From an uncultured Pirellulaceae bacterium (lineage in GTDB: Bacteria; Planctomycetota; Planctomycetia; Pirellulales; Pirellulaceae), in NCBI GenBank assembly GCA_934278005.1, contig CAKQWG010000001.1, positions 1-64,000 of the forward strand: a DNA stretch of 64,000 bases, given 5' to 3'. Positions 1 through 64,000 of this stretch are shown one piece after another; the stretch's first letter is position 1; each line of letters starts with the position of its first letter. A model generated the notes under the pieces. The model saw nothing but the letters and a program-made list of their open reading frames with translations, searched no databases and had not been told where the DNA came from. Made by a program: the position numbers and the translations under genes.

Positions 1-3000
1 GCGGTCGGCAGCGAGAAGTCGGGTGCGTCGTTGACTGGGTCGACGGTAATGGTGAACGTCTTGGAGGTAAAGCGCACGTCGGGCTCAGTCAGCTCGTCGC
101 CATCCTTGAGCGTGACTACGACGGTCAGGTCGTGGCTGGCGCTGTTGGCATCGGGGCTGGTCTTGAAGGTCAGCGAGCCCTTGCCGGTGATCGGGTCCAG
201 AGTGATTGCCAACTGTTCAAACGCGCCGGCTGAGGAGGTGACGGAGTGCACGCGGACGGTTTGGTCGAGCAGTTCGCCGGGCTTGGTCAGCGGTCCGGGG
301 CGAGCATCGACGATAAAGTCGTTGATGGTGACGGCGGCTTGATCCTCGGCATAGGAGCTGGCCAGCAGATTGCTCTTGATGGTGAATTCGGGAGGCGCGT
401 TGACTGGGTCGGGCGGAAGTCCTTCGAGCACGGCCACGAGGTAGTCTTCGACTTCACCACCGATGGCCAGGCCACCGGGTGCTAGGCCACCTTGCAGGCT
501 GACGCGGAAGCGGGCGGCGGCAAAGCCGGTGGTGACGGTGGCGGGGGTGTCGATCATGAACACGTTCTCGCCGCCTACGACAGGTTGGCTGGTAGCGAAC
601 AGGTTCTCACCTGGATCGTCGAAGTCGCCGTCGTTATTCCAGTCGATCCAGGCGTCGAGCAAACCGGCACCGCTGGCGATGACGGTAATGGGCACAGCGT
701 CGGCCGAACCGGCGTCAAAGATGCCGCCGAAGCGGACGCCATCTTCATCATCGCCGATCACCGACAGGTGAGCTCCGCCGGTGGCGTTGACGGCAGCCGC
801 GGCGTGGCCCAAACGCAGCTTGCGGCCGTCGACTTGCGCGTTGATGGCATCGGCGATCGCGGTGGCCACGCCGGTGGCCGTGGCTGTGGCCAAATCGACG
901 TTGATGGCGACGCGTCCGGCCGCCACGGGAGTGTGCGGGGCTGTGGGGTCGATGTTATTGAGTTCGAACTGGACACTGCTGCCCGCTGCGTCGGTAATGG
1001 TCATGGTTTGTCCATCGGCCAGACCGGTCAGCACGGCGGGGACGACCAACTGCGCATTGCCGCTGGGCAGACGCGCTACGCCGGCAGCTCCGGCCAGGTC
1101 GATCGACTGGTCGGCAGTGCCACCCAAGCTGACGCGCGAGCCGATGGCCACCGGAGTCAGTCCGCTCAGGCGGCGCTCGAAGAGCACCGACTGCACCGCC
1201 GTGGCGACTCGAGCGGCAACTTGGTCTGCCGTGTCGGTGAGCAGCGTGGGAATCAGCACGCGAAGTGGGTCGGAGCTGGTGCCGAATTCAAAGGTGACCG
1301 ATGCCTCGGGGGAGACCGACGCGTCGCGGATGGTGAAGAATTGGCCAGCTACGGTGGCTCCGTTGGCGAAGCTCAAGACGGCTGGTCCGACGTTGCCCAG
1401 TGCAATGCCGCCCACGCTGCCGAGCGTTTCGAGAGCGACGGTAGCACCCAGGTCGGTATCGTCGCCGTCGGCCGCTGCGGTGGGTTGTCCGTTAGCGTCT
1501 GCGTCGACCAGGGTGCCCAGCACGAGCTGCGGGACATCGACGGGCAGCAGCACGTGGCGCGGGCCGTTGCCGTTGGTCACGCCGGCGGAGTTGGGAGCCT
1601 TGAGGACGGGGATGTTGATGCCATCGGCGTCGCCAAAATCGAGCGTGGCTTCGGGCATGACGATCGTGAACTGGGTCTGGCCGTTGGCGCGATTGGGGTT
1701 GAGCAGGTTGCCGGCTAGATCGGTGATGGCTTTCACGGGCGAGGCAGTCAGGCTGGCTCCCGTCGGGCTGACGAGGCTAGCGCCGCTGAGGGCGAGGTTG
1801 CGATCGCCGAGGATGTTGGCCTTGAGGCCTAGACCGGCGCTGTTGAGCGCGGTGCGGAGCTGGGCGACCACTTCGTAGTGGGTCATCGCCGCGCTGAACG
1901 GCACGGCGGCTGCGTTGGCGATGCTGGTGGAGCCGTCGCTATCGAATTCGAAGACGCGCGTGCCTCCGGCGTAGTCGACTGAGAAGTGGTCTCCGTCGGC
2001 TACTTCGGCGCCGCTGCCGACCGTCAGATTGAAGCGGTTGAGATTGTTGAAAGTGATCTCATAGGTGCTGTCGGTGCGCCAGATGCCGGCTTGTGGAGTT
2101 AGCCGCACGGTGCGGCTGTTGGCGTTGAAGCCGAAGACGTAGTCGACCCCTTCGGTGAGCAGGCGTCCGTTTTCGGTCAAGCTGATGGCGGCGGGGACCA
2201 CGCTGGCCGGATCGGGGCCGGTGCCGTTGTTGTCCTGCAGCAGAATGGAGAAGAACTCGAGCGTGCCTTGGGTCAGTTGGATCGTGGTTGGATTGCGATC
2301 CGAATCGACCAGCGCGGCGTCGTTATCTTGCGGTTGCAGGATGAAGGCTTCGAGCTGCAGGAAGTCGGAGCGGTCGACCGCGCCGCGATCCTTGAACACG
2401 TTGCCGCCGAGGCCGGCTGGTGAATTGACGCTCGGGTCATCCACGCGGCGTTGGCCGGTGACGTCCAGATCGGGCGCTAGCATGGGGCTTTCGGGCAGGC
2501 CGATGCCGTTTTTGACTTGGGCCAGCGCGGGGCGTTCCTGCAGAGCTTCAATGGAGCTGTCGATCGCTCGCGAGCCGGGGGCCAAGTAGAAGCGGCGGTT
2601 GGACACATCGACAAACAGCGGTGCGCCGGCGGCCAGGATTTCGGCGAACGAGCCGACACTCACGTTGACTGTGTTGGTCGTGTTGCCCTGGTACACGTTG
2701 CCGCCCAAAACGGCTGAGGAACCGAGCGGTGCGCGGACGCCGGTTCCGCTGCGGGCGATGATATTGTTCAGGATGGTGGGCGTGGCTCGATTCTCGATCA
2801 AGATCCCGTTATCAGCTCCGGCCAAGCCATAGATCGTGTTGTTGAGCACGCGTGCAATTTGAGCTGGAGCATCGCTACCAGCGTCCCCTTGCAGCCGAAT
2901 GCCGCCGGCCACGTTGCTGGCCACAATGTTACTGACAATGACTACGCCCGGGGCTAAGCCGCTAGGGTTGGCGGTGGGGAAAGCGATTGGAGCGCCCGGA

Positions 3001-6000
3001 TATGGGCGATTGCCGACGGTAGAGGAGAGCGCGGTCTGATCGCGGTTGCCCGCGGTGACATCGATACCGAACTGCTGGCTGTTGGTAATGGTATTGCCGA
3101 CCAGCAGCAGTTGCCCTTGCGGCTGCGATCGCTGGCTATCGCCTGCATCTTCGCCAAACGAGGTCTGTGTACCCCACAGCACTGGAGACAGGAACGTGTT
3201 GGCGGCAAAGCTGAAGTTACCTCGAGCGTCAGTGGCCACTTTGCCATGCAGGACGATGGTTGTGCCACCGCTTGGGGCAGCGTCACCATACACCGTGCCA
3301 TACGACATTTCACCTTGCAGGCTGGCCGTGACGTTGATCAGGTTCTGTACGGTAGGACTGTTGATCGTGTCGCGGATAGCGCGTGCGATCTCCTGCTGAG
3401 TGGCCTGTGCGGAGATGGAGATCGCCACGTGGCCGGGGGTGACCGCAGTGACGGCCGGTAGATTGTTACCGCTGTACACATCGAATTCGAAGGTCACCGG
3501 TGGGCGACCATCGGTGAGGGTGAAGGTAGCTCCATCGGGGATCGAGCCGGCGGCGGTGGGACGCACGAGGATGCCGACGGTTTGGCTCAGGCGATCGTTG
3601 GTATTGATCTGCCGAGCGAGTCCGAGGCGCCCGGTGACTTTATCGGAAGCGCCGTAGTCGGCCGCGGTGCGAACGGTCAGTTGATAGCGGCCAAGCTCGG
3701 GTTGGTCGACATCGTAGAGCGTCTTGGCATATTGGCGATTGGCGGCAAACGTGTTGTCTGCGGTAGCCGAGAAGACCATCTCGCCGCGCTCGGCGAAGCC
3801 GATGATGATATCGTCGATGTACAGACCTTCGCCCGTGTTGTTTTGCGTGCGTTCGTCCATGTGAGCCAAGCTGACTTGGCCGCCAGTGCGGGTGGTCGGA
3901 TTGACGCCGAAGAAGTCGCCGATGCGCTGGGTGGTCAGACCCATTTGGCTGGTGTTGTTCGACACGTCGTACTTGAACAATTGCAGCGTATCGCCCGTGA
4001 CCTTCCACACGTTCAGCCCGCCGCTTGGATCAGCGGCCATGTTATCGGCGTTGTTGAAGGTATCTGCGAGGGCCGCGCGGACGGCGTCGCGGACCTGGGT
4101 GGCGGTCATCTGCTTGTTGACCGGGATCTTGACTGCCGACGAGGCTTGTGGAAAGGCATTCAGTACAGCGGGATGCAGATCTGGACTGAGGTTGTATTCG
4201 GTAGCGGAGCCCTCGGGCAGGCCGGCGATAGACAGCACGCTGGGGCGCTGCGGGTCGAAGGTGATGTCACCTGGCGCGACCACGCCTGGGAAAATCGCAG
4301 GCAGTCGCGCGGCCAGTCTTTGCGCGATGGCGGCGGGACTATCGTTAAGCCCATAGCCCACGTTGTTGCCAGTATTGTTGGTGTTCGAGAACACAATGGG
4401 TACACCGTTGATGGTCAGCGTGCTGACGTCGCTGGTCAGATCGGCCGCGGCGGGCAGGTTGAGCACCAGGCCCATATCGAAGGCGAAATCTTGGGCGGCT
4501 CCAGCGGCTCCGTCGAGCGGTGTGACTGTAAAGCCAGTGCCGCTTTGCAGTTTGGAGCCGGCTACGGCGATCAGTTCGACGCCGCCGCGCAGGGCGTCGC
4601 CGGTTTGGAACGAAGCGGCCGTGCTGAATTCGAAGCGCAGGCGGACGTTCTCCTGCCCGGCAAAGGCACCAAGAGAAGTGCGGATCTGCCGCCAGCCAGT
4701 TTCGTCGTAGGCCTCTTGGGTCAAGAGTGGATTGCCGAAGGCATCGAAGTTGCCGCGATGGCCGGTCGGATAGATATAGCTGTCGAGTTCGTCGACGTTG
4801 GTATTGCCCGTGTGGTTGTTGCGGTTGAGGCCTTGGTCGCTGGCCGTGTTGTTGGTAGCCAGCAGGATCCACTGGCCGTCTTCGCCAGCGCCATACACGC
4901 GGAACGCGTCGCGCATGCGGCCGGTTTGCGTGAGGTCGCTGTTGGCGTTTTCGGTATCCAAGAAGTAGTTGAAATACAGCGTGGGCAGATCGTCGGCGCT
5001 GTAGCCGCGCAGGTCGATGGGATTGCTGACGGTCGCCCCGTGCGCACCGCCGGGCAGATTGTAGGTGCGGTTATAAGCGGCGACATCGTATAGCCCGGAC
5101 CAGTTGCCCTGTTGCCGCTGGTTGCCGGTGCTGTCTTGGAATCCGAAGTACAGGGCGCGGTCGCCCAGTCGTTCGCCATTTTGCGATCGATCGAAAGGTT
5201 CGGGGCGGCCGTGGCCCGCTTCGTTATCGCGCAGGTCGGTCAAGTGGAACAGGTTGACGTCCAGTGGCGAGAAGTCCATACCGACGACGTTGGGGCCCAA
5301 GCCGCCGCGGTCTGCGCTGTGCACTTTGTAGCTATAGCCGGGGAAGACGGGCTGCAGGGCACCATCGGTGTTCATGGCGTAGAGCGTGCCATCGGCGGTG
5401 GTTGCGAAGAGCATGTTGGCGTAGCGCCCGTTTTCCAAGTTGCGTGGACCGCGCGTCAGCCCGGTGAATTCGACCGGCGCGCCGTCATCCTCGACGACTG
5501 TCAAAGCGGTGGTTCCGCGGTAGCGATTCTCGCCGACGCCGACTGTCTCGTTAGCTGAGAAGGCCGAGTTGCCGTTGCCGATGTTGACGCGGTAGAACTC
5601 GCCCTGATCGCTAACTGCGTAGAGCGAGTTGCCGATCTGCGCCAGGCCGGTAACGGTACCGGAGGTGTACGGGCCGTCCGGATCGTCCACAGCGCCTGAT
5701 AGGAAGCGTCCGTATTCCACTTTTTGGGTTCCGGCGTGGTTGCCCACTAGACCATTGCCGGTCCGGTCCGCGTTGCCGGTAGGATTGACGACCGCGCCGG
5801 AGGTAGCGTCGAGTCGGTAGACCACGTTGGTCGCGTTGAAGACTTTCACGGAGGGGCCGGTAGGCCCGTCGGTGAGGATGCCATTGACGGCACCGTTGGC
5901 ATCGACCGTGGGCAGGTTGAAGGAGAGCGCACCGTTGGCTCGCGAACCGACGCCGAAGAGCTTCAGTTCGCTTGAGTCGGCGGTGGCGAAGGTCAGGCCG

Positions 6001-9000
6001 TTGAACACGAAGCCATCGCCTTGCGGCACGTTGCCTTGAGTGTTGCCATGGTCGCGCTGCTGCACGGCAAAGGCTGGCGTAGCGCCAAAGGCGGTCTGCT
6101 GGGCAGTATACGTTTGCAGCCCCGAGTTGCCGGCGACCGTTGCGCCGATGGGGACTGTCGCGGAGTCGACTGTGCCGGTCGAATTGAGCAGCAGCAGATT
6201 GCCGGTAGTGCTATCGATCTGATTGCCGGTGGAGGCCTCGGCCGCTACCAATCGCCCGTCTGGAGACATGGCCACGTCGCGCAGGCTGTTGGTGCTGGAA
6301 GCATCGCTGATGTACGCTTCGGGCGCGCCGGTGAAGGGGTTGGCCAATTGCAAAAGGCCATCGCTGCGAACCACGTAGGCGGTCAGGTCGGCTAGCGTCC
6401 ACTGCACCAAGTTGTCTGTGACGTTGCTGCTGAAGCTGACCTGTACGGGCGATCCACTGGTTTCGCCGAGCGTGGAGCCTTCGAAGCGATCCTGCGAGAT
6501 GCGCTGCACGGAGTTGATCGGCTCGAGGCGGGCAAGTGGATTGGAGGGATTGGCCTGTTGGAATTGATTGAGGGCGACCGCGGTCTGGCTGTTGTTGGTG
6601 ACCACGACGGTGTAGTTGCCGACGGGCAGTTCCGAAGCGCCGATGAACGGATCGCGCATGCCGCCGGAGCCGCGCGATAGATCGTCCAGATTGGCTCCGC
6701 GGCCCGGAGCGGCTTGGTCGTCGGCGATGTTCGAATCGGTGCCTACTAGCACCAGTCGATTGGCGCTGTCGAAGACCCACAGCGACGTGTCTGGTCGACC
6801 GAAGCCGTCGGCATAGTCGATGTCAAAGGCCATGCCGATGTGCGATCGCTGCTCGGCTGGATTGATGACTTGAACCGAACCGCGGGAAACGGTGAAGCTA
6901 TAGACGTCGATGGCATCGTCGTCGAAGAAACCTGAGACGGTCACTGAGCCGCGATCCGAAGCGGCGATATTGCCCAGCGCGGTCGTGGCGCCCGTCTCGG
7001 CGACTTGGCCTAACAAGGGCGAGCTGGCGACCATGCCGCGAGCTTCGATGCCGTTGGTGGCGAAGCGGATGTCGGCGTAGCGGACGGTCGAACCGGGAAC
7101 TTCATCGGTCTGCTGCATGCGCACTTGCAGGCGGTAGTTGCCGGTGGTCAAACCGCTGCGCTCGGCGGCGGGATCTTGCAGCTTGGCTGGCGCGTCGGCC
7201 GGTGCTAGGTTGCTGCTGCGGACGCGAACGTAGTAGGTATTGGTCGCACCGGTAGCGCCTGGCAAGAGGATCCGCATGCCGGCGTCGCGTGGATTGACTG
7301 AATAGAAATCGCGGGCGACGCCCGTGGCGTGGGTGTTCCTAGTGGCAAACGGGCTGTGCTCCAGCCCGGCCACGCTGTCGGTGGGCAGTGGGGACGGACC
7401 GCTCGAGTTGATATAGCGATTTTCCGCGCCCATGCTCTCGGCCAGCGAATTGTTGCTCTGGGCCAGGATGCGACCGCTGGCATCGAGCAGTTCGATGACC
7501 GAGTCGAGCGAGCCGCTGGTGCGATCGATATCGAGCCAGACTTGCGTGCCGGCCACAGCCGAAAAGCTATAGACGTCGAGGTCTTGGGGCGAGGCGATGG
7601 AGCCATCGACGACAAAGCCTAGCCTGAGGTTTTCATCGCCACCGCCCAGCGAGGCGGCAAGAGCGCCTAGGTTTTGCGCCGTGCCGACCACATCGTTAGT
7701 ACCGGTGTCCTGGAGTTGATCCGTCTCTAGTTCGATGAGCGTCTCGACATTGCGGTCATTGGCGTAGGGTTCGAAGCGGATGCTGCGCCAATCGCCGGGA
7801 GCGCCGACGGAGGGGCCGTTGTTGTTGGTATCCACCAGAGCTCGGCCGTTGGGATCGAAGCCGGCTCCGACCGTATCGTCTTGGATGCTAGTCATGACCA
7901 CTGGGAAGCCCGGGGCACCGATGACTTGCAACGTGCCGCCGATGCGATTGGCGATATCCAGCGGGCGGCCCATGGCGGTCAAACCCGCACCGCTGCCCAA
8001 TTTGACCACTAGGCTTTCGTCGGCGCGGCTTTGCAGGCGCAGGCCCCCTTCGCTGTGGAAATCTGGCACGATGATTTCGCTTTGCAGGATGTGCACGATG
8101 TCGGTGTCATCCCACACCGTTTCTGTGGAGAGCGTTTGCCCTCGGATGCGCATGCCGTTGAGGCCATTGCCCAGCAGTTGATTATTGCGCACCAGGGGGC
8201 CCATGTTGCCGATGCCGACGCGGCTGCGATCGGCGGTGCCGGGCTGGCGGCCGGGATCGGTGACGTTGCTGGTCTTCATGGCATTGGCGTTGACGCTGAT
8301 GGCGGCCGTGTTGCTGACCGAGTTGTCCATGAAGACGTTGTTGATCAACACGGGTTGGCTGCCGACGACGAACACGACGCTGGCGTCGTTAGGACCTTGG
8401 CCATTGCGGCTGCCACCCACGTTGCCACCCTGGCCCGAACCGTTGACTTCCAGACGGCTATTGGCCAAGCGCACGTCGGCTTGTTGTACTTCGACGGCGT
8501 TGAAGCCGGCGAAACCTCCGGCTACGCTGGTGACGCCGCCGCCGAAGGTGATCAGCGCGTGGTCGATACTCATCGTCGCTAGCGGACGCGTGACCAGTCC
8601 GCCCCAGTCGCCTGCGCCGGGGTTGCTGCCCGCGCCGTCGTTATTGGTATCGAACGTTCCGCCCGCGCCATAGCGATCATCAAAGCGACTGGTAAAGACG
8701 ATCGGTCGATCGGCGGTGCCTTCGGCGATGAGGTTGGCGCCCATGCCGACTTCGATGCGCGCACCGATGGATTTAACGATGATGCCCGGATCGATCTGCA
8801 GTCGCGCATTGGTTCGCGCGCGGTTGACCAAACCGGGAGTTGTGGCGGGCAGGGTGCCGGCCATGGTTCGGCCGGTGTCCTTGTAAGTTGTCGAACCGCT
8901 ATCGAGTTGGGCTACCAATTGGAACGGACCGCCGTCGAGGCTGCGCCACAGGCGGCGCGATACGAAATCGCCGCTGGCCTTGGGGAGTCCGGCGAGCAGT

Positions 9001-12000
9001 ACGGCTGATTGTCCGGCGGCCAGGGTGATCAGTGGCGTGGCTGCGCTGGTCACGCCTTCGGCTCCGTCCAAGTCCAGATTGGTGAGCTTGTACTGCACTG
9101 TGGAACCGACCAGCAGCGAGCCGCCGGTAGTTGGCGTTTGCTGGATCAGGCTCACGTTCGGGGCTACCGATTCTTGCAGCGCGCCACCCGGGGTGCCGCG
9201 GATGATCAGGTTTTCGCCGATGAGGTAGGTGATGTCGGTGTCGTCCCAGCGGGCGGCCACATCCAGCGTGGTCAGCGGACCACCGGCGGCGGTGGAAGTT
9301 TTGACGAACAGGCCGTTGATCGAGTTGTTGAGCAAGACGTTGCCGCGGATATCTGGGCCGACGCGGGCATAGTCGGGTCGGAAGCTGCCGGCGAACTGGT
9401 AGCGAGGTTCGGAGAAGCGCGTCTCTTCAAAGCTGTTCGGATCGGCCGAGATGGCCGCATCGGCGCTGAAGCGGATGGTGTTGTTGAGCAGTGTGGGGCG
9501 GCTCTCGGTCATCTTGATCGGACTGACGGTCGGGCTGGGAGCGGAGACGGTGATTTGGCCACCACCGTAGCGAATATCCGCGTGCGACACGAAGTTCAGG
9601 AAGATGCCATTGCGTTCGTAGCTGCCAAAACCTTCGCGGCGGTCGATGTCTTCATGGAAGTCCAGCCCGCCCCAATCGCCCGGGCCGGGTGTGGTGCTGA
9701 GCGGGTTGGTGTCCTTGCCCTGGGTCTCGTCGCGATAGCTGGTGAAGTTGACGGATTGCTGCGGCGTGCCCAGCACTTGCAGAGCGGACAGGCTGTGGTC
9801 GATCGAGGCGTTGAGGCTGCCTGTAGCAATGCGCGAGCCCTGCAATTTGAAAATGGCACCGGCGTCGATCATCATCGTCACGCCGCGCGGCACCTCCAGA
9901 TTCAGACCATCGGAGAGGACTTGATTGCCCACGCCGCCGCGGCCAATTTCATAGGCGGGACGGTTGTTCGACGCGCCGGGACTGCCCAGCACGCGGACGA
10001 TGTCGCCTGGCAGCAACAAGCCGGCTGGCCATTTGCTCAAGTCCAGCGTGTTGAGCGGCTGAGTTGGCGAGCCGAGGGCGGGCCCGGTTTGCGAGCCACC
10101 AAAGCTCTTGTCGACGAAGATGGTCTTGGGTTGTCCAGCGGCTGCCACGCCCACGGGAGCGGCCGCGCGGAACCAAAAATTGAAATTGCCGCCAGCGATC
10201 CCGTCGCCGTCGCCGTCGATCGGTGTGCCGGCGGTGTCTTCGATCGTGAACTTGAGGGCCGCGACTGATACCGTGGGACGGAAGTCGAGTTTGAGCTGGT
10301 AGTTGCCCTGGCTGACCGCACCGCTGCCGGTGTTGGGCACGATCGGATCGAAATCCTCGTTCCCCTTGCCGGTCACGCTGATGAAATACGTTCCCTGCGT
10401 CAATTCGGCGGTCAAGAACGAATCGCTGCTGTGGCTGTCGTTGTTAGTTGAGATCAGTTCGACGCCGCCGTCCGCCTTCTGCTTCCAGAGCACCAGGACC
10501 GTGTCGAGGTTGCTGCTAGCGGGCAGTCGCTCAGCGATGGTTTCGGCCGTCAGTCGCCCGGCTTGTCCGGCGGGAACCACAAACGAGTAGGTGTCGACAT
10601 CGCGATTATCCGGGCGGTACAAATGCTGACCGTGCACGATATCCGCGTCGCCTGGGAAGGAGAACTCCGATGGCAGGCCGGGATTGGGATTGGCGAGCGC
10701 CCCTTCGGAGCCCATGATGCCGTTGGGGGGAAGATCGTAGGTGTGTCCTAGGCCTAGCAAGTGGCCGATCTCGTGCATGGCGGTGGTAAAAAAGCCAGCT
10801 CCGAAGCTGTTGTCCCACGGTTCGGCGCCGTCCATGATGGCCAAGCTGCCGCCGGCGATGCCTCCCACACCGCCCGGCCCACTCTGCTCACCCAACGGAT
10901 ACAGATCGCCGACGACGATCGTCAACCCGCCGTCGCGGGTTTCAACAAAGTCGACTCCCATGACCGAGGAGTAGATCTCGAAGATCTCGCGGACCCGCGC
11001 GACTTGGTCCGAGGTGATGGAAGTATTGACGGGGCGTCCAGCGGCGTCTAAGCCGTAGGGACGGTCGAAGGCGAAATTGAACGAAGCCTGAGCAATCCGC
11101 GGATCGCTGTCGGCGCCGCCGTTCAAGTGCGTTTCATCTTGGATGTCGCGGTGGCCAGGGTCGACCATGCTGCCGGGGAAATCCAGCGGCAGTACGTTGG
11201 CACTGGTGGTTATGATGCTCTGATTGACGACTGCTGTAAAAGCGCTGCTCCAGGTGCCAAGCGGCGTTGCATTTTGGATCGTGCCGGCCGGATCGCTCGG
11301 ACTTAGCGTAGCCACCGTCTGCGGATTGGTAGTTGAAACGACTGCGTCGCGCGAGCCAACTCGCAGGCGATAGGAGCCCGCTCCGGCCAATTGATCGATG
11401 GGACGGGAAAACGTCAGCTCGGCCATGTCGCTGGCTGGATCGTAGGAGATCGACGTGGGCGCGAAGACTTGGTCGTCGTTCGGCTGGACCGTTTCGGCCG
11501 TGTGGATCAACTGGTAGAAAGCCGGATCGACCACGGTTGGATTGGGTGATACGGCTCCAGTGATAACTGGCGCAGTATGCAGGTCGTCGTTGTTGAAATA
11601 GACGCGGATCACGTTGGGTCGCGGCGTGAGCACGCCCGCCACGCGGTCGACGGGCTGCGGCACAATGGCCACGATGGTAGCTCCCAGCTCCAGATCGAAA
11701 TCGACCGAGTCGCGGGTCAGGTCGTCCGGGGTGGCGTCGATGGCGCGGGTTTGCAGTTCGAGCCCCGCGGCGTTTTTGATAGCGGTCAGACCTTGGGCCG
11801 GAGCGTCCTTACCGATCAGGTCCACGCGATACAGATCGTCCTGCAGCGGCGAGGAGAAGCGGAGCACGACGATGCGATTGTTGTCGCCAAAGCCTAGATA
11901 GCCAGGCTGTATAACCGAGTCGTTGGCGTTGCCGAAAATGCCGTCGCCGCCGGCGCGGGTCACGCGAATTCCGGCAGTCAAACTGACCGGGTCCAGATCG

Positions 12001-12599
12001 CTCGAGCCGTCGAAGCGGAAGACCAATTCCGTGGGAGCTTCCGTCAAGCGATTGGTGTTGTTGAAGGTGAAGATGTCGCCCGAGTTGGGTGACACCGACA
12101 GCAGGCGCGGCCCGCCGGCTTCGCCCTCGGCGACTAGGCCCCCCTCACCCTCGGCGAATAGACTGGCCTCCCCCTCGGCAACTAGGCCCGCTTGACCTAC
12201 GCGGGGCAGTCCGGCGGACACGTTGGTAGCGGACTGTAGGCCTAAGCTGTGGCTCCAATCAGCGTAGCTTTGCTCGACCAGTGGGAACCAGGGCCGCGTG
12301 GTTAGGTCTCCGCTGGAACCTCCCAACTGGCTATCGAGGAAGTTGGCCACGTCGTAGTCCGCGGTGGCATCTGGGCTGAGCGAGTGGAAGGCTAGGGCAC
12401 TCTGAGCCTGAGCGTAGTGCTGCGCGTACTGCTGCGAGGAGATGTTGGCCGTGGCGGTGTAGTCGGTCAGGCCCAGCAGGTCGGCTGCGAGTAGTTCGCG
12501 TCGTTCGAGCGTCTCGAGCAATGTTCGCCGCAGCCGATTGCGTCGCAACTGGATTTCGTAGACGGACGAACTGGATCGACTGGCGAACTGGCTAGCCAT
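1..12599 (-). CDS. giant secreted multidomain protein with intact metzincin motif (3' end outside window)
   Basis: The frame stays open from an ATG at 12599-12597 to the window edge, giving at least 4199 codons with no stop. An AGAAGG ribosome-binding site sits 8 nt before the ATG. The N-terminus has a basic stretch and then LETLERRELLA, a variant of the LEPR-XLL motif of planctomycete envelope proteins. Reading on: a metzincin-type HEIGHLLGLGH with a downstream GIMG Met-turn (10743-10775), PPC-like stretches with DVDTYSF and DLDVYSF, beta-helix stretches (about 10100-8000 and 3300-2550), a propeller-like stretch with SPDGRLVA (about 6450-5380), a GEVEDY domain (about 1510-440) and the first cadherin-like repeat at the edge. 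It is a tandem paralogue of the 5725-aa protein upstream. Known families suggest an extracellular, surface-attached protein. Protease activity is inferred from the motif only. Confidence 0.9.
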   Translation of the reverse strand, partial: MASQFASRSSSSVYEIQLRRNRLRRTLLETLERRELLAADLLGLTDYTATANISSQQYAQHYAQAQSALAFHSLSPDATADYDVANFLDSQLGGSSGDLTTRPWFPLVEQSYADWSHSLGLQSATNVSAGLPRVGQAGLVAEGEASLFAEGEGGLVAEGEAGGPRLLSVSPNSGDIFTFNNTNRLTEAPTELVFRFDGSSDLDPVSLTAGIRVTRAGGDGIFGNANDSVIQPGYLGFGDNNRIVVLRFSSPLQDDLYRVDLIGKDAPAQGLTAIKNAAGLELQTRAIDATPDDLTRDSVDFDLELGATIVAIVPQPVDRVAGVLTPRPNVIRVYFNNDDLHTAPVITGAVSPNPTVVDPAFYQLIHTAETVQPNDDQVFAPTSISYDPASDMAELTFSRPIDQLAGAGSYRLRVGSRDAVVSTTNPQTVATLSPSDPAGTIQNATPLGTWSSAFTAVVNQSIITTSANVLPLDFPGSMVDPGHRDIQDETHLNGGADSDPRIAQASFNFAFDRPYGLDAAGRPVNTSITSDQVARVREIFEIYSSVMGVDFVETRDGGLTIVVGDLYPLGEQSGPGGVGGIAGGSLAIMDGAEPWDNSFGAGFFTTAMHEIGHLLGLGHTYDLPPNGIMGSEGALANPNPGLPSEFSFPGDADIVHGQHLYRPDNRDVDTYSFVVPAGQAGRLTAETIAERLPASSNLDTVLVLWKQKADGGVELISTNNDSHSSDSFLTAELTQGTYFISVTGKGNEDFDPIVPNTGSGAVSQGNYQLKLDFRPTVSVAALKFTIEDTAGTPIDGDGDGIAGGNFNFWFRAAAPVGVAAAGQPKTIFVDKSFGGSQTGPALGSPTQPLNTLDLSKWPAGLLLPGDIVRVLGSPGASNNRPAYEIGRGGVGNQVLSDGLNLEVPRGVTMMIDAGAIFKLQGSRIATGSLNASIDHSLSALQVLGTPQQSVNFTSYRDETQGKDTNPLSTTPGPGDWGGLDFHEDIDRREGFGSYERNGIFLNFVSHADIRYGGGQITVSAPSPTVSPIKMTESRPTLLNNTIRFSADAAISADPNSFEETRFSEPRYQFAGSFRPDYARVGPDIRGNVLLNNSINGLFVKTSTAAGGPLTTLDVAARWDDTDITYLIGENLIIRGTPGGALQESVAPNVSLIQQTPTTGGSLLVGSTVQYKLTNLDLDGAEGVTSAATPLITLAAGQSAVLLAGLPKASGDFVSRRLWRSLDGGPFQLVAQLDSGSTTYKDTGRTMAGTLPATTPGLVNRARTNARLQIDPGIIVKSIGARIEVGMGANLIAEGTADRPIVFTSRFDDRYGAGGTFDTNNDGAGSNPGAGDWGGLVTRPLATMSIDHALITFGGGVTSVAGGFAGFNAVEVQQADVRLANSRLEVNGSGQGGNVGGSRNGQGPNDASVVFVVGSQPVLINNVFMDNSVSNTAAISVNANAMKTSNVTDPGRQPGTADRSRVGIGNMGPLVRNNQLLGNGLNGMRIRGQTLSTETVWDDTDIVHILQSEIIVPDFHSEGGLRLQSRADESLVVKLGSGAGLTAMGRPLDIANRIGGTLQVIGAPGFPVVMTSIQDDTVGAGFDPNGRALVDTNNNGPSVGAPGDWRSIRFEPYANDRNVETLIELETDQLQDTGTNDVVGTAQNLGALAASLGGGDENLRLGFVVDGSIASPQDLDVYSFSAVAGTQVWLDIDRTSGSLDSVIELLDASGRILAQSNNSLAESMGAENRYINSSGPSPLPTDSVAGLEHSPFATRNTHATGVARDFYSVNPRDAGMRILLPGATGATNTYYVRVRSSNLAPADAPAKLQDPAAERSGLTTGNYRLQVRMQQTDEVPGSTVRYADIRFATNGIEARGMVASSPLLGQVAETGATTALGNIAASDRGSVTVSGFFDDDAIDVYSFTVSRGSVQVINPAEQRSHIGMAFDIDYADGFGRPDTSLWVFDSANRLVLVGTDSNIADDQAAPGRGANLDDLSRGSGGMRDPFIGASELPVGNYTVVVTNNSQTAVALNQFQQANPSNPLARLEPINSVQRISQDRFEGSTLGETSGSPVQVSFSSNVTDNLVQWTLADLTAYVVRSDGLLQLANPFTGAPEAYISDASSTNSLRDVAMSPDGRLVAAEASTGNQIDSTTGNLLLLNSTGTVDSATVPIGATVAGNSGLQTYTAQQTAFGATPAFAVQQRDHGNTQGNVPQGDGFVFNGLTFATADSSELKLFGVGSRANGALSFNLPTVDANGAVNGILTDGPTGPSVKVFNATNVVYRLDATSGAVVNPTGNADRTGNGLVGNHAGTQKVEYGRFLSGAVDDPDGPYTSGTVTGLAQIGNSLYAVSDQGEFYRVNIGNGNSAFSANETVGVGENRYRGTTALTVVEDDGAPVEFTGLTRGPRNLENGRYANMLFATTADGTLYAMNTDGALQPVFPGYSYKVHSADRGGLGPNVVGMDFSPLDVNLFHLTDLRDNEAGHGRPEPFDRSQNGERLGDRALYFGFQDSTGNQRQQGNWSGLYDVAAYNRTYNLPGGAHGATVSNPIDLRGYSADDLPTLYFNYFLDTENANSDLTQTGRMRDAFRVYGAGEDGQWILLATNNTASDQGLNRNNHTGNTNVDELDSYIYPTGHRGNFDAFGNPLLTQEAYDETGWRQIRTSLGAFAGQENVRLRFEFSTAASFQTGDALRGGVELIAVAGSKLQSGTGFTVTPLDGAAGAAQDFAFDMGLVLNLPAAADLTSDVSTLTINGVPIVFSNTNNTGNNVGYGLNDSPAAIAQRLAARLPAIFPGVVAPGDITFDPQRPSVLSIAGLPEGSATEYNLSPDLHPAVLNAFPQASSAVKIPVNKQMTATQVRDAVRAALADTFNNADNMAADPSGGLNVWKVTGDTLQLFKYDVSNNTSQMGLTTQRIGDFFGVNPTTRTGGQVSLAHMDERTQNNTGEGLYIDDIIIGFAERGEMVFSATADNTFAANRQYAKTLYDVDQPELGRYQLTVRTAADYGASDKVTGRLGLARQINTNDRLSQTVGILVRPTAAGSIPDGATFTLTDGRPPVTFEFDVYSGNNLPAVTAVTPGHVAISISAQATQQEIARAIRDTINSPTVQNLINVTASLQGEMSYGTVYGDAAPSGGTTIVLHGKVATDARGNFSFAANTFLSPVLWGTQTSFGEDAGDSQRSQPQGQLLLVGNTITNSQQFGIDVTAGNRDQTALSSTVGNRPYPGAPIAFPTANPSGLAPGVVIVSNIVASNVAGGIRLQGDAGSDAPAQIARVLNNTIYGLAGADNGILIENRATPTILNNIIARSGTGVRAPLGSSAVLGGNVYQGNTTNTVNVSVGSFAEILAAGAPLFVDVSNRRFYLAPGSRAIDSSIEALQERPALAQVKNGIGLPESPMLAPDLDVTGQRRVDDPSVNSPAGLGGNVFKDRGAVDRSDFLQLEAFILQPQDNDAALVDSDRNPTTIQLTQGTLEFFSILLQDNNGTGPDPASVVPAAISLTENGRLLTEGVDYVFGFNANSRTVRLTPQAGIWRTDSTYEITFNNLNRFNLTVGSGAEVADGDHFSVDYAGGTRVFEFDSDGSTSIANAAAVPFSAAMTHYEVVAQLRTALNSAGLGLKANILGDRNLALSGASLVSPTGASLTASPVKAITDLAGNLLNPNRANGQTQFTIVMPEATLDFGDADGINIPVLKAPNSAGVTNGNGPRHVLLPVDVPQLVLGTLVDADANGQPTAAADGDDTDLGATVALETLGSVGGIALGNVGPAVLSFANGATVAGQFFTIRDASVSPEASVTFEFGTSSDPLRVLIPTLLTDTADQVAARVATAVQSVLFERRLSGLTPVAIGSRVSLGGTADQSIDLAGAAGVARLPSGNAQLVVPAVLTGLADGQTMTITDAAGSSVQFELNNIDPTAPHTPVAAGRVAINVDLATATATGVATAIADAINAQVDGRKLRLGHAAAAVNATGGAHLSVIGDDEDGVRFGGIFDAGSADAVPITVIASGAGLLDAWIDWNNDGDFDDPGENLFATSQPVVGGENVFMIDTPATVTTGFAAARFRVSLQGGLAPGGLAIGGEVEDYLVAVLEGLPPDPVNAPPEFTIKSNLLASSYAEDQAAVTINDFIVDARPGPLTKPGELLDQTVRVHSVTSSAGAFEQLAITLDPITGKGSLTFKTSPDANSASHDLTVVVTLKDGDELTEPDVRFTSKTFTITVDPVNDAPDFSLPT
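10743..10775 (-). other. metzincin zinc-binding motif HEIGHLLGLGH
   Basis: The minus-strand codons read H-E-I-G-H-L-L-G-L-G-H, a full HExxHxxGxxH motif with three zinc-ligand histidines and the general-base glutamate. A GIMG Met-turn candidate follows about ten residues later. This is the only intact protease motif I see in the two giant genes. Confidence 0.85.
12120..12195. repeat. short tandem repeat coding Gly-Leu-Val-Ala-Glu-Gly-Glu units
   Basis: About three imperfect 24-27 bp units lie inside the giant gene near residues 135-160. They encode GLVAEGEA, SLFAEGEG and GLVAEGEA. The repeat keeps the frame and lies just before the first globular region, so it reads as a flexible acidic spacer. 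Confidence 0.65.
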
Positions 12600-12785
12600 A
12601 GGACTTACCTTCTTTGAACGATATAAAAAAATTCGAGCGGGGTGTCATTGTGACAAATGCGGGACTTATGTCACGTAGTGGACTTTGCCAAAAAACTTCG
12701 GTTCTCGCGCGTGGTCGATTTTGCCAAAGTACTGCAGACAAACTCTCCCCAAAACCCTCGGCGAACGCACGAGGGGCTTGATCGG

Positions 12786-12810
12786 GCAGGATCCTGTGAA
12801 GAGATCCTGC
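12786..12810 (-). terminator. hairpin between the two giant genes
   Basis: GCAGGATC and GATCCTGC form a perfect 8-bp inverted repeat around a 9-nt loop, 56 nt past the stop codon of the 5725-aa gene. No T-run follows on the minus strand, so a simple intrinsic terminator is uncertain. It could instead be an mRNA-end stabiliser or an intercistronic processing site. A smaller hairpin (GTGGA-TTT-TCCAC on the minus strand) lies closer to the stop. Confidence 0.4.
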
Positions 12811-12865
12811 GCGGGTTGAGGTGCTGTGGGACCTGTGGAAAATCCACGATGGGTGCGAGGGATTT

Positions 12866-15800
12866 TTAGTCGTGGGCAGCGCCAAGGTCAGCCAGGAGGC
12901 TGGCCAGGGCGATGTCGATCAGGTGGTTGGAATCTTCGACTCGGGCGCGCTGGGTGACCCAACTGACGTCCACACTCTCGGTGCGGCTGTCGGCGACTTG
13001 TGCGAAGATCGATGGACTGGGCTCAGGTGCCACGCGCGTCTGTCCAGCGAACTGCGTAGTTGGCTGTGTGACTGGCTGCGCGGCTAGCTGTGTGACTGAC
13101 TGCGCGGTTGCCTGCGGTGCAGGTGCTGAGATCAGTGGCAGGCTCGCGGGCACTGCCGCGGACATCACCAACTGAGGTTCGAAGGCAGCCAGGGAAGTGG
13201 CCGCTTCGCCCTCGCCTTGACCCTCACCGCCGCCGCTGCGGCGCGCGTGGCTGGTATTGGCATTGAGGTAGTTGATGACTTGCAACACGTCATTGGGGGT
13301 GATTAGATTATTGCCGTCGGTATCGACGTAGGGCGGCGGCGGTGGCAAGCTGGAGGTGGGAATAGTTCCACCGCCACCGCCGACGGCGCGTTCGTTGATG
13401 AGGTTGATAATCAGCAGCGCGTCGATGGGGGAGATGAATCCGTCTGCATTGACATCCAACGAGTTGTCTGCATTCTGATGCGATGGCGGCGGTGGGTTGT
13501 CGATATTGATCGTCACCGTAGTAACCACGCTCAGGCCATTACCGTCGCTGGCGCGATAGGTAAAGCTGTCGGTCGTCTTGCCCTTCTCGAAGTTGTGCTG
13601 GTAGGTAAATGTTCCGTCGGCATTCAGTGAGAACTGGGCTGCGTTGACGGGACCGGTGACGAGCACCGCGGTGAGCGGCATGCCTTCGGGATCGATGTCA
13701 TTGGCGAGCACGCCATCGTTGGCGGGATTGCCGTCGGTGCCGCGCGGATCGGTGGTGATCAGCGCTTGACCCTGCTTGACGCGGTAGGTGTCGGGCTGGG
13801 TGATCGGCACATCGTCGATTTCGACGACGGTCAGTCGGAACTGAGAGATGACCGTCTGGCCGCTGCGGTCTTTGGCTGCCACGCGAATGTCGGCGAAGCC
13901 GGAGCGATTGGGCGCCAGAACCAGTCGCAGCTCATTGCCGCTGATGGTCGAGCTGACCAGCAGCGAGTTGGTGTTGCCGACGACTTCGAAGCTTAACACG
14001 TCGCCATTGGTGGCCACGTCGGGATCAATGAAGTGGTTCGGCGTGAGCACGATGGGCGCGATCACCGAGTTTTCATTGACGGTGCGATCCGGCAGAGGAG
14101 TAGCGATGCGCGGCGCGTCATCGACGGCGGTCACGACGAGTGTGAGCGTGTCGCGGACGCTTAGGCCCGTGCTATCGGTAGCTTGCACGACGATTGTAGC
14201 GCTGCCGTGTTGGTCTGGTTTGAGGGTCAGTACCAAGCGGCCGGCATTGATGGTGGCGGTGACCAAGCCCGGGTTGCTGTTGCCAGCGGCGGGCAGGCTG
14301 TAGGTCAAGCTATCGCCGCTATCGGGATCGAAGAACACCGTCGACAGATCGATCTGCTGGGGCGATGCATCTTCGGCCATGGTGACGGTCCCCAGGGCTG
14401 TCCCCACGCGTGGCGCGTCGGGTCGGCCAGCGACAGTCACGGTGACTGTGCCGGTCGAGGTCTGCGGATCGGCAACGCCGGCGCTGGTGCCATTGTCCTG
14501 CACTTGATAGAAGAACGTGTCGACCCCTTCGAAATCGGGTGCGGGCGTATAGGTCGCTACGCCGCCGATAAAGGTGACCGTGCCGCCGTGGGTGCTGGTT
14601 GGCGTGACACCGATAACCGTCAGGCTCTGTCCCGACTCGTCGCTAGGTCCAGGTGTGTCGCCCGCTTTCAACTCGGCAGCCGTCATGGTTGCTGGAGTGT
14701 CCTCGACGGCCACGATATTTTTAGCGACGGTGACCGGCGGATTGTTCTTGTCGGCAATCTGCAGCGTTACGGTGCCGACAGCGCCGAGCGGCGTTATGAC
14801 TCCCGCCGTCGTGCCGTTGTCGGTCACGGTGTAGGTAAAGCTGTCGCTGCCGCTGTAGCTGGCTGGCGGCACATACTGGATGCGTCCACCGACGAGCGTT
14901 ACCGTGCCGCCACGCAGGCTGGTGGCTGAGACAGCGGTGATCGTCAACGTTTGATCCGCTTCGTTAGCCGGGCCGGCCGCATCGTTGCTCAGCAGTACCG
15001 ACTGGTCGATACTCAGCGTCTCGTTCTCATTGAGCGCGAGAGAGTCTGGTGCAGCGATGGGAGCATCGTTGACCTCTCGGACGGTGAGCGTCACCGTGCC
15101 GAGGTTGTTGGATCCCAGCACGCCATCGTTGACGCGATACACGAACGTGTCTTGGCCATTGAAGTTGGCCAGTGGGCGATAGGAGAAGGTTCCGTCGGCG
15201 TTGAGCTGGAAGCTGCCGGGCTGTGCCGAAGTGGGACCGGTGACCAGCGTCACGCTGAGCGGTTTGCCGTCGGGGCTGACATCGTTCGCTGCCACGCCGT
15301 CATCGATTTTGAAGCCGGGCGTAGTCGTGCCGGTGGCATCGGTGGTCTGGAACGGCAGCAACGGATCTTCGTTGAGCTCGTAGGTATCGTTGACTGCGGT
15401 GGGTGGCGTGCCGGGGACGATGGTCACCGCGTAGTCTTCCACTTCGCCGTCGACCGCTAGGCCGGTGGTGGTCAGCCCGCCGCTGCTGCTGGAGCGGAAG
15501 CGAGCGAAGGTGCGCGTGTTGGTCGTCGCATCGGGCGCGGTGGCTGGGACTGTGACGTAAAAGGTTTGCGTCAAACTGCTAGCCGTGAAGTTGGCCGATG
15601 AGAGGATTTGTTCGCCTGGATCGTCCCAGTCGCCATCCGCATTGAAGTCGATCCAAGCATCCACGAAGCCGGGGCTGGAAAGGGTGACTTCGATTGGTGT
15701 CAGGGCAAATTTATTGAACGCACCGGGCGTGGCCAGAATCGATCCAAAGACCACACCGTCATCGCCGCTGTCTCCGTCGGCCAACGGGGTAGGCTGCCCA

Positions 15801-18800
15801 TCGGCATCGGCGCTGATGCTCGAGCCGAGCAGCGCCACATTGCCGACGACGTGCCGAGCGCCATCGTTGGCGTGCAGCGTGGCGTAGCGTCCGTGGATGC
15901 TGCCCAGTGGATCGGGCGCGTCGCCGTAGTCGAGCTCGACGCCCGGCATCAAGATCGTGAACTTGGTTTCGTTATTGATCTGATTGGGCTTGAGCAGGTT
16001 GCCCGCCAGGTCGGACACTCCACGCAGGAAGTAGCTGTTGATCTCAGGGCTGATAACCGTGGCACCGGAGACGAACAGCGTGTCGCTACCGCGATCCGAG
16101 GCGGTCAACGTCGTATTGGACGACGTGTTGATAGCTTGGATAATGGCTCGCTTGACATCGACATCGGTAAAGCTCGGGTCCTGCACGAACTTGACCGCGT
16201 TGGCACCGCCGGGCAAGCCGCTGAGAGCCAGCGTGGGAGCGCCACTGACGTTGGTAATGAAGCGTGGGGTATCGTTCAGTTGCAGCGTTGCGTTGGCCAT
16301 GACGGTTGTGGTCAGCCCCAGGCCGGCGGCTTCGATAGCTGCCTTCATGGAGTCGATCAAGGTGGCGGGCGTGGTCGTATTGCTGAACTGGATCTGCGTA
16401 TTGGCGGGATCAAATCCGTTGTTCAGATCGACGTTGTTGAATTCGAAGGTGACGCTTCGCTGGCCGTTGCTGATGGTGAAGATCTCACCATCGGAGACGA
16501 CGCCGGCGGTGGCCGTCAGTCCGCTCGTACCCACCAGGACCTGGTTGGCCTTGATGCGGCCCAGCGACACTTTGCCGTTGCCCATGTTCGTAGCGGTGAT
16601 GTCCAGGCCCGCCCCGTTGATGGCGGCTGCGAGGGCCAGCGCCACGTCGTTGGGTGAGCTCAGCGCGCTGAAGGCGACAACCACGTTGCTCAGCCCTGAA
16701 GGGCCGCTGCCATTGCTGTCGAACTCGAAGACCACGGTTTTTCCATTGCCCTGTAGCAAGATGGAGCTGTTGTCGGCCAAGGCGCTGATGGCGGGGAGCT
16801 GCAGAACAAGTGGGCCGAAGACCTGCAGACGCGTCTGGCTTTCTACGCCGGGTTTGCCGAATAGAGTCAGCCCTGGAGCGGTGGCCACGTCGACCGTGTT
16901 GGCGGCCGTGCCACCGATAGCAATATTGCCTGGTCCCACTGCTTGGGGAGTCAGGCCGAGGTCGGCGGCGATGATCGCGGCCACGATGCGGTCCGCAGTC
17001 ACGCTCTGAGTATCGTTGGGGGAGACCGCAATCGGTATATTGCCCGCTCCGACGGTGGCGTCGCGAGTAATCTCAAACGTAGCGGTCTTGCCATTGCCGG
17101 TGATGGTGAATCGCTCTCCATCGGCCAGCGTGCGCGAGACACCGACCAGCGTTAGTTGGCTGTTGTCGATCGAAGCGGAACCACTGGGACCCATGCCCAA
17201 GTGGATCAGGGTTCCACCGATGACGGTGGGATTGAAGTTCAAGCTACTATCGGCGATGGCTGCTTGAGTCAGCGTGGCGATGTCGGCAGCGGTAAAGGCC
17301 TGTGAAAAATCGATGGCTAGATTGGCACTGGCCACCGTGCCATCGGTATCGTACTCGAAGGTCCGCGTCTGACGACCGTCGCTGAGCGTGAAGGTATGTC
17401 CGTCGAGCACTCCACCGCGAGGGCCGTTGGCTGGGATGCGGAGGGCCAGCGTGCCGTTGGGCTGGGCCAGCGTCGAGTTGCTCGTGTTGAGTTGCACGCC
17501 CGATTCGGCACCGATGAAGATCTCGCCCGGTGCCAACACGGTGGGAGTAATGCCGCTGAGTCCAGCCGCATTGATGGCCGCGACCATCGCATTTTGGAGC
17601 TCATGTTGCGTAGCGCCCAATTGGTAAGCGATGGGGAGATTGCCCGCCAGCACATTGTTATTGCGATCGAACTCGAAGGTGGTGGTCGTGCTGCCGATGG
17701 TCAAACTGAAGCGTTCGCCGTCGACGATTCCACCGAAGGCACCTCCGGCTAGAGGGATCTGCAGCGTCAGCCCTTGCGGAACTTGCAGGCGGTAGCCACT
17801 GTCGAATTCGTAGTTGACAACACCGCCGTTTTCGTCGGTTATCGAGAAGCCATCACCGTCGGCGATTTGGTCACCACTGGGGGCGGAGATCACAAATCGG
17901 TCGCGGTTGTTGATCGACAGCTCGTAGACCTTGCCATTCTTCCACACGCCGGCCAGCGGCGTGAGAATGATCTCATCGCGAGTGGCGTTGTAGGCAAAGC
18001 TGTAGTCGATGCCTTCGCGCAGTACGCGGCCGTTTTCAAAGACCACGATGGCCGCACCGCTCAGTCGCTGTTCGGCAATGACCGAGCTCACGACCGTGTT
18101 GTCGTCGATGCCAATGCCTTGCAATGGATTGGAGGGTTCATTGCCATCGGCCAACTGAATGCGAAACTGTGGGTAGACGCCCGAGTTGAGCTGGACCACG
18201 GAAACGGAACCATCGCCGTCGATGCCCAGCGCATCGTTGTCGACGGGCTCGAGCAGAATTGCGGCCGGTCCGACGAAGTCCGCGCGCTCCAGAGCGCCGC
18301 GATCTTTGAAAATGTTCTGGCCGGTTCCGCCGGGCGGCGAGACCGACGGATCGTCGGCGCGCAGTTGTCCGACTAGATCAAAGTCCGGTGCCTGGACGTT
18401 GGAGACCGGCATGCCGAGCGAGTTCTTGATGGCTACCAGACTGGGGCGTTCATCGAGCTTATTGATCGCCGAGTCGATCAGCGGCGAACCGGGAGCGGGC
18501 AGGTACTGGCCGGCCTGTGCATTGACAAACAGCCGCACGTTGCCCGGGACATCGATATTTTGATCCAAGGATGTGTTGGGCACGTTGGTCGGCGAGGTTT
18601 CGACGCCGGTGGTGAAACGCGAGTTCGAGGAGGCCGTTTCGTAGTACTGGTAAATCGAACCACCGAGGACTACTTCGCCCGGTTTGGTGACCACGTTCGG
18701 GTTTGGCGATCCGTAGGGTGAAGCAGCGTTCGTGTTCAGATTCCTACGCGACTCTTCGTTGATGACTGGAGTCTGCAGGTTGAAGAAGACGTTGTTCAGG

Positions 18801-21800
18801 ACCGTGGGGCTGGCGCCGCGAGAGGCTAGGACGCCGGTCTCGGGGAGCAGTTGGTCGAGGTTGGTGGGACCATTCTGGTCGGGGTCGACGATGATGGCAC
18901 CGTTGCCATCGATCCAGGCCGCGTTGTTGACCAACACGAACCTCTCAGAAGTCCCATCGCCGCGCGACGTGGGCGACAGTGGAGTGGTCGAGCGCCGATC
19001 GTGGCCCAAGCCTAGATTCGACAAGCTGGTGATATTGCCATTGTTGCTGTTGATCTGCCCGTCGTTCCTGCGCGGGAACAACTCGAGCCCTTGATTGACC
19101 TCATAGTAGGGCCCGAAGATCTGCTGTTCGATCTGGCTGCGGCTGAGTTGATTACTGCCCAGTTCATCCACGGCGGAGAGCTGTAGCAGGATCGTCTCCT
19201 TGTCACCTTGGATGGAGTTGAACGGTGCATCTAGAACAGCGGACAGGCCGCCAATTGCCTTGGCGTGAACCGGTGGCAGCGGGCTGGCTGTACCGAAGAC
19301 GCCGTTGGGCAGGGTTTGCGTATTGGGGATTGCTCGTCCACCGCCAGCGCCGCCTTCGTTGATGGCTTTGGCGATAGCTCGAGCCACGTCGGGAAAGCGC
19401 CAATCGGCGTTGATGTTGATCGGGATGTTCCCGTTGGAGGCTCCGCCGCCGCCCAGCACGAATTCAAAGGTGCGGCCACTGGAAGCGGTGCTACCGATGT
19501 CGGGCACACCATAAATGGTGAAGGTCTCGCCGCCTGCATAGGCGCTGGCGTCCTCGGCCGTGATAACAAAGTTCTGCAGATGCCGCGCGCTGACCGAGAC
19601 GCTGTAGGCACCCGTGGAGGAGCCAATCTGACGATTGGCGTACGACAACGGATCGTAGTTAATATTGCCTACCGAGCTGATGGCTGCGTAGTAGACGCCG
19701 GAAGCCGTGGCGGTGAAGTCGGCGTAGGGGTCGAACGAAGAGGCTTCGCCTGGCGCCGGGTCGTTATCGCTGATCGTGCGAGATTCTCCGGCTGCGTTGG
19801 TGAACGTTTGCGCGATACCGCGGCTGTCGAAAATCTGCAGTACGGCATCCAGCGAGCTATCAGCCGGCGAGTTGACGTCCACGATGACGCGTTCGCCGAC
19901 GCCCAGTTTGAACTGGAAGATGTCGACGTCGCTGCCGGGTTGTCCGGTCACGGCATCGCCGATGAATCCAGTGGAGGTGTACTCCAGCGGATTGTGCGCG
20001 GTGCCTTGCCAAGTTTGAACGGCTGAAGCCAACGTGTCGTTGGGCTCGTTGACTGCAGCTTCGCCGTTGAAGCTGGCCCGACCATCGGTGCCGATGATCG
20101 TATTGTTGACGATCTTGGCCTGCGGCTGCGGAGCTTCGCCCAAGTCCAATTGGCGGATGTCAAACGGATTTCCGTTGCCCACTGGACCATCTTGCCACTG
20201 CAGTTGGGTAGCGCCTTCGATGTACACCGCGGGGCGGTTGAAGTACAGCGGATAGCCGAAGCTGGAATCCTCCGGTGCCACGGGATCGGGACCCAGCAAG
20301 CTGGCCGCGATCGTCACGTTGATTTGCTGCGTGGTACCGTTGCTGACCAGAATGCTCGACAGCAACGAATCGCGCAGAGCGTGCATGGTTTCAAAAGCGG
20401 TGGTGGCAAACGGTGTACAGTTGGTACAGGTTATGCGCTGGTAGAAGTCGCCGCCGGTGTCGCGGTACCAGGCGATGGAGCTGTCCGGACGAACGCCGTT
20501 GCCTTCGACCTGTCCGCTGCCTCCCACGGGATTGCCTGTGCCACCGCCGGCCAAGTCATCGAACTCCAGACGCAGGCGGGTGCGATCGGCATCGAGGACC
20601 AGCGTGTCCTGATCGTCGAGATACGAGCCGAAGTGCGAGATGGGCGGATTGCCACCAGAGGTGTTTACCAGCGGGTTGCCGTCCCACAGGAAGCCGGCTG
20701 GATCGGTGCCTGGTTCGAAGTACGGGATGAGCCGGGGCGAGATCATCCACATCGGCGTTTCACCTTGGAGCTTGATGCCACCCAGGCCGCCCTCTTCAAG
20801 GACGTTGTTCTGGATAACCAAGCCGGGCAGCATGCCACCCTGGACGCCATCGTTGAGGGTCGACAAATTGCGGACGGCTTGGGTACCGACAAGGTTGGGA
20901 ACCTCTTGCATTTGGCTGCGCGTAAATGAGTCGAGTTCGTCGCGAGGATCGGCTTGTCGAGCTGCGGGTTCGCTCCACACGCCGTAGTCGCGCGGTTGGC
21001 GAATGAAGCTGTTTTGAATCAGGACCTGGCCCTGCTCACGACGCGCATTGGTGTCGGATTGGCCTTGATGCAGGACGAGCTCAACTGCTCCGTCGGGATT
21101 GGCAGCCAGCAGACTTTTGAAGTAGGCCGAGCCGTGCAGATTGATCTGGGGATCGCGGCCTGCGGTGCCACTGACGATGCCGCTGCTGGTGGCCGCGCGG
21201 ATCGAGCCCTGCAACTGCGACTGCACGCCGTTGGAATTAATCGCATCGCGAATGGCCTGCGCGACGACATGGGCCGGGTCGGTGGCTGCGAAACGAACGG
21301 GCACGTTGCCCAGTCCGACCAGCCCGCTGGTGGTGAATTCAAAGGTAATCGATCGGCCCCCGTCGGAAACCGAGAACTTGTCACCGCTGGTCAACAGGCT
21401 GCCGGCTGGGGCGACTAGGCTGATCTGATTGGCTAGACGGTCGTTGGTGTCGAACGACTTGGTCAGGACCGGCGAGCCAAACCTTTGCGACTGGAAGAAC
21501 TCGTCTCCCATGCGAATCTCCAACTGGTACTTGCCAGTGGTCACGGTGGTCGACGGGACGGGCACGTTGACGTAGGTCGAGTTGTATTCGCCCGAGCCAA
21601 CGCGCGAGCCGTCGGCCAACTGGATCACCACGTTTTGGATCGACGATCGCGAGGGGTTGTCATTGCGAGCTCGGAATTCGACGCGCAAATCGGAGCGGCC
21701 GGAGAAGCCGCTGATGTCTAGGACTTGCGATTTGGGTGACCCGGTCGCCAGCAGCGTCACGCCGGTGGGGCGGTTTTGGGCCACGGTCGTGGCCAGCCAG

Positions 21801-24800
21801 CGCTGGGCGCCGCTCAGGTCGTCGATCAGCCACACGTCCATCTGCCCGTTGAAGACTTCATAGTCAAAGGCAATCTGCGGACGATCGATGAATGAATCGT
21901 AGGTGACCAAGGAAAATGTTCGGGTCTCAGCTATGCTGCCTGGCGGGAAGGTAGCTGGGTCGCCGCTGGGGGTCGAAATGAAACCATTGCTGAGGAGGAT
22001 TGGTTCGGGCGAAACGCCCACGCTCTCGCCGCGTTCAGCAAAGCCGATAATGAGCCCATTGACGCGCGTTGCCGGATCATTGCTGCGCACGATGAGCGTC
22101 AGTCCATCTTGGCCAGCGAAGCTCTTGCTGGACAGCAGCGGCGCGCCGTTTGGCTGAGCTGTGATGCCGGCTAGAGACAACTTGATCGAACCGCTGCCCG
22201 CAGCGAGCCGCGCCAAGCTGGGATCGCTGGAACTAGCAATGGCGAACTCGGTTCCGTTGGCGTCGCGGACAAACAACTCCATCGAAGCGGCGCCGGGCCG
22301 CGTATAGTCGAGGTAGATAGCCGGCAGATCCTCGGCCGAGTAGCGCCCCAGATCGAACGTCTCAGAGACCAGTTCGCCGGTAGCTCCCACCGTGCGCCGC
22401 GGTAGGAAATTGGCGACTTCCGGCGGTGTCGCCCCAGTCACTCCGGGGACGTAGTTGATGTCGGCGATGCGGCGGATCGACGCAATGGGCGCAGTGCTCG
22501 ATGGATTGATCAACCGCGTTCTGGGCTGATAACCGGCCGAGGAGACGCCCACCAAGTAATTTCCTTCGGGTAGGGCGATGGGTCCAATGAAAGGATCTTT
22601 AGTCCCCATCGAACCGCGGCTCAAATCCTGCACGTCGCTGATGGTCAGCGGCCGACCTTGGTCGTCGGCGATATTGCTGCCGTCGCTGGAATAGACCAGT
22701 TGATACTGGGTGCCAAACAGAGGCGAGAAGACCTCTCTGAAGATATTCAGCGAGGTGTCTGGGCGGTTCAGTCCATCGGCGTAGTCCATATCGAAGACCA
22801 CCGAAGCGTGACCGCCATTCATGCTACCCACGATATCTTTCTGGCTGATCTCCAGCATATAGAAATCGACATCGCTATTGGAGCTGATGGTGCCTGCAAC
22901 GCTGATCGCTCCCTTGGCTGTCTCGAGCAAGTTGCCCACGTACTGCGGGCGATTGCCGAGCTGGTTGCCGACTCGCGCGTTGCCCAGGAAGCCGCCGCCG
23001 CCAAAGTTGCCGGAAGTGATACCACCGCCGGTGGCTACACCGTTGTTCGCATAGATGCGGCCATTGCGCACGCTTTCGTCCTCGGCTGCTTCGCCGATCA
23101 GCGGCGATTCACCCGGCAGACCGCGCAGGTGCACACCGTTCATGGCGTAGCGCACGTCGGCGAAGTTTACAGACGATCCGGCCCACTCCTGGGCTTCGCG
23201 CAGGCGGACCTGCAACTGATAAGCGCCCGAAGTCAGCCCCGCCCCGGCGTCATCCGCGTTGGTGCTGGCACTGCGAACTCTGATGAAGAATGTGCTGGTG
23301 TTGCCAGGCGAACCGGGCAGACGCATGCGGAAGCCGGGGTCGCGAGGATTGGTCGTGCCATCCTCTTTGATCGCACCGCTGCTGGTCGTCCGTGCGCCGA
23401 CCGTGCGCGTCGCCAGCGGGTTGACGCTGCTGGCGGGAATCAGTGGCGACACGAATAGCAGGCTAGGATCGACGGCTTCGTCGGTGCTGTTAACGCTGCG
23501 GGCGAGCAAGTCGCCATCGGGACTGAGCAGCTCGAGTACTAGATCCAGGTTGTGCTGGGTGTAGTCGATGTCAAACCAAACTTCCGTTCCTGCCGTGCCA
23601 GTAAAGCTGTACACGTCGATGTCTTCGTTTTGGCTCAGCACGCCTTCGACCACGAAACCGAGTCGACGCGATTCGTCGCCGGTATCGCGCGATGAGGCCA
23701 AGGTGCCGAGGACTTGAGCGGTGGTCACTTTGCCGTTGGGGCCAGGTGCCGCGGCAGTGAAGCTCTCGGTCTCCAAGACGATACCCACGTTGCGATCGTT
23801 GGAGTACTGATCGAGCAGGATACCGCGCCAATCGCCGGCTTGCGGGATGGAGCCGATGCCGTCGTTGTTGGTATCGTTCTGTGGCTGACCATCGGGCCGC
23901 AGGCCGGCGCCCACGGTGTCGTCGAACAGACTCGTCAAGATGACTGGGAAACCGGGTTGTCCCAGAATGTGCAGCGTCCCTCCGATGCGGTCCGACGCGG
24001 AGGTGAGTTGGCCATTGGCGGTTAGGCCAGCCCCCATATTGCGATTGAAGTTTGAGCCGTAGCCATCGAATTTGACGACCAGCGATTCGTTGGGTGCGCT
24101 CTGTAGGCGCAGGCCCCCTTCGTGTTGCACGTTGCCGGTGAAGATCTCGGTGTAGACGACGTGCACGATGTCGGTATCGTCCCACACGCTAGCCGTGGTC
24201 AACGTGTCGCCGCGGATCTTCAGGCCATTGAGTCCGTTGTTAACAAAGCGATTTTCGCGAATCAGCGGTCCGCGGTTGGCTAAATAGTTGGGACTGCGAT
24301 CGGCGTCGCCCGTCTGCCGGCCCGGATCCGACTTCAATTCGGCGGTCATGCTATTGGCGTCGATGGTGATCGCGCTGCCCGTGTTGCCACGGAAGGTATT
24401 GTCGATCAATGTCGGCTGCGAACCGCGCACGAAGATGGTGGAGGGTTCGTTGCTCAGGCGTCCCAGACGCGTGCCGGGGCCTTGCCCGCCAAAGCCATCG
24501 GCATTGTTTTCGAACAGCGTATGGGCGATGCGCGCGTCGGCCTGATTGATCTCGATGGTGTTGAAGGCGCGGAAGGTGCTGTCGAGTCGAGTGACGCCAC
24601 CACCGTAGGCGAAGCGTGCGTAATCGACGCTCAGACTCGACGTGGGTCCGACGTAGATGCCGCCCCAGTCGCGTGGCGCGGGGCCTGTGGCCGTGCCGTT
24701 GTTATTAGTATCGAACGTGCCACCGGCGCCGACCGTGTCGTCCAGCTTGCTGGTAAACACAATGGGCTTGCCGTCGATGCCCTCGGCGATAATGTTGGCA

Positions 24801-27800
24801 CCAAAGGTGGCTTCGATGCGCGAAGCTTCCAACTTCAGAATGGCTCCCGGATCGATTACCAGCGAAGCATTCACGCGTGGGCGTTTGACGCCTAGAGTCT
24901 CCGCAGCCAAGGCTTGCCCCGGTGCGTTGCCGACGTCGGTAAAGCTCTGCACGCCGGCGCTATCGGTATTGCTCAATTCACCTACCAGCGCGTAGGGGGA
25001 GGATCCATCGTCGCTGCTGCGGTAAATGCGGCGACTGACATAGCCATCGAGCGTCAGCGGTAGATTCGATAGCTGAATCGATCCGGTTGCGGCCAGCGTA
25101 ACGAGAGGAGTAGCATTGGAAGCCAAGCCCTCGCGGCCGCCAGCATCGACCATCACGACGCGATAGGTGTACTTGCCGGCCGCCAGCGTGCCGGTAGGTA
25201 GGGCCGTCGACGTTACGGCCGACACGTCGGCGCGGTCGCGGGCCAGCGTTCCGCCGGGCGTCTTGCCAATATCCAAGTACGTGGATGTGGTGCGGTCGAG
25301 CGATGAGACCAAGACATACGGCCCGGCCCCGTTGGCTTGACTGCGGTACAGCTTGCGCTCGACAAAATCGCCGCTGGCGCTGGGCAGTCCAGCGATAGAC
25401 ACAGCGGTCTGACCGGCGACTAAGTGGATCGTGGCGGATGCGTCCGACGGGGCGCTTTCATAGCCATTGCGATCGATGTAGGTGACTTTGTAATTGTAGT
25501 CGCCGGGCTGTAGCTTGCCGCCCACATTGGGTCCCAAGGAGACCAACCCCACAGGCGGCGTCGTGCTATCGATCAAGGCACCGCCGGCGGCGCCATTGAC
25601 GACTAGATTGTCGGTCAGCACGTGCACGATGTCGATGTCATCGAATCGCGCGGGGACGCTCAATCCGTTAGGACCTACGCTGATAAATAGTCCGTTGAGC
25701 GAGTTGTTCGTGAGCGTGTTGCGACGGATCTCTGGCCCGACCCGATCGTAGTCGCTGGTGAAGGCGCCGCTGAGTTGAAAACGCGGCTCGTTGAAGTTGG
25801 TCTCTTCAAAGCTGTTCGGCGCGGCACTCATGGCCGCACTGCTGCTGCGCGAAATAATGTTATCGGTAATCGTCGGGCGCACATCGATCATCTGGATGGG
25901 ATAGACCGTCTGCGTATTGGAGTCCAGCGTTACGGAACCGCCGCCGTAGCGAATGTCCGCATGGTTGATGTACTGTAGGAAAATGCCCTGGCTCTCCAGA
26001 TTATGCCGACCGCTAGAGGCATCGACGTCGTGGCGAAAGGAGATCCCGCCCCAGTTTCCAGCGGCTGGAGTGGTCGTAGGCGTATAGGTATCGAAGCCGA
26101 TCGATTCGTCCAACCACGAAGTAAAGTAGACTCGGCCCGCGGCGAGCGAGCCATCGCTTTTACGCAGTGCGTTGCCGCTGGAGTCGAGCAGCACGGGCGC
26201 ACCTAGGACTTGCAAAGCTCCGCCGGACCGGTCGATATTCAGATTGGAGCTGCCGACGCCGATGCGAGCACCACGCAGTTTAAAGACTGCGCCGGCATCG
26301 ATCATAGTGGTCACCCCCTTGGGGACTTCCATGGTGGCTCCGTCGGACAAGATGGAGCCGGGCAGCAGGCCCGTACCGATCTCGTAGGCAAAGTTATCGG
26401 CTTCGGTAGCCAGACTTCCATCTGCTCCGCCATTGCCTACGATGCGGACGATGTCGCCGGGGAAGGTGGAGGAGAAGGCGTTCGGCACCCCGCTGCCGGC
26501 GATGTTGTTAAAAGGTTTGGTCAAACTGCCATCGGCGTTGGGGCCGGCCGATTTGTCGACGAAGATGGTCTTGCCGCCCACGTCGATAAGTTTGAGCTGT
26601 GGATCAAGGGCTATGGTGCGTTCGCCGCTGAGCGTAACGCGGACGCCGTTGGCCACGGCACCCACTCCAAGATTTCCGCGCGAGGTGATGGCACTGGCCA
26701 AGGCGTTGGCCAAATCACCAGCGGTACTGGCCGCCGTGTAGGGAACTCGCACCCGTCCAGCAGCGATGTTGGCGTCGCTGCTGAATTCAAAGACTTGGAT
26801 CGTTCCAGAAGCACCGGTGACGCTCACGGTGCGGCCTTCTAAATCACTGCTGGCTCCAGCGTTGAAATCAAGCGTGCGCTGTAGCGGCCGCGTCTGGAAC
26901 CAGAAATTATAGGTTCCACCGGCCAGTCCATCGCTGTCGCCGTCAAAGCCCACAGACATCGCCCCTGGCTCGGCACCCAGCGCATCCTGAATCGTCTGCG
27001 AGGCGTCAACGGCCGCGCGGAAGGTCAGGCGCAAGTCGTAGTTGCCTTCCGACTGGCCGCCAAAGCCGGTCCCTTCGCTCGACGCATTGTAGTTGGCATT
27101 GCCACTGGCGCTGACGCCCAAGTAGTACACGCCCGAACCCAAGGCATGAGTGATTAGCGAATCGCGGCCGAAATAATCGTTGTTCTGCGCTATCAATCGC
27201 ATGCCACCGCCGACGAGCGTGACGGGATTTTGCGAAAGCAGATTGTTGCCAACTTTCGTAGTGGCGCTACCTGTGACCAAGCTGACTCGCACCAGCGAGC
27301 TGGCGGCGACCGAGTTGCGAATGGCGTCTAAAATATCTTGGACCGTGCTCTCGGAACCGGCGGTGGAATTGAGGTCGATGCTGAGCGCGTTGGGATAAGC
27401 CAAAATGGTTGGCTTACTGGCGTTGCCACGATCGGTTTGCGTGAAATGGATCTGCAGCTGATTGCCCTGAGCGCCCGAGCGGACGGCTTCGAACCGCAGC
27501 GACAGCGGCACGCTGGATCCCAAGGTGGTGGTGACCGAGGCCTGCTGCTGCTGGAACAGCTGCAGTTGCGTGTTGAGCGAGCTGCTGTTGCTCAGTCGCT
27601 GCGCGTAGGTCTCGGCAGTCATAATACCGACGCGATCGCCGGCCCCGAAGTCGACTTCGAACCGGTACAAGTCGATGTCTGATCCGTCTGGACGGTACAG
27701 ATGGCGCGCGTGCAGAATGTCCTGATTGCCTGGCACGATCGGTTCGTACTTTTCGTCGCTGGCGTCGAGCTGATTGTCGTTGACATCGATCAGTGGTCCG

Positions 27801-30043
27801 GAGCCCGCTAAGAACGTTGGGTCCAGGCGCATGAGCGTCGTCTCGGGAAGATCGCCGGCGTGCTCTAGTCCCAGAGCGATGCCCACGGCCGCGGCCAGAT
27901 TGCGAGTGAAGCTGGCCCCGTACTCGAGCCCCCAGTCGAATGTTGCCGACAGTAGGATCAGCGGATTCTGGAAGGTTGGGTCGACGGCCACGCCGAATCG
28001 GCCCTCGGATCTAAAGGTTGTTCCGGCGGGAATCTGCAGGCCCGTGACCGGTCCGGCGGCAATGGTCAAACCCAGATCGGATGTCTCAACAAACTGCACG
28101 CCAATGTACTTGGACCACAGCGAGAGAACTTCGCGAGCACGCGTTTTCTGCTGCTCACTGATCGAATTGCCCAACGCATCCCCCACGTTGGTCTGACCGT
28201 AGACCGATTGGAAGTTGTAGTAGATGGTGCTGATGCCATCGACCGCATCGGGGCCAAAGGCCGGGTTGACGTGATCTTCAAAGCCACCTTGCAGGTTCTG
28301 CACGAGTTGACGGTGACCGGGATCGTCGCTGGCCCCTGGCAGGTCAAGCGCGAAGGACTGAGGATCGATGGCCGACGAGAGAATTAGGCTGGTGGTGCTT
28401 TGCGCGGCCGATCCGATCACTCCCAGATTCGACGCCGTGTCAAACGAACTGCCCAGTCCAACCAGGGTCACAGGCGAGAAGGCCAAATTGGTATTGCCTA
28501 CGACCGTGGATCCCAGGCTGCCAGGTTCTAGCTCGGCGCTGAACAGATTCGAGGCGGCGGCCGAACCGCGCAGCAGCGCCACTAGTTCATCGGCGGTGAG
28601 GTTGTCGCGGCCCATGTCGACCGTAACGACTCTGCCGACGGCTGTGACCAACGGCGTGCCGCTGCGGGAATTGGTGAAGTTAACTTGGATTCCACCGGCC
28701 GACTCACCTACTTCACGTGAGGTCAGACGCAGCTTGACCGCGCCGGCCGTGTTGAGGTCGGTGATTACATTAGCGGTTCCCTCGCTGCGAGTCGGCGCGG
28801 CGGGGGTGGTTTCACGAGTTCCAATCCGCAGCCGATATGTGGCTGGTCCGGCTGCGCGGCCGGGCAGTTCGTTGAGATCGCCGGCGAATTTAAGCGTGGC
28901 TGTATTGGTAGCCGCGTTGTATTTGACGGATGTCGGCAGGAAGGTGACATCGTCGGTGTTGCGGACGGTGTCGTGCGTGAAGATCAACTGGTAGAAGCCT
29001 GGATTCTCGACCGACCGCGACGTGGGTTTTCCATCCGCGCCGTTTTCTACCAGCAGCTTATCGTTATCGAAGTGGACGATGATCGTGTCGCGTTGTTGCT
29101 GCAGTCCAGCGCCCACGCGGACGACGGGCTGCGGCACGACTGCAGTGACTTGTGGTCCCAGGTCGAGGCGGAAGTCGACGGTGTCCTTGCGTGTTCCAGC
29201 CACCGAGGGAACGAACAACTCGCCACCGGCCGCGGCAGTGTTGCGGAGGCCTACAACGCCAGCTGTCGGATCGTCAAAGCCGAAGATCTCGATGCGATAA
29301 TTGTCGTCTTTGAGCGTCTCAGCAAAGCGGAAGGTAACTTCGTTCTCATCGGGGCTTTGCCCAACGAGAACGGCGCCGGGCTTGACCACGCGGTCATTGT
29401 TTTGATTGACGGCGATGGGCGCGTAGCTACTGACCGAAGCGGTACCGAGCTTGGCTGTTCCCAAGCCGCCGTTGAGCTGTGCGGTGAGCTTGCCAGCTAA
29501 TGCCGACGAACCGTTAATGGCGGAGATGAGCGAATTGGCGGTAGTGCCACCGGCAGGGTTGGTATTGAGCGTGATGGAGATGGTCGAGCCCGTGATGGCG
29601 ATAGCCGGAGGAGCGGCCGGGGCTAGTGAAGCGGTGGTGACCTGTACCGTCCAGCTCTGCCCAGGAATGGCTGCGGTGAGCTGAATGTTGGCTCCGCCGT
29701 TGCTGCCAAAATCGCTCTGGGCCGTGTTTTTGCCAAAGCTGCCGTCGCCGCCAGCGCTGGTGATGCGAATCCCACCGAGCGTGGCTGGATCGATGGTTTG
29801 CGAGTCATCGAAGCGGAATACCAGCTCGTTGGGCGCCTGCATTCGCACGTCGCCGTTGGCCAGCAGATCGCTACTGTTGGGCTGAATACCAATCAATTGC
29901 GGTCCCACCGCCAAGAGCTGCCGCTGTTCGAGTTGCTCGAGCAACATATGCCGCAGCCGGGCTTTGGCTTTGCGACGACCACGACCCGCGTCTGCTTGTT
30001 TGGAACGGCTGGAAGATGCTGATTGTGTATTGCGGACGGCCAT
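12866..30043 (-). CDS. giant secreted multidomain protein with dockerin, degenerate metzincin region
   Basis: This is one unbroken 5725-codon frame. The N-terminus is Arg/Lys-rich and carries LEQLEQRQLLA (about residues 35-46), an LEPR-XLL-type envelope motif. In order: a region matching the paralogue's metzincin but with ligands lost (about residue 718), beta-helix stretches after IFVDKS (about 1150-2050), PPC-like domains (DIDVYSF, DVDFYML, DVDIFQF), further beta-helix-like stretches, about six roughly 100-aa repeats (nt 17900-16060), a GEVEDY domain (about 4700-4870), cadherin-like tandem repeats (about 4870-5500) and a two-EF-hand dockerin type I (DVNADGFIS and DTDGNNLIT, about 5525-5600). 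The last 120 residues are low-complexity, Gln/Thr/Ala-rich. The only two cysteines I see form a CTNC pair. The likely role is an extracellular adhesin or scaffold; the ligand is unknown. Confidence 0.93.
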   Translation of the reverse strand: MAVRNTQSASSSRSKQADAGRGRRKAKARLRHMLLEQLEQRQLLAVGPQLIGIQPNSSDLLANGDVRMQAPNELVFRFDDSQTIDPATLGGIRITSAGGDGSFGKNTAQSDFGSNGGANIQLTAAIPGQSWTVQVTTASLAPAAPPAIAITGSTISITLNTNPAGGTTANSLISAINGSSALAGKLTAQLNGGLGTAKLGTASVSSYAPIAVNQNNDRVVKPGAVLVGQSPDENEVTFRFAETLKDDNYRIEIFGFDDPTAGVVGLRNTAAAGGELFVPSVAGTRKDTVDFRLDLGPQVTAVVPQPVVRVGAGLQQQRDTIIVHFDNDKLLVENGADGKPTSRSVENPGFYQLIFTHDTVRNTDDVTFLPTSVKYNAATNTATLKFAGDLNELPGRAAGPATYRLRIGTRETTPAAPTRSEGTANVITDLNTAGAVKLRLTSREVGESAGGIQVNFTNSRSGTPLVTAVGRVVTVDMGRDNLTADELVALLRGSAAASNLFSAELEPGSLGSTVVGNTNLAFSPVTLVGLGSSFDTASNLGVIGSAAQSTTSLILSSAIDPQSFALDLPGASDDPGHRQLVQNLQGGFEDHVNPAFGPDAVDGISTIYYNFQSVYGQTNVGDALGNSISEQQKTRAREVLSLWSKYIGVQFVETSDLGLTIAAGPVTGLQIPAGTTFRSEGRFGVAVDPTFQNPLILLSATFDWGLEYGASFTRNLAAAVGIALGLEHAGDLPETTLMRLDPTFLAGSGPLIDVNDNQLDASDEKYEPIVPGNQDILHARHLYRPDGSDIDLYRFEVDFGAGDRVGIMTAETYAQRLSNSSSLNTQLQLFQQQQASVTTTLGSSVPLSLRFEAVRSGAQGNQLQIHFTQTDRGNASKPTILAYPNALSIDLNSTAGSESTVQDILDAIRNSVAASSLVRVSLVTGSATTKVGNNLLSQNPVTLVGGGMRLIAQNNDYFGRDSLITHALGSGVYYLGVSASGNANYNASSEGTGFGGQSEGNYDLRLTFRAAVDASQTIQDALGAEPGAMSVGFDGDSDGLAGGTYNFWFQTRPLQRTLDFNAGASSDLEGRTVSVTGASGTIQVFEFSSDANIAAGRVRVPYTAASTAGDLANALASAITSRGNLGVGAVANGVRVTLSGERTIALDPQLKLIDVGGKTIFVDKSAGPNADGSLTKPFNNIAGSGVPNAFSSTFPGDIVRIVGNGGADGSLATEADNFAYEIGTGLLPGSILSDGATMEVPKGVTTMIDAGAVFKLRGARIGVGSSNLNIDRSGGALQVLGAPVLLDSSGNALRKSDGSLAAGRVYFTSWLDESIGFDTYTPTTTPAAGNWGGISFRHDVDASSGRHNLESQGIFLQYINHADIRYGGGSVTLDSNTQTVYPIQMIDVRPTITDNIISRSSSAAMSAAPNSFEETNFNEPRFQLSGAFTSDYDRVGPEIRRNTLTNNSLNGLFISVGPNGLSVPARFDDIDIVHVLTDNLVVNGAAGGALIDSTTPPVGLVSLGPNVGGKLQPGDYNYKVTYIDRNGYESAPSDASATIHLVAGQTAVSIAGLPSASGDFVERKLYRSQANGAGPYVLVSSLDRTTSTYLDIGKTPGGTLARDRADVSAVTSTALPTGTLAAGKYTYRVVMVDAGGREGLASNATPLVTLAATGSIQLSNLPLTLDGYVSRRIYRSSDDGSSPYALVGELSNTDSAGVQSFTDVGNAPGQALAAETLGVKRPRVNASLVIDPGAILKLEASRIEATFGANIIAEGIDGKPIVFTSKLDDTVGAGGTFDTNNNGTATGPAPRDWGGIYVGPTSSLSVDYARFAYGGGVTRLDSTFRAFNTIEINQADARIAHTLFENNADGFGGQGPGTRLGRLSNEPSTIFVRGSQPTLIDNTFRGNTGSAITIDANSMTAELKSDPGRQTGDADRSPNYLANRGPLIRENRFVNNGLNGLKIRGDTLTTASVWDDTDIVHVVYTEIFTGNVQHEGGLRLQSAPNESLVVKFDGYGSNFNRNMGAGLTANGQLTSASDRIGGTLHILGQPGFPVILTSLFDDTVGAGLRPDGQPQNDTNNDGIGSIPQAGDWRGILLDQYSNDRNVGIVLETESFTAAAPGPNGKVTTAQVLGTLASSRDTGDESRRLGFVVEGVLSQNEDIDVYSFTGTAGTEVWFDIDYTQHNLDLVLELLSPDGDLLARSVNSTDEAVDPSLLFVSPLIPASSVNPLATRTVGARTTSSGAIKEDGTTNPRDPGFRMRLPGSPGNTSTFFIRVRSASTNADDAGAGLTSGAYQLQVRLREAQEWAGSSVNFADVRYAMNGVHLRGLPGESPLIGEAAEDESVRNGRIYANNGVATGGGITSGNFGGGGFLGNARVGNQLGNRPQYVGNLLETAKGAISVAGTISSNSDVDFYMLEISQKDIVGSMNGGHASVVFDMDYADGLNRPDTSLNIFREVFSPLFGTQYQLVYSSDGSNIADDQGRPLTISDVQDLSRGSMGTKDPFIGPIALPEGNYLVGVSSAGYQPRTRLINPSSTAPIASIRRIADINYVPGVTGATPPEVANFLPRRTVGATGELVSETFDLGRYSAEDLPAIYLDYTRPGAASMELFVRDANGTEFAIASSSDPSLARLAAGSGSIKLSLAGITAQPNGAPLLSSKSFAGQDGLTLIVRSNDPATRVNGLIIGFAERGESVGVSPEPILLSNGFISTPSGDPATFPPGSIAETRTFSLVTYDSFIDRPQIAFDYEVFNGQMDVWLIDDLSGAQRWLATTVAQNRPTGVTLLATGSPKSQVLDISGFSGRSDLRVEFRARNDNPSRSSIQNVVIQLADGSRVGSGEYNSTYVNVPVPSTTVTTGKYQLEIRMGDEFFQSQRFGSPVLTKSFDTNDRLANQISLVAPAGSLLTSGDKFSVSDGGRSITFEFTTSGLVGLGNVPVRFAATDPAHVVAQAIRDAINSNGVQSQLQGSIRAATSSGIVSGTAGRDPQINLHGSAYFKSLLAANPDGAVELVLHQGQSDTNARREQGQVLIQNSFIRQPRDYGVWSEPAARQADPRDELDSFTRSQMQEVPNLVGTQAVRNLSTLNDGVQGGMLPGLVIQNNVLEEGGLGGIKLQGETPMWMISPRLIPYFEPGTDPAGFLWDGNPLVNTSGGNPPISHFGSYLDDQDTLVLDADRTRLRLEFDDLAGGGTGNPVGGSGQVEGNGVRPDSSIAWYRDTGGDFYQRITCTNCTPFATTAFETMHALRDSLLSSILVSNGTTQQINVTIAASLLGPDPVAPEDSSFGYPLYFNRPAVYIEGATQLQWQDGPVGNGNPFDIRQLDLGEAPQPQAKIVNNTIIGTDGRASFNGEAAVNEPNDTLASAVQTWQGTAHNPLEYTSTGFIGDAVTGQPGSDVDIFQFKLGVGERVIVDVNSPADSSLDAVLQIFDSRGIAQTFTNAAGESRTISDNDPAPGEASSFDPYADFTATASGVYYAAISSVGNINYDPLSYANRQIGSSTGAYSVSVSARHLQNFVITAEDASAYAGGETFTIYGVPDIGSTASSGRTFEFVLGGGGASNGNIPININADWRFPDVARAIAKAINEGGAGGGRAIPNTQTLPNGVFGTASPLPPVHAKAIGGLSAVLDAPFNSIQGDKETILLQLSAVDELGSNQLSRSQIEQQIFGPYYEVNQGLELFPRRNDGQINSNNGNITSLSNLGLGHDRRSTTPLSPTSRGDGTSERFVLVNNAAWIDGNGAIIVDPDQNGPTNLDQLLPETGVLASRGASPTVLNNVFFNLQTPVINEESRRNLNTNAASPYGSPNPNVVTKPGEVVLGGSIYQYYETASSNSRFTTGVETSPTNVPNTSLDQNIDVPGNVRLFVNAQAGQYLPAPGSPLIDSAINKLDERPSLVAIKNSLGMPVSNVQAPDFDLVGQLRADDPSVSPPGGTGQNIFKDRGALERADFVGPAAILLEPVDNDALGIDGDGSVSVVQLNSGVYPQFRIQLADGNEPSNPLQGIGIDDNTVVSSVIAEQRLSGAAIVVFENGRVLREGIDYSFAYNATRDEIILTPLAGVWKNGKVYELSINNRDRFVISAPSGDQIADGDGFSITDENGGVVNYEFDSGYRLQVPQGLTLQIPLAGGAFGGIVDGERFSLTIGSTTTTFEFDRNNNVLAGNLPIAYQLGATQHELQNAMVAAINAAGLSGITPTVLAPGEIFIGAESGVQLNTSNSTLAQPNGTLALRIPANGPRGGVLDGHTFTLSDGRQTRTFEYDTDGTVASANLAIDFSQAFTAADIATLTQAAIADSSLNFNPTVIGGTLIHLGMGPSGSASIDNSQLTLVGVSRTLADGERFTITGNGKTATFEITRDATVGAGNIPIAVSPNDTQSVTADRIVAAIIAADLGLTPQAVGPGNIAIGGTAANTVDVATAPGLTLFGKPGVESQTRLQVFGPLVLQLPAISALADNSSILLQGNGKTVVFEFDSNGSGPSGLSNVVVAFSALSSPNDVALALAAAINGAGLDITATNMGNGKVSLGRIKANQVLVGTSGLTATAGVVSDGEIFTISNGQRSVTFEFNNVDLNNGFDPANTQIQFSNTTTPATLIDSMKAAIEAAGLGLTTTVMANATLQLNDTPRFITNVSGAPTLALSGLPGGANAVKFVQDPSFTDVDVKRAIIQAINTSSNTTLTASDRGSDTLFVSGATVISPEINSYFLRGVSDLAGNLLKPNQINNETKFTILMPGVELDYGDAPDPLGSIHGRYATLHANDGARHVVGNVALLGSSISADADGQPTPLADGDSGDDGVVFGSILATPGAFNKFALTPIEVTLSSPGFVDAWIDFNADGDWDDPGEQILSSANFTASSLTQTFYVTVPATAPDATTNTRTFARFRSSSSGGLTTTGLAVDGEVEDYAVTIVPGTPPTAVNDTYELNEDPLLPFQTTDATGTTTPGFKIDDGVAANDVSPDGKPLSVTLVTGPTSAQPGSFQLNADGTFSYRPLANFNGQDTFVYRVNDGVLGSNNLGTVTLTVREVNDAPIAAPDSLALNENETLSIDQSVLLSNDAAGPANEADQTLTITAVSATSLRGGTVTLVGGRIQYVPPASYSGSDSFTYTVTDNGTTAGVITPLGAVGTVTLQIADKNNPPVTVAKNIVAVEDTPATMTAAELKAGDTPGPSDESGQSLTVIGVTPTSTHGGTVTFIGGVATYTPAPDFEGVDTFFYQVQDNGTSAGVADPQTSTGTVTVTVAGRPDAPRVGTALGTVTMAEDASPQQIDLSTVFFDPDSGDSLTYSLPAAGNSNPGLVTATINAGRLVLTLKPDQHGSATIVVQATDSTGLSVRDTLTLVVTAVDDAPRIATPLPDRTVNENSVIAPIVLTPNHFIDPDVATNGDVLSFEVVGNTNSLLVSSTISGNELRLVLAPNRSGFADIRVAAKDRSGQTVISQFRLTVVEIDDVPITQPDTYRVKQGQALITTDPRGTDGNPANDGVLANDIDPEGMPLTAVLVTGPVNAAQFSLNADGTFTYQHNFEKGKTTDSFTYRASDGNGLSVVTTVTINIDNPPPPSHQNADNSLDVNADGFISPIDALLIINLINERAVGGGGGTIPTSSLPPPPPYVDTDGNNLITPNDVLQVINYLNANTSHARRSGGGEGQGEGEAATSLAAFEPQLVMSAAVPASLPLISAPAPQATAQSVTQLAAQPVTQPTTQFAGQTRVAPEPSPSIFAQVADSRTESVDVSWVTQRARVEDSNHLIDIALASLLADLGAAHD
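13270..13480 (-). other. dockerin type I domain (paired EF-hand-like loops)
   Basis: The minus strand encodes DVNADGFISPIDALLIIN and, after a Gly/Pro-rich linker, DTDGNNLITPNDVLQVIN. These are two calcium-loop-plus-helix repeats typical of dockerins. The linker between them is longer than in clostridial dockerins, as is common in planctomycete proteins. No cohesin is visible in the window, so the partner is unknown. Confidence 0.85.
16060..17900 (-). repeat. array of about six divergent ~100-aa protein repeats in the giant protein
   Basis: The units share a pattern: DGxxFxxxxGxxxxTFEF, a GN-hydrophobic strand, a helix containing AINxAGL, then a short strand such as GNIAIGG. Examples begin DGERFSLTIG, DGHTFTLSDG, DGERFTITGN and DGEIFTISNG. 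The paralogue has a single unit at the equivalent place. I do not recognise a named domain. Confidence 0.7.
27860..27892 (-). other. degenerate metzincin motif (AAVGIALGLEH)
   Basis: Aligned on the flanking VETxxxGLTI, the following DLP and the later RHLYRPD, these codons take the place of HEIGHLLGLGH in the neighbouring paralogue. The first histidine is Ala, the glutamate is Ala and the second histidine is Ile; only the last histidine remains. This copy should not bind catalytic zinc in the usual way. Confidence 0.8.
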
Positions 30044-30065
30044 AGACCAACCCTTAGCGCTTGCA

Positions 30066-30102
30066 GGTGAGCTTTAGCAAATTCACCTCGAGGGACGAGG
30101 TG
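30066..30102 (-). promoter_or_regulatory. two overlapping inverted repeats in the leader of the 5725-aa gene
   Basis: CACCTCG-AGGGA-CGAGGTG (30084-30102) is a perfect 7-bp inverted repeat 41 nt before the start codon. GGTGA (30066-30070) and TCACC (30083-30087) form a second possible stem that shares TCACC-side bases with the first. The two stems exclude each other, so they could act as a leader switch or an operator. No ligand or protein is known. Confidence 0.4.
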
Positions 30103-30730
30103 CCAACGCGTAACAGGCGTCGAATTGCGGTTTAAAAAAACAGGACCACGAATCTTGGTGGATATAATAACTCAGACGAGCTGTTGTGGGTCGGGAATAC
30201 CGCGTAAACGTTTTATCCCGGCCCAAAAGCACGTAATTGACGATTATAGTTGCAGCGAGTTTACTTGCAAATTTTGGGTAGTGAGGTATGCGCGCAGACG
30301 ATGCCCCGGTGACAGCGGCTTTGATTATCCCATTAGGAGGGCGAGGTTGGGCAGAATTGCACGCCGGATTCGCTCCGGAGCCAATCGTTTTCGCCGGGCA
30401 CAGCACCCGTCGTCGGGATTTAGATACGGCTAGCTCTTGGAAGTTCCATCCATCCAGCCAGTTGGTCGTTTTTTTGGCAGTGGCCTAGTAGGGCAGCGAT
30501 TGAGCCTAGTATTGCTGCGCTGGGCTGCACATTTAGCTAAACGCTAAGAGCAAGTGCGGGGCAGCGCGCGGGGCTCCGTGTAGCGCTGCGACGTGTCGTA
30601 ACTTTAGTGGTAGCTCGACTAGGTGGCATGACACACGCTAAGAGCAAGTATGGGGCAGCGCGACGGCTCCGTGTAGTGCTGCGACTTGTCGTAGCTTTGT
30701 CGGTGGCTGGACCGTACGGGAATTGCTGGG

Positions 30731-30975
30731 CAGCGCTCTGCATAGCGCGAGCCGTCGCCTGCGCAAGCCGCAACTGTCGAACTAGTCGGCGCTGTGGTGC
30801 AATACAGCCGCGTGCGTTGGCCCAGTTGACGTGTGCATCTGCGGCTTGCTGCGGCTCGGCGTTAAACAGATTCGCTACGCGTTGACTGTGTAGGCGAGCG
30901 CAGAATGCTTGACGCTATGGCGCTTTTGTGGGCCGCGATGCGGCTCCTTGTAGTGCTGCGACTTGTCGTAGCTTT
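30731..30975 (+). repeat. 245-bp direct repeat, copy A
   Basis: This block recurs at 31026-31270, offset by 295 bp, with only about four mismatches. Its right end coincides with a 33-bp palindromic element. Frames open across both copies give near-identical short peptides with no recognisable domain, and I do not treat them as genes. Confidence 0.85.
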
Positions 30976-31025
30976 TGTGGCCGCGCGACTCTACGTTTTG
31001 CCAAACGGTCCGAAGTATTGCTGTG

Positions 31026-31270
31026 CAGCGCTCTGCATAGCGCGAGCCGTCGCCTGCGCAAGCCGCAACTGTCGAACTAGTCGGCGCTGTGGTGCAATAC
31101 AGCCGCGTGCGTTGGCCCAGTTGACGTGTGCATCTGCGGCTTGCTGCGGCTCGGCGTTAAACAAATTCGCTGCGCGTTGACTGTGTAGGCGAGCGCAGAA
31201 TGATTGACGCTATGGCGCTTTTGTGGGCCGCGATGGGGCTCCTTGTAGTGCTGCGACTTGTCGTAGCTTT
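31026..31270 (+). repeat. 245-bp direct repeat, copy B
   Basis: This is the second copy of the block at 30731-30975. The 50-bp spacer between the copies is unique. The near identity points to a recent duplication, perhaps by recombination between the short palindromic elements at the block ends. Confidence 0.85.
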
Positions 31271-31779
31271 ATCGGTGGCTGGACCGTACGGGAAGTCACA
31301 CGCTAAGAGCAGATACGGGGCAGCGCGACGGCTCCTTGTAGTGCTGCGACTTGTCGTAGCTTTGTCGATGGCTGAACCGAACGGGACGTCACACGTTGAG
31401 AAGGTCTCTCGGGCCGCGTATAAGCCTCCGCCTGTGTTCGCGCTGCGCGGCAAATGTGGTGAAGAGTTTAAACTTGCGTAGTTGGCTCGTAAAGCGGATT
31501 GTTCGCGGCCCGGAATATCCGCTTTCCGTTTAGTATGGGATCGGTAGTGCGAGCACTAAAGCTACGACAAGTCGCAGCACTACAAGGAGCTCATTCGCGG
31601 CCGGGAAGTTTTCTTCGGCGTTTGATGGTGCGTGGGATTACGCGAACTCTAAAGCTACGACGAGTCGCAGCACTGCAAGGAGCCGCTGCGCTGCCTGGAA
31701 AACGTTCACGGCGCAGCCATGTAACCAGACGCGTTAGCCGGTACGCGGCGGTGCTGCGATGCGGTGGTGTAAGAACGTT

Positions 31780-32835
31780 TTAAGGTGGTAGCACTGCGGA
31801 TGCCGAGGCGGGTGGCGGAGGTAGGTTGAGACTCGCGGCGATTGGGTTCAAGGCATTGGTATAGTGCCTTAACAGTCCAAATACCGACTGGAATTCCGGG
31901 CGTAAGGACAGCTCACGGAATCGCGGGTCTGTAGCCACTAATTCGTACCGCTGCACTACCGTTTCAAGCGAGCTTTTATCCGCCGCCAGCGCTTCGTTAA
32001 AAACAAACTCCGGCAGCGCCAGATAAGTCGTCCACTGGGGGTCGAGCAGTTGGAATAGCGATGGCGCAATCTGTGCCAATTGACCGCGGAGCACATCAGC
32101 TTCTGTCCGCGAATACTGCTGGAACAAAGTTGATTGCTCGGCCGCTGGCCTGAGCGGCGCGTCTGCACTGGCAAGCATCGCAATCGTCTGAGTCAGCTGC
32201 AAGGCCGCCGGCGGCACCACTACGGGCTGTCCAGGTCCAGGCGATCGGTAATAGCTACCTGTCGCCAATTGGTCTACGCTGATTACAGAGCCGTCGATCG
32301 AGACTCCCGCAAACAGACCTCGACTTCGCGAGTAAGAGTAAACCTCCGCTTGCAAGCTGCCGTCGGTCGCGGCTGAGGCCTGACGGCCTACAGGCCCGGC
32401 TGCGGCAGCCGCATCGACGCCAAGGGTGAGCTTGCCTGCCAAAAGGCCTTGAACGCTCTTCTGCGTCTTGAAAACGAGCACAATGTCCGAGGATTGCAGA
32501 CCAATCTGCCACCCGATGTTGCCGCCCGTTAAACTGATAAAGACCGGAGCGTGCCACACCCCATTGGCATCTCGCACGCACAAGAGCCCACGGCCGTGGC
32601 GAGCACCGATGACGAAACTCCCCTTGATAACCCTCGGAATGATTGCGACGCCGTAGGCGTTTTCCAGGAGCGATCTGGGAATAGCGCTGGCAGGAATGGA
32701 CATGCTCTCGTTCAGCACGGTTGTGGCTGCGAGCACGGTACCCTCCTCCGCGTACTGAGCAATTGCACGAGTAGTACTGCCGGATATACCCACAGCGACG
32801 GCGACAACGAGAACCCTTCTAACAATCCATTGCAT
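31780..32835 (-). CDS. secreted SYLF-domain (Ysc84-type) protein
   Basis: The protein is 351 aa. An N-terminal signal peptide (VVAVAVGISGSTTRAIAQ) is followed by a SYLF domain at about residues 35-215. Recognisable features are AYGVAIIPRVIKGSFVIGARHGRGLL, here split over residues 60-85, GGNIGWQIG, DIVLVFKT and a Ser/Tyr/Gly-rich end near SYSRSRGLFAGVSIDGS. SYLF domains bind phosphoinositides in eukaryotes; bacterial members are mostly exported and of unknown role. The C-terminal 135 residues are not recognised and end in a Pro/Ala-rich tail. The gene stands alone, with 468 nt upstream to the next gene. The family call is firm; the function is not. Confidence 0.85.
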   Translation of the reverse strand: MQWIVRRVLVVAVAVGISGSTTRAIAQYAEEGTVLAATTVLNESMSIPASAIPRSLLENAYGVAIIPRVIKGSFVIGARHGRGLLCVRDANGVWHAPVFISLTGGNIGWQIGLQSSDIVLVFKTQKSVQGLLAGKLTLGVDAAAAAGPVGRQASAATDGSLQAEVYSYSRSRGLFAGVSIDGSVISVDQLATGSYYRSPGPGQPVVVPPAALQLTQTIAMLASADAPLRPAAEQSTLFQQYSRTEADVLRGQLAQIAPSLFQLLDPQWTTYLALPEFVFNEALAADKSSLETVVQRYELVATDPRFRELSLRPEFQSVFGLLRHYTNALNPIAASLNLPPPPASASAVLPP

Positions 32836-33303
32836 AACGTGGCACTTACTCGAGTTAGAGTTTGTTTTGCGATTCTGAGCTTACATAGCGTTGGACCAGT
32901 GTTCCGCAGCGCCGGCCCGCCAATCATTCAGCCGCAGAGTCAGGCTTTTTAGACATAGTAAGCAAATATTCCAATTGAAAATAGGGCATGATCCCGCTGG
33001 GGCTGACGCAATTTGAGCGCGAGCGACGTGATGCTAGCAGTGGCGTTCGCTGCCTTTGCTCGTCGCTTGGTCGGAAGTCGCGGTTGGTCACAAAGAATGT
33101 CTGGCTAGACGGTTGCAGCCCACAAGACTGCAGCTCAGGGTTGTCGCTGCATCATATATCGCGAGAGGAATGTCCACGCAATCCGAGTACATATCGGCCG
33201 CGATGGGTTGTGGCCACAGACTACATAACGCGACAGTAGCAATGGCCACAACAGTCGATATTACGATAAACAAGCATATCACGCGGTGCAGTCTGCAACG
33301 ATG
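32836..33303. other. intergenic region, no gene seen
   Basis: No supported coding frame lies here. A 10-bp perfect inverted repeat, GTTGTGGCCA (33207-33216) and TGGCCACAAC (33243-33252), lies 52-97 nt past the stop of the small gene at 33304-33651 and may end its transcript. The promoter of the SYLF gene should lie in the left half, but I see no clear -10/-35 pair. Confidence 0.4.
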
Positions 33304-33651
33304 TTACTTAGTAGCACTACCGCGAATTCTGGTTAGATCGTCCTCTGGCGGTGTGGGCTGATTGGTATCGAAGCTCACTATGCGATCGAACGTCCGCTGC
33401 AATTCGCCGGCGATAGCCGAAATTTCGCGCCGGCGATGGATGGCCGACTCGGGAACTTTTTCTAGTACCAACTTTTCAAGCCGAACCTGCAGGTTGACGT
33501 CGGACATGCGCGCAAAGCCGCCGCGTGCAAGCGCCTCTAGGTAGGGCTTGGCCGTTTCCTGCAAATCAAAGTCTTGGCGATCGAGTTTACGCCCGATCAT
33601 GTCGGCTAATTCGCCGAGTTGGGTTGTTAATTCGGGATTCAATGGCTTCAT
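33304..33651 (-). CDS. small hypothetical helical protein
   Basis: The product is 115 aa, soluble and highly charged, with predicted helices throughout (residues 5-75), a basic stretch IHRRREI and a Pro-containing tail. I recognise no family. It starts 63 nt downstream of the PRC-barrel gene stop on the same strand, so the two may be co-transcribed. Codon use and the clean start favour a real gene, but support is limited to length and context. Confidence 0.55.
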   Translation of the reverse strand: MKPLNPELTTQLGELADMIGRKLDRQDFDLQETAKPYLEALARGGFARMSDVNLQVRLEKLVLEKVPESAIHRRREISAIAGELQRTFDRIVSFDTNQPTPPEDDLTRIRGSATK

Positions 33652-33714
33652 CTGAGTGCGTTCCTGTGGTTAAGTAGTTGAGGTCATTTTTCGATTCTTT
33701 AGCTCGTCCAGGCC

Positions 33715-35007
33715 TTACGGTTGTGGATCGGCTACGCGATTAAGGACAGACTGTAATCGCAGCTCCGGATAGGCTTCAGGCGTTACTTCTTGCTGTTCGG
33801 CTAGCTGGCTTTTATCGAGCTCGATAGTAATGCGAGGTTTCTCATTTTCAGAGGAATCGAATTGAAGTTTGGAGAAATCAACTGCCACAAACTTCTTGTC
33901 TACTTCCGGCAAACCCAGGATTGCGAATGGAACCGATGGCTGGCCGTGCAGTCTAAAAATGACTGCCTTCAATTTAGCTATCGACTTGCCGTCGCTGCCG
34001 ACGATGTCACTGCCGATCAGTTTATCGACGGCGACCGCTTCGGTAGCTTGAGATTCGCTCAATTTGTTGCCGCTGGTGGCAGAGCGTTCGACAGCGAAGT
34101 AATTGAGATTCTTTTGCAGCCAGGCTGCATCAGCCAGTTCCTGCTGCTCGCCGGATTCCAACTTCGGAGCACCCTCGATGTCTGCCTCAACAACGAGCCA
34201 CGAGGTGCTCTCTTGAGTCGCGTCATTGTCACTCGCGCTCTCGGTGTGAATAGCCGGTAGAGGTATCGCTACGGCTTTGCCGCTCTTACCAAGCGACGAG
34301 TCAAGCGTGACGAGGGCGTGGGCCCACTTGCCATCGCGGCTGATTATCAGATCGTTAATTACGCCCAGCGTTTTGTGCTGTCGATCGACTATATTGGCGC
34401 CCATTAAGTTATCCGAGGATATCAGCACGTCGGTGACCTCGGACTGCGGTGTGCTTTCGGCCTTGGGCATTGGAACGTTGTCTTGCGTATCAAGGCGCTT
34501 CATGCCGAAGAGCATGTGCTTGCTCCCCTCACGCGATTCAAGCTTGGTCGGCCGCTGGCCGCCGGGCAAGGCATAACACAATCGTGCGCCGCCATCATGG
34601 AACTCGATCAGCCCTGGAGCTTGGGTGGGAGCTTGGTTGGGCAATTCGGTAGTCATGTCGATCTTAAACGGAGACTTGTCACCGGATAACTTAAAAGCCG
34701 CTTTATAAAGCTCCTTTTGTTCGGCATCGAGCACCACGATTGTGTTCTCGCCGAAGATAACTCGCGAGCCTTTCAGCTGATCTGCGGCAATATTGCGACC
34801 CTGGTTAACACCCGATGCAATGGTCCAAGATCCTGTTAGTTTTTGTACTGCATCGGCTGCCGCGTTGGGCTTAAGCTTAGATGGGCTGCCTGTTTTAGGC
34901 GTTTGCGCTGTCGGCAGCTGAGTTTCTTGTGCGACGGCACACGCTTCAAAGCTGCCGGTGACTGCCCACAAGCCGGCGGTTAGCAGGCATAACATGTACG
35001 TTCTCAT
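33715..35007 (-). CDS. exported TIGR03067-like / double PRC-barrel protein
   Basis: The protein is 430 aa. A signal peptide ends near CAVAQ (about residue 26). Residues ~50-175 match the planctomycete TIGR03067 pattern: LTGSWTI, a middle DM-T strand, and LCYALPGGQRPT. Two PRC-barrel-like units follow. The first, at ~195-265, has LMGANIVDRQHKTLGVINDL. The second, at ~325-390, has LIGSDIVGSDGKSIAKLKAV. PRC-barrels are protein- or RNA-interaction folds found in photosynthetic reaction centres, RimM and many stress proteins. The fusion of these two domain types in an exported protein suggests an envelope role, which is an inference. Confidence 0.8.
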   Translation of the reverse strand: MRTYMLCLLTAGLWAVTGSFEACAVAQETQLPTAQTPKTGSPSKLKPNAAADAVQKLTGSWTIASGVNQGRNIAADQLKGSRVIFGENTIVVLDAEQKELYKAAFKLSGDKSPFKIDMTTELPNQAPTQAPGLIEFHDGGARLCYALPGGQRPTKLESREGSKHMLFGMKRLDTQDNVPMPKAESTPQSEVTDVLISSDNLMGANIVDRQHKTLGVINDLIISRDGKWAHALVTLDSSLGKSGKAVAIPLPAIHTESASDNDATQESTSWLVVEADIEGAPKLESGEQQELADAAWLQKNLNYFAVERSATSGNKLSESQATEAVAVDKLIGSDIVGSDGKSIAKLKAVIFRLHGQPSVPFAILGLPEVDKKFVAVDFSKLQFDSSENEKPRITIELDKSQLAEQQEVTPEAYPELRLQSVLNRVADPQP

Positions 35008-35281
35008 GGATGTCTCTTTGATCGATTATGTGATTGGGTTGGATTAAAGTCGATATGCTCGTTGAGCTTGTTAGTACGCATACTCATAACGAATTCGCCG
35101 TAAGGGCTGTCGGCAGATCCGACGATGCTGCTTCTCGCGCCACCAGTGGAGCTTTCGTGCAAGACTGCCGCTGCGGCGGATGAATGCGGCACGCGAGCCA
35201 GGGTGCTCATACTGCATGACACGCGAGCCAGAGCCCGCAAGCGAGGACTGGCTAGCAGGGCGAGGTAGAGCCGGGTGGACA

Positions 35282-35782
35282 TTACAATTTCACTTTGGCG
35301 TGATGTGAGTCGTCGACTTGCGGGCGCTGTCCGGTGGCGTAGGCTTTGGCCGCGTTGAATAGAAACTGGAAACGATCGATTCCCGAATTCGACCAGTATT
35401 CGCCTTGGCTCGCCGACACGTTGATAAGCGTCAACCGCGGATCGGACTTGCCTTGGGGAAACCAAACTTTCCAAGACTCGCTCCACAGTTCATCGATCTT
35501 TTGCCGATCGCGCACCACGCGTGCTTGGCCGCTGATCGACACGTACGATCCGCCACCAGACATCGTCACGGCGACTTGTGGATTGGCCAACAAGTCTTCT
35601 ACTTTGCCAGAGTCTACATCGGTGGCAAACCAGAGATCGCCATCGTCCTCTAACTGGGCGATGAACATAGGGCGGGCGGAGAGTTTATTGTCCGCACTGC
35701 GTGTGACTAGCATCGCCTGATGAAACTGTTTGCTGATGGCAATGAATTCTGCCACAGTTTCCTGCGAGGTAAGTTGAGTCAT
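35282..35782 (-). CDS. pyridoxamine 5'-phosphate oxidase-like flavin-binding protein (general stress protein 26 type)
   Basis: The product is 166 aa with a split-barrel flavin-binding fold over the whole length. Typical features are AMLVTRSADNKLSARPM, DLWFATDVDSGKVEDL, NPQVAVTMS and SISGQARVVRDRQKIDELW. The length and order match the general-stress-protein-26 group rather than biosynthetic PdxH. A strong ribosome-binding site (AGGAGG) precedes the ATG by 6 nt. Known members bind FMN, FAD or F420; the substrate here cannot be told. Its position next to the CsbD/holin operon fits a stress role. A frame of 160 codons overlapping its 3' end is a shadow. Confidence 0.85.
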   Translation of the reverse strand: MTQLTSQETVAEFIAISKQFHQAMLVTRSADNKLSARPMFIAQLEDDGDLWFATDVDSGKVEDLLANPQVAVTMSGGGSYVSISGQARVVRDRQKIDELWSESWKVWFPQGKSDPRLTLINVSASQGEYWSNSGIDRFQFLFNAAKAYATGQRPQVDDSHHAKVKL

Positions 35783-35825
35783 GAGAATCCTCCTGATGCA
35801 AATGGTGAAGTAACGCTAGGCATAC

Positions 35826-35990
35826 GTTAACCGAGGCTAACGCCCTGCGGCTGATTCAGCCGCGGGGGTAGTTAACCCGGGCTAACGCCCTGCGGCTGAT
35901 TCAGCTGCGGGGGTAACCGGGGCGAACGCCGTGCGGCTGATTCGGCTGCGGGGGTAGTTAACCGGGGCTAACGCCGTGCGGCTGATCAAG
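35826..35990. repeat. four tandem ~45-bp GC-rich repeats
   Basis: The units start at 35826, 35871, 35913 and 35958. They share GTTAACCGGGGCTAACGCC followed by GTGCGGCTGATTC and GCTGCGGGGGTA. The last copy is truncated. CAGCCGC and GCGGCTG within a unit pair, so each can fold as a hairpin. The array sits between two co-oriented genes and probably separates their transcripts. Confidence 0.85.
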
Positions 35991-36015
35991 GAGGAAGCAA
36001 GTTACGTGCCAGGGG

Positions 36016-36255
36016 CTACCAAGGTTTGATCTTCCAGCCCATGTAGAAGCCGGCAGCAAATACGACCATGGTGGCTACCACGGGACGCTTGCGGCAATAG
36101 GTGCCGACGGAAGTGCCAACCTCTTCCATCAGTGTTTGAAAGTCTTCGCGTTGGTCGTGGCATTCGGCGGACATTTCCGAACCGAGATCCTCAGACCAAG
36201 TCTCGCCGGGACGACGGCTCGAAACCTTGCTTGAGGATGATACTGAACTGGCCAT
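36016..36255 (-). CDS. small membrane protein, last gene of CsbD/holin operon
   Basis: The product is 79 aa. A Ser-rich, charged N-terminal half (residues 1-50) precedes one C-terminal hydrophobic helix ending GFYMGWKIKPW. This layout, with a soluble helix and then a C-terminal glycine-containing anchor, resembles the YqjD/ElaB group of ribosome- or membrane-associated stress proteins, but I see no decisive motif. AGGAG lies 7 nt before the ATG. It starts 42 nt after the holin-like gene and closes the operon. Confidence 0.7.
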   Translation of the reverse strand: MASSVSSSSKVSSRRPGETWSEDLGSEMSAECHDQREDFQTLMEEVGTSVGTYCRKRPVVATMVVFAAGFYMGWKIKPW

Positions 36256-36297
36256 GATGGACTCCTGTGATGCGAAATGAAAGTGAACTAAGGTGAA

Positions 36298-36780
36298 CTA
36301 AAGTGACCGACTATAGGGCGGGACAGCAACCTCGTCGGCATCTGTGCTGCTTCCGAGTACGCTTTTGAGCCAAGCGAGGTTCTTGGCTAGTTCCGTTGCG
36401 CTGCGTTCAAACTGCAGGACCGAGCGCCGAATGGCGCGGACCGATAGGTAAACCGTAGCGGCCGCGATGGCGGCTACCAGCAGGCCTACTAGCAACTGCG
36501 ACTGCCAAGTATTGAGAGGTGAAATGGCTGCTAAGCAATTCGCGCATCCCATAGCCAGGACCGGTAGGCTAGCCAGTGCAGCGCAGACGCCGACCAGCAG
36601 TATCGCCACCGGGCGCGTCATTCTTTTGGCCGCAGCGTGCGCATCGGCTTTGGCCAGCCGAGCCTGCAACTCACCTAGTTCGATGAGGTCGCCCAGGACG
36701 TTGGCAGCCTGGCCGGCGAACCCGCTGACGGGGCTGCGCCTTTTAGGTACAGTTTCTACTTGCGTCTGGAAATCAGCCAT
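36298..36780 (-). CDS. holin-X-like (phage holin superfamily 6) membrane protein
   Basis: From the ATG at 36780 the product is 160 aa. I choose this start because AGGAGGAG lies 6-8 nt upstream; a longer frame reaches 36819. An N-terminal amphipathic segment (VLGDLIELGELQARLAKAD) is followed by two transmembrane helices (about 58-83 and 94-117) and a cytoplasmic tail. This is the Phage_holin_3_6 / DUF1469 layout, found in chromosomal stress operons and not only in phages. It overlaps the upstream gene by 25 nt, so translation is likely coupled. The role is probably in membrane organisation under stress, by inference. Confidence 0.75.
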   Translation of the reverse strand: MADFQTQVETVPKRRSPVSGFAGQAANVLGDLIELGELQARLAKADAHAAAKRMTRPVAILLVGVCAALASLPVLAMGCANCLAAISPLNTWQSQLLVGLLVAAIAAATVYLSVRAIRRSVLQFERSATELAKNLAWLKSVLGSSTDADEVAVPPYSRSL

Positions 36781-36974
36781 GCCACGGCTCCTCCTAAAAT
36801 GAAGCCCGCGGCTAGACATGTACCGGGTCGCTGGATCACCAGCTCGCTAGCCTGTTCGGCTAAGCGTCCGCTGGCGATCTTGATTTGTTCACTCACCGGT
36901 ACATTACCATCGGCCGGACGGTTGGCTTGCGTGTAGGCTGTGGGCTTCGGATTGTTCGTCTGTGTTGCGATCAT
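36756..36974 (-). CDS. 72-aa single-helix membrane protein
   Basis: A Pro/Asn-rich N-terminus is followed by an amphipathic helix (EQIKIASGRLAEQASELV) and one C-terminal hydrophobic helix (CLAAGFILGGAVAWLI) ending RRK. The helix carries a glycine pattern as in DUF883/YqjD proteins. CGGAG lies 10 nt before the ATG. The gene overlaps its upstream neighbour by 71 nt and its downstream neighbour by 25 nt, which points to one translationally coupled transcript. Confidence 0.7.
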   Translation of the reverse strand: MIATQTNNPKPTAYTQANRPADGNVPVSEQIKIASGRLAEQASELVIQRPGTCLAAGFILGGAVAWLISRRK

Positions 36975-37371
36975 GGTGCACTACTCCGGCTAATTTCGTT
37001 TTGACATAATTCGTCGCATACTGCTTGAGCATATTGCCTGCCATGGTACCGACGAAGGCCATGGTTCCCGAGGCGATTGACGAGCGCGTGGCCGTCTCTT
37101 GGGCGGTGTCTGATTTCGGCGCAGCGGCCTGCGGACTCGGCTGCGGAGCAGTCTTGCTTCGCGAGCGATACATCAGAAAGAAGCCTGCCGCGGTTGCGAC
37201 GCCAACTGCTAGCAGTGGTTGTGAGCGGACGTGCTCGCGCCAATCGACCAACCGCTCCGCTTCCGCGTGCATCCGCACCACGTGCCGCTCGCTCGCATTG
37301 CGGATGGCGTTCATGCGATCGATTAAATCGTCGTTCAGCGCGCCGTCTGTTTCTGTGTTATCAGGCTGCAT
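36904..37371 (-). CDS. single-helix membrane protein of the CsbD operon
   Basis: The product is 155 aa from the ATG at 37371, which lies 4 nt after the CsbD-like stop; a longer start at 37425 would run into that gene. Residues ~1-45 are acidic and helical, one hydrophobic helix follows (PLLAVGVATAAGFFLMY), then a basic Pro/Ala/Lys linker and a second weakly hydrophobic, Gly-rich stretch (SIASGTMAFVGTMAGNM). The family is not recognised. The middle resembles the WREHVRSQPLLAVGVA segment of DUF883-type proteins. Confidence 0.7.
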   Translation of the reverse strand: MQPDNTETDGALNDDLIDRMNAIRNASERHVVRMHAEAERLVDWREHVRSQPLLAVGVATAAGFFLMYRSRSKTAPQPSPQAAAPKSDTAQETATRSSIASGTMAFVGTMAGNMLKQYATNYVKTKLAGVVHHDRNTDEQSEAHSLHASQPSGRW

Positions 37372-37375
37372 GGCT

Positions 37376-37798
37376 CTAGCGCCTACGCGAAAGTGACAAA
37401 CCGAACACGAGCCCCAGTAGCGCACCTGCTCCGACGGCCACAGCTAAGGATTCCACGGGTCGCTTGGAGACGGTTTGTACCGCTTGTCGGTAACCCTGCT
37501 GGGCAGTTTCTACGGCACGGCCATAATTCTCTTGCAGCGTTTCACCAGCGGCGCTAGCGTACTGCGATGCGGCGTCCGAGACGCGGTTATAGGTGTCCCC
37601 GGCAGCCGAGCAGCAATCGTTAAGGAACGCGTCGATCTGCTCGCGACTGCGGCCAGATTTTTCCTGCAGCAAACCGACCAATTGATCGACGTTGCCTTTG
37701 ACACGCGTAAGATCGTCACCGGTGATTTGCCCGAATTCCTTCTTGACGGCTCCCACAATCTGATTCCAACTGCCTTTAATACGCTCTTGCGAAACCAT
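37376..37798 (-). CDS. CsbD-like stress protein fused to a DUF883-like membrane anchor
   Basis: The product is 140 aa. Residues 1-60 match CsbD: RIKGSWNQIVGAVKKEFGQ, then DLTRVKGNVDQLVGLLQEK. Residues ~65-110 form a long helix, and the C-terminus is SKRPVESLAVAVGAGALLGL, a YqjD/DUF883-type glycine-zipper anchor ending SRRR. CsbD proteins are sigma-B or general-stress proteins in Bacillus and E. coli and are usually short and soluble. Here one is tethered to the membrane. GAGGAG lies 7 nt before the ATG. It is the first gene of a five-gene minus-strand operon behind a sigma-54 promoter. Confidence 0.85.
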   Translation of the reverse strand: MVSQERIKGSWNQIVGAVKKEFGQITGDDLTRVKGNVDQLVGLLQEKSGRSREQIDAFLNDCCSAAGDTYNRVSDAASQYASAAGETLQENYGRAVETAQQGYRQAVQTVSKRPVESLAVAVGAGALLGLVFGLSLSRRR

Positions 37799-37879
37799 CG
37801 CTCAACTCCTCATCAGCCCAGTGGGCTAGTATGTACTGAATTGGACAGCCAACGATGGCCATCCCTGATCAAGCTTAGG

Positions 37880-37896
37880 AGCAATGTTTGTGCCAA
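37880..37896 (-). promoter_or_regulatory. sigma-54 promoter of the CsbD/holin operon
   Basis: The minus strand reads TTGGCACAAACATTGCT. It has GG and GC separated by exactly 10 nt, with full TTGGCAC and TTGCT boxes, close to the best sigma-54 consensus. Transcription would start near 37869, leaving about a 70-nt leader before the CsbD-like ATG. Sigma-54 promoters need an NtrC-type activator, and one is encoded 1 kb away at 38896. Confidence 0.75.
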
Positions 37897-37975
37897 GCAG
37901 GCTCAGATCGCTGCTAGATCGAACAGCTGCCTAGTTCCAGGAAGCGTTGTAGCGACTGCACCGATCGCGCCTGCT

Positions 37976-38350
37976 CTAACGCGCTAGGCCGTGAGCCCGC
38001 AATTCCTGGCCAAGCGATTCAACGGCACGTCGCAGATCGCGACAACCGCTCTCGCTAAGCTCGTCCATGCGGCCGTCGGCGGCAGCTTGTTCAAGCCGAT
38101 GGGCCAGCTCCACCGTCGGCGCCGCAAAAAACGTAGCGACTAGGCCTTTGACGCTGTGGATGGCCCGCCGGGCTGTTGCCGCATCGTCTGAGGCGACCGC
38201 CTCTTCCAAGTCCGATAACAACTGCGGAGCATCCTCAACGAACATAGTTGCGAGCTGACTGAGCAATTCTCGCTCGCCATCCAACGCCTCGAGAGCCGAC
38301 TTTTCATCGAACTGGCCGTGCTCACAACCTGTTTCGCGTTTGCTAGTCAC
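37976..38350 (-). CDS. HPt (histidine phosphotransfer) domain protein
   Basis: The product is 124 aa, almost wholly an HPt four-helix bundle. The phospho-accepting histidine is His65 in ARRAIHSVKGLVATF. The first helix starts FDEKSALEALDGERELLSQL, as in classic HPt domains. A GTG start at 38350 is used; no ATG fits better. Stand-alone HPt proteins relay phosphate between a hybrid kinase and a response regulator. No hybrid kinase is in the window, but the divergent sigma-54 response regulator at 38896 is a candidate partner. Confidence 0.85.
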   Translation of the reverse strand: MTSKRETGCEHGQFDEKSALEALDGERELLSQLATMFVEDAPQLLSDLEEAVASDDAATARRAIHSVKGLVATFFAAPTVELAHRLEQAAADGRMDELSESGCRDLRRAVESLGQELRAHGLAR

Positions 38351-38895
38351 AATCGATCCCCACTTTCAGTTGCTGTCGTACTCGTGTGCCGCCCGCTATG
38401 AGCGCTGTGGCACCAATCCTCGAAGCTGTTTGGCGCATTTCCATCCAAGGCAAAATCCGTGCCGCCACCGTCTGTGAGGTTGAAAGAATAGTCCAAGGCA
38501 CGCTCAGCGTTAATACCTGGCGTCAAAGCCTGCTGCGCGGAATTTTCGGCCGCGTTCCATAATCGGGGATTTGCCAACCGATCGGCCTTTAGCAAGGACT
38601 GCATCAAAAATCGCGGTTGTCGATAGCGTTCGAGGCCGTGAAGGCGGCAATCCCACGCACTCGCAGCTTTGCCAGCGACGCGGCTTGGCGACTTACTGGT
38701 CGGTAATAGAGCTTTATGGCCGCTAGGAGTCCTAGTAATCGGCTGGCGAGCGTACAATGAAACAAGTTGGTGCAGCATAGCGCGAATTGGCGCACGATCT
38801 GCCTAATTCGCAGCAATCTGCACCAGACATTCAGTTAAACCATACTCACGTTATCCACTGCTAGGCGAGCCACGGCTTTTCCTTAGTTGGAGGTT
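38351..38895. other. divergent intergenic region between HPt and sigma-54 regulator genes
   Basis: I see no supported gene here. A minus-strand frame at 38347-38778 ends in a TGA overlapping the HPt GTG, but its composition is not gene-like. A weak GG-N10-GC motif on the plus strand (38787-38802) could be a sigma-54 site for the regulator. No clear sigma-70 promoter stands out. Confidence 0.4.
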
Positions 38896-40659
38896 ATGTT
38901 GACCAAAATACTAGTTATCGATGACGACCGTAGCGTGCGTCACATAGTTTCCAGCGGTTTAAACGGTCACCACGGGTTCGAGGTGATCACGGCCCCGGAT
39001 GGCGACGCTGGCTTGGCGCTGCTCAACGAGCACCAGCCCACGGTTTGTCTATTGGACGTGTTTCTGCCGGAGTACAATGGCATCGAGCTGTTTCGCAAGA
39101 TCCGCGCGCTCGACCGCAAGCTTCCGGTAATTTTTATCACGGGCGATACGTCGAGCGAAACGGCCATCGAAGCGATGCGAGCCGGGGCGTTCGATTACTT
39201 GGCTAAGCCGCTGAACATCGAGCAGCTGAGGAAGCTGACATTCAGCGCCAGCAAAGCTCGCCGCTTGATGGACGAACCCGTTGCATTGCCAGTTGGCGAG
39301 GGGACCGTCGACGGCGAGCGGTTTGTAGGCAATTCCAAGAGCATGATCGAGGTCTTTAAAGACATCGGCCGAGTGGCTTCCCAGAATGTGACCGTGCTGA
39401 TCCGTGGCGAAAGCGGTTCAGGTAAGGAGTTGGTGGCGCGAGCTCTGGTAAATCACAGTGATCGCAGCGGCAAGCCGTTTGTGGCGGTTAACTGTGCAGC
39501 CATTCCAGACCAACTGCTGGAAAGCGAGCTCTTCGGACACGAAAAGGGATCGTTCACCGGCGCCGAGCGGCGCCGTATCGGTCGCTTCGAACAGTGCAGC
39601 GGTGGCACTATCCTGCTGGATGAAATTGGCGACATGTCATCGGTCATTCAAGGCAAAGTGCTGCGGCTGTTGCAGGATCAAAAGTTTGAGCGGGTCGGCG
39701 GCAACGAGCTGATCGCCACCGACGTGCGAATCATTGCCGCTACCAACCGGCCGCTCGAACAGTTGGCCCGAGAGAATGAATTCCGCGACGATTTGCTATA
39801 TCGATTGAATGGGTTTACGATTTCGTTGCCACCGCTGCGAAATCGCCGCGATGATATTCCGGCATTGTTGGAGTACTTTCTGCGGCGAGCTAAGGCGGAT
39901 ATGAATCGGCCGGAGTTGAGCGGGATCGCGCCGGACGCGCTGGAGCTGTTGGTCCAGTATGATTGGCCTGGAAATGTTCGGCAATTGCAGTCGGTCGTGC
40001 GGCAGTCACTGCTGAATACTACAGGGACTGTAATCGGGTCGGACAATCTGCCTGGTTTTATTCGCAATCCACGAGTGGAACACGACCAGTTCCGCAATAC
40101 CAGCGGAAGCGCTGAAACGGGGCATGCGGCAGCTGCGCCGGTTTCTGGTGCGGTCGGCGGTGCGTCCGCCGCAGATGGCAGCCTATCCGCCTCACCCGTT
40201 ACCTCTTCGGTTGTTTCTGGCGAGGTCGCTTCAGCCAACGGCGGTGTGGCTATGGCAGAGCATCCGCACGGCGTACCAGCGAGCGAGGCCAAGCACCAGC
40301 TGGCGGACCATCGGCCATCCCATGCGAGCTCGACAAGCGAAAGGCCGGCTCACTGGTCGGCGCCTGCAATGCAATCTGCGGATGCATCGGCCGGTTTGTC
40401 AAACGATCATGCAGCAACTGGGCAAGTTGAGTTTTCGATTCAGAGCTTCATCGAGTCGCGGCTTCAGGCTGGTTCGCAGGATTTGTATAACGAGCTGATA
40501 GAGCAGGTCGAGCGGCGGTTGTTTGCCAGCGTTCTGGCTGCCACCGGCGGTAATCAGTCAAAGACCGCGGAGATTTTAGGCATCACGCGTGGCAAGGTTC
40601 GTGACCGCATCGCGACTTTCGACATCCAACTCGATCGAACTATCACCATGGGCAAATAG
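38896..40659 (+). CDS. NtrC-family sigma-54-dependent response regulator with long linker
   Basis: The protein is about 587 aa. The receiver domain (1-120) has the phospho-acceptor Asp54 in LLDVFLPEYNG and the conserved Lys in DYLAKPLN. The AAA+ domain (~145-385) has Walker A GESGSGKE, the sigma-54 contact loop GSFTGA, Walker B ILLDEIGD and an arginine-finger region DLLYRLNG. A low-complexity Ala/Ser/His linker of about 130 aa follows, and a Fis-type helix-turn-helix ends it (NQSKTAEILGITRGKVRDRI). The start is uncertain: GGAGG (38889-38893) is 2 nt from the ATG but 5 nt from a TTG at 38899, which would give MTKILVIDDD. The regulator probably acts on the sigma-54 promoter at 37880. Confidence 0.92.
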   Translation: MLTKILVIDDDRSVRHIVSSGLNGHHGFEVITAPDGDAGLALLNEHQPTVCLLDVFLPEYNGIELFRKIRALDRKLPVIFITGDTSSETAIEAMRAGAFDYLAKPLNIEQLRKLTFSASKARRLMDEPVALPVGEGTVDGERFVGNSKSMIEVFKDIGRVASQNVTVLIRGESGSGKELVARALVNHSDRSGKPFVAVNCAAIPDQLLESELFGHEKGSFTGAERRRIGRFEQCSGGTILLDEIGDMSSVIQGKVLRLLQDQKFERVGGNELIATDVRIIAATNRPLEQLARENEFRDDLLYRLNGFTISLPPLRNRRDDIPALLEYFLRRAKADMNRPELSGIAPDALELLVQYDWPGNVRQLQSVVRQSLLNTTGTVIGSDNLPGFIRNPRVEHDQFRNTSGSAETGHAAAAPVSGAVGGASAADGSLSASPVTSSVVSGEVASANGGVAMAEHPHGVPASEAKHQLADHRPSHASSTSERPAHWSAPAMQSADASAGLSNDHAATGQVEFSIQSFIESRLQAGSQDLYNELIEQVERRLFASVLAATGGNQSKTAEILGITRGKVRDRIATFDIQLDRTITMGK

Positions 40660-40859
40660 TGGCTAGCGCGAGCCTTTCTGCACACAGGTTGTCTTAGACG
40701 GCACACTACAGAGGCACCGGCATTACAGTCGCCGCGCGGTTGATCTGCCGCCACGGCATTTTGGGACTGTTCAAATGTCGATGGGCTCGGTGGGCCGTTG
40801 ATCAACGCACGCGGTGTGCACGGGGAGCAATTCAGGCGCTGGGTAGGGAGACGCGGAGA

Positions 40860-42257
40860 GTGAAAGCACGAGAATTGGATAATTTGGGAATTCCCAAGGG
40901 ATCGGCGATGCAAGCGGCATCGGCAGCCATCCAGCAGGCCGCGGCGTCGGGTTTGAAAAAGACAGCCATGCGCGAGCAGGTGTCAGCGGTAGTGGCCGCG
41001 CCAGATGGCTTTACCGCTGATCCGCTGTGGGGCGGCCTGGCCCGTACGTTGGCCGAAGTGTTGCAGGCTCAAGCGCGTTTCGAGGGTCGGCAGCAGGCAG
41101 CTCCGTGGCGCCAATGGGGAGACGATTTGGAGGCAGGAGCGGTGGCTCAGATGGCCAACGCATGCACACTGCCTATCAGCGTTCGCGGGGCGCTGATGCC
41201 CGACGCGCATCAAGGCTATGGATTGCCTATCGGAGGCGTTTTGGCAACGCAGAACAGCGTTATTCCCTACGCAGTTGGGGTCGATATCGCCTGTCGCATG
41301 AAGCTCTCGGTGCTCGACATGCCCGTCAGTGCGCTAGAGGACCAGCCCGATCGACTGCGCGGTGCAATAGAGCGCGAGACGCAGTTTGGCGTGGGAGCTT
41401 CGTTTCGCCGGCCGCGGCAGCATTCTGTTATGGACGCCGACTGGACTGTTTCGCCGATCACGCTGCAGAATCGTGATCGCGCCTGGAAGCAACTGGGGAC
41501 GAGCGGTAGCGGCAACCACTTTGTCGAGTTCGGCACGCTGACGCTTGAGCGAGCCGATCTGGGGCTTAGCGCGGGTACCTACCTGGCCTTGCTCAGCCAC
41601 AGCGGTTCGCGCGGAACTGGCGCGGCGGTGTGCGATTATTACAGCCGGGTGGCTCGCGAGTCGCATCCGGAGCTACCGCGCGAGTTGAGCACGCTGGCTT
41701 GGTTAGATCTCGATTCGCAGGCGGGAGCGGAATACTGGGCGGCCATGAATTTGATGGGCCAATATGCAGCGGCCAATCACGCTTGTATCCACCGCGAAAT
41801 TGTGCGGCATCTGGGCGTCGAGGTGTTGGCTGACATTGAGAACCACCACAATTTCGCTTGGAAAGAGGTCCACGATGGTCAGGAATTAATCGTGCATCGC
41901 AAGGGGGCGACGCCGGCTGGCAAGGGTGTGCTGGGCATTATTCCTGGCTCGATGGCCACGCCCGGCTATGTGGTCCGCGGCAAGGGCGTCGAGGCTTCGC
42001 TGCTGAGCGCGTCGCATGGCGCCGGGCGCAGGATGAGTCGCACGGCGGCCAAGGCCAAGTTCAGTTGGCGCGATGTGAAGCGCATGCTGGATGAACGCGG
42101 CGTCACCTTGATGTCGGCTGGGCTGGACGAGGTGCCAATGGCTTATAAAGACATCGATCAAGTGATGGCCGCGCAGAGCGAACTGGTAGAAACCGTGGCT
42201 CGCTTCGATCCACGGCTGGTCAAGATGGCTCAGGCCGGCGAGCGGCCCGAGGATTGA
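40860..42257 (+). CDS. RtcB-family RNA ligase
   Basis: The product is 465 aa from a GTG at 40860 that has GGGAG 9 nt upstream; the frame is open from 40740 but lacks a better start. RtcB hallmarks are present: DAHQGYGLPIGGVLA, VGVDIACRM (Mn-ligand Cys), SGNHFVEF, SHSGSRG, NHHNFAW and SASHGAGRRMSR, whose His would be the GMP-accepting residue. RtcB joins 2',3'-cyclic-phosphate or 3'-phosphate RNA ends to 5'-OH ends using GTP and manganese. No archease or RtcA neighbour is seen. It converges with the DUF1080 gene, with 14 nt between the stops. Confidence 0.9.
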   Translation: MKARELDNLGIPKGSAMQAASAAIQQAAASGLKKTAMREQVSAVVAAPDGFTADPLWGGLARTLAEVLQAQARFEGRQQAAPWRQWGDDLEAGAVAQMANACTLPISVRGALMPDAHQGYGLPIGGVLATQNSVIPYAVGVDIACRMKLSVLDMPVSALEDQPDRLRGAIERETQFGVGASFRRPRQHSVMDADWTVSPITLQNRDRAWKQLGTSGSGNHFVEFGTLTLERADLGLSAGTYLALLSHSGSRGTGAAVCDYYSRVARESHPELPRELSTLAWLDLDSQAGAEYWAAMNLMGQYAAANHACIHREIVRHLGVEVLADIENHHNFAWKEVHDGQELIVHRKGATPAGKGVLGIIPGSMATPGYVVRGKGVEASLLSASHGAGRRMSRTAAKAKFSWRDVKRMLDERGVTLMSAGLDEVPMAYKDIDQVMAAQSELVETVARFDPRLVKMAQAGERPED

Positions 42258-42271
42258 CCCACGCGATCGAC

Positions 42272-43081
42272 TTATGGCTTCAGTTCGGCGAAGCGAATGT
42301 CTTTGAATTCGGCCCACATGGGTTTGCCAGCGTGCAGTTGCAAACCCAGCTTGCCCGAAGTCAGGGCCAGGTCTGGCGAGTCGGTGAAATCTAAAATGAG
42401 CCGCCCGTTCATATAGTGGCGCAGTCGTCGTCCCTGGGCGATGATGACCACTTCGTTCCAATCATCGAGGCGAAACAATTCGCGAAACTGTTGATTGTTG
42501 ATGAGCGTGGCGGTGACTTCTTTTTTGCCGTCCACCATCTGGGCTTGCTCACCCACCAGGCAGATTCTCCCGCGGCCGGCCAGTCCTTCGCCATAGATGA
42601 AACCCGATACGTTGGGGAAATCCAGCTCGTTGCGCAGTTCGTGCTGGTAGCCACGCAGAACCCACGCGTTGAAAACCTGCTGGGGGTCGATGTGCTGTGA
42701 GCGATATTGAATCCCCGAGTTGTTAGTTGCGTTGCAACGGAAAGACAATCGCAGTTCGAAATCGCCAGTGCTCCCTTTTTGCCAGATTAAAAATGTATTT
42801 CCTTTGGCCGCATGCGCACTGGTCGTCTCGCCGCGGATGACGCCGTCGTGAACGCTCCACAGCCGGTCGTCGCCGTCCCATCCGGCTAGGCTTTCGCCGT
42901 CAAAAATCGGTTTCAATTCGGGAGATTCTGGCGGCGCGAGTTGTGCGGTTGGGGCAGCGGCGGCCTGCGCACTGGGCTGATTTTCCTGGGCGGTGCAGAG
43001 CGTGGCCAGAGCTGTCACTGCCAGCAGCGCGGCGGCGCAGCCCAGGGGCGAGTCAAAGGAAGTTAAAGCAAGCGTGCGCAT
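42272..43081 (-). CDS. exported DUF1080 (3-keto-disaccharide hydrolase-like) protein
   Basis: The product is 269 aa from the ATG at 43081, which begins a signal peptide (LLAVTALATLCTAQ); upstream in-frame starts lack export logic. A Gln/Ala/Pro spacer is followed by the DUF1080 fold: PIFDGESLAGWDG, VHDGVIRGET, DFELRLSFRCN, NNSGIQYRS, DWNEVVIIAQGRRLRHYMNG and LGLQLHAGKPMWAEFKDIRF. The fold is a concanavalin-like jelly roll, very common in planctomycetes. Some members hydrolyse 3-keto-glycosides; the substrate here is unknown. Confidence 0.87.
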   Translation of the reverse strand: MRTLALTSFDSPLGCAAALLAVTALATLCTAQENQPSAQAAAAPTAQLAPPESPELKPIFDGESLAGWDGDDRLWSVHDGVIRGETTSAHAAKGNTFLIWQKGSTGDFELRLSFRCNATNNSGIQYRSQHIDPQQVFNAWVLRGYQHELRNELDFPNVSGFIYGEGLAGRGRICLVGEQAQMVDGKKEVTATLINNQQFRELFRLDDWNEVVIIAQGRRLRHYMNGRLILDFTDSPDLALTSGKLGLQLHAGKPMWAEFKDIRFAELKP

Positions 43082-43425
43082 GGGTGTTCTTTTTCTGTGG
43101 AGGTCGGCAGCCGCTGCACGCCGCAGATAATTTCCTATGGCTACACATGAGCGTGGGCCTGTGAGGCGTGCTGGCAAAGTTTATTGGGAGACTACAAGCG
43201 GCTACCATCATAATCTAAACCCTAGCGGCGAGCGACACTGCGCGACTGCAACGCGAGTTTATGGTTGTCCGGCAGGATTATGGCTGTCCAACACGGCTGA
43301 CAGCTGACGACTGCACAATGGCCGGATCTGCATTAGACAGTGGGGCAGTGGTGAATAACGCTGATCAAATCTACAATGGGTGTTCATTGCATACTTAGCC
43401 AAGTCCTATGAACGGAGAGATTCTT
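43082..43425. other. divergent intergenic region upstream of manC
   Basis: There is no gene. Two near-identical 12-mers, TTATGGTTGTCC (43259-43270) and TTATGGCTGTCC (43278-43289), start 19 nt apart and might be operator half-sites. TACAAT at 43372-43377 is a possible -10 for manC, with only a weak -35. Neither is firm. Confidence 0.3.
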
Positions 43426-44505
43426 GTGTTGCATGCCGTAATTATGGCTGGTGGTTCGGGGACGCGCTTTTGGCCAGCCAGCCGCGAGAAGTACCCTAAG
43501 CAACTGCTTAATTTGGTGGGTAATAACACCATGCTGCAGGCTACCTTCGCGCGTTTGGACGGCCTGATCTCGCCCGAACACACGTTGGTCATGACCAACC
43601 AACATTTGGTTGAGCCAGTCCGGCAGCAGTTGCCTAACGTGCCACCGGAGCAAATCATCGGAGAGCCGATGAAGCGGGACACCGCGGCCTGCATCGCCCT
43701 CGCAGCGTCCATGATCGCCGAGGCCGATCCGGAAGCGATCATGTTGGTGCTCCCGGCCGACCATGTGATCAACACTCACCAGCAGTTCCAAGACTGTATG
43801 CGGCAGGGGATGCAGTTGATCCAGCAGTCTCCTAGTCGTTTGGTGACGTTTGGCATTCGCCCGGCCTACGCCGCTGAGTCGTTTGGCTATGTGCAGCGCG
43901 GGGAGCCGCTGAGCGATTCCAAAGTCGCTGGTGCCTACCGCGTCAAAGCCTTTCGTGAGAAGCCCGACCGTCAGACCGCTGAACTCTATCTACAGTCCGG
44001 CAGCTACGACTGGAACAGTGGAATCTTTATGTGGCGGACCGCCACGATCCTAGAAGCACTGCGGAAATTCGAACCGGAGATGATGAAGCGTATCGACGCC
44101 ATCTCCGCCACCATGGGCACGCCCGCGTTTGCACATACCCTGCAGAGCGAATTTGCCAAGATCGCAGGCCGCTCGATCGATTACTCGGTGATGGAACGCT
44201 ACCACGACGTGGCTGTAATTGAAGCTCCCTTTCGCTGGGATGACGTGGGAAGTTGGCAGTCGATCGGGCGCTTGACCGAGCCCGATGAGCAAGGCAATTG
44301 CGTCCGCGGGCGCTACCTGCCGATTCAGTCGCAACGGATGATCGTGTACGGTGACGATAGCCACCTATTGGTGACGATCGGAATGCAGGACGCGATTATT
44401 GTTCACACGCCGAACGCCACGTTGGTAGCTCCCAAAGAAGCTGAGGAGCAGGTTCGCGAGGTGGTCAAGCAGATCCAGTCGCGTGGCTGGGACGACTTCC
44501 TATAA
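43426..44505 (+). CDS. manC: mannose-1-phosphate guanylyltransferase
   Basis: The enzyme converts mannose-1-phosphate and GTP to GDP-mannose for surface glycans. The product is 359 aa, the single-domain form without a fused isomerase. Motifs: nucleotide-binding MAGGSGTRFWPASR, EPMKRDTAACIALA, LPADHVI, FREKPD and WNSGIFMWR, with a late GRYLPIQSQRMIVYG strand. A GTG at 43426 is chosen because GGAG lies 8 nt upstream; an ATG at 43408 has no ribosome-binding site and would add six residues. The neighbouring ABC exporter genes start 120 nt downstream and could be co-transcribed. Confidence 0.9.
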   Translation: MLHAVIMAGGSGTRFWPASREKYPKQLLNLVGNNTMLQATFARLDGLISPEHTLVMTNQHLVEPVRQQLPNVPPEQIIGEPMKRDTAACIALAASMIAEADPEAIMLVLPADHVINTHQQFQDCMRQGMQLIQQSPSRLVTFGIRPAYAAESFGYVQRGEPLSDSKVAGAYRVKAFREKPDRQTAELYLQSGSYDWNSGIFMWRTATILEALRKFEPEMMKRIDAISATMGTPAFAHTLQSEFAKIAGRSIDYSVMERYHDVAVIEAPFRWDDVGSWQSIGRLTEPDEQGNCVRGRYLPIQSQRMIVYGDDSHLLVTIGMQDAIIVHTPNATLVAPKEAEEQVREVVKQIQSRGWDDFL

Positions 44506-44625
44506 CCGTTCGCGATCGTTGCTGATCGCTCCGCCGATCAGTTCCTTAGACGCACTACGGAATTCTCAAGCGTTGTGAGGCTGAAGACTGTTGTGGATAC
44601 TGCGACTGCGGAAGGCGGGGCGGGC

Positions 44626-45567
44626 ATGTGGGCTGTAGAAACGAAAGGCTTAAGCAAGAGCTATGGCAGCAACCAGGCTTTGGCCGATTGCGAGTTGCAG
44701 ATCCCCAACGGATGTGTGTTCGGGTTGTTAGGCCCCAACGGGGCGGGCAAGAGCACGCTTTTAAGAACGCTGCTGGGCTTCTTGTATCCCACGCGCGGCA
44801 CTGGAGCCATTGCGGGTTTCGATATCGTCAAAGACCGTCTGCGAGCTCGCCAGCAGGTAGCTTATCTGCCGGGTGACGCGCGGCTCATGCGCTCGATGCG
44901 CGGTGGCAGTTTGCTGCGTTGGTTCAGCGGACTGCATCCGCATGGCTCATGGCCTGCCGCTCAAGTAGTAGCCGACAGGCTCGAGCTGGATCTCACTCGC
45001 CGAGTGATGTTTATGTCCACGGGCATGCGGCAAAAATTGGCGCTATCGATTGTGTTAGGTTGCCAAGCACCGATCATTGTACTCGATGAACCCACGGCCA
45101 ATTTAGATCCCACCGTCCGCCACACAGTGCTGCAGTTGATCCGCGAGATTCGCGCCCAGGGTCGAAGCGTTGTGCTATCGTCTCACATCTTCAGCGATAT
45201 CGACGAGACGTGCGACCACGTCGCCATCCTGCGAGCGGGCGAAATCGTGGCTCGCGTTGACGTACCCCAGTTGAAGTACTCACATTGGGTCAGCGGTCAG
45301 CTGCCTGCAAGTTCCGAAATTGAGCAGCCCTGCATGTCGCAGCAGTGGCTAAACAAGTTCGAACCACAGCCGCTCTTGTTGGCGCACCTGATCGATCAAG
45401 AATCGTCCACGGAGAGGCGAATACAGTTGCAACTAAGTGGTGAACCACAGCAGTGGTTCGACTGGGTGGCAGCGCTGAAGCTGCGGGACGTGCAAATCGA
45501 GCGCGGTGGGATTGGTGCCATTTATCGCCGCTACCATCACGAGCATCACGAAGTTGAGGCGGTATGA
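44626..45567 (+). CDS. ABC transporter ATP-binding protein (ABC-2 type)
   Basis: The product is 313 aa from the ATG at 44626; GTG codons at 44575 and 44593 are alternatives. The nucleotide-binding domain has Walker A GPNGAGKST, Q-loop near QQVAYLPGD, a variant signature MSTGMRQKLALS, Walker B IIVLDEPTANLD and switch His in VLSSHIFSD. The C-terminal 90 residues are a regulatory tail without a known domain. Together with the next gene it forms an ABC-2 exporter; the stop overlaps the permease start (ATGA). The cargo is unknown. Confidence 0.9.
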   Translation: MWAVETKGLSKSYGSNQALADCELQIPNGCVFGLLGPNGAGKSTLLRTLLGFLYPTRGTGAIAGFDIVKDRLRARQQVAYLPGDARLMRSMRGGSLLRWFSGLHPHGSWPAAQVVADRLELDLTRRVMFMSTGMRQKLALSIVLGCQAPIIVLDEPTANLDPTVRHTVLQLIREIRAQGRSVVLSSHIFSDIDETCDHVAILRAGEIVARVDVPQLKYSHWVSGQLPASSEIEQPCMSQQWLNKFEPQPLLLAHLIDQESSTERRIQLQLSGEPQQWFDWVAALKLRDVQIERGGIGAIYRRYHHEHHEVEAV

Positions 45568-46544
45568 CACGACTGCTGCTTCAGAAGGCTTTTTACGAGT
45601 CAGCGCTACTGCTGGCTTCATGCGCGAGCCTGCTGTTTTTGTTCTGTTGGATTCGAGTGTGGGTTGTGTGCCAATTCGATTTGCAGCAACTGCAGGGCAT
45701 TATCGAACAATTGCGAAGGTTCGAGCGTTTTATCCCGGTCCCGCTGGAACAACTGTTGACCTATCGCGGCAGCATCGCCATGGTTTTTCACGAACCAATT
45801 TTGATCCTGTGCGTGTTAGTCTGGTCCATCGCACGCGGCTCAGACGCCGTTAGCGGTGAAATAAATCGTGGTACGATGGAGATGCTGCTGGCTCAGCCGG
45901 TCGGTAGACTGCGCTGGCTGGCCTGCCATACATCTGTGTGTATCGTGGGGCTGATCGGCTTATGCGGAATGTGCTGGTTGGGGCTCGCCTGTGGCGTCCA
46001 CACTTTGTCAGTGCAGCAGCAGGTGGCTCCCACGGTCGAAGTCTCACTGCCGTTTTTGCCGTGGAAAGTACCGCTGCAAGTCGGTCCGTCACAGCCCGTC
46101 GAGACACCGCTGGCAACGTACGTAGACGCCAATCAGTTCATCGCGCCGACGTGCAATTTATTTGCGATGAGTTTTTTCGTATTGGGGTTGAGTCTGTTTT
46201 GTAGCAGTTGGGACCGGTACCGCTGGCGAACGCTGGGGATCGTCATGGGCATTTTCATCGTACAGTTTCTGTTGCAGATCTTGAGCAAGGCCACGGATGC
46301 TACGGCGTTCGTCGGGAATTTTACTTTTTTAAGTGCTTACAAGCCGGACGCCATGGTTCACTTTGCCAGCCAAGTGCCGGCCGGGGATTGGTGGTTGTGG
46401 GTTCCCCAAGAGGCTCGCTCGACGAGCTGGCCACACGCCCTTGGCCCGTTGGGGATGACGCTGCTGCTGCTGTTCGGAGGCGCGCTGTGGATGCTGCTGG
46501 CCGCGTGGCGATTTCGCACGCGGGACATCCCTGCGCCACTGTAG
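45564..46544 (+). CDS. ABC-2 type transporter permease
   Basis: The product is 326 aa with about six transmembrane helices (around residues 12-35, 70-90, 112-135, 205-222, 228-245, 295-318). The motif SGEINRGTMEMLLAQPVGR after helix 2 is typical of ABC-2 / NosY-type permeases. A large external loop, Pro- and Val-rich, spans ~140-200. The gene overlaps the ATPase gene by 4 nt, so the two subunits are translationally coupled. Confidence 0.87.
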   Translation: MTRLLLQKAFYESALLLASCASLLFLFCWIRVWVVCQFDLQQLQGIIEQLRRFERFIPVPLEQLLTYRGSIAMVFHEPILILCVLVWSIARGSDAVSGEINRGTMEMLLAQPVGRLRWLACHTSVCIVGLIGLCGMCWLGLACGVHTLSVQQQVAPTVEVSLPFLPWKVPLQVGPSQPVETPLATYVDANQFIAPTCNLFAMSFFVLGLSLFCSSWDRYRWRTLGIVMGIFIVQFLLQILSKATDATAFVGNFTFLSAYKPDAMVHFASQVPAGDWWLWVPQEARSTSWPHALGPLGMTLLLLFGGALWMLLAAWRFRTRDIPAPL

Positions 46545-46624
46545 GAAACTGGGCTTTTAGCATGCGAAGCGCACAACATAGCCCTAGCGATTAACCCTAC
46601 CGATTAACACAGGAGATACATCCC

Positions 46625-47695
46625 ATTTCTAATCAATATCAGGTAACCGCTTCAACGATCGAGTTGTGTGAACGGCTGCGCGCCGCGGCGGGGCCGTTGG
46701 ACGTTAGCGGCACTTGGCCGCGCGAGCAAATGCAGTGGTGCGCCGAGCTGGGATTGTTCCGTTGGTTTATTCCCGAGGCTTACGGCGGATGGGGCTGGAG
46801 CGAGACGCAGATTTTGGAAGGTTATTTGGCGATCAGCCAGAGTTGTTTGACGACCGCTTTTGTGATCACGCAGTGGCATGCTGCCTGTCGTCGCATCGTG
46901 GCCAGTGAAAATCAACCACTCAAGGACAGGCTGCTGCCCGACATGGCCAGCGGGGAGAAATTTGCGACGGTGGGAATCAGCCATTTGACCACGAGTCGAC
47001 AGCATGTCGCCAGGCCCGTGCTGACCGCCGAGCTACTGGAGGACGGAGGCATGTTGCTCGACGGCTACAGCCCTTGGGTAACTGCCGCGCCGGCAGCCGA
47101 TGTGATTGTCATTGGAGCTAGCCTTTCAGATGGGCGTCAGGCTTTAGTGGCTCTACCGGCAGAGCGTTCGGGAGTGCAGCCCGGGCCGGGGCAGTCACTA
47201 ATGGCTCTGACCGCTAGCCGTACCGATCAAGTCAAACTGCAGCAGGTGCGTGTTGCGGCTGATGAGATCCTGGCCGGCCCAGTCAAGGATTTAATGAGCC
47301 ACCATGCGGGCGGAGGGGCAGGCGGACTGCAGACGTCGACCTTGGCAGTCGGACTGACTATGGCAGCGGTCGATTTTATTCGGCAGCAGGCCGAGCTGCG
47401 TAGCGAGCTGCAGCAGATCGCACAGAAACTAGATGGCGATACTCAACAACTGCGGCGTGCGCTGGTGGATTTGACCACCGGTGGCCAGTCGATTACCGCC
47501 GGCGAGTTGCGGCAGCGCGCCAATTCGTTAGCTCTGCGCGCAACGCAAGCGGCTTTGTCAGCAGCCAAGGGAGCAGGCTACTTATCCGGGCATCCGGCGG
47601 GCCGCATGGCCCGCGAAGCGATGTTCTTTTTGGTGTGGAGCTGTCCGCAGCCGGTGGTTACAGCCAACCTGTGCGAACTGGCGCAATTGCATTAA
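46625..47695 (+). CDS. acyl-CoA dehydrogenase-like flavoprotein, possible AUU start
   Basis: The frame is open from upstream. AGGAG at 46611-46615 lies 9 nt before an ATT at 46625, which would give 356 aa beginning M-SNQYQVTASTIEL. The first ATG/GTG/TTG option is TTG at 46664, without a ribosome-binding site. Domains follow the acyl-CoA dehydrogenase order: an N-terminal helical part with FIPEAYGGWGWSETQILEGY, a middle strand domain with YSPWVTAAPAADVIVIGA, and a C-terminal helical part with KGAGYLSGHPAGRMAREAMFF. The usual EGT segment after this is replaced by WSCPQPV, so the normal catalytic glutamate seems absent. The substrate is unknown; a flavin monooxygenase role is possible. Confidence 0.75.
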   Translation: MSNQYQVTASTIELCERLRAAAGPLDVSGTWPREQMQWCAELGLFRWFIPEAYGGWGWSETQILEGYLAISQSCLTTAFVITQWHAACRRIVASENQPLKDRLLPDMASGEKFATVGISHLTTSRQHVARPVLTAELLEDGGMLLDGYSPWVTAAPAADVIVIGASLSDGRQALVALPAERSGVQPGPGQSLMALTASRTDQVKLQQVRVAADEILAGPVKDLMSHHAGGGAGGLQTSTLAVGLTMAAVDFIRQQAELRSELQQIAQKLDGDTQQLRRALVDLTTGGQSITAGELRQRANSLALRATQAALSAAKGAGYLSGHPAGRMAREAMFFLVWSCPQPVVTANLCELAQLH

Positions 47696-47780
47696 ACACC
47701 CATGCAGCCGTTTTGGCGTTAGCCACGGTTGATTGATAAACAGGAACCTTATGCGTGGGTGCTTAGTACCGAACCAGTCC

Positions 47781-48818
47781 TTAGCGGACCACCTGTGCTC
47801 CATCGTAGGTGGCTGTGAAACCACCGGGTTGTTCTGTAATTGTGAACTCGGCCCAGATCGGCATGTGGTCCGAGATGCGCAGTGCATCGGTCTTCTCTAT
47901 TTGAAACATCTGCTCCATGTCTAGCGTGCCGGCTCGCCCGGTGAACTCGCGGACAGCCTGGCGGTCGAACACGAAATTGTCGTAGGTTTTGTCTTTGCGA
48001 GTATTGGTGGGGATACCCTCGATGGCCGGTTTAAATCCAGGGATCTGGCCCAGCTTCTGAAATTGCGCTGGTGCGGCATTGATGTCTCCCAACAGGATCA
48101 CATCGTCTTGCGGGTATTCGAATTGCCGGACATTGATATAGACGTCGGCCAGCACGTCCAGTTCGTAAGCGATCTGACTGGGATCGGTATGAATATTGAT
48201 CAGAGTGAATGTGAAAGCTTGGCCACTGGTGATCGTTTCAAAGCGACCCACAAAGGGTTCCCGATGGAGCACATCGTCGTCGTCCTGCACCACATAGGAG
48301 AATTCGTTTCCGCCGCGGACGCGGGTAGTATCGTAGACAAAGGCGTATTGTTCGTAGTAGCCCGTGGCTTCGCGCCCGATACGGGGGCTGATGGTGTAAC
48401 TGTACCGCGAGCCGTCCGCATTGACCTGCTCTAGTAATTGTGGCACCGTGCGTTGGTCCTGGCTGGTGATCTCCTGTAGGGCGATAACGTCGAAGCGGCG
48501 GATGATAGCTGCAAATTTATCCATAACCCAGCTATTGTTCAGCTTGGTTGGGCCCAAACGCTGCATGTTGAAACTGCCGATGAGCAACGTGCTCGGATGG
48601 CGATCGGGCATGGTGACGACTCCGCCGCCGGCACTACGCGTACTCACCGGCACCGAGCCCGGATGGATCGTTGGATTCTCAGTCGAGTACTCTGCTGACG
48701 CGCCGGCAGGAGTGGTCGCATCGGCAGGCAGTGGAACTGAATTGGGGTCGCACCCTAGATAGCCGCCCAGTCCGATTAGGAACAGAACCATCAGGGGAGT
48801 GAATGGTAGCGAACGCAT
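47781..48818 (-). CDS. secreted endonuclease/exonuclease/phosphatase-family protein, likely lipoprotein
   Basis: The product is 345 aa. A hydrophobic N-terminus (LMVLFLIGLGGYLGC) ends in a Cys that may be lipidated, then a Pro/Ala/Ser linker to residue ~65. The fold's key parts follow: SFNMQRLG, ALQEITSQD (metal-binding Glu), INIHTD, LLGDINAAP (Asp and Asn) and SDHMPIWAEF (catalytic Asp-His). This is the DNase I-like EEP superfamily, with phosphodiester bonds of nucleic acid, lipid or sugar phosphates as possible substrates. AAGGAGG lies 7 nt before the ATG. Export argues for a nutrient-scavenging or envelope role. Confidence 0.85.
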   Translation of the reverse strand: MRSLPFTPLMVLFLIGLGGYLGCDPNSVPLPADATTPAGASAEYSTENPTIHPGSVPVSTRSAGGGVVTMPDRHPSTLLIGSFNMQRLGPTKLNNSWVMDKFAAIIRRFDVIALQEITSQDQRTVPQLLEQVNADGSRYSYTISPRIGREATGYYEQYAFVYDTTRVRGGNEFSYVVQDDDDVLHREPFVGRFETITSGQAFTFTLINIHTDPSQIAYELDVLADVYINVRQFEYPQDDVILLGDINAAPAQFQKLGQIPGFKPAIEGIPTNTRKDKTYDNFVFDRQAVREFTGRAGTLDMEQMFQIEKTDALRISDHMPIWAEFTITEQPGGFTATYDGAQVVR

Positions 48819-48897
48819 CCCGTCGCCTCCTTGCTTGGGGAAACCGAGTGTTTCCGAATTAGTGAATCCGCTGGGCTTCGTGCCTGTGGCGGTCGAT

Positions 48898-49386
48898 TTA
48901 CGTTGCTGGTTTTTGGTGCGCCGCCAGCGCGGTTACCGCCAGGCGCTTCAGACGCGGGTCGTCGCCCTCGGCCGCTCGCTGCAGTGACTTGAGCGTGTCC
49001 GGATCGAGGGTGGCTGGCTGTGCGGCGGCGATTTCGCTTAGGGCCAAAGCGGCTTGTTGCCGCGTGGAGACTGAAGGGTGAGTGTTTAAGCAGGCTACGA
49101 TGTAATTTTGATATCTAGACACATCCGAGTCGAGTTTGGCTAACAGCGTGCAGGCCCAAGCGGCTACCGCCGGCTGCGGATCCAGGCAGCGGGCAGCCAC
49201 ATCATCAGCCAGGCCTCGCGGGAGCACTTCGACGCGCTGCAGGACGTCGCTGGCCCAGGCCCGCGTCTCTTCGTCTGGGTCGCTCATAGTGACTAACAGA
49301 TCCAGAATCCGACCAAGAGGTGGGACTTCCGCTGTGGCGAGTTGCTGCAGTTGTGCGAGCGACAAACGGGCAGGTGGAGTGCTCAT
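48898..49386 (-). CDS. HEAT-like repeat protein
   Basis: The product is 162 aa from the ATG at 49386 (MSTPPARLSLAQL); the frame extends further up but the extension is Arg/Cys-rich and not gene-like. Three to four helical pairs with HEAT/PBS-lyase character are visible: DPDEETRAWASDVLQ, DPQPAVAAWACTLLAKL, HPSVSTRQQAALALSEIA and DDPRLKRLAVTALAAH. Such repeats form small interaction scaffolds. It is the only gene between the EEP lipoprotein gene and the divergent large secreted protein. Confidence 0.7.
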   Translation of the reverse strand: MSTPPARLSLAQLQQLATAEVPPLGRILDLLVTMSDPDEETRAWASDVLQRVEVLPRGLADDVAARCLDPQPAVAAWACTLLAKLDSDVSRYQNYIVACLNTHPSVSTRQQAALALSEIAAAQPATLDPDTLKSLQRAAEGDDPRLKRLAVTALAAHQKPAT

Positions 49387-49887
49387 CAGTTGTGTCTCAA
49401 AATTTTGATCCAGGTGCTGCTCGATGCAGACTCGCGTTCGGCAGCGCTGCGCAGATGCTTTCGCAAGCAAGTGCTGCACGAGACATCGCTGCAGTCGCCT
49501 GACCAGGGAGGTCGATCGGCAATGTAGCAAGGAAGCCAAGTAGGTAGCTACAGGTGTGCTTCGCAATAGACGATTACAGCCGGTGCAACAAGGCCTATCG
49601 CGGCACTACGTAGCATCAACTACGGGCTGGCAGGATTGATAGTGACTTTGCGTCCGGGTTTGTGTTATGTGAGTTGCATGGCGGGTGGTCCGCTGCTTCA
49701 GGGTCGGCGCCATAGAATGCGCGTTTTATCGTTGAGCGGCGTTGGCTAAACAGCACGGTCAAAAGTGCCCACGCTAAACGACATGCGGCGCAAGCGCCGG
49801 TGCTGCATAAAGTCCGGGCAAGAGTTCGACGGCTACGTCTGGCCTCCCAACTGTGGCACTGGCCAAGAATCGATAATGTGAACCGTT
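49387..49887. other. intergenic region, no gene seen
   Basis: This 500-nt divergent region holds no supported frame, RNA gene or repeat. It must contain promoters for the HEAT-like gene (minus) and the 1135-aa gene (plus), but I see no -10/-35 pair strong enough to name. Confidence 0.4.
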
Positions 49888-52800
49888 ATGAAGTTGCACC
49901 AACTTAACCGCATACGCCGCTTGGCGACCCAACTGTGGCTGGGCGGCTGGCTGATCGCCGCTTGCGCATGCCCGGGACTTGCACAAATGTCGCCCGAGCC
50001 AGGTAGCGCGGCCGCTTGGTCAATTCCCAACGACTCGTGGATTGCCTTGGCCAAGCAGGACGCCAATCTAAATGACTTAGTCATCCTCAGCGAAGACCAT
50101 GTACTGGCCGTAGGTGACCGCGGGCTGATGATTCGCAGCGACAGCAGCGGACGAAATTGGGAGGCAGTAGAGACCTCGACGACAGCCAATTTGCATGGTC
50201 TCCGCTTTTCATCGCTCGGGTTCGGTTTGGCCGTGGGTGGATGGGTGGGCTCCGATACGCGCATGAGCCATGCTGTGTTGCTGCGATCTGATGATGGCGG
50301 TCGCCAGTGGCAGAGTGTGCCTGTGCCGCAACTGCCGCGTTTGATCGGACTGCGCGTCCAGGAGAATTACTGCTTGGCTTGGGGAGACTACAGTCCGCAG
50401 TGGCGCACTAGCCTCTTTGAAAGTCTCGATGGGGGACACACTTGGCGCGGCGTTCAGCGCTCAAGCTCGGGAGAGCAGCTCCCGCTTGCGATAGGGCATG
50501 CGACGGCTGCCGCGTTGGCCAGCAGCGGCCAAGTAGGCGTGATCGATTCACTGGGGCGAGCCTACATCGAAGCCCCACAGCGAGCAGCGGACGACGCGCC
50601 GCTGGCAACGATTGCTGAGCCCAATCGTCCGCTACGTGGTCTACACTTTACGGGTTCCAGCTGGCTGGCATGTGGTGCGCACGGCGAGCTGATTGCTAGC
50701 CTGGATGGTCTGAGCTGGAGCGACGTGGCGGTGCCCCTTAGCCGAGCGGCGGAACAGCTCTGTCACTGGCAGGCCATCTCGCAGATTGGCGAAACCATTT
50801 GGGTCTGTGGACAGCCCGGGTCGATTGTGCTGATGAGCCCGGACCGCGGGCGCAGCTGGCAAGTTCGCCGCACCGGCCAAACGCTGCCACTGAGCGCCAT
50901 CCAGTTCGTCGATCAAAATCGTGGCTGGGCGATTGGACCGCTGGGATTAGTACTGGCCACTCGCGATGGCGGACGGTCCTGGTATGCGCAGCGCAACAGC
51001 GCACGACGACTGGGCATGTTGGCGGTCAGCCGCGATTGGCAGAGTCTACCATGGGCTCCTCTGGCCGCCGCAGCCTGGGATGAACAGATCGCAGTGGCAG
51101 CCAAGATTTATCACGCGGTCGATCCAATTGAAGAAGCCAATTTTCTGCCTACCGTGTCGGCCGCATATCGCGATGTGGCGCCGCAGGTAAGCCTGGCTGG
51201 GGCCGAGCATGTGCCGCTGGAAGAGTCGCACGATCAAGCCGCGCCTGGCCAGCTCATTGCGCAATTGGCCATGCATCTCCGCTGCTGGCGACCCGACGTG
51301 GTGTTGCTGGGTCAAGTGCCTGCGGCCAGCGAACTGGTACCGCAGCCGACGACCGATTGGTTGGGACAAACCTGGTTGAGACGCCCGCTTTTACAGCGTC
51401 AGCAATCACTCGAAGTAGAGGCTTTGGCCGCCATGAAGCTCAGTGCAGAGGTCGATGCGGCCATGAGCGGCGAACTGGACCTGCCCGCCTGGAGTGTCAG
51501 TAAGCTTGCCAGCACTTGCGAGCCTGAGCGCGGTCAATACACCGAACAATGCGGGCGTTTGTTGCGTACGACGGGCGTCTCTATTTGGGACTGTTTGCTG
51601 CCAATGTCACTGCGAGATCGCAGTGCGGCCACGAGTACTAGCATGCGCACCATCTGGACGCACAGTCAGGCTAAATCCTCCTTCAATGCGCTGTTGGGAG
51701 CTATTCCCGTCAGCCCAGAAACGCAACGCGGAATCAATCTCCAAAACATAGGCAACTTCCAATTGGTCATGGGGCGCGTTCACCGCGATCGATCCATTGA
51801 GCAATTGGCTCAGCGACCCGTCGATCAGCTGTCCATAGAGCAGTGGTCAACCGATTTAGACTTCCTGATGCGCGCGGTGCCGGCTCGCGAATGCGCGGCA
51901 GTGCTTCAGCGTCTGGCGAATCGCATGAGTGTGACGCATGACTGGCCGCAGCGACAGGTCGTGTATCAGCGGTTGATCGACCTTGCACCGCACTCGGATG
52001 CTGCTGATTGGGCGCGACTGGATCAATTGGCGCTGGTCGTCAGCGACGAAAGCCTGGCCTGGCGACGCTTCGAAACTCGACGCTCAGACGGCCTGCAACG
52101 CTCCTATGGGCCGCTGCAGACCGTGCCCAGTGGCGAGCCTGGGGCTGCGCTCGCTCGATTGACCAATAGTGAGCAGACGGATCGAAGAGCCCGAGCCGAA
52201 TCGTGGACTGCGACGCCATTTGGCGAAGTGAAAATCGCACATGAGAGCAGCTTGAGCCATCCTACAGCGGTTGTCCCTGCGTCAGCGGCTATGCCCGTGA
52301 TGAGTTCTTACTCGCAGGTGTTGAACGCAGCAACCGGTGTTGCGAATCCCGCAAGCACTGCCGATGCAGTTCAGGTCGATGCAACCGATCGCGCGATGTT
52401 CGATGCTGCGCAGTCTGTGGGTACCGTGAGCGACAGCAGTTGGCAAAAGCTATTGCACGTGACGCACGCACGATCGCCACTTCTGTTGACCCGCCCAGAT
52501 ATGGAGCTACGCCAATTTCGCAGTCAACAGGCAGCTCAGCCGCAGGCACCCGAGGCCGGACAGGAACGCTTGCAGCGTCTAAGTGATGCGCGGCAATTGA
52601 TTGGATGGCCTCAGATGGCACAGCAAGAGTTGGCCTTACAGCAGGGGCGAGCCAGTGAGTTGCGATGGGCAGTGCGAGCGCAGGGCACAGACCAACCGCC
52701 GCTATTAGATGGAATGCTAGATGAGCAGTTTTGGCAAACTGCACAGGTTATGGAACTGTCCGAGCTAGACTCGGACAAGAGTGGCAGTCTGCAGGCAGCA

Positions 52801-53295
52801 GCGACTGATGTGCAGTCTCAAAAAACTTTGATCCGCTGGGGTTTCGACAGAGAATACCTGTACGTTGGTATCATCGCCCCGCGTAGTGGTGCTAGCCCGG
52901 CGCCTGTGGAGCGGCGCGGCTATGACGCGGATTTAGAAGCTGCCGATCACCTGCAGTTGACGCTTGATACCGATCGCGATTACTGCACGGCCATCGAACT
53001 GGGCGTCTCTGCTGACGGACGAACCTACGACCGCTGTTGTGGATATGCCGAGTACAATCCGAAATGGCATGTCAGCGTCCGCTCGCAGCCTCAGTATTGG
53101 AGCGCAGAGCTAGCTATTGAGCTGGCCGATCTCACCTGTCAAACCGAATTGGCGGGGACGGCGTGGGCCGTTTCGGCGCGGCGACAGCAACCCGGTCGGC
53201 CAACGCAGAGTTGGTCGCGACTGAGGACGCACGTGCCCTATCTCCAGGCTAGTGGATTGCTACTGTTCAATGCCGATTCAGGCACGCTGCGGTAG
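49888..53295 (+). CDS. large secreted protein: Ycf48-like propeller, degenerate PIG-L-like region, CBM9-like C-terminus
   Basis: The product is 1135 aa. A signal peptide (WLGGWLIAACACPGLAQ) ends near residue 32. Residues ~50-375 contain BNR/Ycf48-type strands: VLAVGDRGLMIRSDSSGRNW, GFGLAVGGW, DDGGRQWQSV, SPDRGRSWQVR and GWAIGPLGLVLATRDGGRSW. Residues ~375-520 resemble a PIG-L deacetylase core (HLRCWRPDVVLLG) but lack the His-Pro-Asp-Asp motif. A long helical middle follows. Residues ~925-1125 resemble a family 9 carbohydrate-binding domain: LDGMLDEQFWQTA, LIRWGFDREYLYVGI and ADHLQLTLDTDRDYCTAIELGV. It is probably a surface glycan-related protein; enzymatic activity is doubtful. Confidence 0.8.
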   Translation: MKLHQLNRIRRLATQLWLGGWLIAACACPGLAQMSPEPGSAAAWSIPNDSWIALAKQDANLNDLVILSEDHVLAVGDRGLMIRSDSSGRNWEAVETSTTANLHGLRFSSLGFGLAVGGWVGSDTRMSHAVLLRSDDGGRQWQSVPVPQLPRLIGLRVQENYCLAWGDYSPQWRTSLFESLDGGHTWRGVQRSSSGEQLPLAIGHATAAALASSGQVGVIDSLGRAYIEAPQRAADDAPLATIAEPNRPLRGLHFTGSSWLACGAHGELIASLDGLSWSDVAVPLSRAAEQLCHWQAISQIGETIWVCGQPGSIVLMSPDRGRSWQVRRTGQTLPLSAIQFVDQNRGWAIGPLGLVLATRDGGRSWYAQRNSARRLGMLAVSRDWQSLPWAPLAAAAWDEQIAVAAKIYHAVDPIEEANFLPTVSAAYRDVAPQVSLAGAEHVPLEESHDQAAPGQLIAQLAMHLRCWRPDVVLLGQVPAASELVPQPTTDWLGQTWLRRPLLQRQQSLEVEALAAMKLSAEVDAAMSGELDLPAWSVSKLASTCEPERGQYTEQCGRLLRTTGVSIWDCLLPMSLRDRSAATSTSMRTIWTHSQAKSSFNALLGAIPVSPETQRGINLQNIGNFQLVMGRVHRDRSIEQLAQRPVDQLSIEQWSTDLDFLMRAVPARECAAVLQRLANRMSVTHDWPQRQVVYQRLIDLAPHSDAADWARLDQLALVVSDESLAWRRFETRRSDGLQRSYGPLQTVPSGEPGAALARLTNSEQTDRRARAESWTATPFGEVKIAHESSLSHPTAVVPASAAMPVMSSYSQVLNAATGVANPASTADAVQVDATDRAMFDAAQSVGTVSDSSWQKLLHVTHARSPLLLTRPDMELRQFRSQQAAQPQAPEAGQERLQRLSDARQLIGWPQMAQQELALQQGRASELRWAVRAQGTDQPPLLDGMLDEQFWQTAQVMELSELDSDKSGSLQAAATDVQSQKTLIRWGFDREYLYVGIIAPRSGASPAPVERRGYDADLEAADHLQLTLDTDRDYCTAIELGVSADGRTYDRCCGYAEYNPKWHVSVRSQPQYWSAELAIELADLTCQTELAGTAWAVSARRQQPGRPTQSWSRLRTHVPYLQASGLLLFNADSGTLR

Positions 53296-53538
53296 CGATT
53301 TGAAGTTCACCTGGTTTGTTCAATACAGCCTGGCTTGAGCACGCCGACCTCCTACAAGCTTAAACAGTATAAATTAACAGCATAGCTGATCCAATCCACC
53401 GTAAACTTGGCTGGAGTGACCTTGCATGTGGCGCGTAGAAGCCTATTCTTAAGTGGAGGGTGAAAGGGAGCGGACTCGGTTGACCGAACCTTCCCACAGT
53501 CAGCTTCCACTGTTGAGGTGCTCTCTGCGGCACAGCTT

Positions 53539-55074
53539 ATGAGCCATCTGCTACTCTATTACCAACGCCCAGAACCGGCGACGTGGGTCTTCCTATCGTC
53601 GTTCTTGCTTCTGAGTATCTATTTCGTATTCCATCGCTTCTTTTGCATCCGCAATCTCGACATCCTGCTATTGCTGTTGCTGGCGCCGGGCTTGATGATG
53701 GTCTACGAAGGCCGGCGGATGCAGTTGGCCCACACCAGCGGCATAGCCAGTGAAGAATTGGCCGCCGCTGCACCAGCGGACGACGCTGATTCGTCCAACC
53801 GCTTTGTGGCAAATACCCAGTCGGGCGAAGGCGTCAACGTGGATGCTCGGCCTCCGCTAGCTGCCAGTGTAACCGTTGCCGATCTACCACTCGCTCAGAC
53901 CGCTGCCACCAATCTAGCTATCGATGTGGCCGGTGCGGTCGATAAAAAGGGTTACCCAGCAGTCCAGCAGTCATCGCGCGTCGCCGCCGCGTCGCTTGAA
54001 TTCTACGGTTTCATTGCGCTGCTGTTCGCATGTTTGCTGCTGATGATCCGCATGTTAATCGATCCGGCATTGGTTAGACGACCACTGCTTATTCCCAATC
54101 TGTCGATTGGAGGCTTGAGTTTTATAGGCGTGTCTTTGTTTCTGTTCTTGATGGCTAACGTGATTACCAGTTCGCCACTTGAGCAACGCGAGCGCGGTCC
54201 AGAACTGGGGCCTGGCTACGCACTGCTGAACATGCTGCCGGAATTGCCAACTATGCCCGACGATGTTCCGCACGGAGCAGTGGACGGCTTGCAGATTGAG
54301 GACGGACGCTGGCTGCCCAATATCGCCCGAATTCTGGCTATCTTGTCAAACCTGGCCATCGTGTTCGGAATCGTGGGCGTTGGCTACTGGCATTTTGATA
54401 ATGTGAAAACCGGAATTGGTTGCGCCGTGATGTATCTGCTTCTGCCCTACACCGCGCAGATGACGGGAAATTTGGAACACATTGTCCCGGCCGCATTATT
54501 GGTGTTGGCGCTACTGGCCTATCGCCAACCGGTGTTGGCCGGCATGCTGCTGGGACTGGCCGCTGGCCTGGTCTATTACCCGCTATTTCTGCTGCCGTTG
54601 TGGATCAGCTTCTATTGGCATCGCGGGCTGAAGCGATTGCTGGGAGGCGTCGGTGGCAGTTTGCTGTTGCTGTCGGGGCTGTTGCTGTTGCAAGGGGCTG
54701 AAGCGTTTGGAGATCATTTGCGCAGCATGTACGGGCTTTGGCTGCCAAGGATGGATGGCTTGGTTGGCGTTTGGGGACCTGGACGCTTTCAAGGCGAGTT
54801 CCGACTGCCCGTTTTAGTGGCTTTTATCCTGTTGGCCGTGTCGTTTGTATTCTGGCCTCCGCGCAAGAATTTGGGGACACTGATCTGTGGTACTGCCGCC
54901 ATCATGCTGGCAGCGCAATTTTGGCACGGCAATGGCGGCGGGCTGTTCATGGCTTGGTTCCTGCCGTTTGTGATGCTGACTATATTTCGTCCTAATCTAG
55001 ACGATCGCATTGCTACGCAAGTCGTGCGTGGCCGCAGCGCAGCTCCCGCTACGCCGGCTCCTGGAAGTCCCTGA
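53539..55074 (+). CDS. polytopic membrane protein, possibly GT87-like
   Basis: The product is 511 aa from the ATG at 53539; a GTG at 53518 is possible, and neither has a clear ribosome-binding site. Two N-terminal helices (about 15-60) precede a 95-residue Ala/Asp-rich external loop. About eight further helices run from ~155 to 490, including long Leu-rich ones near GLAAGLVYYPLFLLPLW and LLGGVGGSLLLLSGLLLL. The layout and the WGPGRFQGEFRLPVL loop recall integral-membrane polyprenyl-phosphate-sugar glycosyltransferases, but I see no decisive motif. It converges on the next gene with 1 nt between the stops. Confidence 0.7.
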   Translation: MSHLLLYYQRPEPATWVFLSSFLLLSIYFVFHRFFCIRNLDILLLLLLAPGLMMVYEGRRMQLAHTSGIASEELAAAAPADDADSSNRFVANTQSGEGVNVDARPPLAASVTVADLPLAQTAATNLAIDVAGAVDKKGYPAVQQSSRVAAASLEFYGFIALLFACLLLMIRMLIDPALVRRPLLIPNLSIGGLSFIGVSLFLFLMANVITSSPLEQRERGPELGPGYALLNMLPELPTMPDDVPHGAVDGLQIEDGRWLPNIARILAILSNLAIVFGIVGVGYWHFDNVKTGIGCAVMYLLLPYTAQMTGNLEHIVPAALLVLALLAYRQPVLAGMLLGLAAGLVYYPLFLLPLWISFYWHRGLKRLLGGVGGSLLLLSGLLLLQGAEAFGDHLRSMYGLWLPRMDGLVGVWGPGRFQGEFRLPVLVAFILLAVSFVFWPPRKNLGTLICGTAAIMLAAQFWHGNGGGLFMAWFLPFVMLTIFRPNLDDRIATQVVRGRSAAPATPAPGSP

Positions 55075-55075
55075 G

Positions 55076-56437
55076 CTAGCCGGCCGTTTTGAGACGCCTG
55101 GGAGTAGTGCCAATCCAGAAATTTCGAGCAGCGGCGTTCAGCTGTGAAGCGTCGTTTATCTCCTGACTTTGGCGGTGCCCGTCCCATCGCGCGGCGACGC
55201 CGCGGAGGACAATTCTAACCTTGAATTCGGAATCAATTCGCTCGGCTAATGCACGCGCGACGCCCAGTTGAAATCGCGCTTGGGGATAAATGGGCGTGCC
55301 GGTCTGCTCCAAGGACCAGCGCTCGATCGGCACTCGCAGCCAGAGGGCCGGGTGTTGCTCGGCTGCTGGCGAATCCCTGTGAGCTGGATTAGAGCTCTTC
55401 GCATATTTTCTTTGTCGCTCGGCGCGGTCGGTCTGCTCGGCGACGATCGTCTGTTGCAGCGACTCGGGCAGCTTGTGCGTAGCCGTACTGGCAATCCACA
55501 TCTCTGTACGGCTGCTGTGCGGTGCATACAAGGCCCAGCTTAGCCAGTGGTCCCAATGGCCCCAGCGTTCGCCCACAGGCAAGAGGATGGCCAAGCCGAC
55601 AATTGCGGTGGCTAAATGATCGCGCCAGGTCGGCTGTGTGCGAGGCGTCTTAGGCACTGGCCGCGGCGGCGTTCGGCTCCAGTCGACTAACACAAACAGG
55701 CACAGAGCTTGTCCAGCAAATTGCAGATTCCAGAGCACGACGCCGGCAGAGTGATCCAGCCCCAGTGGTCCCAGGAGCACCATTAGTGCCACGTGGAAGC
55801 TGATCGCCAGCACTCCGGCCCAGCGCCGTGTCGTGCGCCAGGCGAGCCCTGCGGTGAGCAGTATTTCAGCTGCTGGAAGCAGAGCGATGAACGCAACCGG
55901 ACGCGGCTCCCAGGGCTCTTCGGTACGCTGCGCCATGCTAATGAATTGCGTTAGTTCCAGCCACAATTGCTGGCCGACCGTGTGCAAGAACTGGGCGTCA
56001 AATTTACCCAGTGCCGAAAATAGATAGATGCTCGCCGTCAGCCACACGAGCAATTGGGCCGTGCGCGACGGGGAGCTCAGCCTGAACACAGCAGCGTACA
56101 GCAGCAGTTGATAGAACCATGGCTGCCAGCGGTGCTGATCGAGCATGGCCAAGGTTCCGCCGGCCACCAGTACTAGGCTCCAGCCCCACTGCCCGTGCCG
56201 CGCGTTACCGAAGAGTACGAGGGTCAATCCTAACAGCAATGTGCAGCAGCTAGCGCGGTCTGCGATCCAGGGCACATGGCTTAGCCACGCACCAAGCGGT
56301 ATGGCCGGGAATTCCGAACCACCCCACCACAAACGCCACGTAACTGCGATCAAGACAATTGCTAGAAGCGCTGTCCAGCGGCGCAGCAGTTCGAGCTGCC
56401 AGCTCACTTCGGAGAGTTCGTTCGACGAGCGTTCCAA
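55076..56437 (-). CDS. membrane protein with DoxX/HTTM-like N-terminal part
   Basis: The product is 453 aa from a TTG start at 56437. About nine transmembrane helices lie in the first 290 residues; SALGKFDAQFL and the helix after it resemble DoxX/MauE and HTTM proteins. The C-terminal ~150 residues are soluble, with WLRVPIERWSLEQTGTPIY, and unrecognised. It begins 22 nt after the zinc-ribbon gene stop and is probably the last gene of that transcript. The function is unknown. Confidence 0.65.
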   Translation of the reverse strand: MERSSNELSEVSWQLELLRRWTALLAIVLIAVTWRLWWGGSEFPAIPLGAWLSHVPWIADRASCCTLLLGLTLVLFGNARHGQWGWSLVLVAGGTLAMLDQHRWQPWFYQLLLYAAVFRLSSPSRTAQLLVWLTASIYLFSALGKFDAQFLHTVGQQLWLELTQFISMAQRTEEPWEPRPVAFIALLPAAEILLTAGLAWRTTRRWAGVLAISFHVALMVLLGPLGLDHSAGVVLWNLQFAGQALCLFVLVDWSRTPPRPVPKTPRTQPTWRDHLATAIVGLAILLPVGERWGHWDHWLSWALYAPHSSRTEMWIASTATHKLPESLQQTIVAEQTDRAERQRKYAKSSNPAHRDSPAAEQHPALWLRVPIERWSLEQTGTPIYPQARFQLGVARALAERIDSEFKVRIVLRGVAARWDGHRQSQEINDASQLNAAARNFWIGTTPRRLKTAG

Positions 56438-56459
56438 TGGTTGAACCTAATTACGATCG

Positions 56460-56714
56460 CTATGCATCCAGCGGAATGTCGACCAAGCTTCCGCAACGCG
56501 GACAGTGGAATCTCCAACTCGCCAACTGGCCATTGAGGACGCCGTTGGGAACATAGACGACTGAGTAAACTCGGCAACAATTAAAGAACATGCGCATGGC
56601 CGGCCTGCGTTGCGGACGCTTGAGCTCAGACGCAGCAGGCGCTGGACGCGGCTCACTGCCGCCCGAGGGCAGGGATGCCTCCGAGGTAAGATCGAGCTGG
56701 CTATCTTCGTTCAT
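56460..56714 (-). CDS. small zinc-ribbon-like protein
   Basis: From the ATG at 56714 the product is 84 aa; a GTG at 56747 would add 11. The first half is low-complexity, Ser/Glu/Pro-rich. The second half has FFNCCRVYSVVYV, a middle with NGQLASWRF and then FHCPRCGSLVDIPL. The two cysteine pairs (CC and CPRC) could form a zinc ribbon, although the first pair lacks the usual CxxC spacing. It lies between the ketoacyl synthase and membrane protein genes on the same strand. Confidence 0.55.
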   Translation of the reverse strand: MNEDSQLDLTSEASLPSGGSEPRPAPAASELKRPQRRPAMRMFFNCCRVYSVVYVPNGVLNGQLASWRFHCPRCGSLVDIPLDA

Positions 56715-56757
56715 CTGGCTATCGGTCGCACTGCGGCAACCGTCCACGAGTTAGCAC

Positions 56758-56787
56758 GTTCGTTGAGTCGTTCGTTGAGTCGTTCGT
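56758..56787. repeat. short 12-bp tandem repeat
   Basis: CGTTCGTTGAGT is repeated about two and a half times just downstream of the ketoacyl synthase gene and upstream of the zinc-ribbon gene. It is non-coding under the start chosen for that gene. Confidence 0.6.
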
Positions 56788-56844
56788 GCTGCAACGGCGC
56801 TGCGCTTGTTACGAGACTAAGAATGCCCATCTCTGCGCAGCGAC

Positions 56845-58104
56845 CTAAACGGGGCGGACGATTAATACAGAATTAATGCCCAACATGCCGAAGGAGTTGT
56901 TAAGGATGTATGTCACGCGTTCAACTGTCCGCGGTTCATTGGCGACGAGGCCGTCCAGTGCGCAGTCGGGATCCAGGTTGTCCAGATTGATCGTAGCGTG
57001 CACTACATTGTCGTGAAAACTGGGCAGATTGCCGGCTAATTCCAGCGCTCCGGCGGCACCCATGGCATGGCCGATAAAACTCTTGGTGTTGTTGAAGTAG
57101 GTCTTGGGCGATCCGTCAAATACCTGGCGCAGGGCCTTGCATTCCTGCGCATCGCCGCTGGACGTACCCGTGGCGTGCGTGCTGACGATATCGATATCGG
57201 AGGCTGACAACCCGCCGCGTTTGAGCGCCAGTTCGATGCACTGGGCCTGCCGCTCGGGGTTGGGCAGGACAAAGTCGGTGGCATCGGTGTTGATCGCGTA
57301 GGAGACGATCTCAGCAACAATTTGCGCACCACGCGCTTTGGCATCGCTCAGCCGCTCCAAGATATAGATACAAGCCCCTTCTGAGACGACGATCCCATTG
57401 CGATCTCGGTCAAATGGCCGGCTAGCTTTGGTAGGGTCCTCGTGCGAGGCCAACGCGCCTTGGCTTTTGAAACTGGCAAAGATTCCGAACGTATGGATGC
57501 TCTCCGAGACGCCGCCGGCGATGGCGATGTCGCATTCGTTCAAGCGCAGCATCTGCGCTCCTTGCACGATACCCGCATTACCAGCCGCACAGGCTGCACC
57601 GATGGTGTAGTGAGGCCCAGTAACGCCCATGTTGAGGGCTACCTCGCCAGCTGGATTATTGGCTACGGTGCGCGGATTATGGTGATGCGACCAATACTGC
57701 GTATCGTAATCAAAGCCTTTGATGAGATAGATCTCATTCTCGGTCTCGACATTGCCGTGCTCGGTCACGCCGATGTAGATGCCGACGCGTGATTTATCGA
57801 CGTTGTCCCAGTCCAACCCCGAGCGACGCACGGCCTCATTAGCTGCCCAGATACCAACGGCTCCGGCACGTGTTCCACGGCGGACATCTTTTTTGGTTTG
57901 ATACTGGGTACTGGGGAAGTCACAGATACCCGCCAGCGTTTTGCCAACGTAGCGGATCTCATAGTTCTGGATGCCACTCTGCTGAGCCAGCAAATTTTCA
58001 CGCAGCGTTTCCAAATCGTTGCCAAGCGGACTGGTCAGGCCCACTGCGGTCATGACAATTCGCTGCTCATCAGGCAATTGGGCAGCCGTGTCCTTGGGTT
58101 TCAT
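56845..58104 (-). CDS. beta-ketoacyl-[acyl-carrier-protein] synthase (FabF-like)
   Basis: The enzyme condenses an acyl chain with malonyl-ACP in fatty-acid or related synthesis. The product is 419 aa, full length for the family. The Cys-His-His triad is visible: Cys172 in GAACAAGNAG, His310 in STHATGTSSGD and His346 in SFIGHAMGAAGALE, with Lys341 before it. The C-terminus NNSFGMLGINSVLIV is typical (FGFGGTNA-like, here altered). No acyl carrier protein, dehydratase or reductase lies nearby, so the product cannot be told. The gene is 166 nt downstream of the sigma-54 regulator gene, on the same strand. Confidence 0.9.
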   Translation of the reverse strand: MKPKDTAAQLPDEQRIVMTAVGLTSPLGNDLETLRENLLAQQSGIQNYEIRYVGKTLAGICDFPSTQYQTKKDVRRGTRAGAVGIWAANEAVRRSGLDWDNVDKSRVGIYIGVTEHGNVETENEIYLIKGFDYDTQYWSHHHNPRTVANNPAGEVALNMGVTGPHYTIGAACAAGNAGIVQGAQMLRLNECDIAIAGGVSESIHTFGIFASFKSQGALASHEDPTKASRPFDRDRNGIVVSEGACIYILERLSDAKARGAQIVAEIVSYAINTDATDFVLPNPERQAQCIELALKRGGLSASDIDIVSTHATGTSSGDAQECKALRQVFDGSPKTYFNNTKSFIGHAMGAAGALELAGNLPSFHDNVVHATINLDNLDPDCALDGLVANEPRTVERVTYILNNSFGMLGINSVLIVRPV

Positions 58105-58270
58105 ATGCGTTATTTTCAGCGATTGGAAATGGTCAGCGATGTTAGTTTTGCCTTAGCGGCAGTCGCCACGGCATTTGAGCGCCTGCGCGAAATTGGCCAG
58201 AGTCTAGCGGACCGCGGCTGCGCAGGAGGGCTGCTCAAAGCTACCGCTCGCAACCGTTTCTAGCAAGGGC

Positions 58271-59692
58271 TTAATTGCTGCGGAATTCAGCGGCTTCGAT
58301 TTCGTGACGTTTGAGCAATTTGTTCATTCCCTGGCGCGATAGGCCAGCTTGCCGGGCGGCAGCCGCGATATTGCCATCGTGCTTTTGCATCAGCACTGTC
58401 AGGTAGGAGTGTTCTGCGCTGTCGATTGCCTCTTCGCGTGAGATTTCGGCTAGGTCTAGACCGTCCTTGGGCGCCGTGACCGAGCTCTCGCTGACTTGTC
58501 GCGGCAGATCGGCCAAACCAATAATCGGACTGCGCGCGAGCGTCACTGCCCGTTCGACCACATTGCGCAGTTCGCGGATGTTGCCCGGCCAGGAGTAGTT
58601 TTTCAGCGACTGCAAGGCCTCGTCTGAAAAGCCGTCGATCGTGCGTTTTGCTGGACGTAGCTCGGGCAAAAAGCGTTGGGCCAGCAGCAGCACATCATCG
58701 CCGCGTTCACGGAGAGCTGGAAGTTCAATGTGGATGACTCCCAGACGGTAGAACAGGTCGCCGCGAAATCGCCCCGCGTTGACTTCGGCTTGCAAGTCGC
58801 GATTGGTAGCGCAAATAAAGCGGGTGTCTACTTGGACGGGCTTACTCTGCCCGACTGGAGTGAAGGTCTGCTCCTGGATCGCGCGTAGCAGTTTGGCTTG
58901 GGCTCCCGCCGGCAGTTCGCCCAGTTCGTCTAAAAACGCAGTGCCGCGATGGCACTGGCTGAGTAGGCCTTCCTGGTCTCGCACTGCGCCGGTGAACGAT
59001 CCCTTCACATGTCCGAACAGCACGGATTCAAAGAGTGCTTCGGGAATGGCCGTGCAGTCGATGACTTGGAAGTTGTGTGCGTTGCGAGCGCTCAGACGAT
59101 GGATAGCGCGGGCCACTACCTCTTTGCCAGTACCGCTCTCACCAGTCAGTAGGATGTTCGCGTTGGAGTCCGCTACGAGCTGAATGATTTCCATCAGCTC
59201 GAGCATGGGCGGACTGGTGCCGACAATCTCAGGGAAGATTTTGGCTAATTCCGTGTCCGCCAATGACTCTGCGGGGTCGGCAGACGCTGCCGAGGAGTCC
59301 GCTACGCGTGGAGCCGGGCTGGGAGGGGGCGAAGCTAACATCAACGCGCGCCGCACGCTGGCAAGCAAATCGTCCACTTTGACAGGCTTGAGCAGGTAGT
59401 CGGTAATGCCCAGCCGCACGCTTTCGATGGCCGTCGGCAGCGAGGGGACACCGGTAATCACAATCAACGGTATGTCAGCATGCTTGGACCGACTGGTGTG
59501 CAACAATTCCAATTTGAAATTGCCGGGCATATTCAGGTCGGACAGGATCAGATCGAAGGCTTGCTGTCCCAGAGCAGCGATGGCCGCGTCCGCATCGGCT
59601 ACACAGGTCACCGAGTAGCCCTCGTTGCGCAGCAGTTCTCCGGTGGTCTTAAGGTAGAAAGGCTCGTCGTCCGCTACAAGAATTTTCTTCAT
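58271..59692 (-). CDS. NtrC-family sigma-54-dependent response regulator
   Basis: The product is 473 aa. The receiver domain (1-118) has phospho-acceptor Asp52 in [11 protein letters not shown] and the Lys of DYLLKPVK. The AAA+ domain (~155-390) has GESGTGKE, the sigma-54 contact loop [14 protein letters not shown] and DLFYRLG. The C-terminal helix-turn-helix is Fis-like: [20 protein letters not shown]. It follows the histidine kinase gene by 25 nt, forming a classic two-component pair. The target genes are not known; the downstream ketoacyl synthase is a candidate by position only, since no sigma-54 motif was found before it. Confidence 0.92.
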
Positions 59693-59717
59693 GGATACTT
59701 AATGGAAAGAGATATTG

Positions 59718-60962
59718 CTAGACCGTCCTGGGTAGGCTGACCGTAAAGCGACTTCCCCGGCCGATTTGACTCTCGACGGAGATTTTGCCTCCCATGGCTT
59801 CTACCAGGCCGCTTGAGACTGAAAGACCCAATCCCAAACCCTGCTTGGGCAGTTCAGTCTTGGTCGTAAAAAATGGATCAAATAGCTGGGGCATGACTGA
59901 CGCATCGATGCCGCACCCATGGTCGGTGACGACAATCATCGTCTTTTTGGTGGTGGTCTGTAACGTGACTTCGACCTGTGTCCCCGCTTCGGATGCCTGG
60001 ATTGCATTGCGCACAAGATTGAACAAAACTTGTTTTAGTTCATCTTGGCGGAGGACGACTTCGGTTTGGTCGAGTTGGTCGGTGCGACGGCAGTCCGCAG
60101 CGCTGACCTGGACTGTGACACCACTGCGTTTGATTAGCGGTTCTAAGAGTATCACCAGGTCGCGAATGGTGCGTTCCAAATTAAATCTCGTCGCGTGTCC
60201 TGTACTGGGGCGATACAGCTGATACATATGATGCGTGATTTTGCTAATGCGTTCGATCTCATCGTCGATGAGGTCCAGCATGTCGTAATATTTGGTGTCG
60301 GGCGAGAGACTCGATTTAAACAGGCTAAAGGCGTTGCGAATTCCCGCCAGCGGATTGTTGATCTCATGTGCAACGCCCGCGGCCAGCTCTCCCAGAGCGG
60401 CCATGCGTTCCATCTTCAGACGCTGTTCCTCAAGCTGCATGATTCTGGCAGTCCGCTCTTGCACCAATTGCTCGAGATGTTCGTTGTGCAGTCGCAGTTG
60501 TTCTCGCAGGTCGCGTTTATCAGCGATGTCTCGAATGCTGGACCGAAACCCCAAACGTTGCCCGTCTGCATCGTACATGGGTTGCCACGAGACGGCCATC
60601 CAGCGCAGGCTGCCGTCGCGGTGCTGAGTCTGAAATTCGACATTGTTGCCGCTGGCACCGGCGATGGCCGAGACGATCACGCGGCTGATTCGCTTGCGAT
60701 GTCGCGGTGCCACTAGCGGCAGCGGATAATCGGGCATCATCAGACATTCATCGGGACGGAACCCGGTCAGACGCTCAACGGCAGAGTTAACCCACAGCAG
60801 TTGGCCGCTGGGCGACTGCCAGTCCTCCCAGTCGTAGGTGTAATCAGCGATAGCCCGAAAGTGCTCGCTGCTGACTTCAAAAGGGGCAGCGTTGGTGCCG
60901 CCCGGTACGGCGTGGTCGTCGAAAGCGTCAGCTTGGCTAGGCAAAGAGTCCATCAAACTCAT
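59718..60962 (-). CDS. PAS-domain sensor histidine kinase
   Basis: The product is 414 aa from the ATG at 60962 (MSLMDSLPSQ); a further upstream start would add 24 basic residues. A PAS/PAC domain spans ~35-155 (FRAIADYTYDWEDW, WMAVSWQPMYD). A coiled coil follows, then HisKA with GVAHEINNPLAGIRN, whose His is the phosphorylation site. The ATPase domain has NLVRNAIQAS, DHGCGIDASVMPQLFDPFFTTK and GLGLGLSVSSGLVEAMGG. There is no transmembrane helix, so it is a cytoplasmic sensor. It is co-transcribed with the sigma-54 regulator just downstream. Confidence 0.92.
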   Translation of the reverse strand: MSLMDSLPSQADAFDDHAVPGGTNAAPFEVSSEHFRAIADYTYDWEDWQSPSGQLLWVNSAVERLTGFRPDECLMMPDYPLPLVAPRHRKRISRVIVSAIAGASGNNVEFQTQHRDGSLRWMAVSWQPMYDADGQRLGFRSSIRDIADKRDLREQLRLHNEHLEQLVQERTARIMQLEEQRLKMERMAALGELAAGVAHEINNPLAGIRNAFSLFKSSLSPDTKYYDMLDLIDDEIERISKITHHMYQLYRPSTGHATRFNLERTIRDLVILLEPLIKRSGVTVQVSAADCRRTDQLDQTEVVLRQDELKQVLFNLVRNAIQASEAGTQVEVTLQTTTKKTMIVVTDHGCGIDASVMPQLFDPFFTTKTELPKQGLGLGLSVSSGLVEAMGGKISVESQIGRGSRFTVSLPRTV

Positions 60963-61036
60963 TCTAACATAAGCTACAGGCTTGGAAAGCGAATCGATCA
61001 GCGGATGAGACCGCTTGACGCGCACCGGACGCAAAG

Positions 61037-61065
61037 TTGTGGCAGGGGAGTGAGGCTTCTATAAT
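61037..61065 (+). promoter_or_regulatory. sigma-70-type promoter upstream of phosphatase pseudogene
   Basis: TTGTGG (61037-61042) and a perfect TATAAT (61060-61065) are separated by 17 nt. The expected start, near 61072, lies about 90 nt before the ATG at 61163. The -35 box is only a partial match. Confidence 0.45.
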
Positions 61066-61162
61066 CTGAATCTTCCAGAATCTAACGGCTTGTGGGCGGA
61101 GGGCGTTTCTAAAACTTTTTCCCACGTGTTTCCGGTTAAAAATTTTGTTGTAAAGTCTTTCA

Positions 61163-61674
61163 ATGAAACCTACGAAGTTTGGGCTGTTATCGATGGGATT
61201 TGCAGCCGGCTTGGTTGCGCTGGTGTGGCCGTCACCGCTGTTGCCACCGGTCGCAGGTGCGGAGTCGGACCGGCATGTGATCGTGGTCTCGCTGGACGGG
61301 TTAGCCGCCTACCTGGTCGACGATCCAAAGGTACCGCTCCCCACGATCCGCCGCTTGGCCACGCAGGGCGCGATCGCACAGGGTGGCATGACGGTATCGA
61401 ATCCCTCGGTGACGTGGCCCAACCACACCACGGTAGTGACCGGTGTGCGACCGGACAAGCACGGTGTATTAGCCAATGGCATGCTGGAACAGTGCTGCCT
61501 GAGGTGGAAAACGTCGACATTGCTCCGACGATAGCGCAGCTGCTGGACCTGGACTACTCGGCCACCGATGGTCGGCCGCTAACCGCCGCTCTGACCTCTG
61601 GTGAGTTACCAGCTGAAGTGCCAGCTGAAGTGCCAGTTGAAGTGCCAGCTGCAGCTCCAGGCTCCCGGCCGTAG
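61163..61674 (+). pseudogene. alkaline phosphatase / nucleotide pyrophosphatase family, internally deleted
   Basis: The 5' part encodes a signal peptide and the start of the fold: HVIVVSLDGLAAYLVD, with the metal-binding Asp, then SVTWPNHTTVVTGV, with the nucleophile Thr, and HGVLANGM. Near 61490 the family pattern jumps to its C-terminal end in another frame, LPEVENVDIAPTIAQLLDL and then DGRPLTAAL. The 250-300 residues normally between these are missing. The original frame stops at 61534. This is best read as an internal deletion with a frameshift in a once secreted phosphodiesterase. The tail carries 12-bp repeats. Confidence 0.8.
61609..61656 (+). repeat. 12-bp tandem repeat at the pseudogene end
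   Basis: Four units of CCAGCTGAAGTG, the third with one change and the last with two, encode Pro-Ala/Val-Glu-Val in the former C-terminal frame. It is probably a slippage-prone tail and not a functional domain. Confidence 0.8.
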
Positions 61675-61899
61675 GGCAACCGCGGCGAGCATAACTGAAG
61701 CGTGTGGTGCTGTGGCTAATTCATATCGCGCGTGGGGCTATGGTTTGCCGCTAACGCGCCGCGACTGGGCTGTGCTATGTTACATTCCAAAAATCGCTCT
61801 GGCGACCTAGGCATGGTTTTCTTAGTATGCCCCTAGCGCTGGCCGCGCCCCCGCTGCGGCACGCCATACCGATCACTCCCAGCGAAGGAACGCGAAACG

Positions 61900-62727
61900 A
61901 TGCGATCAATTGCCGTCATCAATCAGAAAGGTGGCGTGGGTAAGACCACGACTGCCGTCAATCTTGCCGCATCCCTAGCCGAAGCCGGACGCCGAGTCTG
62001 CGTGCTCGATCTGGATCCACAAGCTCACGCATCGCTGCACCTGGGCTTGTCGGTGATCCACGACCAGCCCAGCGTCTACGACATACTGTGTGGCGACGCG
62101 TCGATTGACGATGCGCGCAGCTGGGTCAACGACCGCTTGGCTGTTGTACCATCCAATTTGGATTTGGCAGCGGCCGAGATGGAGTTGGCTGGAGAGGTGG
62201 GCCGCGAGGTCATCCTGCGTGACAAACTGGAAGTCGATCCCGAGGATTTTGACTATCTCATTCTGGACTGCCCTCCATCGTTAGGCGTGCTGACGATCAA
62301 TGCACTGACGGCGGTAGACGAAGTTTTTCTGCCGCTGCAGCCACACTTTTTGGCACTGCACGGCTTGAGCAAGTTGCTCAAGACTATCGAGATCGTCGCA
62401 AAACGCTTGAACCCCAGCTTGCACTTATCGGGCGTCGTGCTGTGCATGTATGAGTCGAGCACGCGTTTGGCCGCTGAAGTAACTCGCGACGTGGACGAGT
62501 TTCTGGAGATGCAGTCGCGCGGCGACGGCGTGTGGGCCGGCGCCAAGTTTTTCCAGACCCGCATTCGCAGAAATATTCGCTTGGCTGAGGCGCCCAGCTT
62601 TGGTCAGTCGATTTTGGAGTATGCGCCTACTTCCAATGGTGCCGAGGACTATCGCGCACTGGCTCAAGAGATGATGGAGCTGCGTGTCGGTCGCCACGCT
62701 CCTCAGCAAGTCGCTCGCGCTGCCTAG
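61900..62727 (+). CDS. ParA/Soj-family ATPase
   Basis: The product is 275 aa. The deviant Walker A KGGVGKTT is at residues 10-17, with [10 protein letters not shown] and ILDCPPSLG (Walker B) following, and a ParA-type [22 protein letters not shown] near the C-terminus. It is the short chromosomal form without an N-terminal DNA-binding domain. AAGGA lies 11 nt before the ATG. ParA proteins position DNA or other cargo with a ParB-like partner. No ParB gene or parS-like site is visible nearby, so the cargo is open. Confidence 0.9.
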
Positions 62728-62767
62728 TGTCAGTTCATAACCAACTTCTTTGGAACTCGCTCTAGCC

Positions 62768-63478
62768 ATGCAGTCGGCGCGCCGAAAATCGATGCATCCG
62801 CCGCTCGCCGGCATGTGCTTGTCGCTGGCGGCCTTCTGCTTGACCGTCAGCGGATGCCACAGTTGGTATGGCGGACTGGAAAAGGGGCTCGATTTCCTGC
62901 CAGCGCCACTGACTCCTCCGCCACCAATCGAAATGCCGGTTGCCAATCCGGCACATATCGGTCAAGTCGATCCCGACTTTCTGTGGCGACAGGTCGTGGA
63001 TGCCGTTGACGACTACTTTCGCATCGATAAAGAGCAGCCGGTTCGCCGCGACAATATGAATTGGCTCGAAGGCTCCTTGACTACCTATCCGGTTGTTAGC
63101 GGTACCAGCTTCGAGCCGTGGAGAAATGACGCCAGTCGCGGTTTTGAGAGGTTGCAGAGCACGTTTCAAACGATTCGTCGCAAAGCTACGGTGCGGATCA
63201 TTCCCGAAGCGACTGGTTATCTGATCGACATTCAAGTGATGAAGGAGCAGGAGGACGTCGACCAGTCGCAGTTTTCTACTGCCGGCGCGGCCGCTCAACG
63301 GCATGACGGCACTATCGTGCGGCACGACGATCAGCTGCGGCAGGGACCGTTGACGCTGGGATGGTACGAAATCGGGCGCGACCGTGACTTGGAACGCCGC
63401 CTGATGGAGAGTATTCTAGGACGCGTAACTAATGTCCAACCGCCACCTAACCGACTGCTGCAGCACGGCACGCCCTAA
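62768..63478 (+). CDS. hypothetical lipoprotein
   Basis: From the ATG at 62768 the product is 236 aa; a TTG at 62750 would add six residues. The N-terminus is basic, then hydrophobic and ends in a lipobox, LTVSGC (residue ~32), so it is probably a lipoprotein. The remainder includes DPDFLWRQVVDAVDDYFRI, RRKATVRIIPEATGYLIDIQVMKE (here two strands) and RDLERRLMESILGRV. I recognise no named family; the pattern resembles planctomycete lipoproteins of unknown role. It follows ParA by 40 nt and may share its transcript. Confidence 0.7.
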   Translation: MQSARRKSMHPPLAGMCLSLAAFCLTVSGCHSWYGGLEKGLDFLPAPLTPPPPIEMPVANPAHIGQVDPDFLWRQVVDAVDDYFRIDKEQPVRRDNMNWLEGSLTTYPVVSGTSFEPWRNDASRGFERLQSTFQTIRRKATVRIIPEATGYLIDIQVMKEQEDVDQSQFSTAGAAAQRHDGTIVRHDDQLRQGPLTLGWYEIGRDRDLERRLMESILGRVTNVQPPPNRLLQHGTP

Positions 63479-63594
63479 TGCACAGAGCATGATGCACAGA
63501 GCATGACGTATACCACTGGCACTCCCAAATTGCCAGTCGTCGGCTAGAGCACGCGCGGTTGGCTGGAAACCTGTTTTACCCAGAAGCCGATCCC

Positions 63595-64000
63595 ATGAAA
63601 CTGAACTTTGCGGCACTCTCGCTATTTTTATTCATGATCAGCGGACTGATCGGCCAATCGGCAGGCACGTCATGCTGTGCCCCGGCACATGCCGAGGCTG
63701 CTGAACCTCAGACGATTCGCCTATGGGAAGCAGACGCTCCAGGCGCACTAGGCCAGGAGGAAAAAGATGTTCCCACGGCTTTAGTCTACCTGCCCGGTGG
63801 GGCCAAGGAGCCCACAGGTGCAATGGTGATTTTTCCCGGCGGCGGCTATGGCAACTTGGCCATCGACCACGAGGGGCATCAAATCGCTGCCTGGGCTAAT
63901 GAGATGGGACTGGCTGGGATCATTGTCAGCTACCGACATCGCTCGCGTGGTTACGGGCATCCTGCACCGATGCTCGACGCTCAGCGAGCTATTCGCCTGA
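63595..64000 (+). CDS. secreted alpha/beta hydrolase (3' end outside window)
   Basis: The frame is open from the ATG at 63595 to the window edge, 135 codons. A signal peptide (ALSLFLFMISGLIGQSAG) is followed by the esterase/xylanase-type start of an alpha/beta hydrolase: VPTALVYLPGG, then MVIFPGGGYGNLAIDHEG, an oxyanion-hole segment, and GIIVSYRHRSRGYGHPAPMLDAQRAIR. The serine nucleophile and the rest lie outside. Planctomycete members of this group are often encoded near polysaccharide-degradation genes. Confidence 0.8.
   Translation, partial: MKLNFAALSLFLFMISGLIGQSAGTSCCAPAHAEAAEPQTIRLWEADAPGALGQEEKDVPTALVYLPGGAKEPTGAMVIFPGGGYGNLAIDHEGHQIAAWANEMGLAGIIVSYRHRSRGYGHPAPMLDAQRAIRL

Follow-up and report, generated by a model that had tools for sequence, protein, structure and literature searches.

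A giant planctomycete protein with a dead metzincin domain, encoded beside a paralogue that keeps the protease site

Two giant genes lying in tandem within a 64,000-nucleotide stretch of DNA from an uncultured Pirellulaceae bacterium (the window) encode paralogous proteins, of which the upstream one (UP) carries a metzincin domain that has lost its zinc site and the downstream one (DOWN) a domain that keeps it. In the reading we favor, to which we assign a probability of roughly 0.6, both domains descend from a metzincin-bearing ancestor, the UP domain is an ancient pseudoprotease that most likely persists as a fixed module for binding or structure, encoded beside a sibling that retains the protease site, and proteolysis in the family is modular. 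This reading draws on what could be computed, namely paralogy, loss of catalytic residues, a predicted retained fold, age, conservation, tandem order, and the presence or absence of protease modules.

The left part of the window is filled by two minus-strand open frames, UP (12866..30043, 5725 aa) and, immediately downstream, DOWN (3..12599, at least 4199 aa), which is cut by the window edge and was read for its N-terminal 4199 aa, the C-terminal part lying outside. The 266-bp gap between them (12600..12865, minus strand) contains no terminator-like site and a single promoter-like consensus match, at 12674-12647 of the minus strand; the two genes may be co-expressed. UP runs from an export-like N-terminus through the dead metzincin, PPC-like and beta-helix-like parts, and cadherin/Big_9/GEVED repeats to a dockerin near the C-terminus. 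Big_9, Cadherin_4, Cadherin_5, GEVED and Dockerin_1 score above their Pfam cut-offs (PF00404, PF17963, PF17892 and PF17803 among the identifiers), with the dockerin type I region at 13262..13456 (minus strand) reaching 37.8 bits for PF00404 against a cut-off of 22.9. PPC and the planctomycete extracellular motif fall below cut-off, the latter, at the UP N-terminus (29900..29953, minus strand), scoring 18.0 bits for PF07595 against 25.5. By its Pfam content, a C-terminal dockerin together with cadherin/Big repeats, UP is a dockerin-type planctomycete giant, and the part of DOWN in the window carries Matrixin, PPC and GEVED domains; both are probably secreted or surface proteins. BLASTP aligns the two largely colinearly, with 32% identity in the 292 columns that cover the metzincin region and 48% in 454 columns further on.

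Inspection of the surrounding sequence revealed several repetitive elements. Within UP, extra stretches of ~90-120 aa lie between the parts shared with DOWN (29399-29728, 28439-28810 and 27209-27568) and resemble a repeated nested module. Upstream of UP, the region 30519-31386 contains direct repeats, comprising two copies of a 295-bp unit (91% over the full unit), two of a 152-bp unit (85%) and four of a weaker 50-bp unit; the region has no Rfam match, and nothing across the window reached the Rfam gathering threshold. The gene upstream of UP (31780-32835) encodes a Ysc84-domain protein (PF04366, 109.7 bits), and a 45-bp tandem repeat array of ~3.7 copies lies at 35826-35986.

The metzincin domain of DOWN (~residues 460-668; 10596..11222, minus strand) contains the complete HExxHxxGxxH zinc-binding motif of the metzincin/matrixin (M10) type, HEIGHLLGLGH (residues 609-619; 10743..10775, minus strand), followed shortly after the third histidine by a Met-turn, GIMG; this is the one HExxH in its 4199 aa. 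The active-site helix of the UP domain (~residues 560-790; 27674..28366, minus strand) instead reads AAVGIALGLEH (residues 718-728; 27860..27892, minus strand). Here, two of the three zinc histidines and the glutamate are replaced, as the original prediction had claimed from motif positions that prove exact; UP still has its third zinc histidine and the methionine of the Met-turn. The flanks quoted in that prediction (VETxxxGLTI, DLP, RHLYRPD) are real, except that RHLYRPD is the UP version, DOWN reading QHLYRPD. It had also named two findings that would speak against a dead site, an intact HExxH elsewhere in UP and intact relatives pointing to a sequencing error; the full 5725 aa of UP hold no HExxH and no HxxxH, and the 117-member UP group described below has no intact copy. 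With 117 of 117 members dead, sequencing error or recent decay of UP is ruled out, and the catalytic positions vary among UP relatives. Misalignment of the two motifs is ruled out by profile comparison: an hhalign comparison of 50 UP-type with 30 DOWN-type domains gave a probability of 100 (E 5.7e-77), so that the motif register does not depend on one pair.

The Pfam Matrixin profile PF00413 barely recognizes DOWN (24.2 bits, cut-off 24.0) and does not match UP at E 0.1. Structure models of each domain by itself, whose overall confidence is intermediate (mean pLDDT 73.8 and 76.3), predict a metzincin fold for DOWN and, for UP, a fold that matches matrixins among the Foldseek candidates, consistent with metzincin homology. 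BLASTP, hhalign and predicted fold all bear out the claim that the two are paralogues with one metzincin site intact and one dead. DOWN would be the live-type, protease-competent sibling, to judge by its motif. Sequence, predicted fold and age give good support to the status of UP as a pseudoprotease; the zinc site has been lost while the fold and much of the sequence are kept, and the domain is presumably non-catalytic.

Homology searches returned 253 proteins with the UP query and 441 with the DOWN query, and the best 120 of each were used. A FastTree phylogeny of 242 sequences, both window copies included, was built without the motif columns; it places 117 UP-type sequences, every one of them dead, in a single group (support 99). 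Outside this group, sequences are mostly live, with scattered losses. Counted by query (best 120 plus the window copy in each case), 119 of 121 UP sequences are dead and 2 live, and 111 of 121 DOWN sequences are live and 10 dead. A second tree of 82 sequences, 80 of them from genome loci, again unites 25 UP rows (SH-aLRT 99) and reveals two further dead groups, MID (nine MID rows and one stand-alone row; RGIGxLLGIGx) and a stand-alone group (eight rows; QGIGQLLGLGQ, FGVGQLLGYGY). The MID rows (L114, L123, L124, L127, L130-L134) follow UP in some genomes and lie between UP and DOWN in others; the stand-alone rows are L135-L140, L045 and L047. Two middle members of triples, L128 and L129, are dead, yet are placed elsewhere on this tree. 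DOWN rows fall into two main groups with weak deep forks, and the live downstream partners belong to two separate groups rather than to one lineage. Both trees are drawn from the midpoint; we take loss rather than gain as the direction because the intact motif is the ancestral metzincin state, not from the trees themselves.

Pairwise identities were computed for 19 genomes with both domains, window included. In 119 of 171 pairs identity was higher for UP than for DOWN (means 49.2% vs 44.1%), a figure that misleads because it mixes two DOWN lineages: within one of these (12 genomes) UP was higher in 19 of 66 pairs (means 51.1% for UP, 53.8% for DOWN), which led us to reject greater conservation of UP. 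Within the other lineage (5 genomes) UP was higher in 5 of 10 pairs, and between the window and the other genomes in 9 of 18 comparisons. Conservation of UP thus comes close to that of DOWN without exceeding it. In the comparison with the nearest genome, UP has a dN of 0.114 and DOWN one of 0.171, with dS saturated (2.15) or undefined and hence no reliable dN/dS. With conservation set at 85% identity and 25 UP rows compared with 26 live DOWN rows, 29 columns are conserved in both, 36 in UP only and 17 in DOWN only, a 36-to-17 count that is inflated by the DOWN rows being a more diverse set in which two lineages are mixed; one further column is conserved in each with a different residue. H609, E610, H613 and H619 are among the 17 DOWN-only columns. 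With L128, L129 and L057 excluded, both the MID and the stand-alone group keep the helix glycines G721 and G725. These patterns suggest that the catalytic residues of UP were released, the fold much less so.

The original prediction proposed looking for the same pair in related Pirellulales, where it does recur. A search of genome contigs yielded 48 loci, and in all eight genomes taken from among them (G001-G008) a paralogue follows UP on the same strand. Of 296 genomes sampled from the order, 130 match the DOWN domain, and the 32 with several matches were examined: three (G031, G152, G241) have no UP-level match, and in four (G121, G156, G160, G244) a contig end truncates UP. Of the remaining 25, 23 have the partner (G129 included), and none was found within 3.4 to 8 kb beyond UP in G137 and G259, giving tandem order in 31 of 33 genomes overall. 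Since selecting genomes with several matches could bias this count, the same 296 were searched with UP; 34 match at E 1e-60, and only two lie outside the examined set, one with UP at a contig end (G215) and one borderline and left untyped (G271).

UP is dead in all 31 tandem clusters. A live copy of the corresponding site is present in 23 of them, and in the other eight no neighbor has one. Two of the eight (G002, G253) carry an extra N-terminal HExxHxxGxxH in the downstream giant, and three (G004, G265, G298) have their live paralogue away from the cluster or on a different contig. The last three (G008, G203, G262) yielded no live family metzincin; UP carries a subtilisin in G203 and G262, which look nearly alike, and none in G008. 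Five clusters are dead-dead-live triples (G005, G172, G211, G223, G238), with open frames of 6297, 7634 and 6907 codons in G238. The original prediction suggested a division of labor between a live and a dead copy, for example with a scaffold or decoy, or with one giant processing the other. These data bear it out insofar as live and dead paralogues adjoin and the pair recurs; the scaffold, decoy and processing roles are hypothetical. A simple one-live, one-dead scheme is nonetheless only one possibility, and too narrow a one, because there are two more dead groups, eight of 31 clusters without a corresponding live site, live partners split between groups, and other protease modules.

Proteolytic capacity in this giant family appears, from its domain content, to be modular, comprising the metzincin, a subtilisin (S8) cassette and an extra N-terminal metzincin. 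Among the best 120 of 253 UP-query proteins, 27 relatives carry an in-frame S8 cassette of ~440 aa at one UP loop and three others carry S8 elsewhere; comparison with these relatives places the empty cassette site of the window UP at ~residues 3363-3370 (19934..19957, minus strand). Among the best 120 of 441 DOWN-query proteins, S8 occurs in P0132, which is live, and, distantly, in P0205, which is dead. Pattern searches find the Asp, His and Ser motifs in 30 of the 32 S8-bearing sequences (all but P0113 and P0205), and PF22148 in many listed records suggests a prodomain. S8 is absent from 87 of the 117 members of the UP group, deep branches included. The window UP, its own site empty, is nested among S8-bearing P0002, P0003, P0004 and P0010, of which P0002 is its sister, 85% identical overall and the closest carrier among the matches listed. 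The presence or absence of S8 requires nine changes on the tree (49 of 121 UP-query sequences used). We also observed that P0132 is DOWN-type, with its metzincin motif intact and S8 at another site, and that P0038, which is UP-type and sits on a contig of equal length (53290), has no S8.

A separate N-terminal metzincin (HEAGHGIGLGH...KLMEP) is found in 29 of 121 DOWN-query sequences and in three UP-query ones, P0071, P0079 and P0103 (best 120 each plus window). DOWN relatives in which the motif of this added N-terminal domain is intact include P0124-P0127, P0129, P0149, P0217, L156 and L159; other extra matches are P0087, P0089, P0114 and P0120. That the N-terminal domain compensates for a dead second one found no support: among the DOWN-query sequences, 4 of the 10 dead and 25 of the 111 live ones carry it (Fisher p 0.25). 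The window UP has neither the S8 cassette nor the N-terminal metzincin in its full 5725 aa. The in-loop cassette has an on/off history among close relatives, which suggests that a giant scaffold gains and loses protease activity as a unit.

In the model we propose, an ancestor common to UP and DOWN would have borne a metzincin, and the UP lineage would have lost the zinc site once, long ago, keeping the domain fold and much of the sequence. Near the N-terminus of a dockerin/cadherin-type protein, the UP domain would most likely have become a fixed binding or structural module, the protease site staying in the sibling made beside it; in related species, a subtilisin cassette may be supplied to UP-type giants and an extra N-terminal metzincin to the siblings. 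A purely architectural role would explain the kept fold no less well than the binding of a ligand or peptide.

Some eukaryotic pseudoproteases regulate, present or restrain live siblings, and the dead UP domain might likewise act in trans, binding DOWN or the substrates of DOWN to regulate, present or restrain it. Tandem order in 31 of 33 genomes points this way, as do the 23 clusters with a live corresponding site and the two more with an N-terminal motif in the downstream giant. We regard such a partnership as possible but doubtful, however, because eight of 31 clusters deviate, three of them with no live family metzincin found and three with the live paralogue outside the cluster, and because the live partners, falling into two separate tree groups, are not one lineage; tandem order alone can also reflect duplication and shared regulation. 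Comparably tentative is the broader proposal of a two- or three-gene surface-giant locus in Pirellulales, at which an obligately dead metzincin would act in trans with a competent sibling as a targeting, substrate-presenting or restraining subunit, catalytic modules being swapped and the dead scaffold always kept. Processing of UP by DOWN or another protease, with the dead site keeping UP from cutting itself, would agree with the side-by-side encoding of live and dead metzincins but leaves the stand-alone dead group unexplained, and we consider it improbable.

UP-type giants might instead have swapped their metzincin for a subtilisin, which the window copy then lost to become purely structural. 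The 30 UP relatives with S8, the completeness of all three catalytic motifs in most S8 sequences, the nesting of the empty window copy among carriers and the S8 of the two nearly identical-looking genomes with no live metzincin found are in line with this exchange; it is nevertheless unlikely, as the many UP-group members without S8, on deep branches too, indicate that loss of the metzincin site probably came before S8, the independent gains are too few for statistics, and a live DOWN relative (P0132) also carries the cassette. A different catalytic or metal-binding chemistry in UP might be read from the third histidine kept in the window copy and from H591, D775 and H778, conserved in UP, but live DOWN conserves these three positions as well, and just 24% of 25 sampled UP rows keep the third histidine, making this very improbable. 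Scarcely credible is a decaying, functionless relic: the catalytic residues are indeed gone and variable among relatives, but outside them the domain is conserved almost to the level of the live copy, even though the site was lost long ago.

An ancient pseudoprotease, probably kept as a binding or structural module, would matter beyond this locus. Pseudoproteases have been studied mostly in animals; the present set is bacterial, contains at least three dead groups together with live sister paralogues, and includes cultured species among others. Dead groups beside live paralogues let one ask directly why a non-cutting protease fold is kept, and offer a functional way into the giant proteins of planctomycetes, which are numerous and mostly unexplained. 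Searches of open-licence PMC found no description of a live/dead pairing of metzincin giants, and no paper joining planctomycetes, pseudoenzyme and metalloprotease, or Pirellula, giant genes and metalloprotease; those on pseudoprotease and metzincin concerned, by title, ADAM17, cancer, infection and one general review.

Probable members of this family have appeared in print. Excerpts of one paper (PMC7717043) report three consecutive giants of Stieleria varia, Pla52n_17480, 17490 and 17500 (6271, 7630 and 6858 aa), with a Matrixin annotation on the third; these sizes and this annotation would fit a dead-dead-live triple like that of G238, and P0234, a DOWN-query match named Stieleria varia, is 6858 aa long. 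The same excerpts list planctomycete giant genes (tandem-95 repeat, Matrixin, cadherin-like) singly, with adhesion or glycosyl-hydrolase roles, and make no mention of paralogy or dead protease sites in the S. varia giants. Huge planctomycete proteins with Dockerin_1, Big_9 and Cadherin domains, the same set as in UP, are described in excerpts of a survey (PMC11573180), in the main text of which matrixin or metallop- never occurs.

The predicted fold common to the UP and DOWN domains is that of the matrixins and serralysins (M10), bacterial karilysin included. Like these, DOWN carries HExxHxxGxxH and a Met-turn; unlike them, UP is without two zinc histidines and the glutamate, and both domains lie inside giants of more than 4000 aa. 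The catalytically dead ADAMs of animals and carboxypeptidase D, with its inactive third domain, resemble UP in having the fold without the catalytic residues beside active relatives. Such an arrangement is described for inactive metallopeptidase homologues of animals in excerpts of PMC11266112. In contrast to these animal proteins, UP is bacterial and much larger, lies in tandem genes and has other domain partners.
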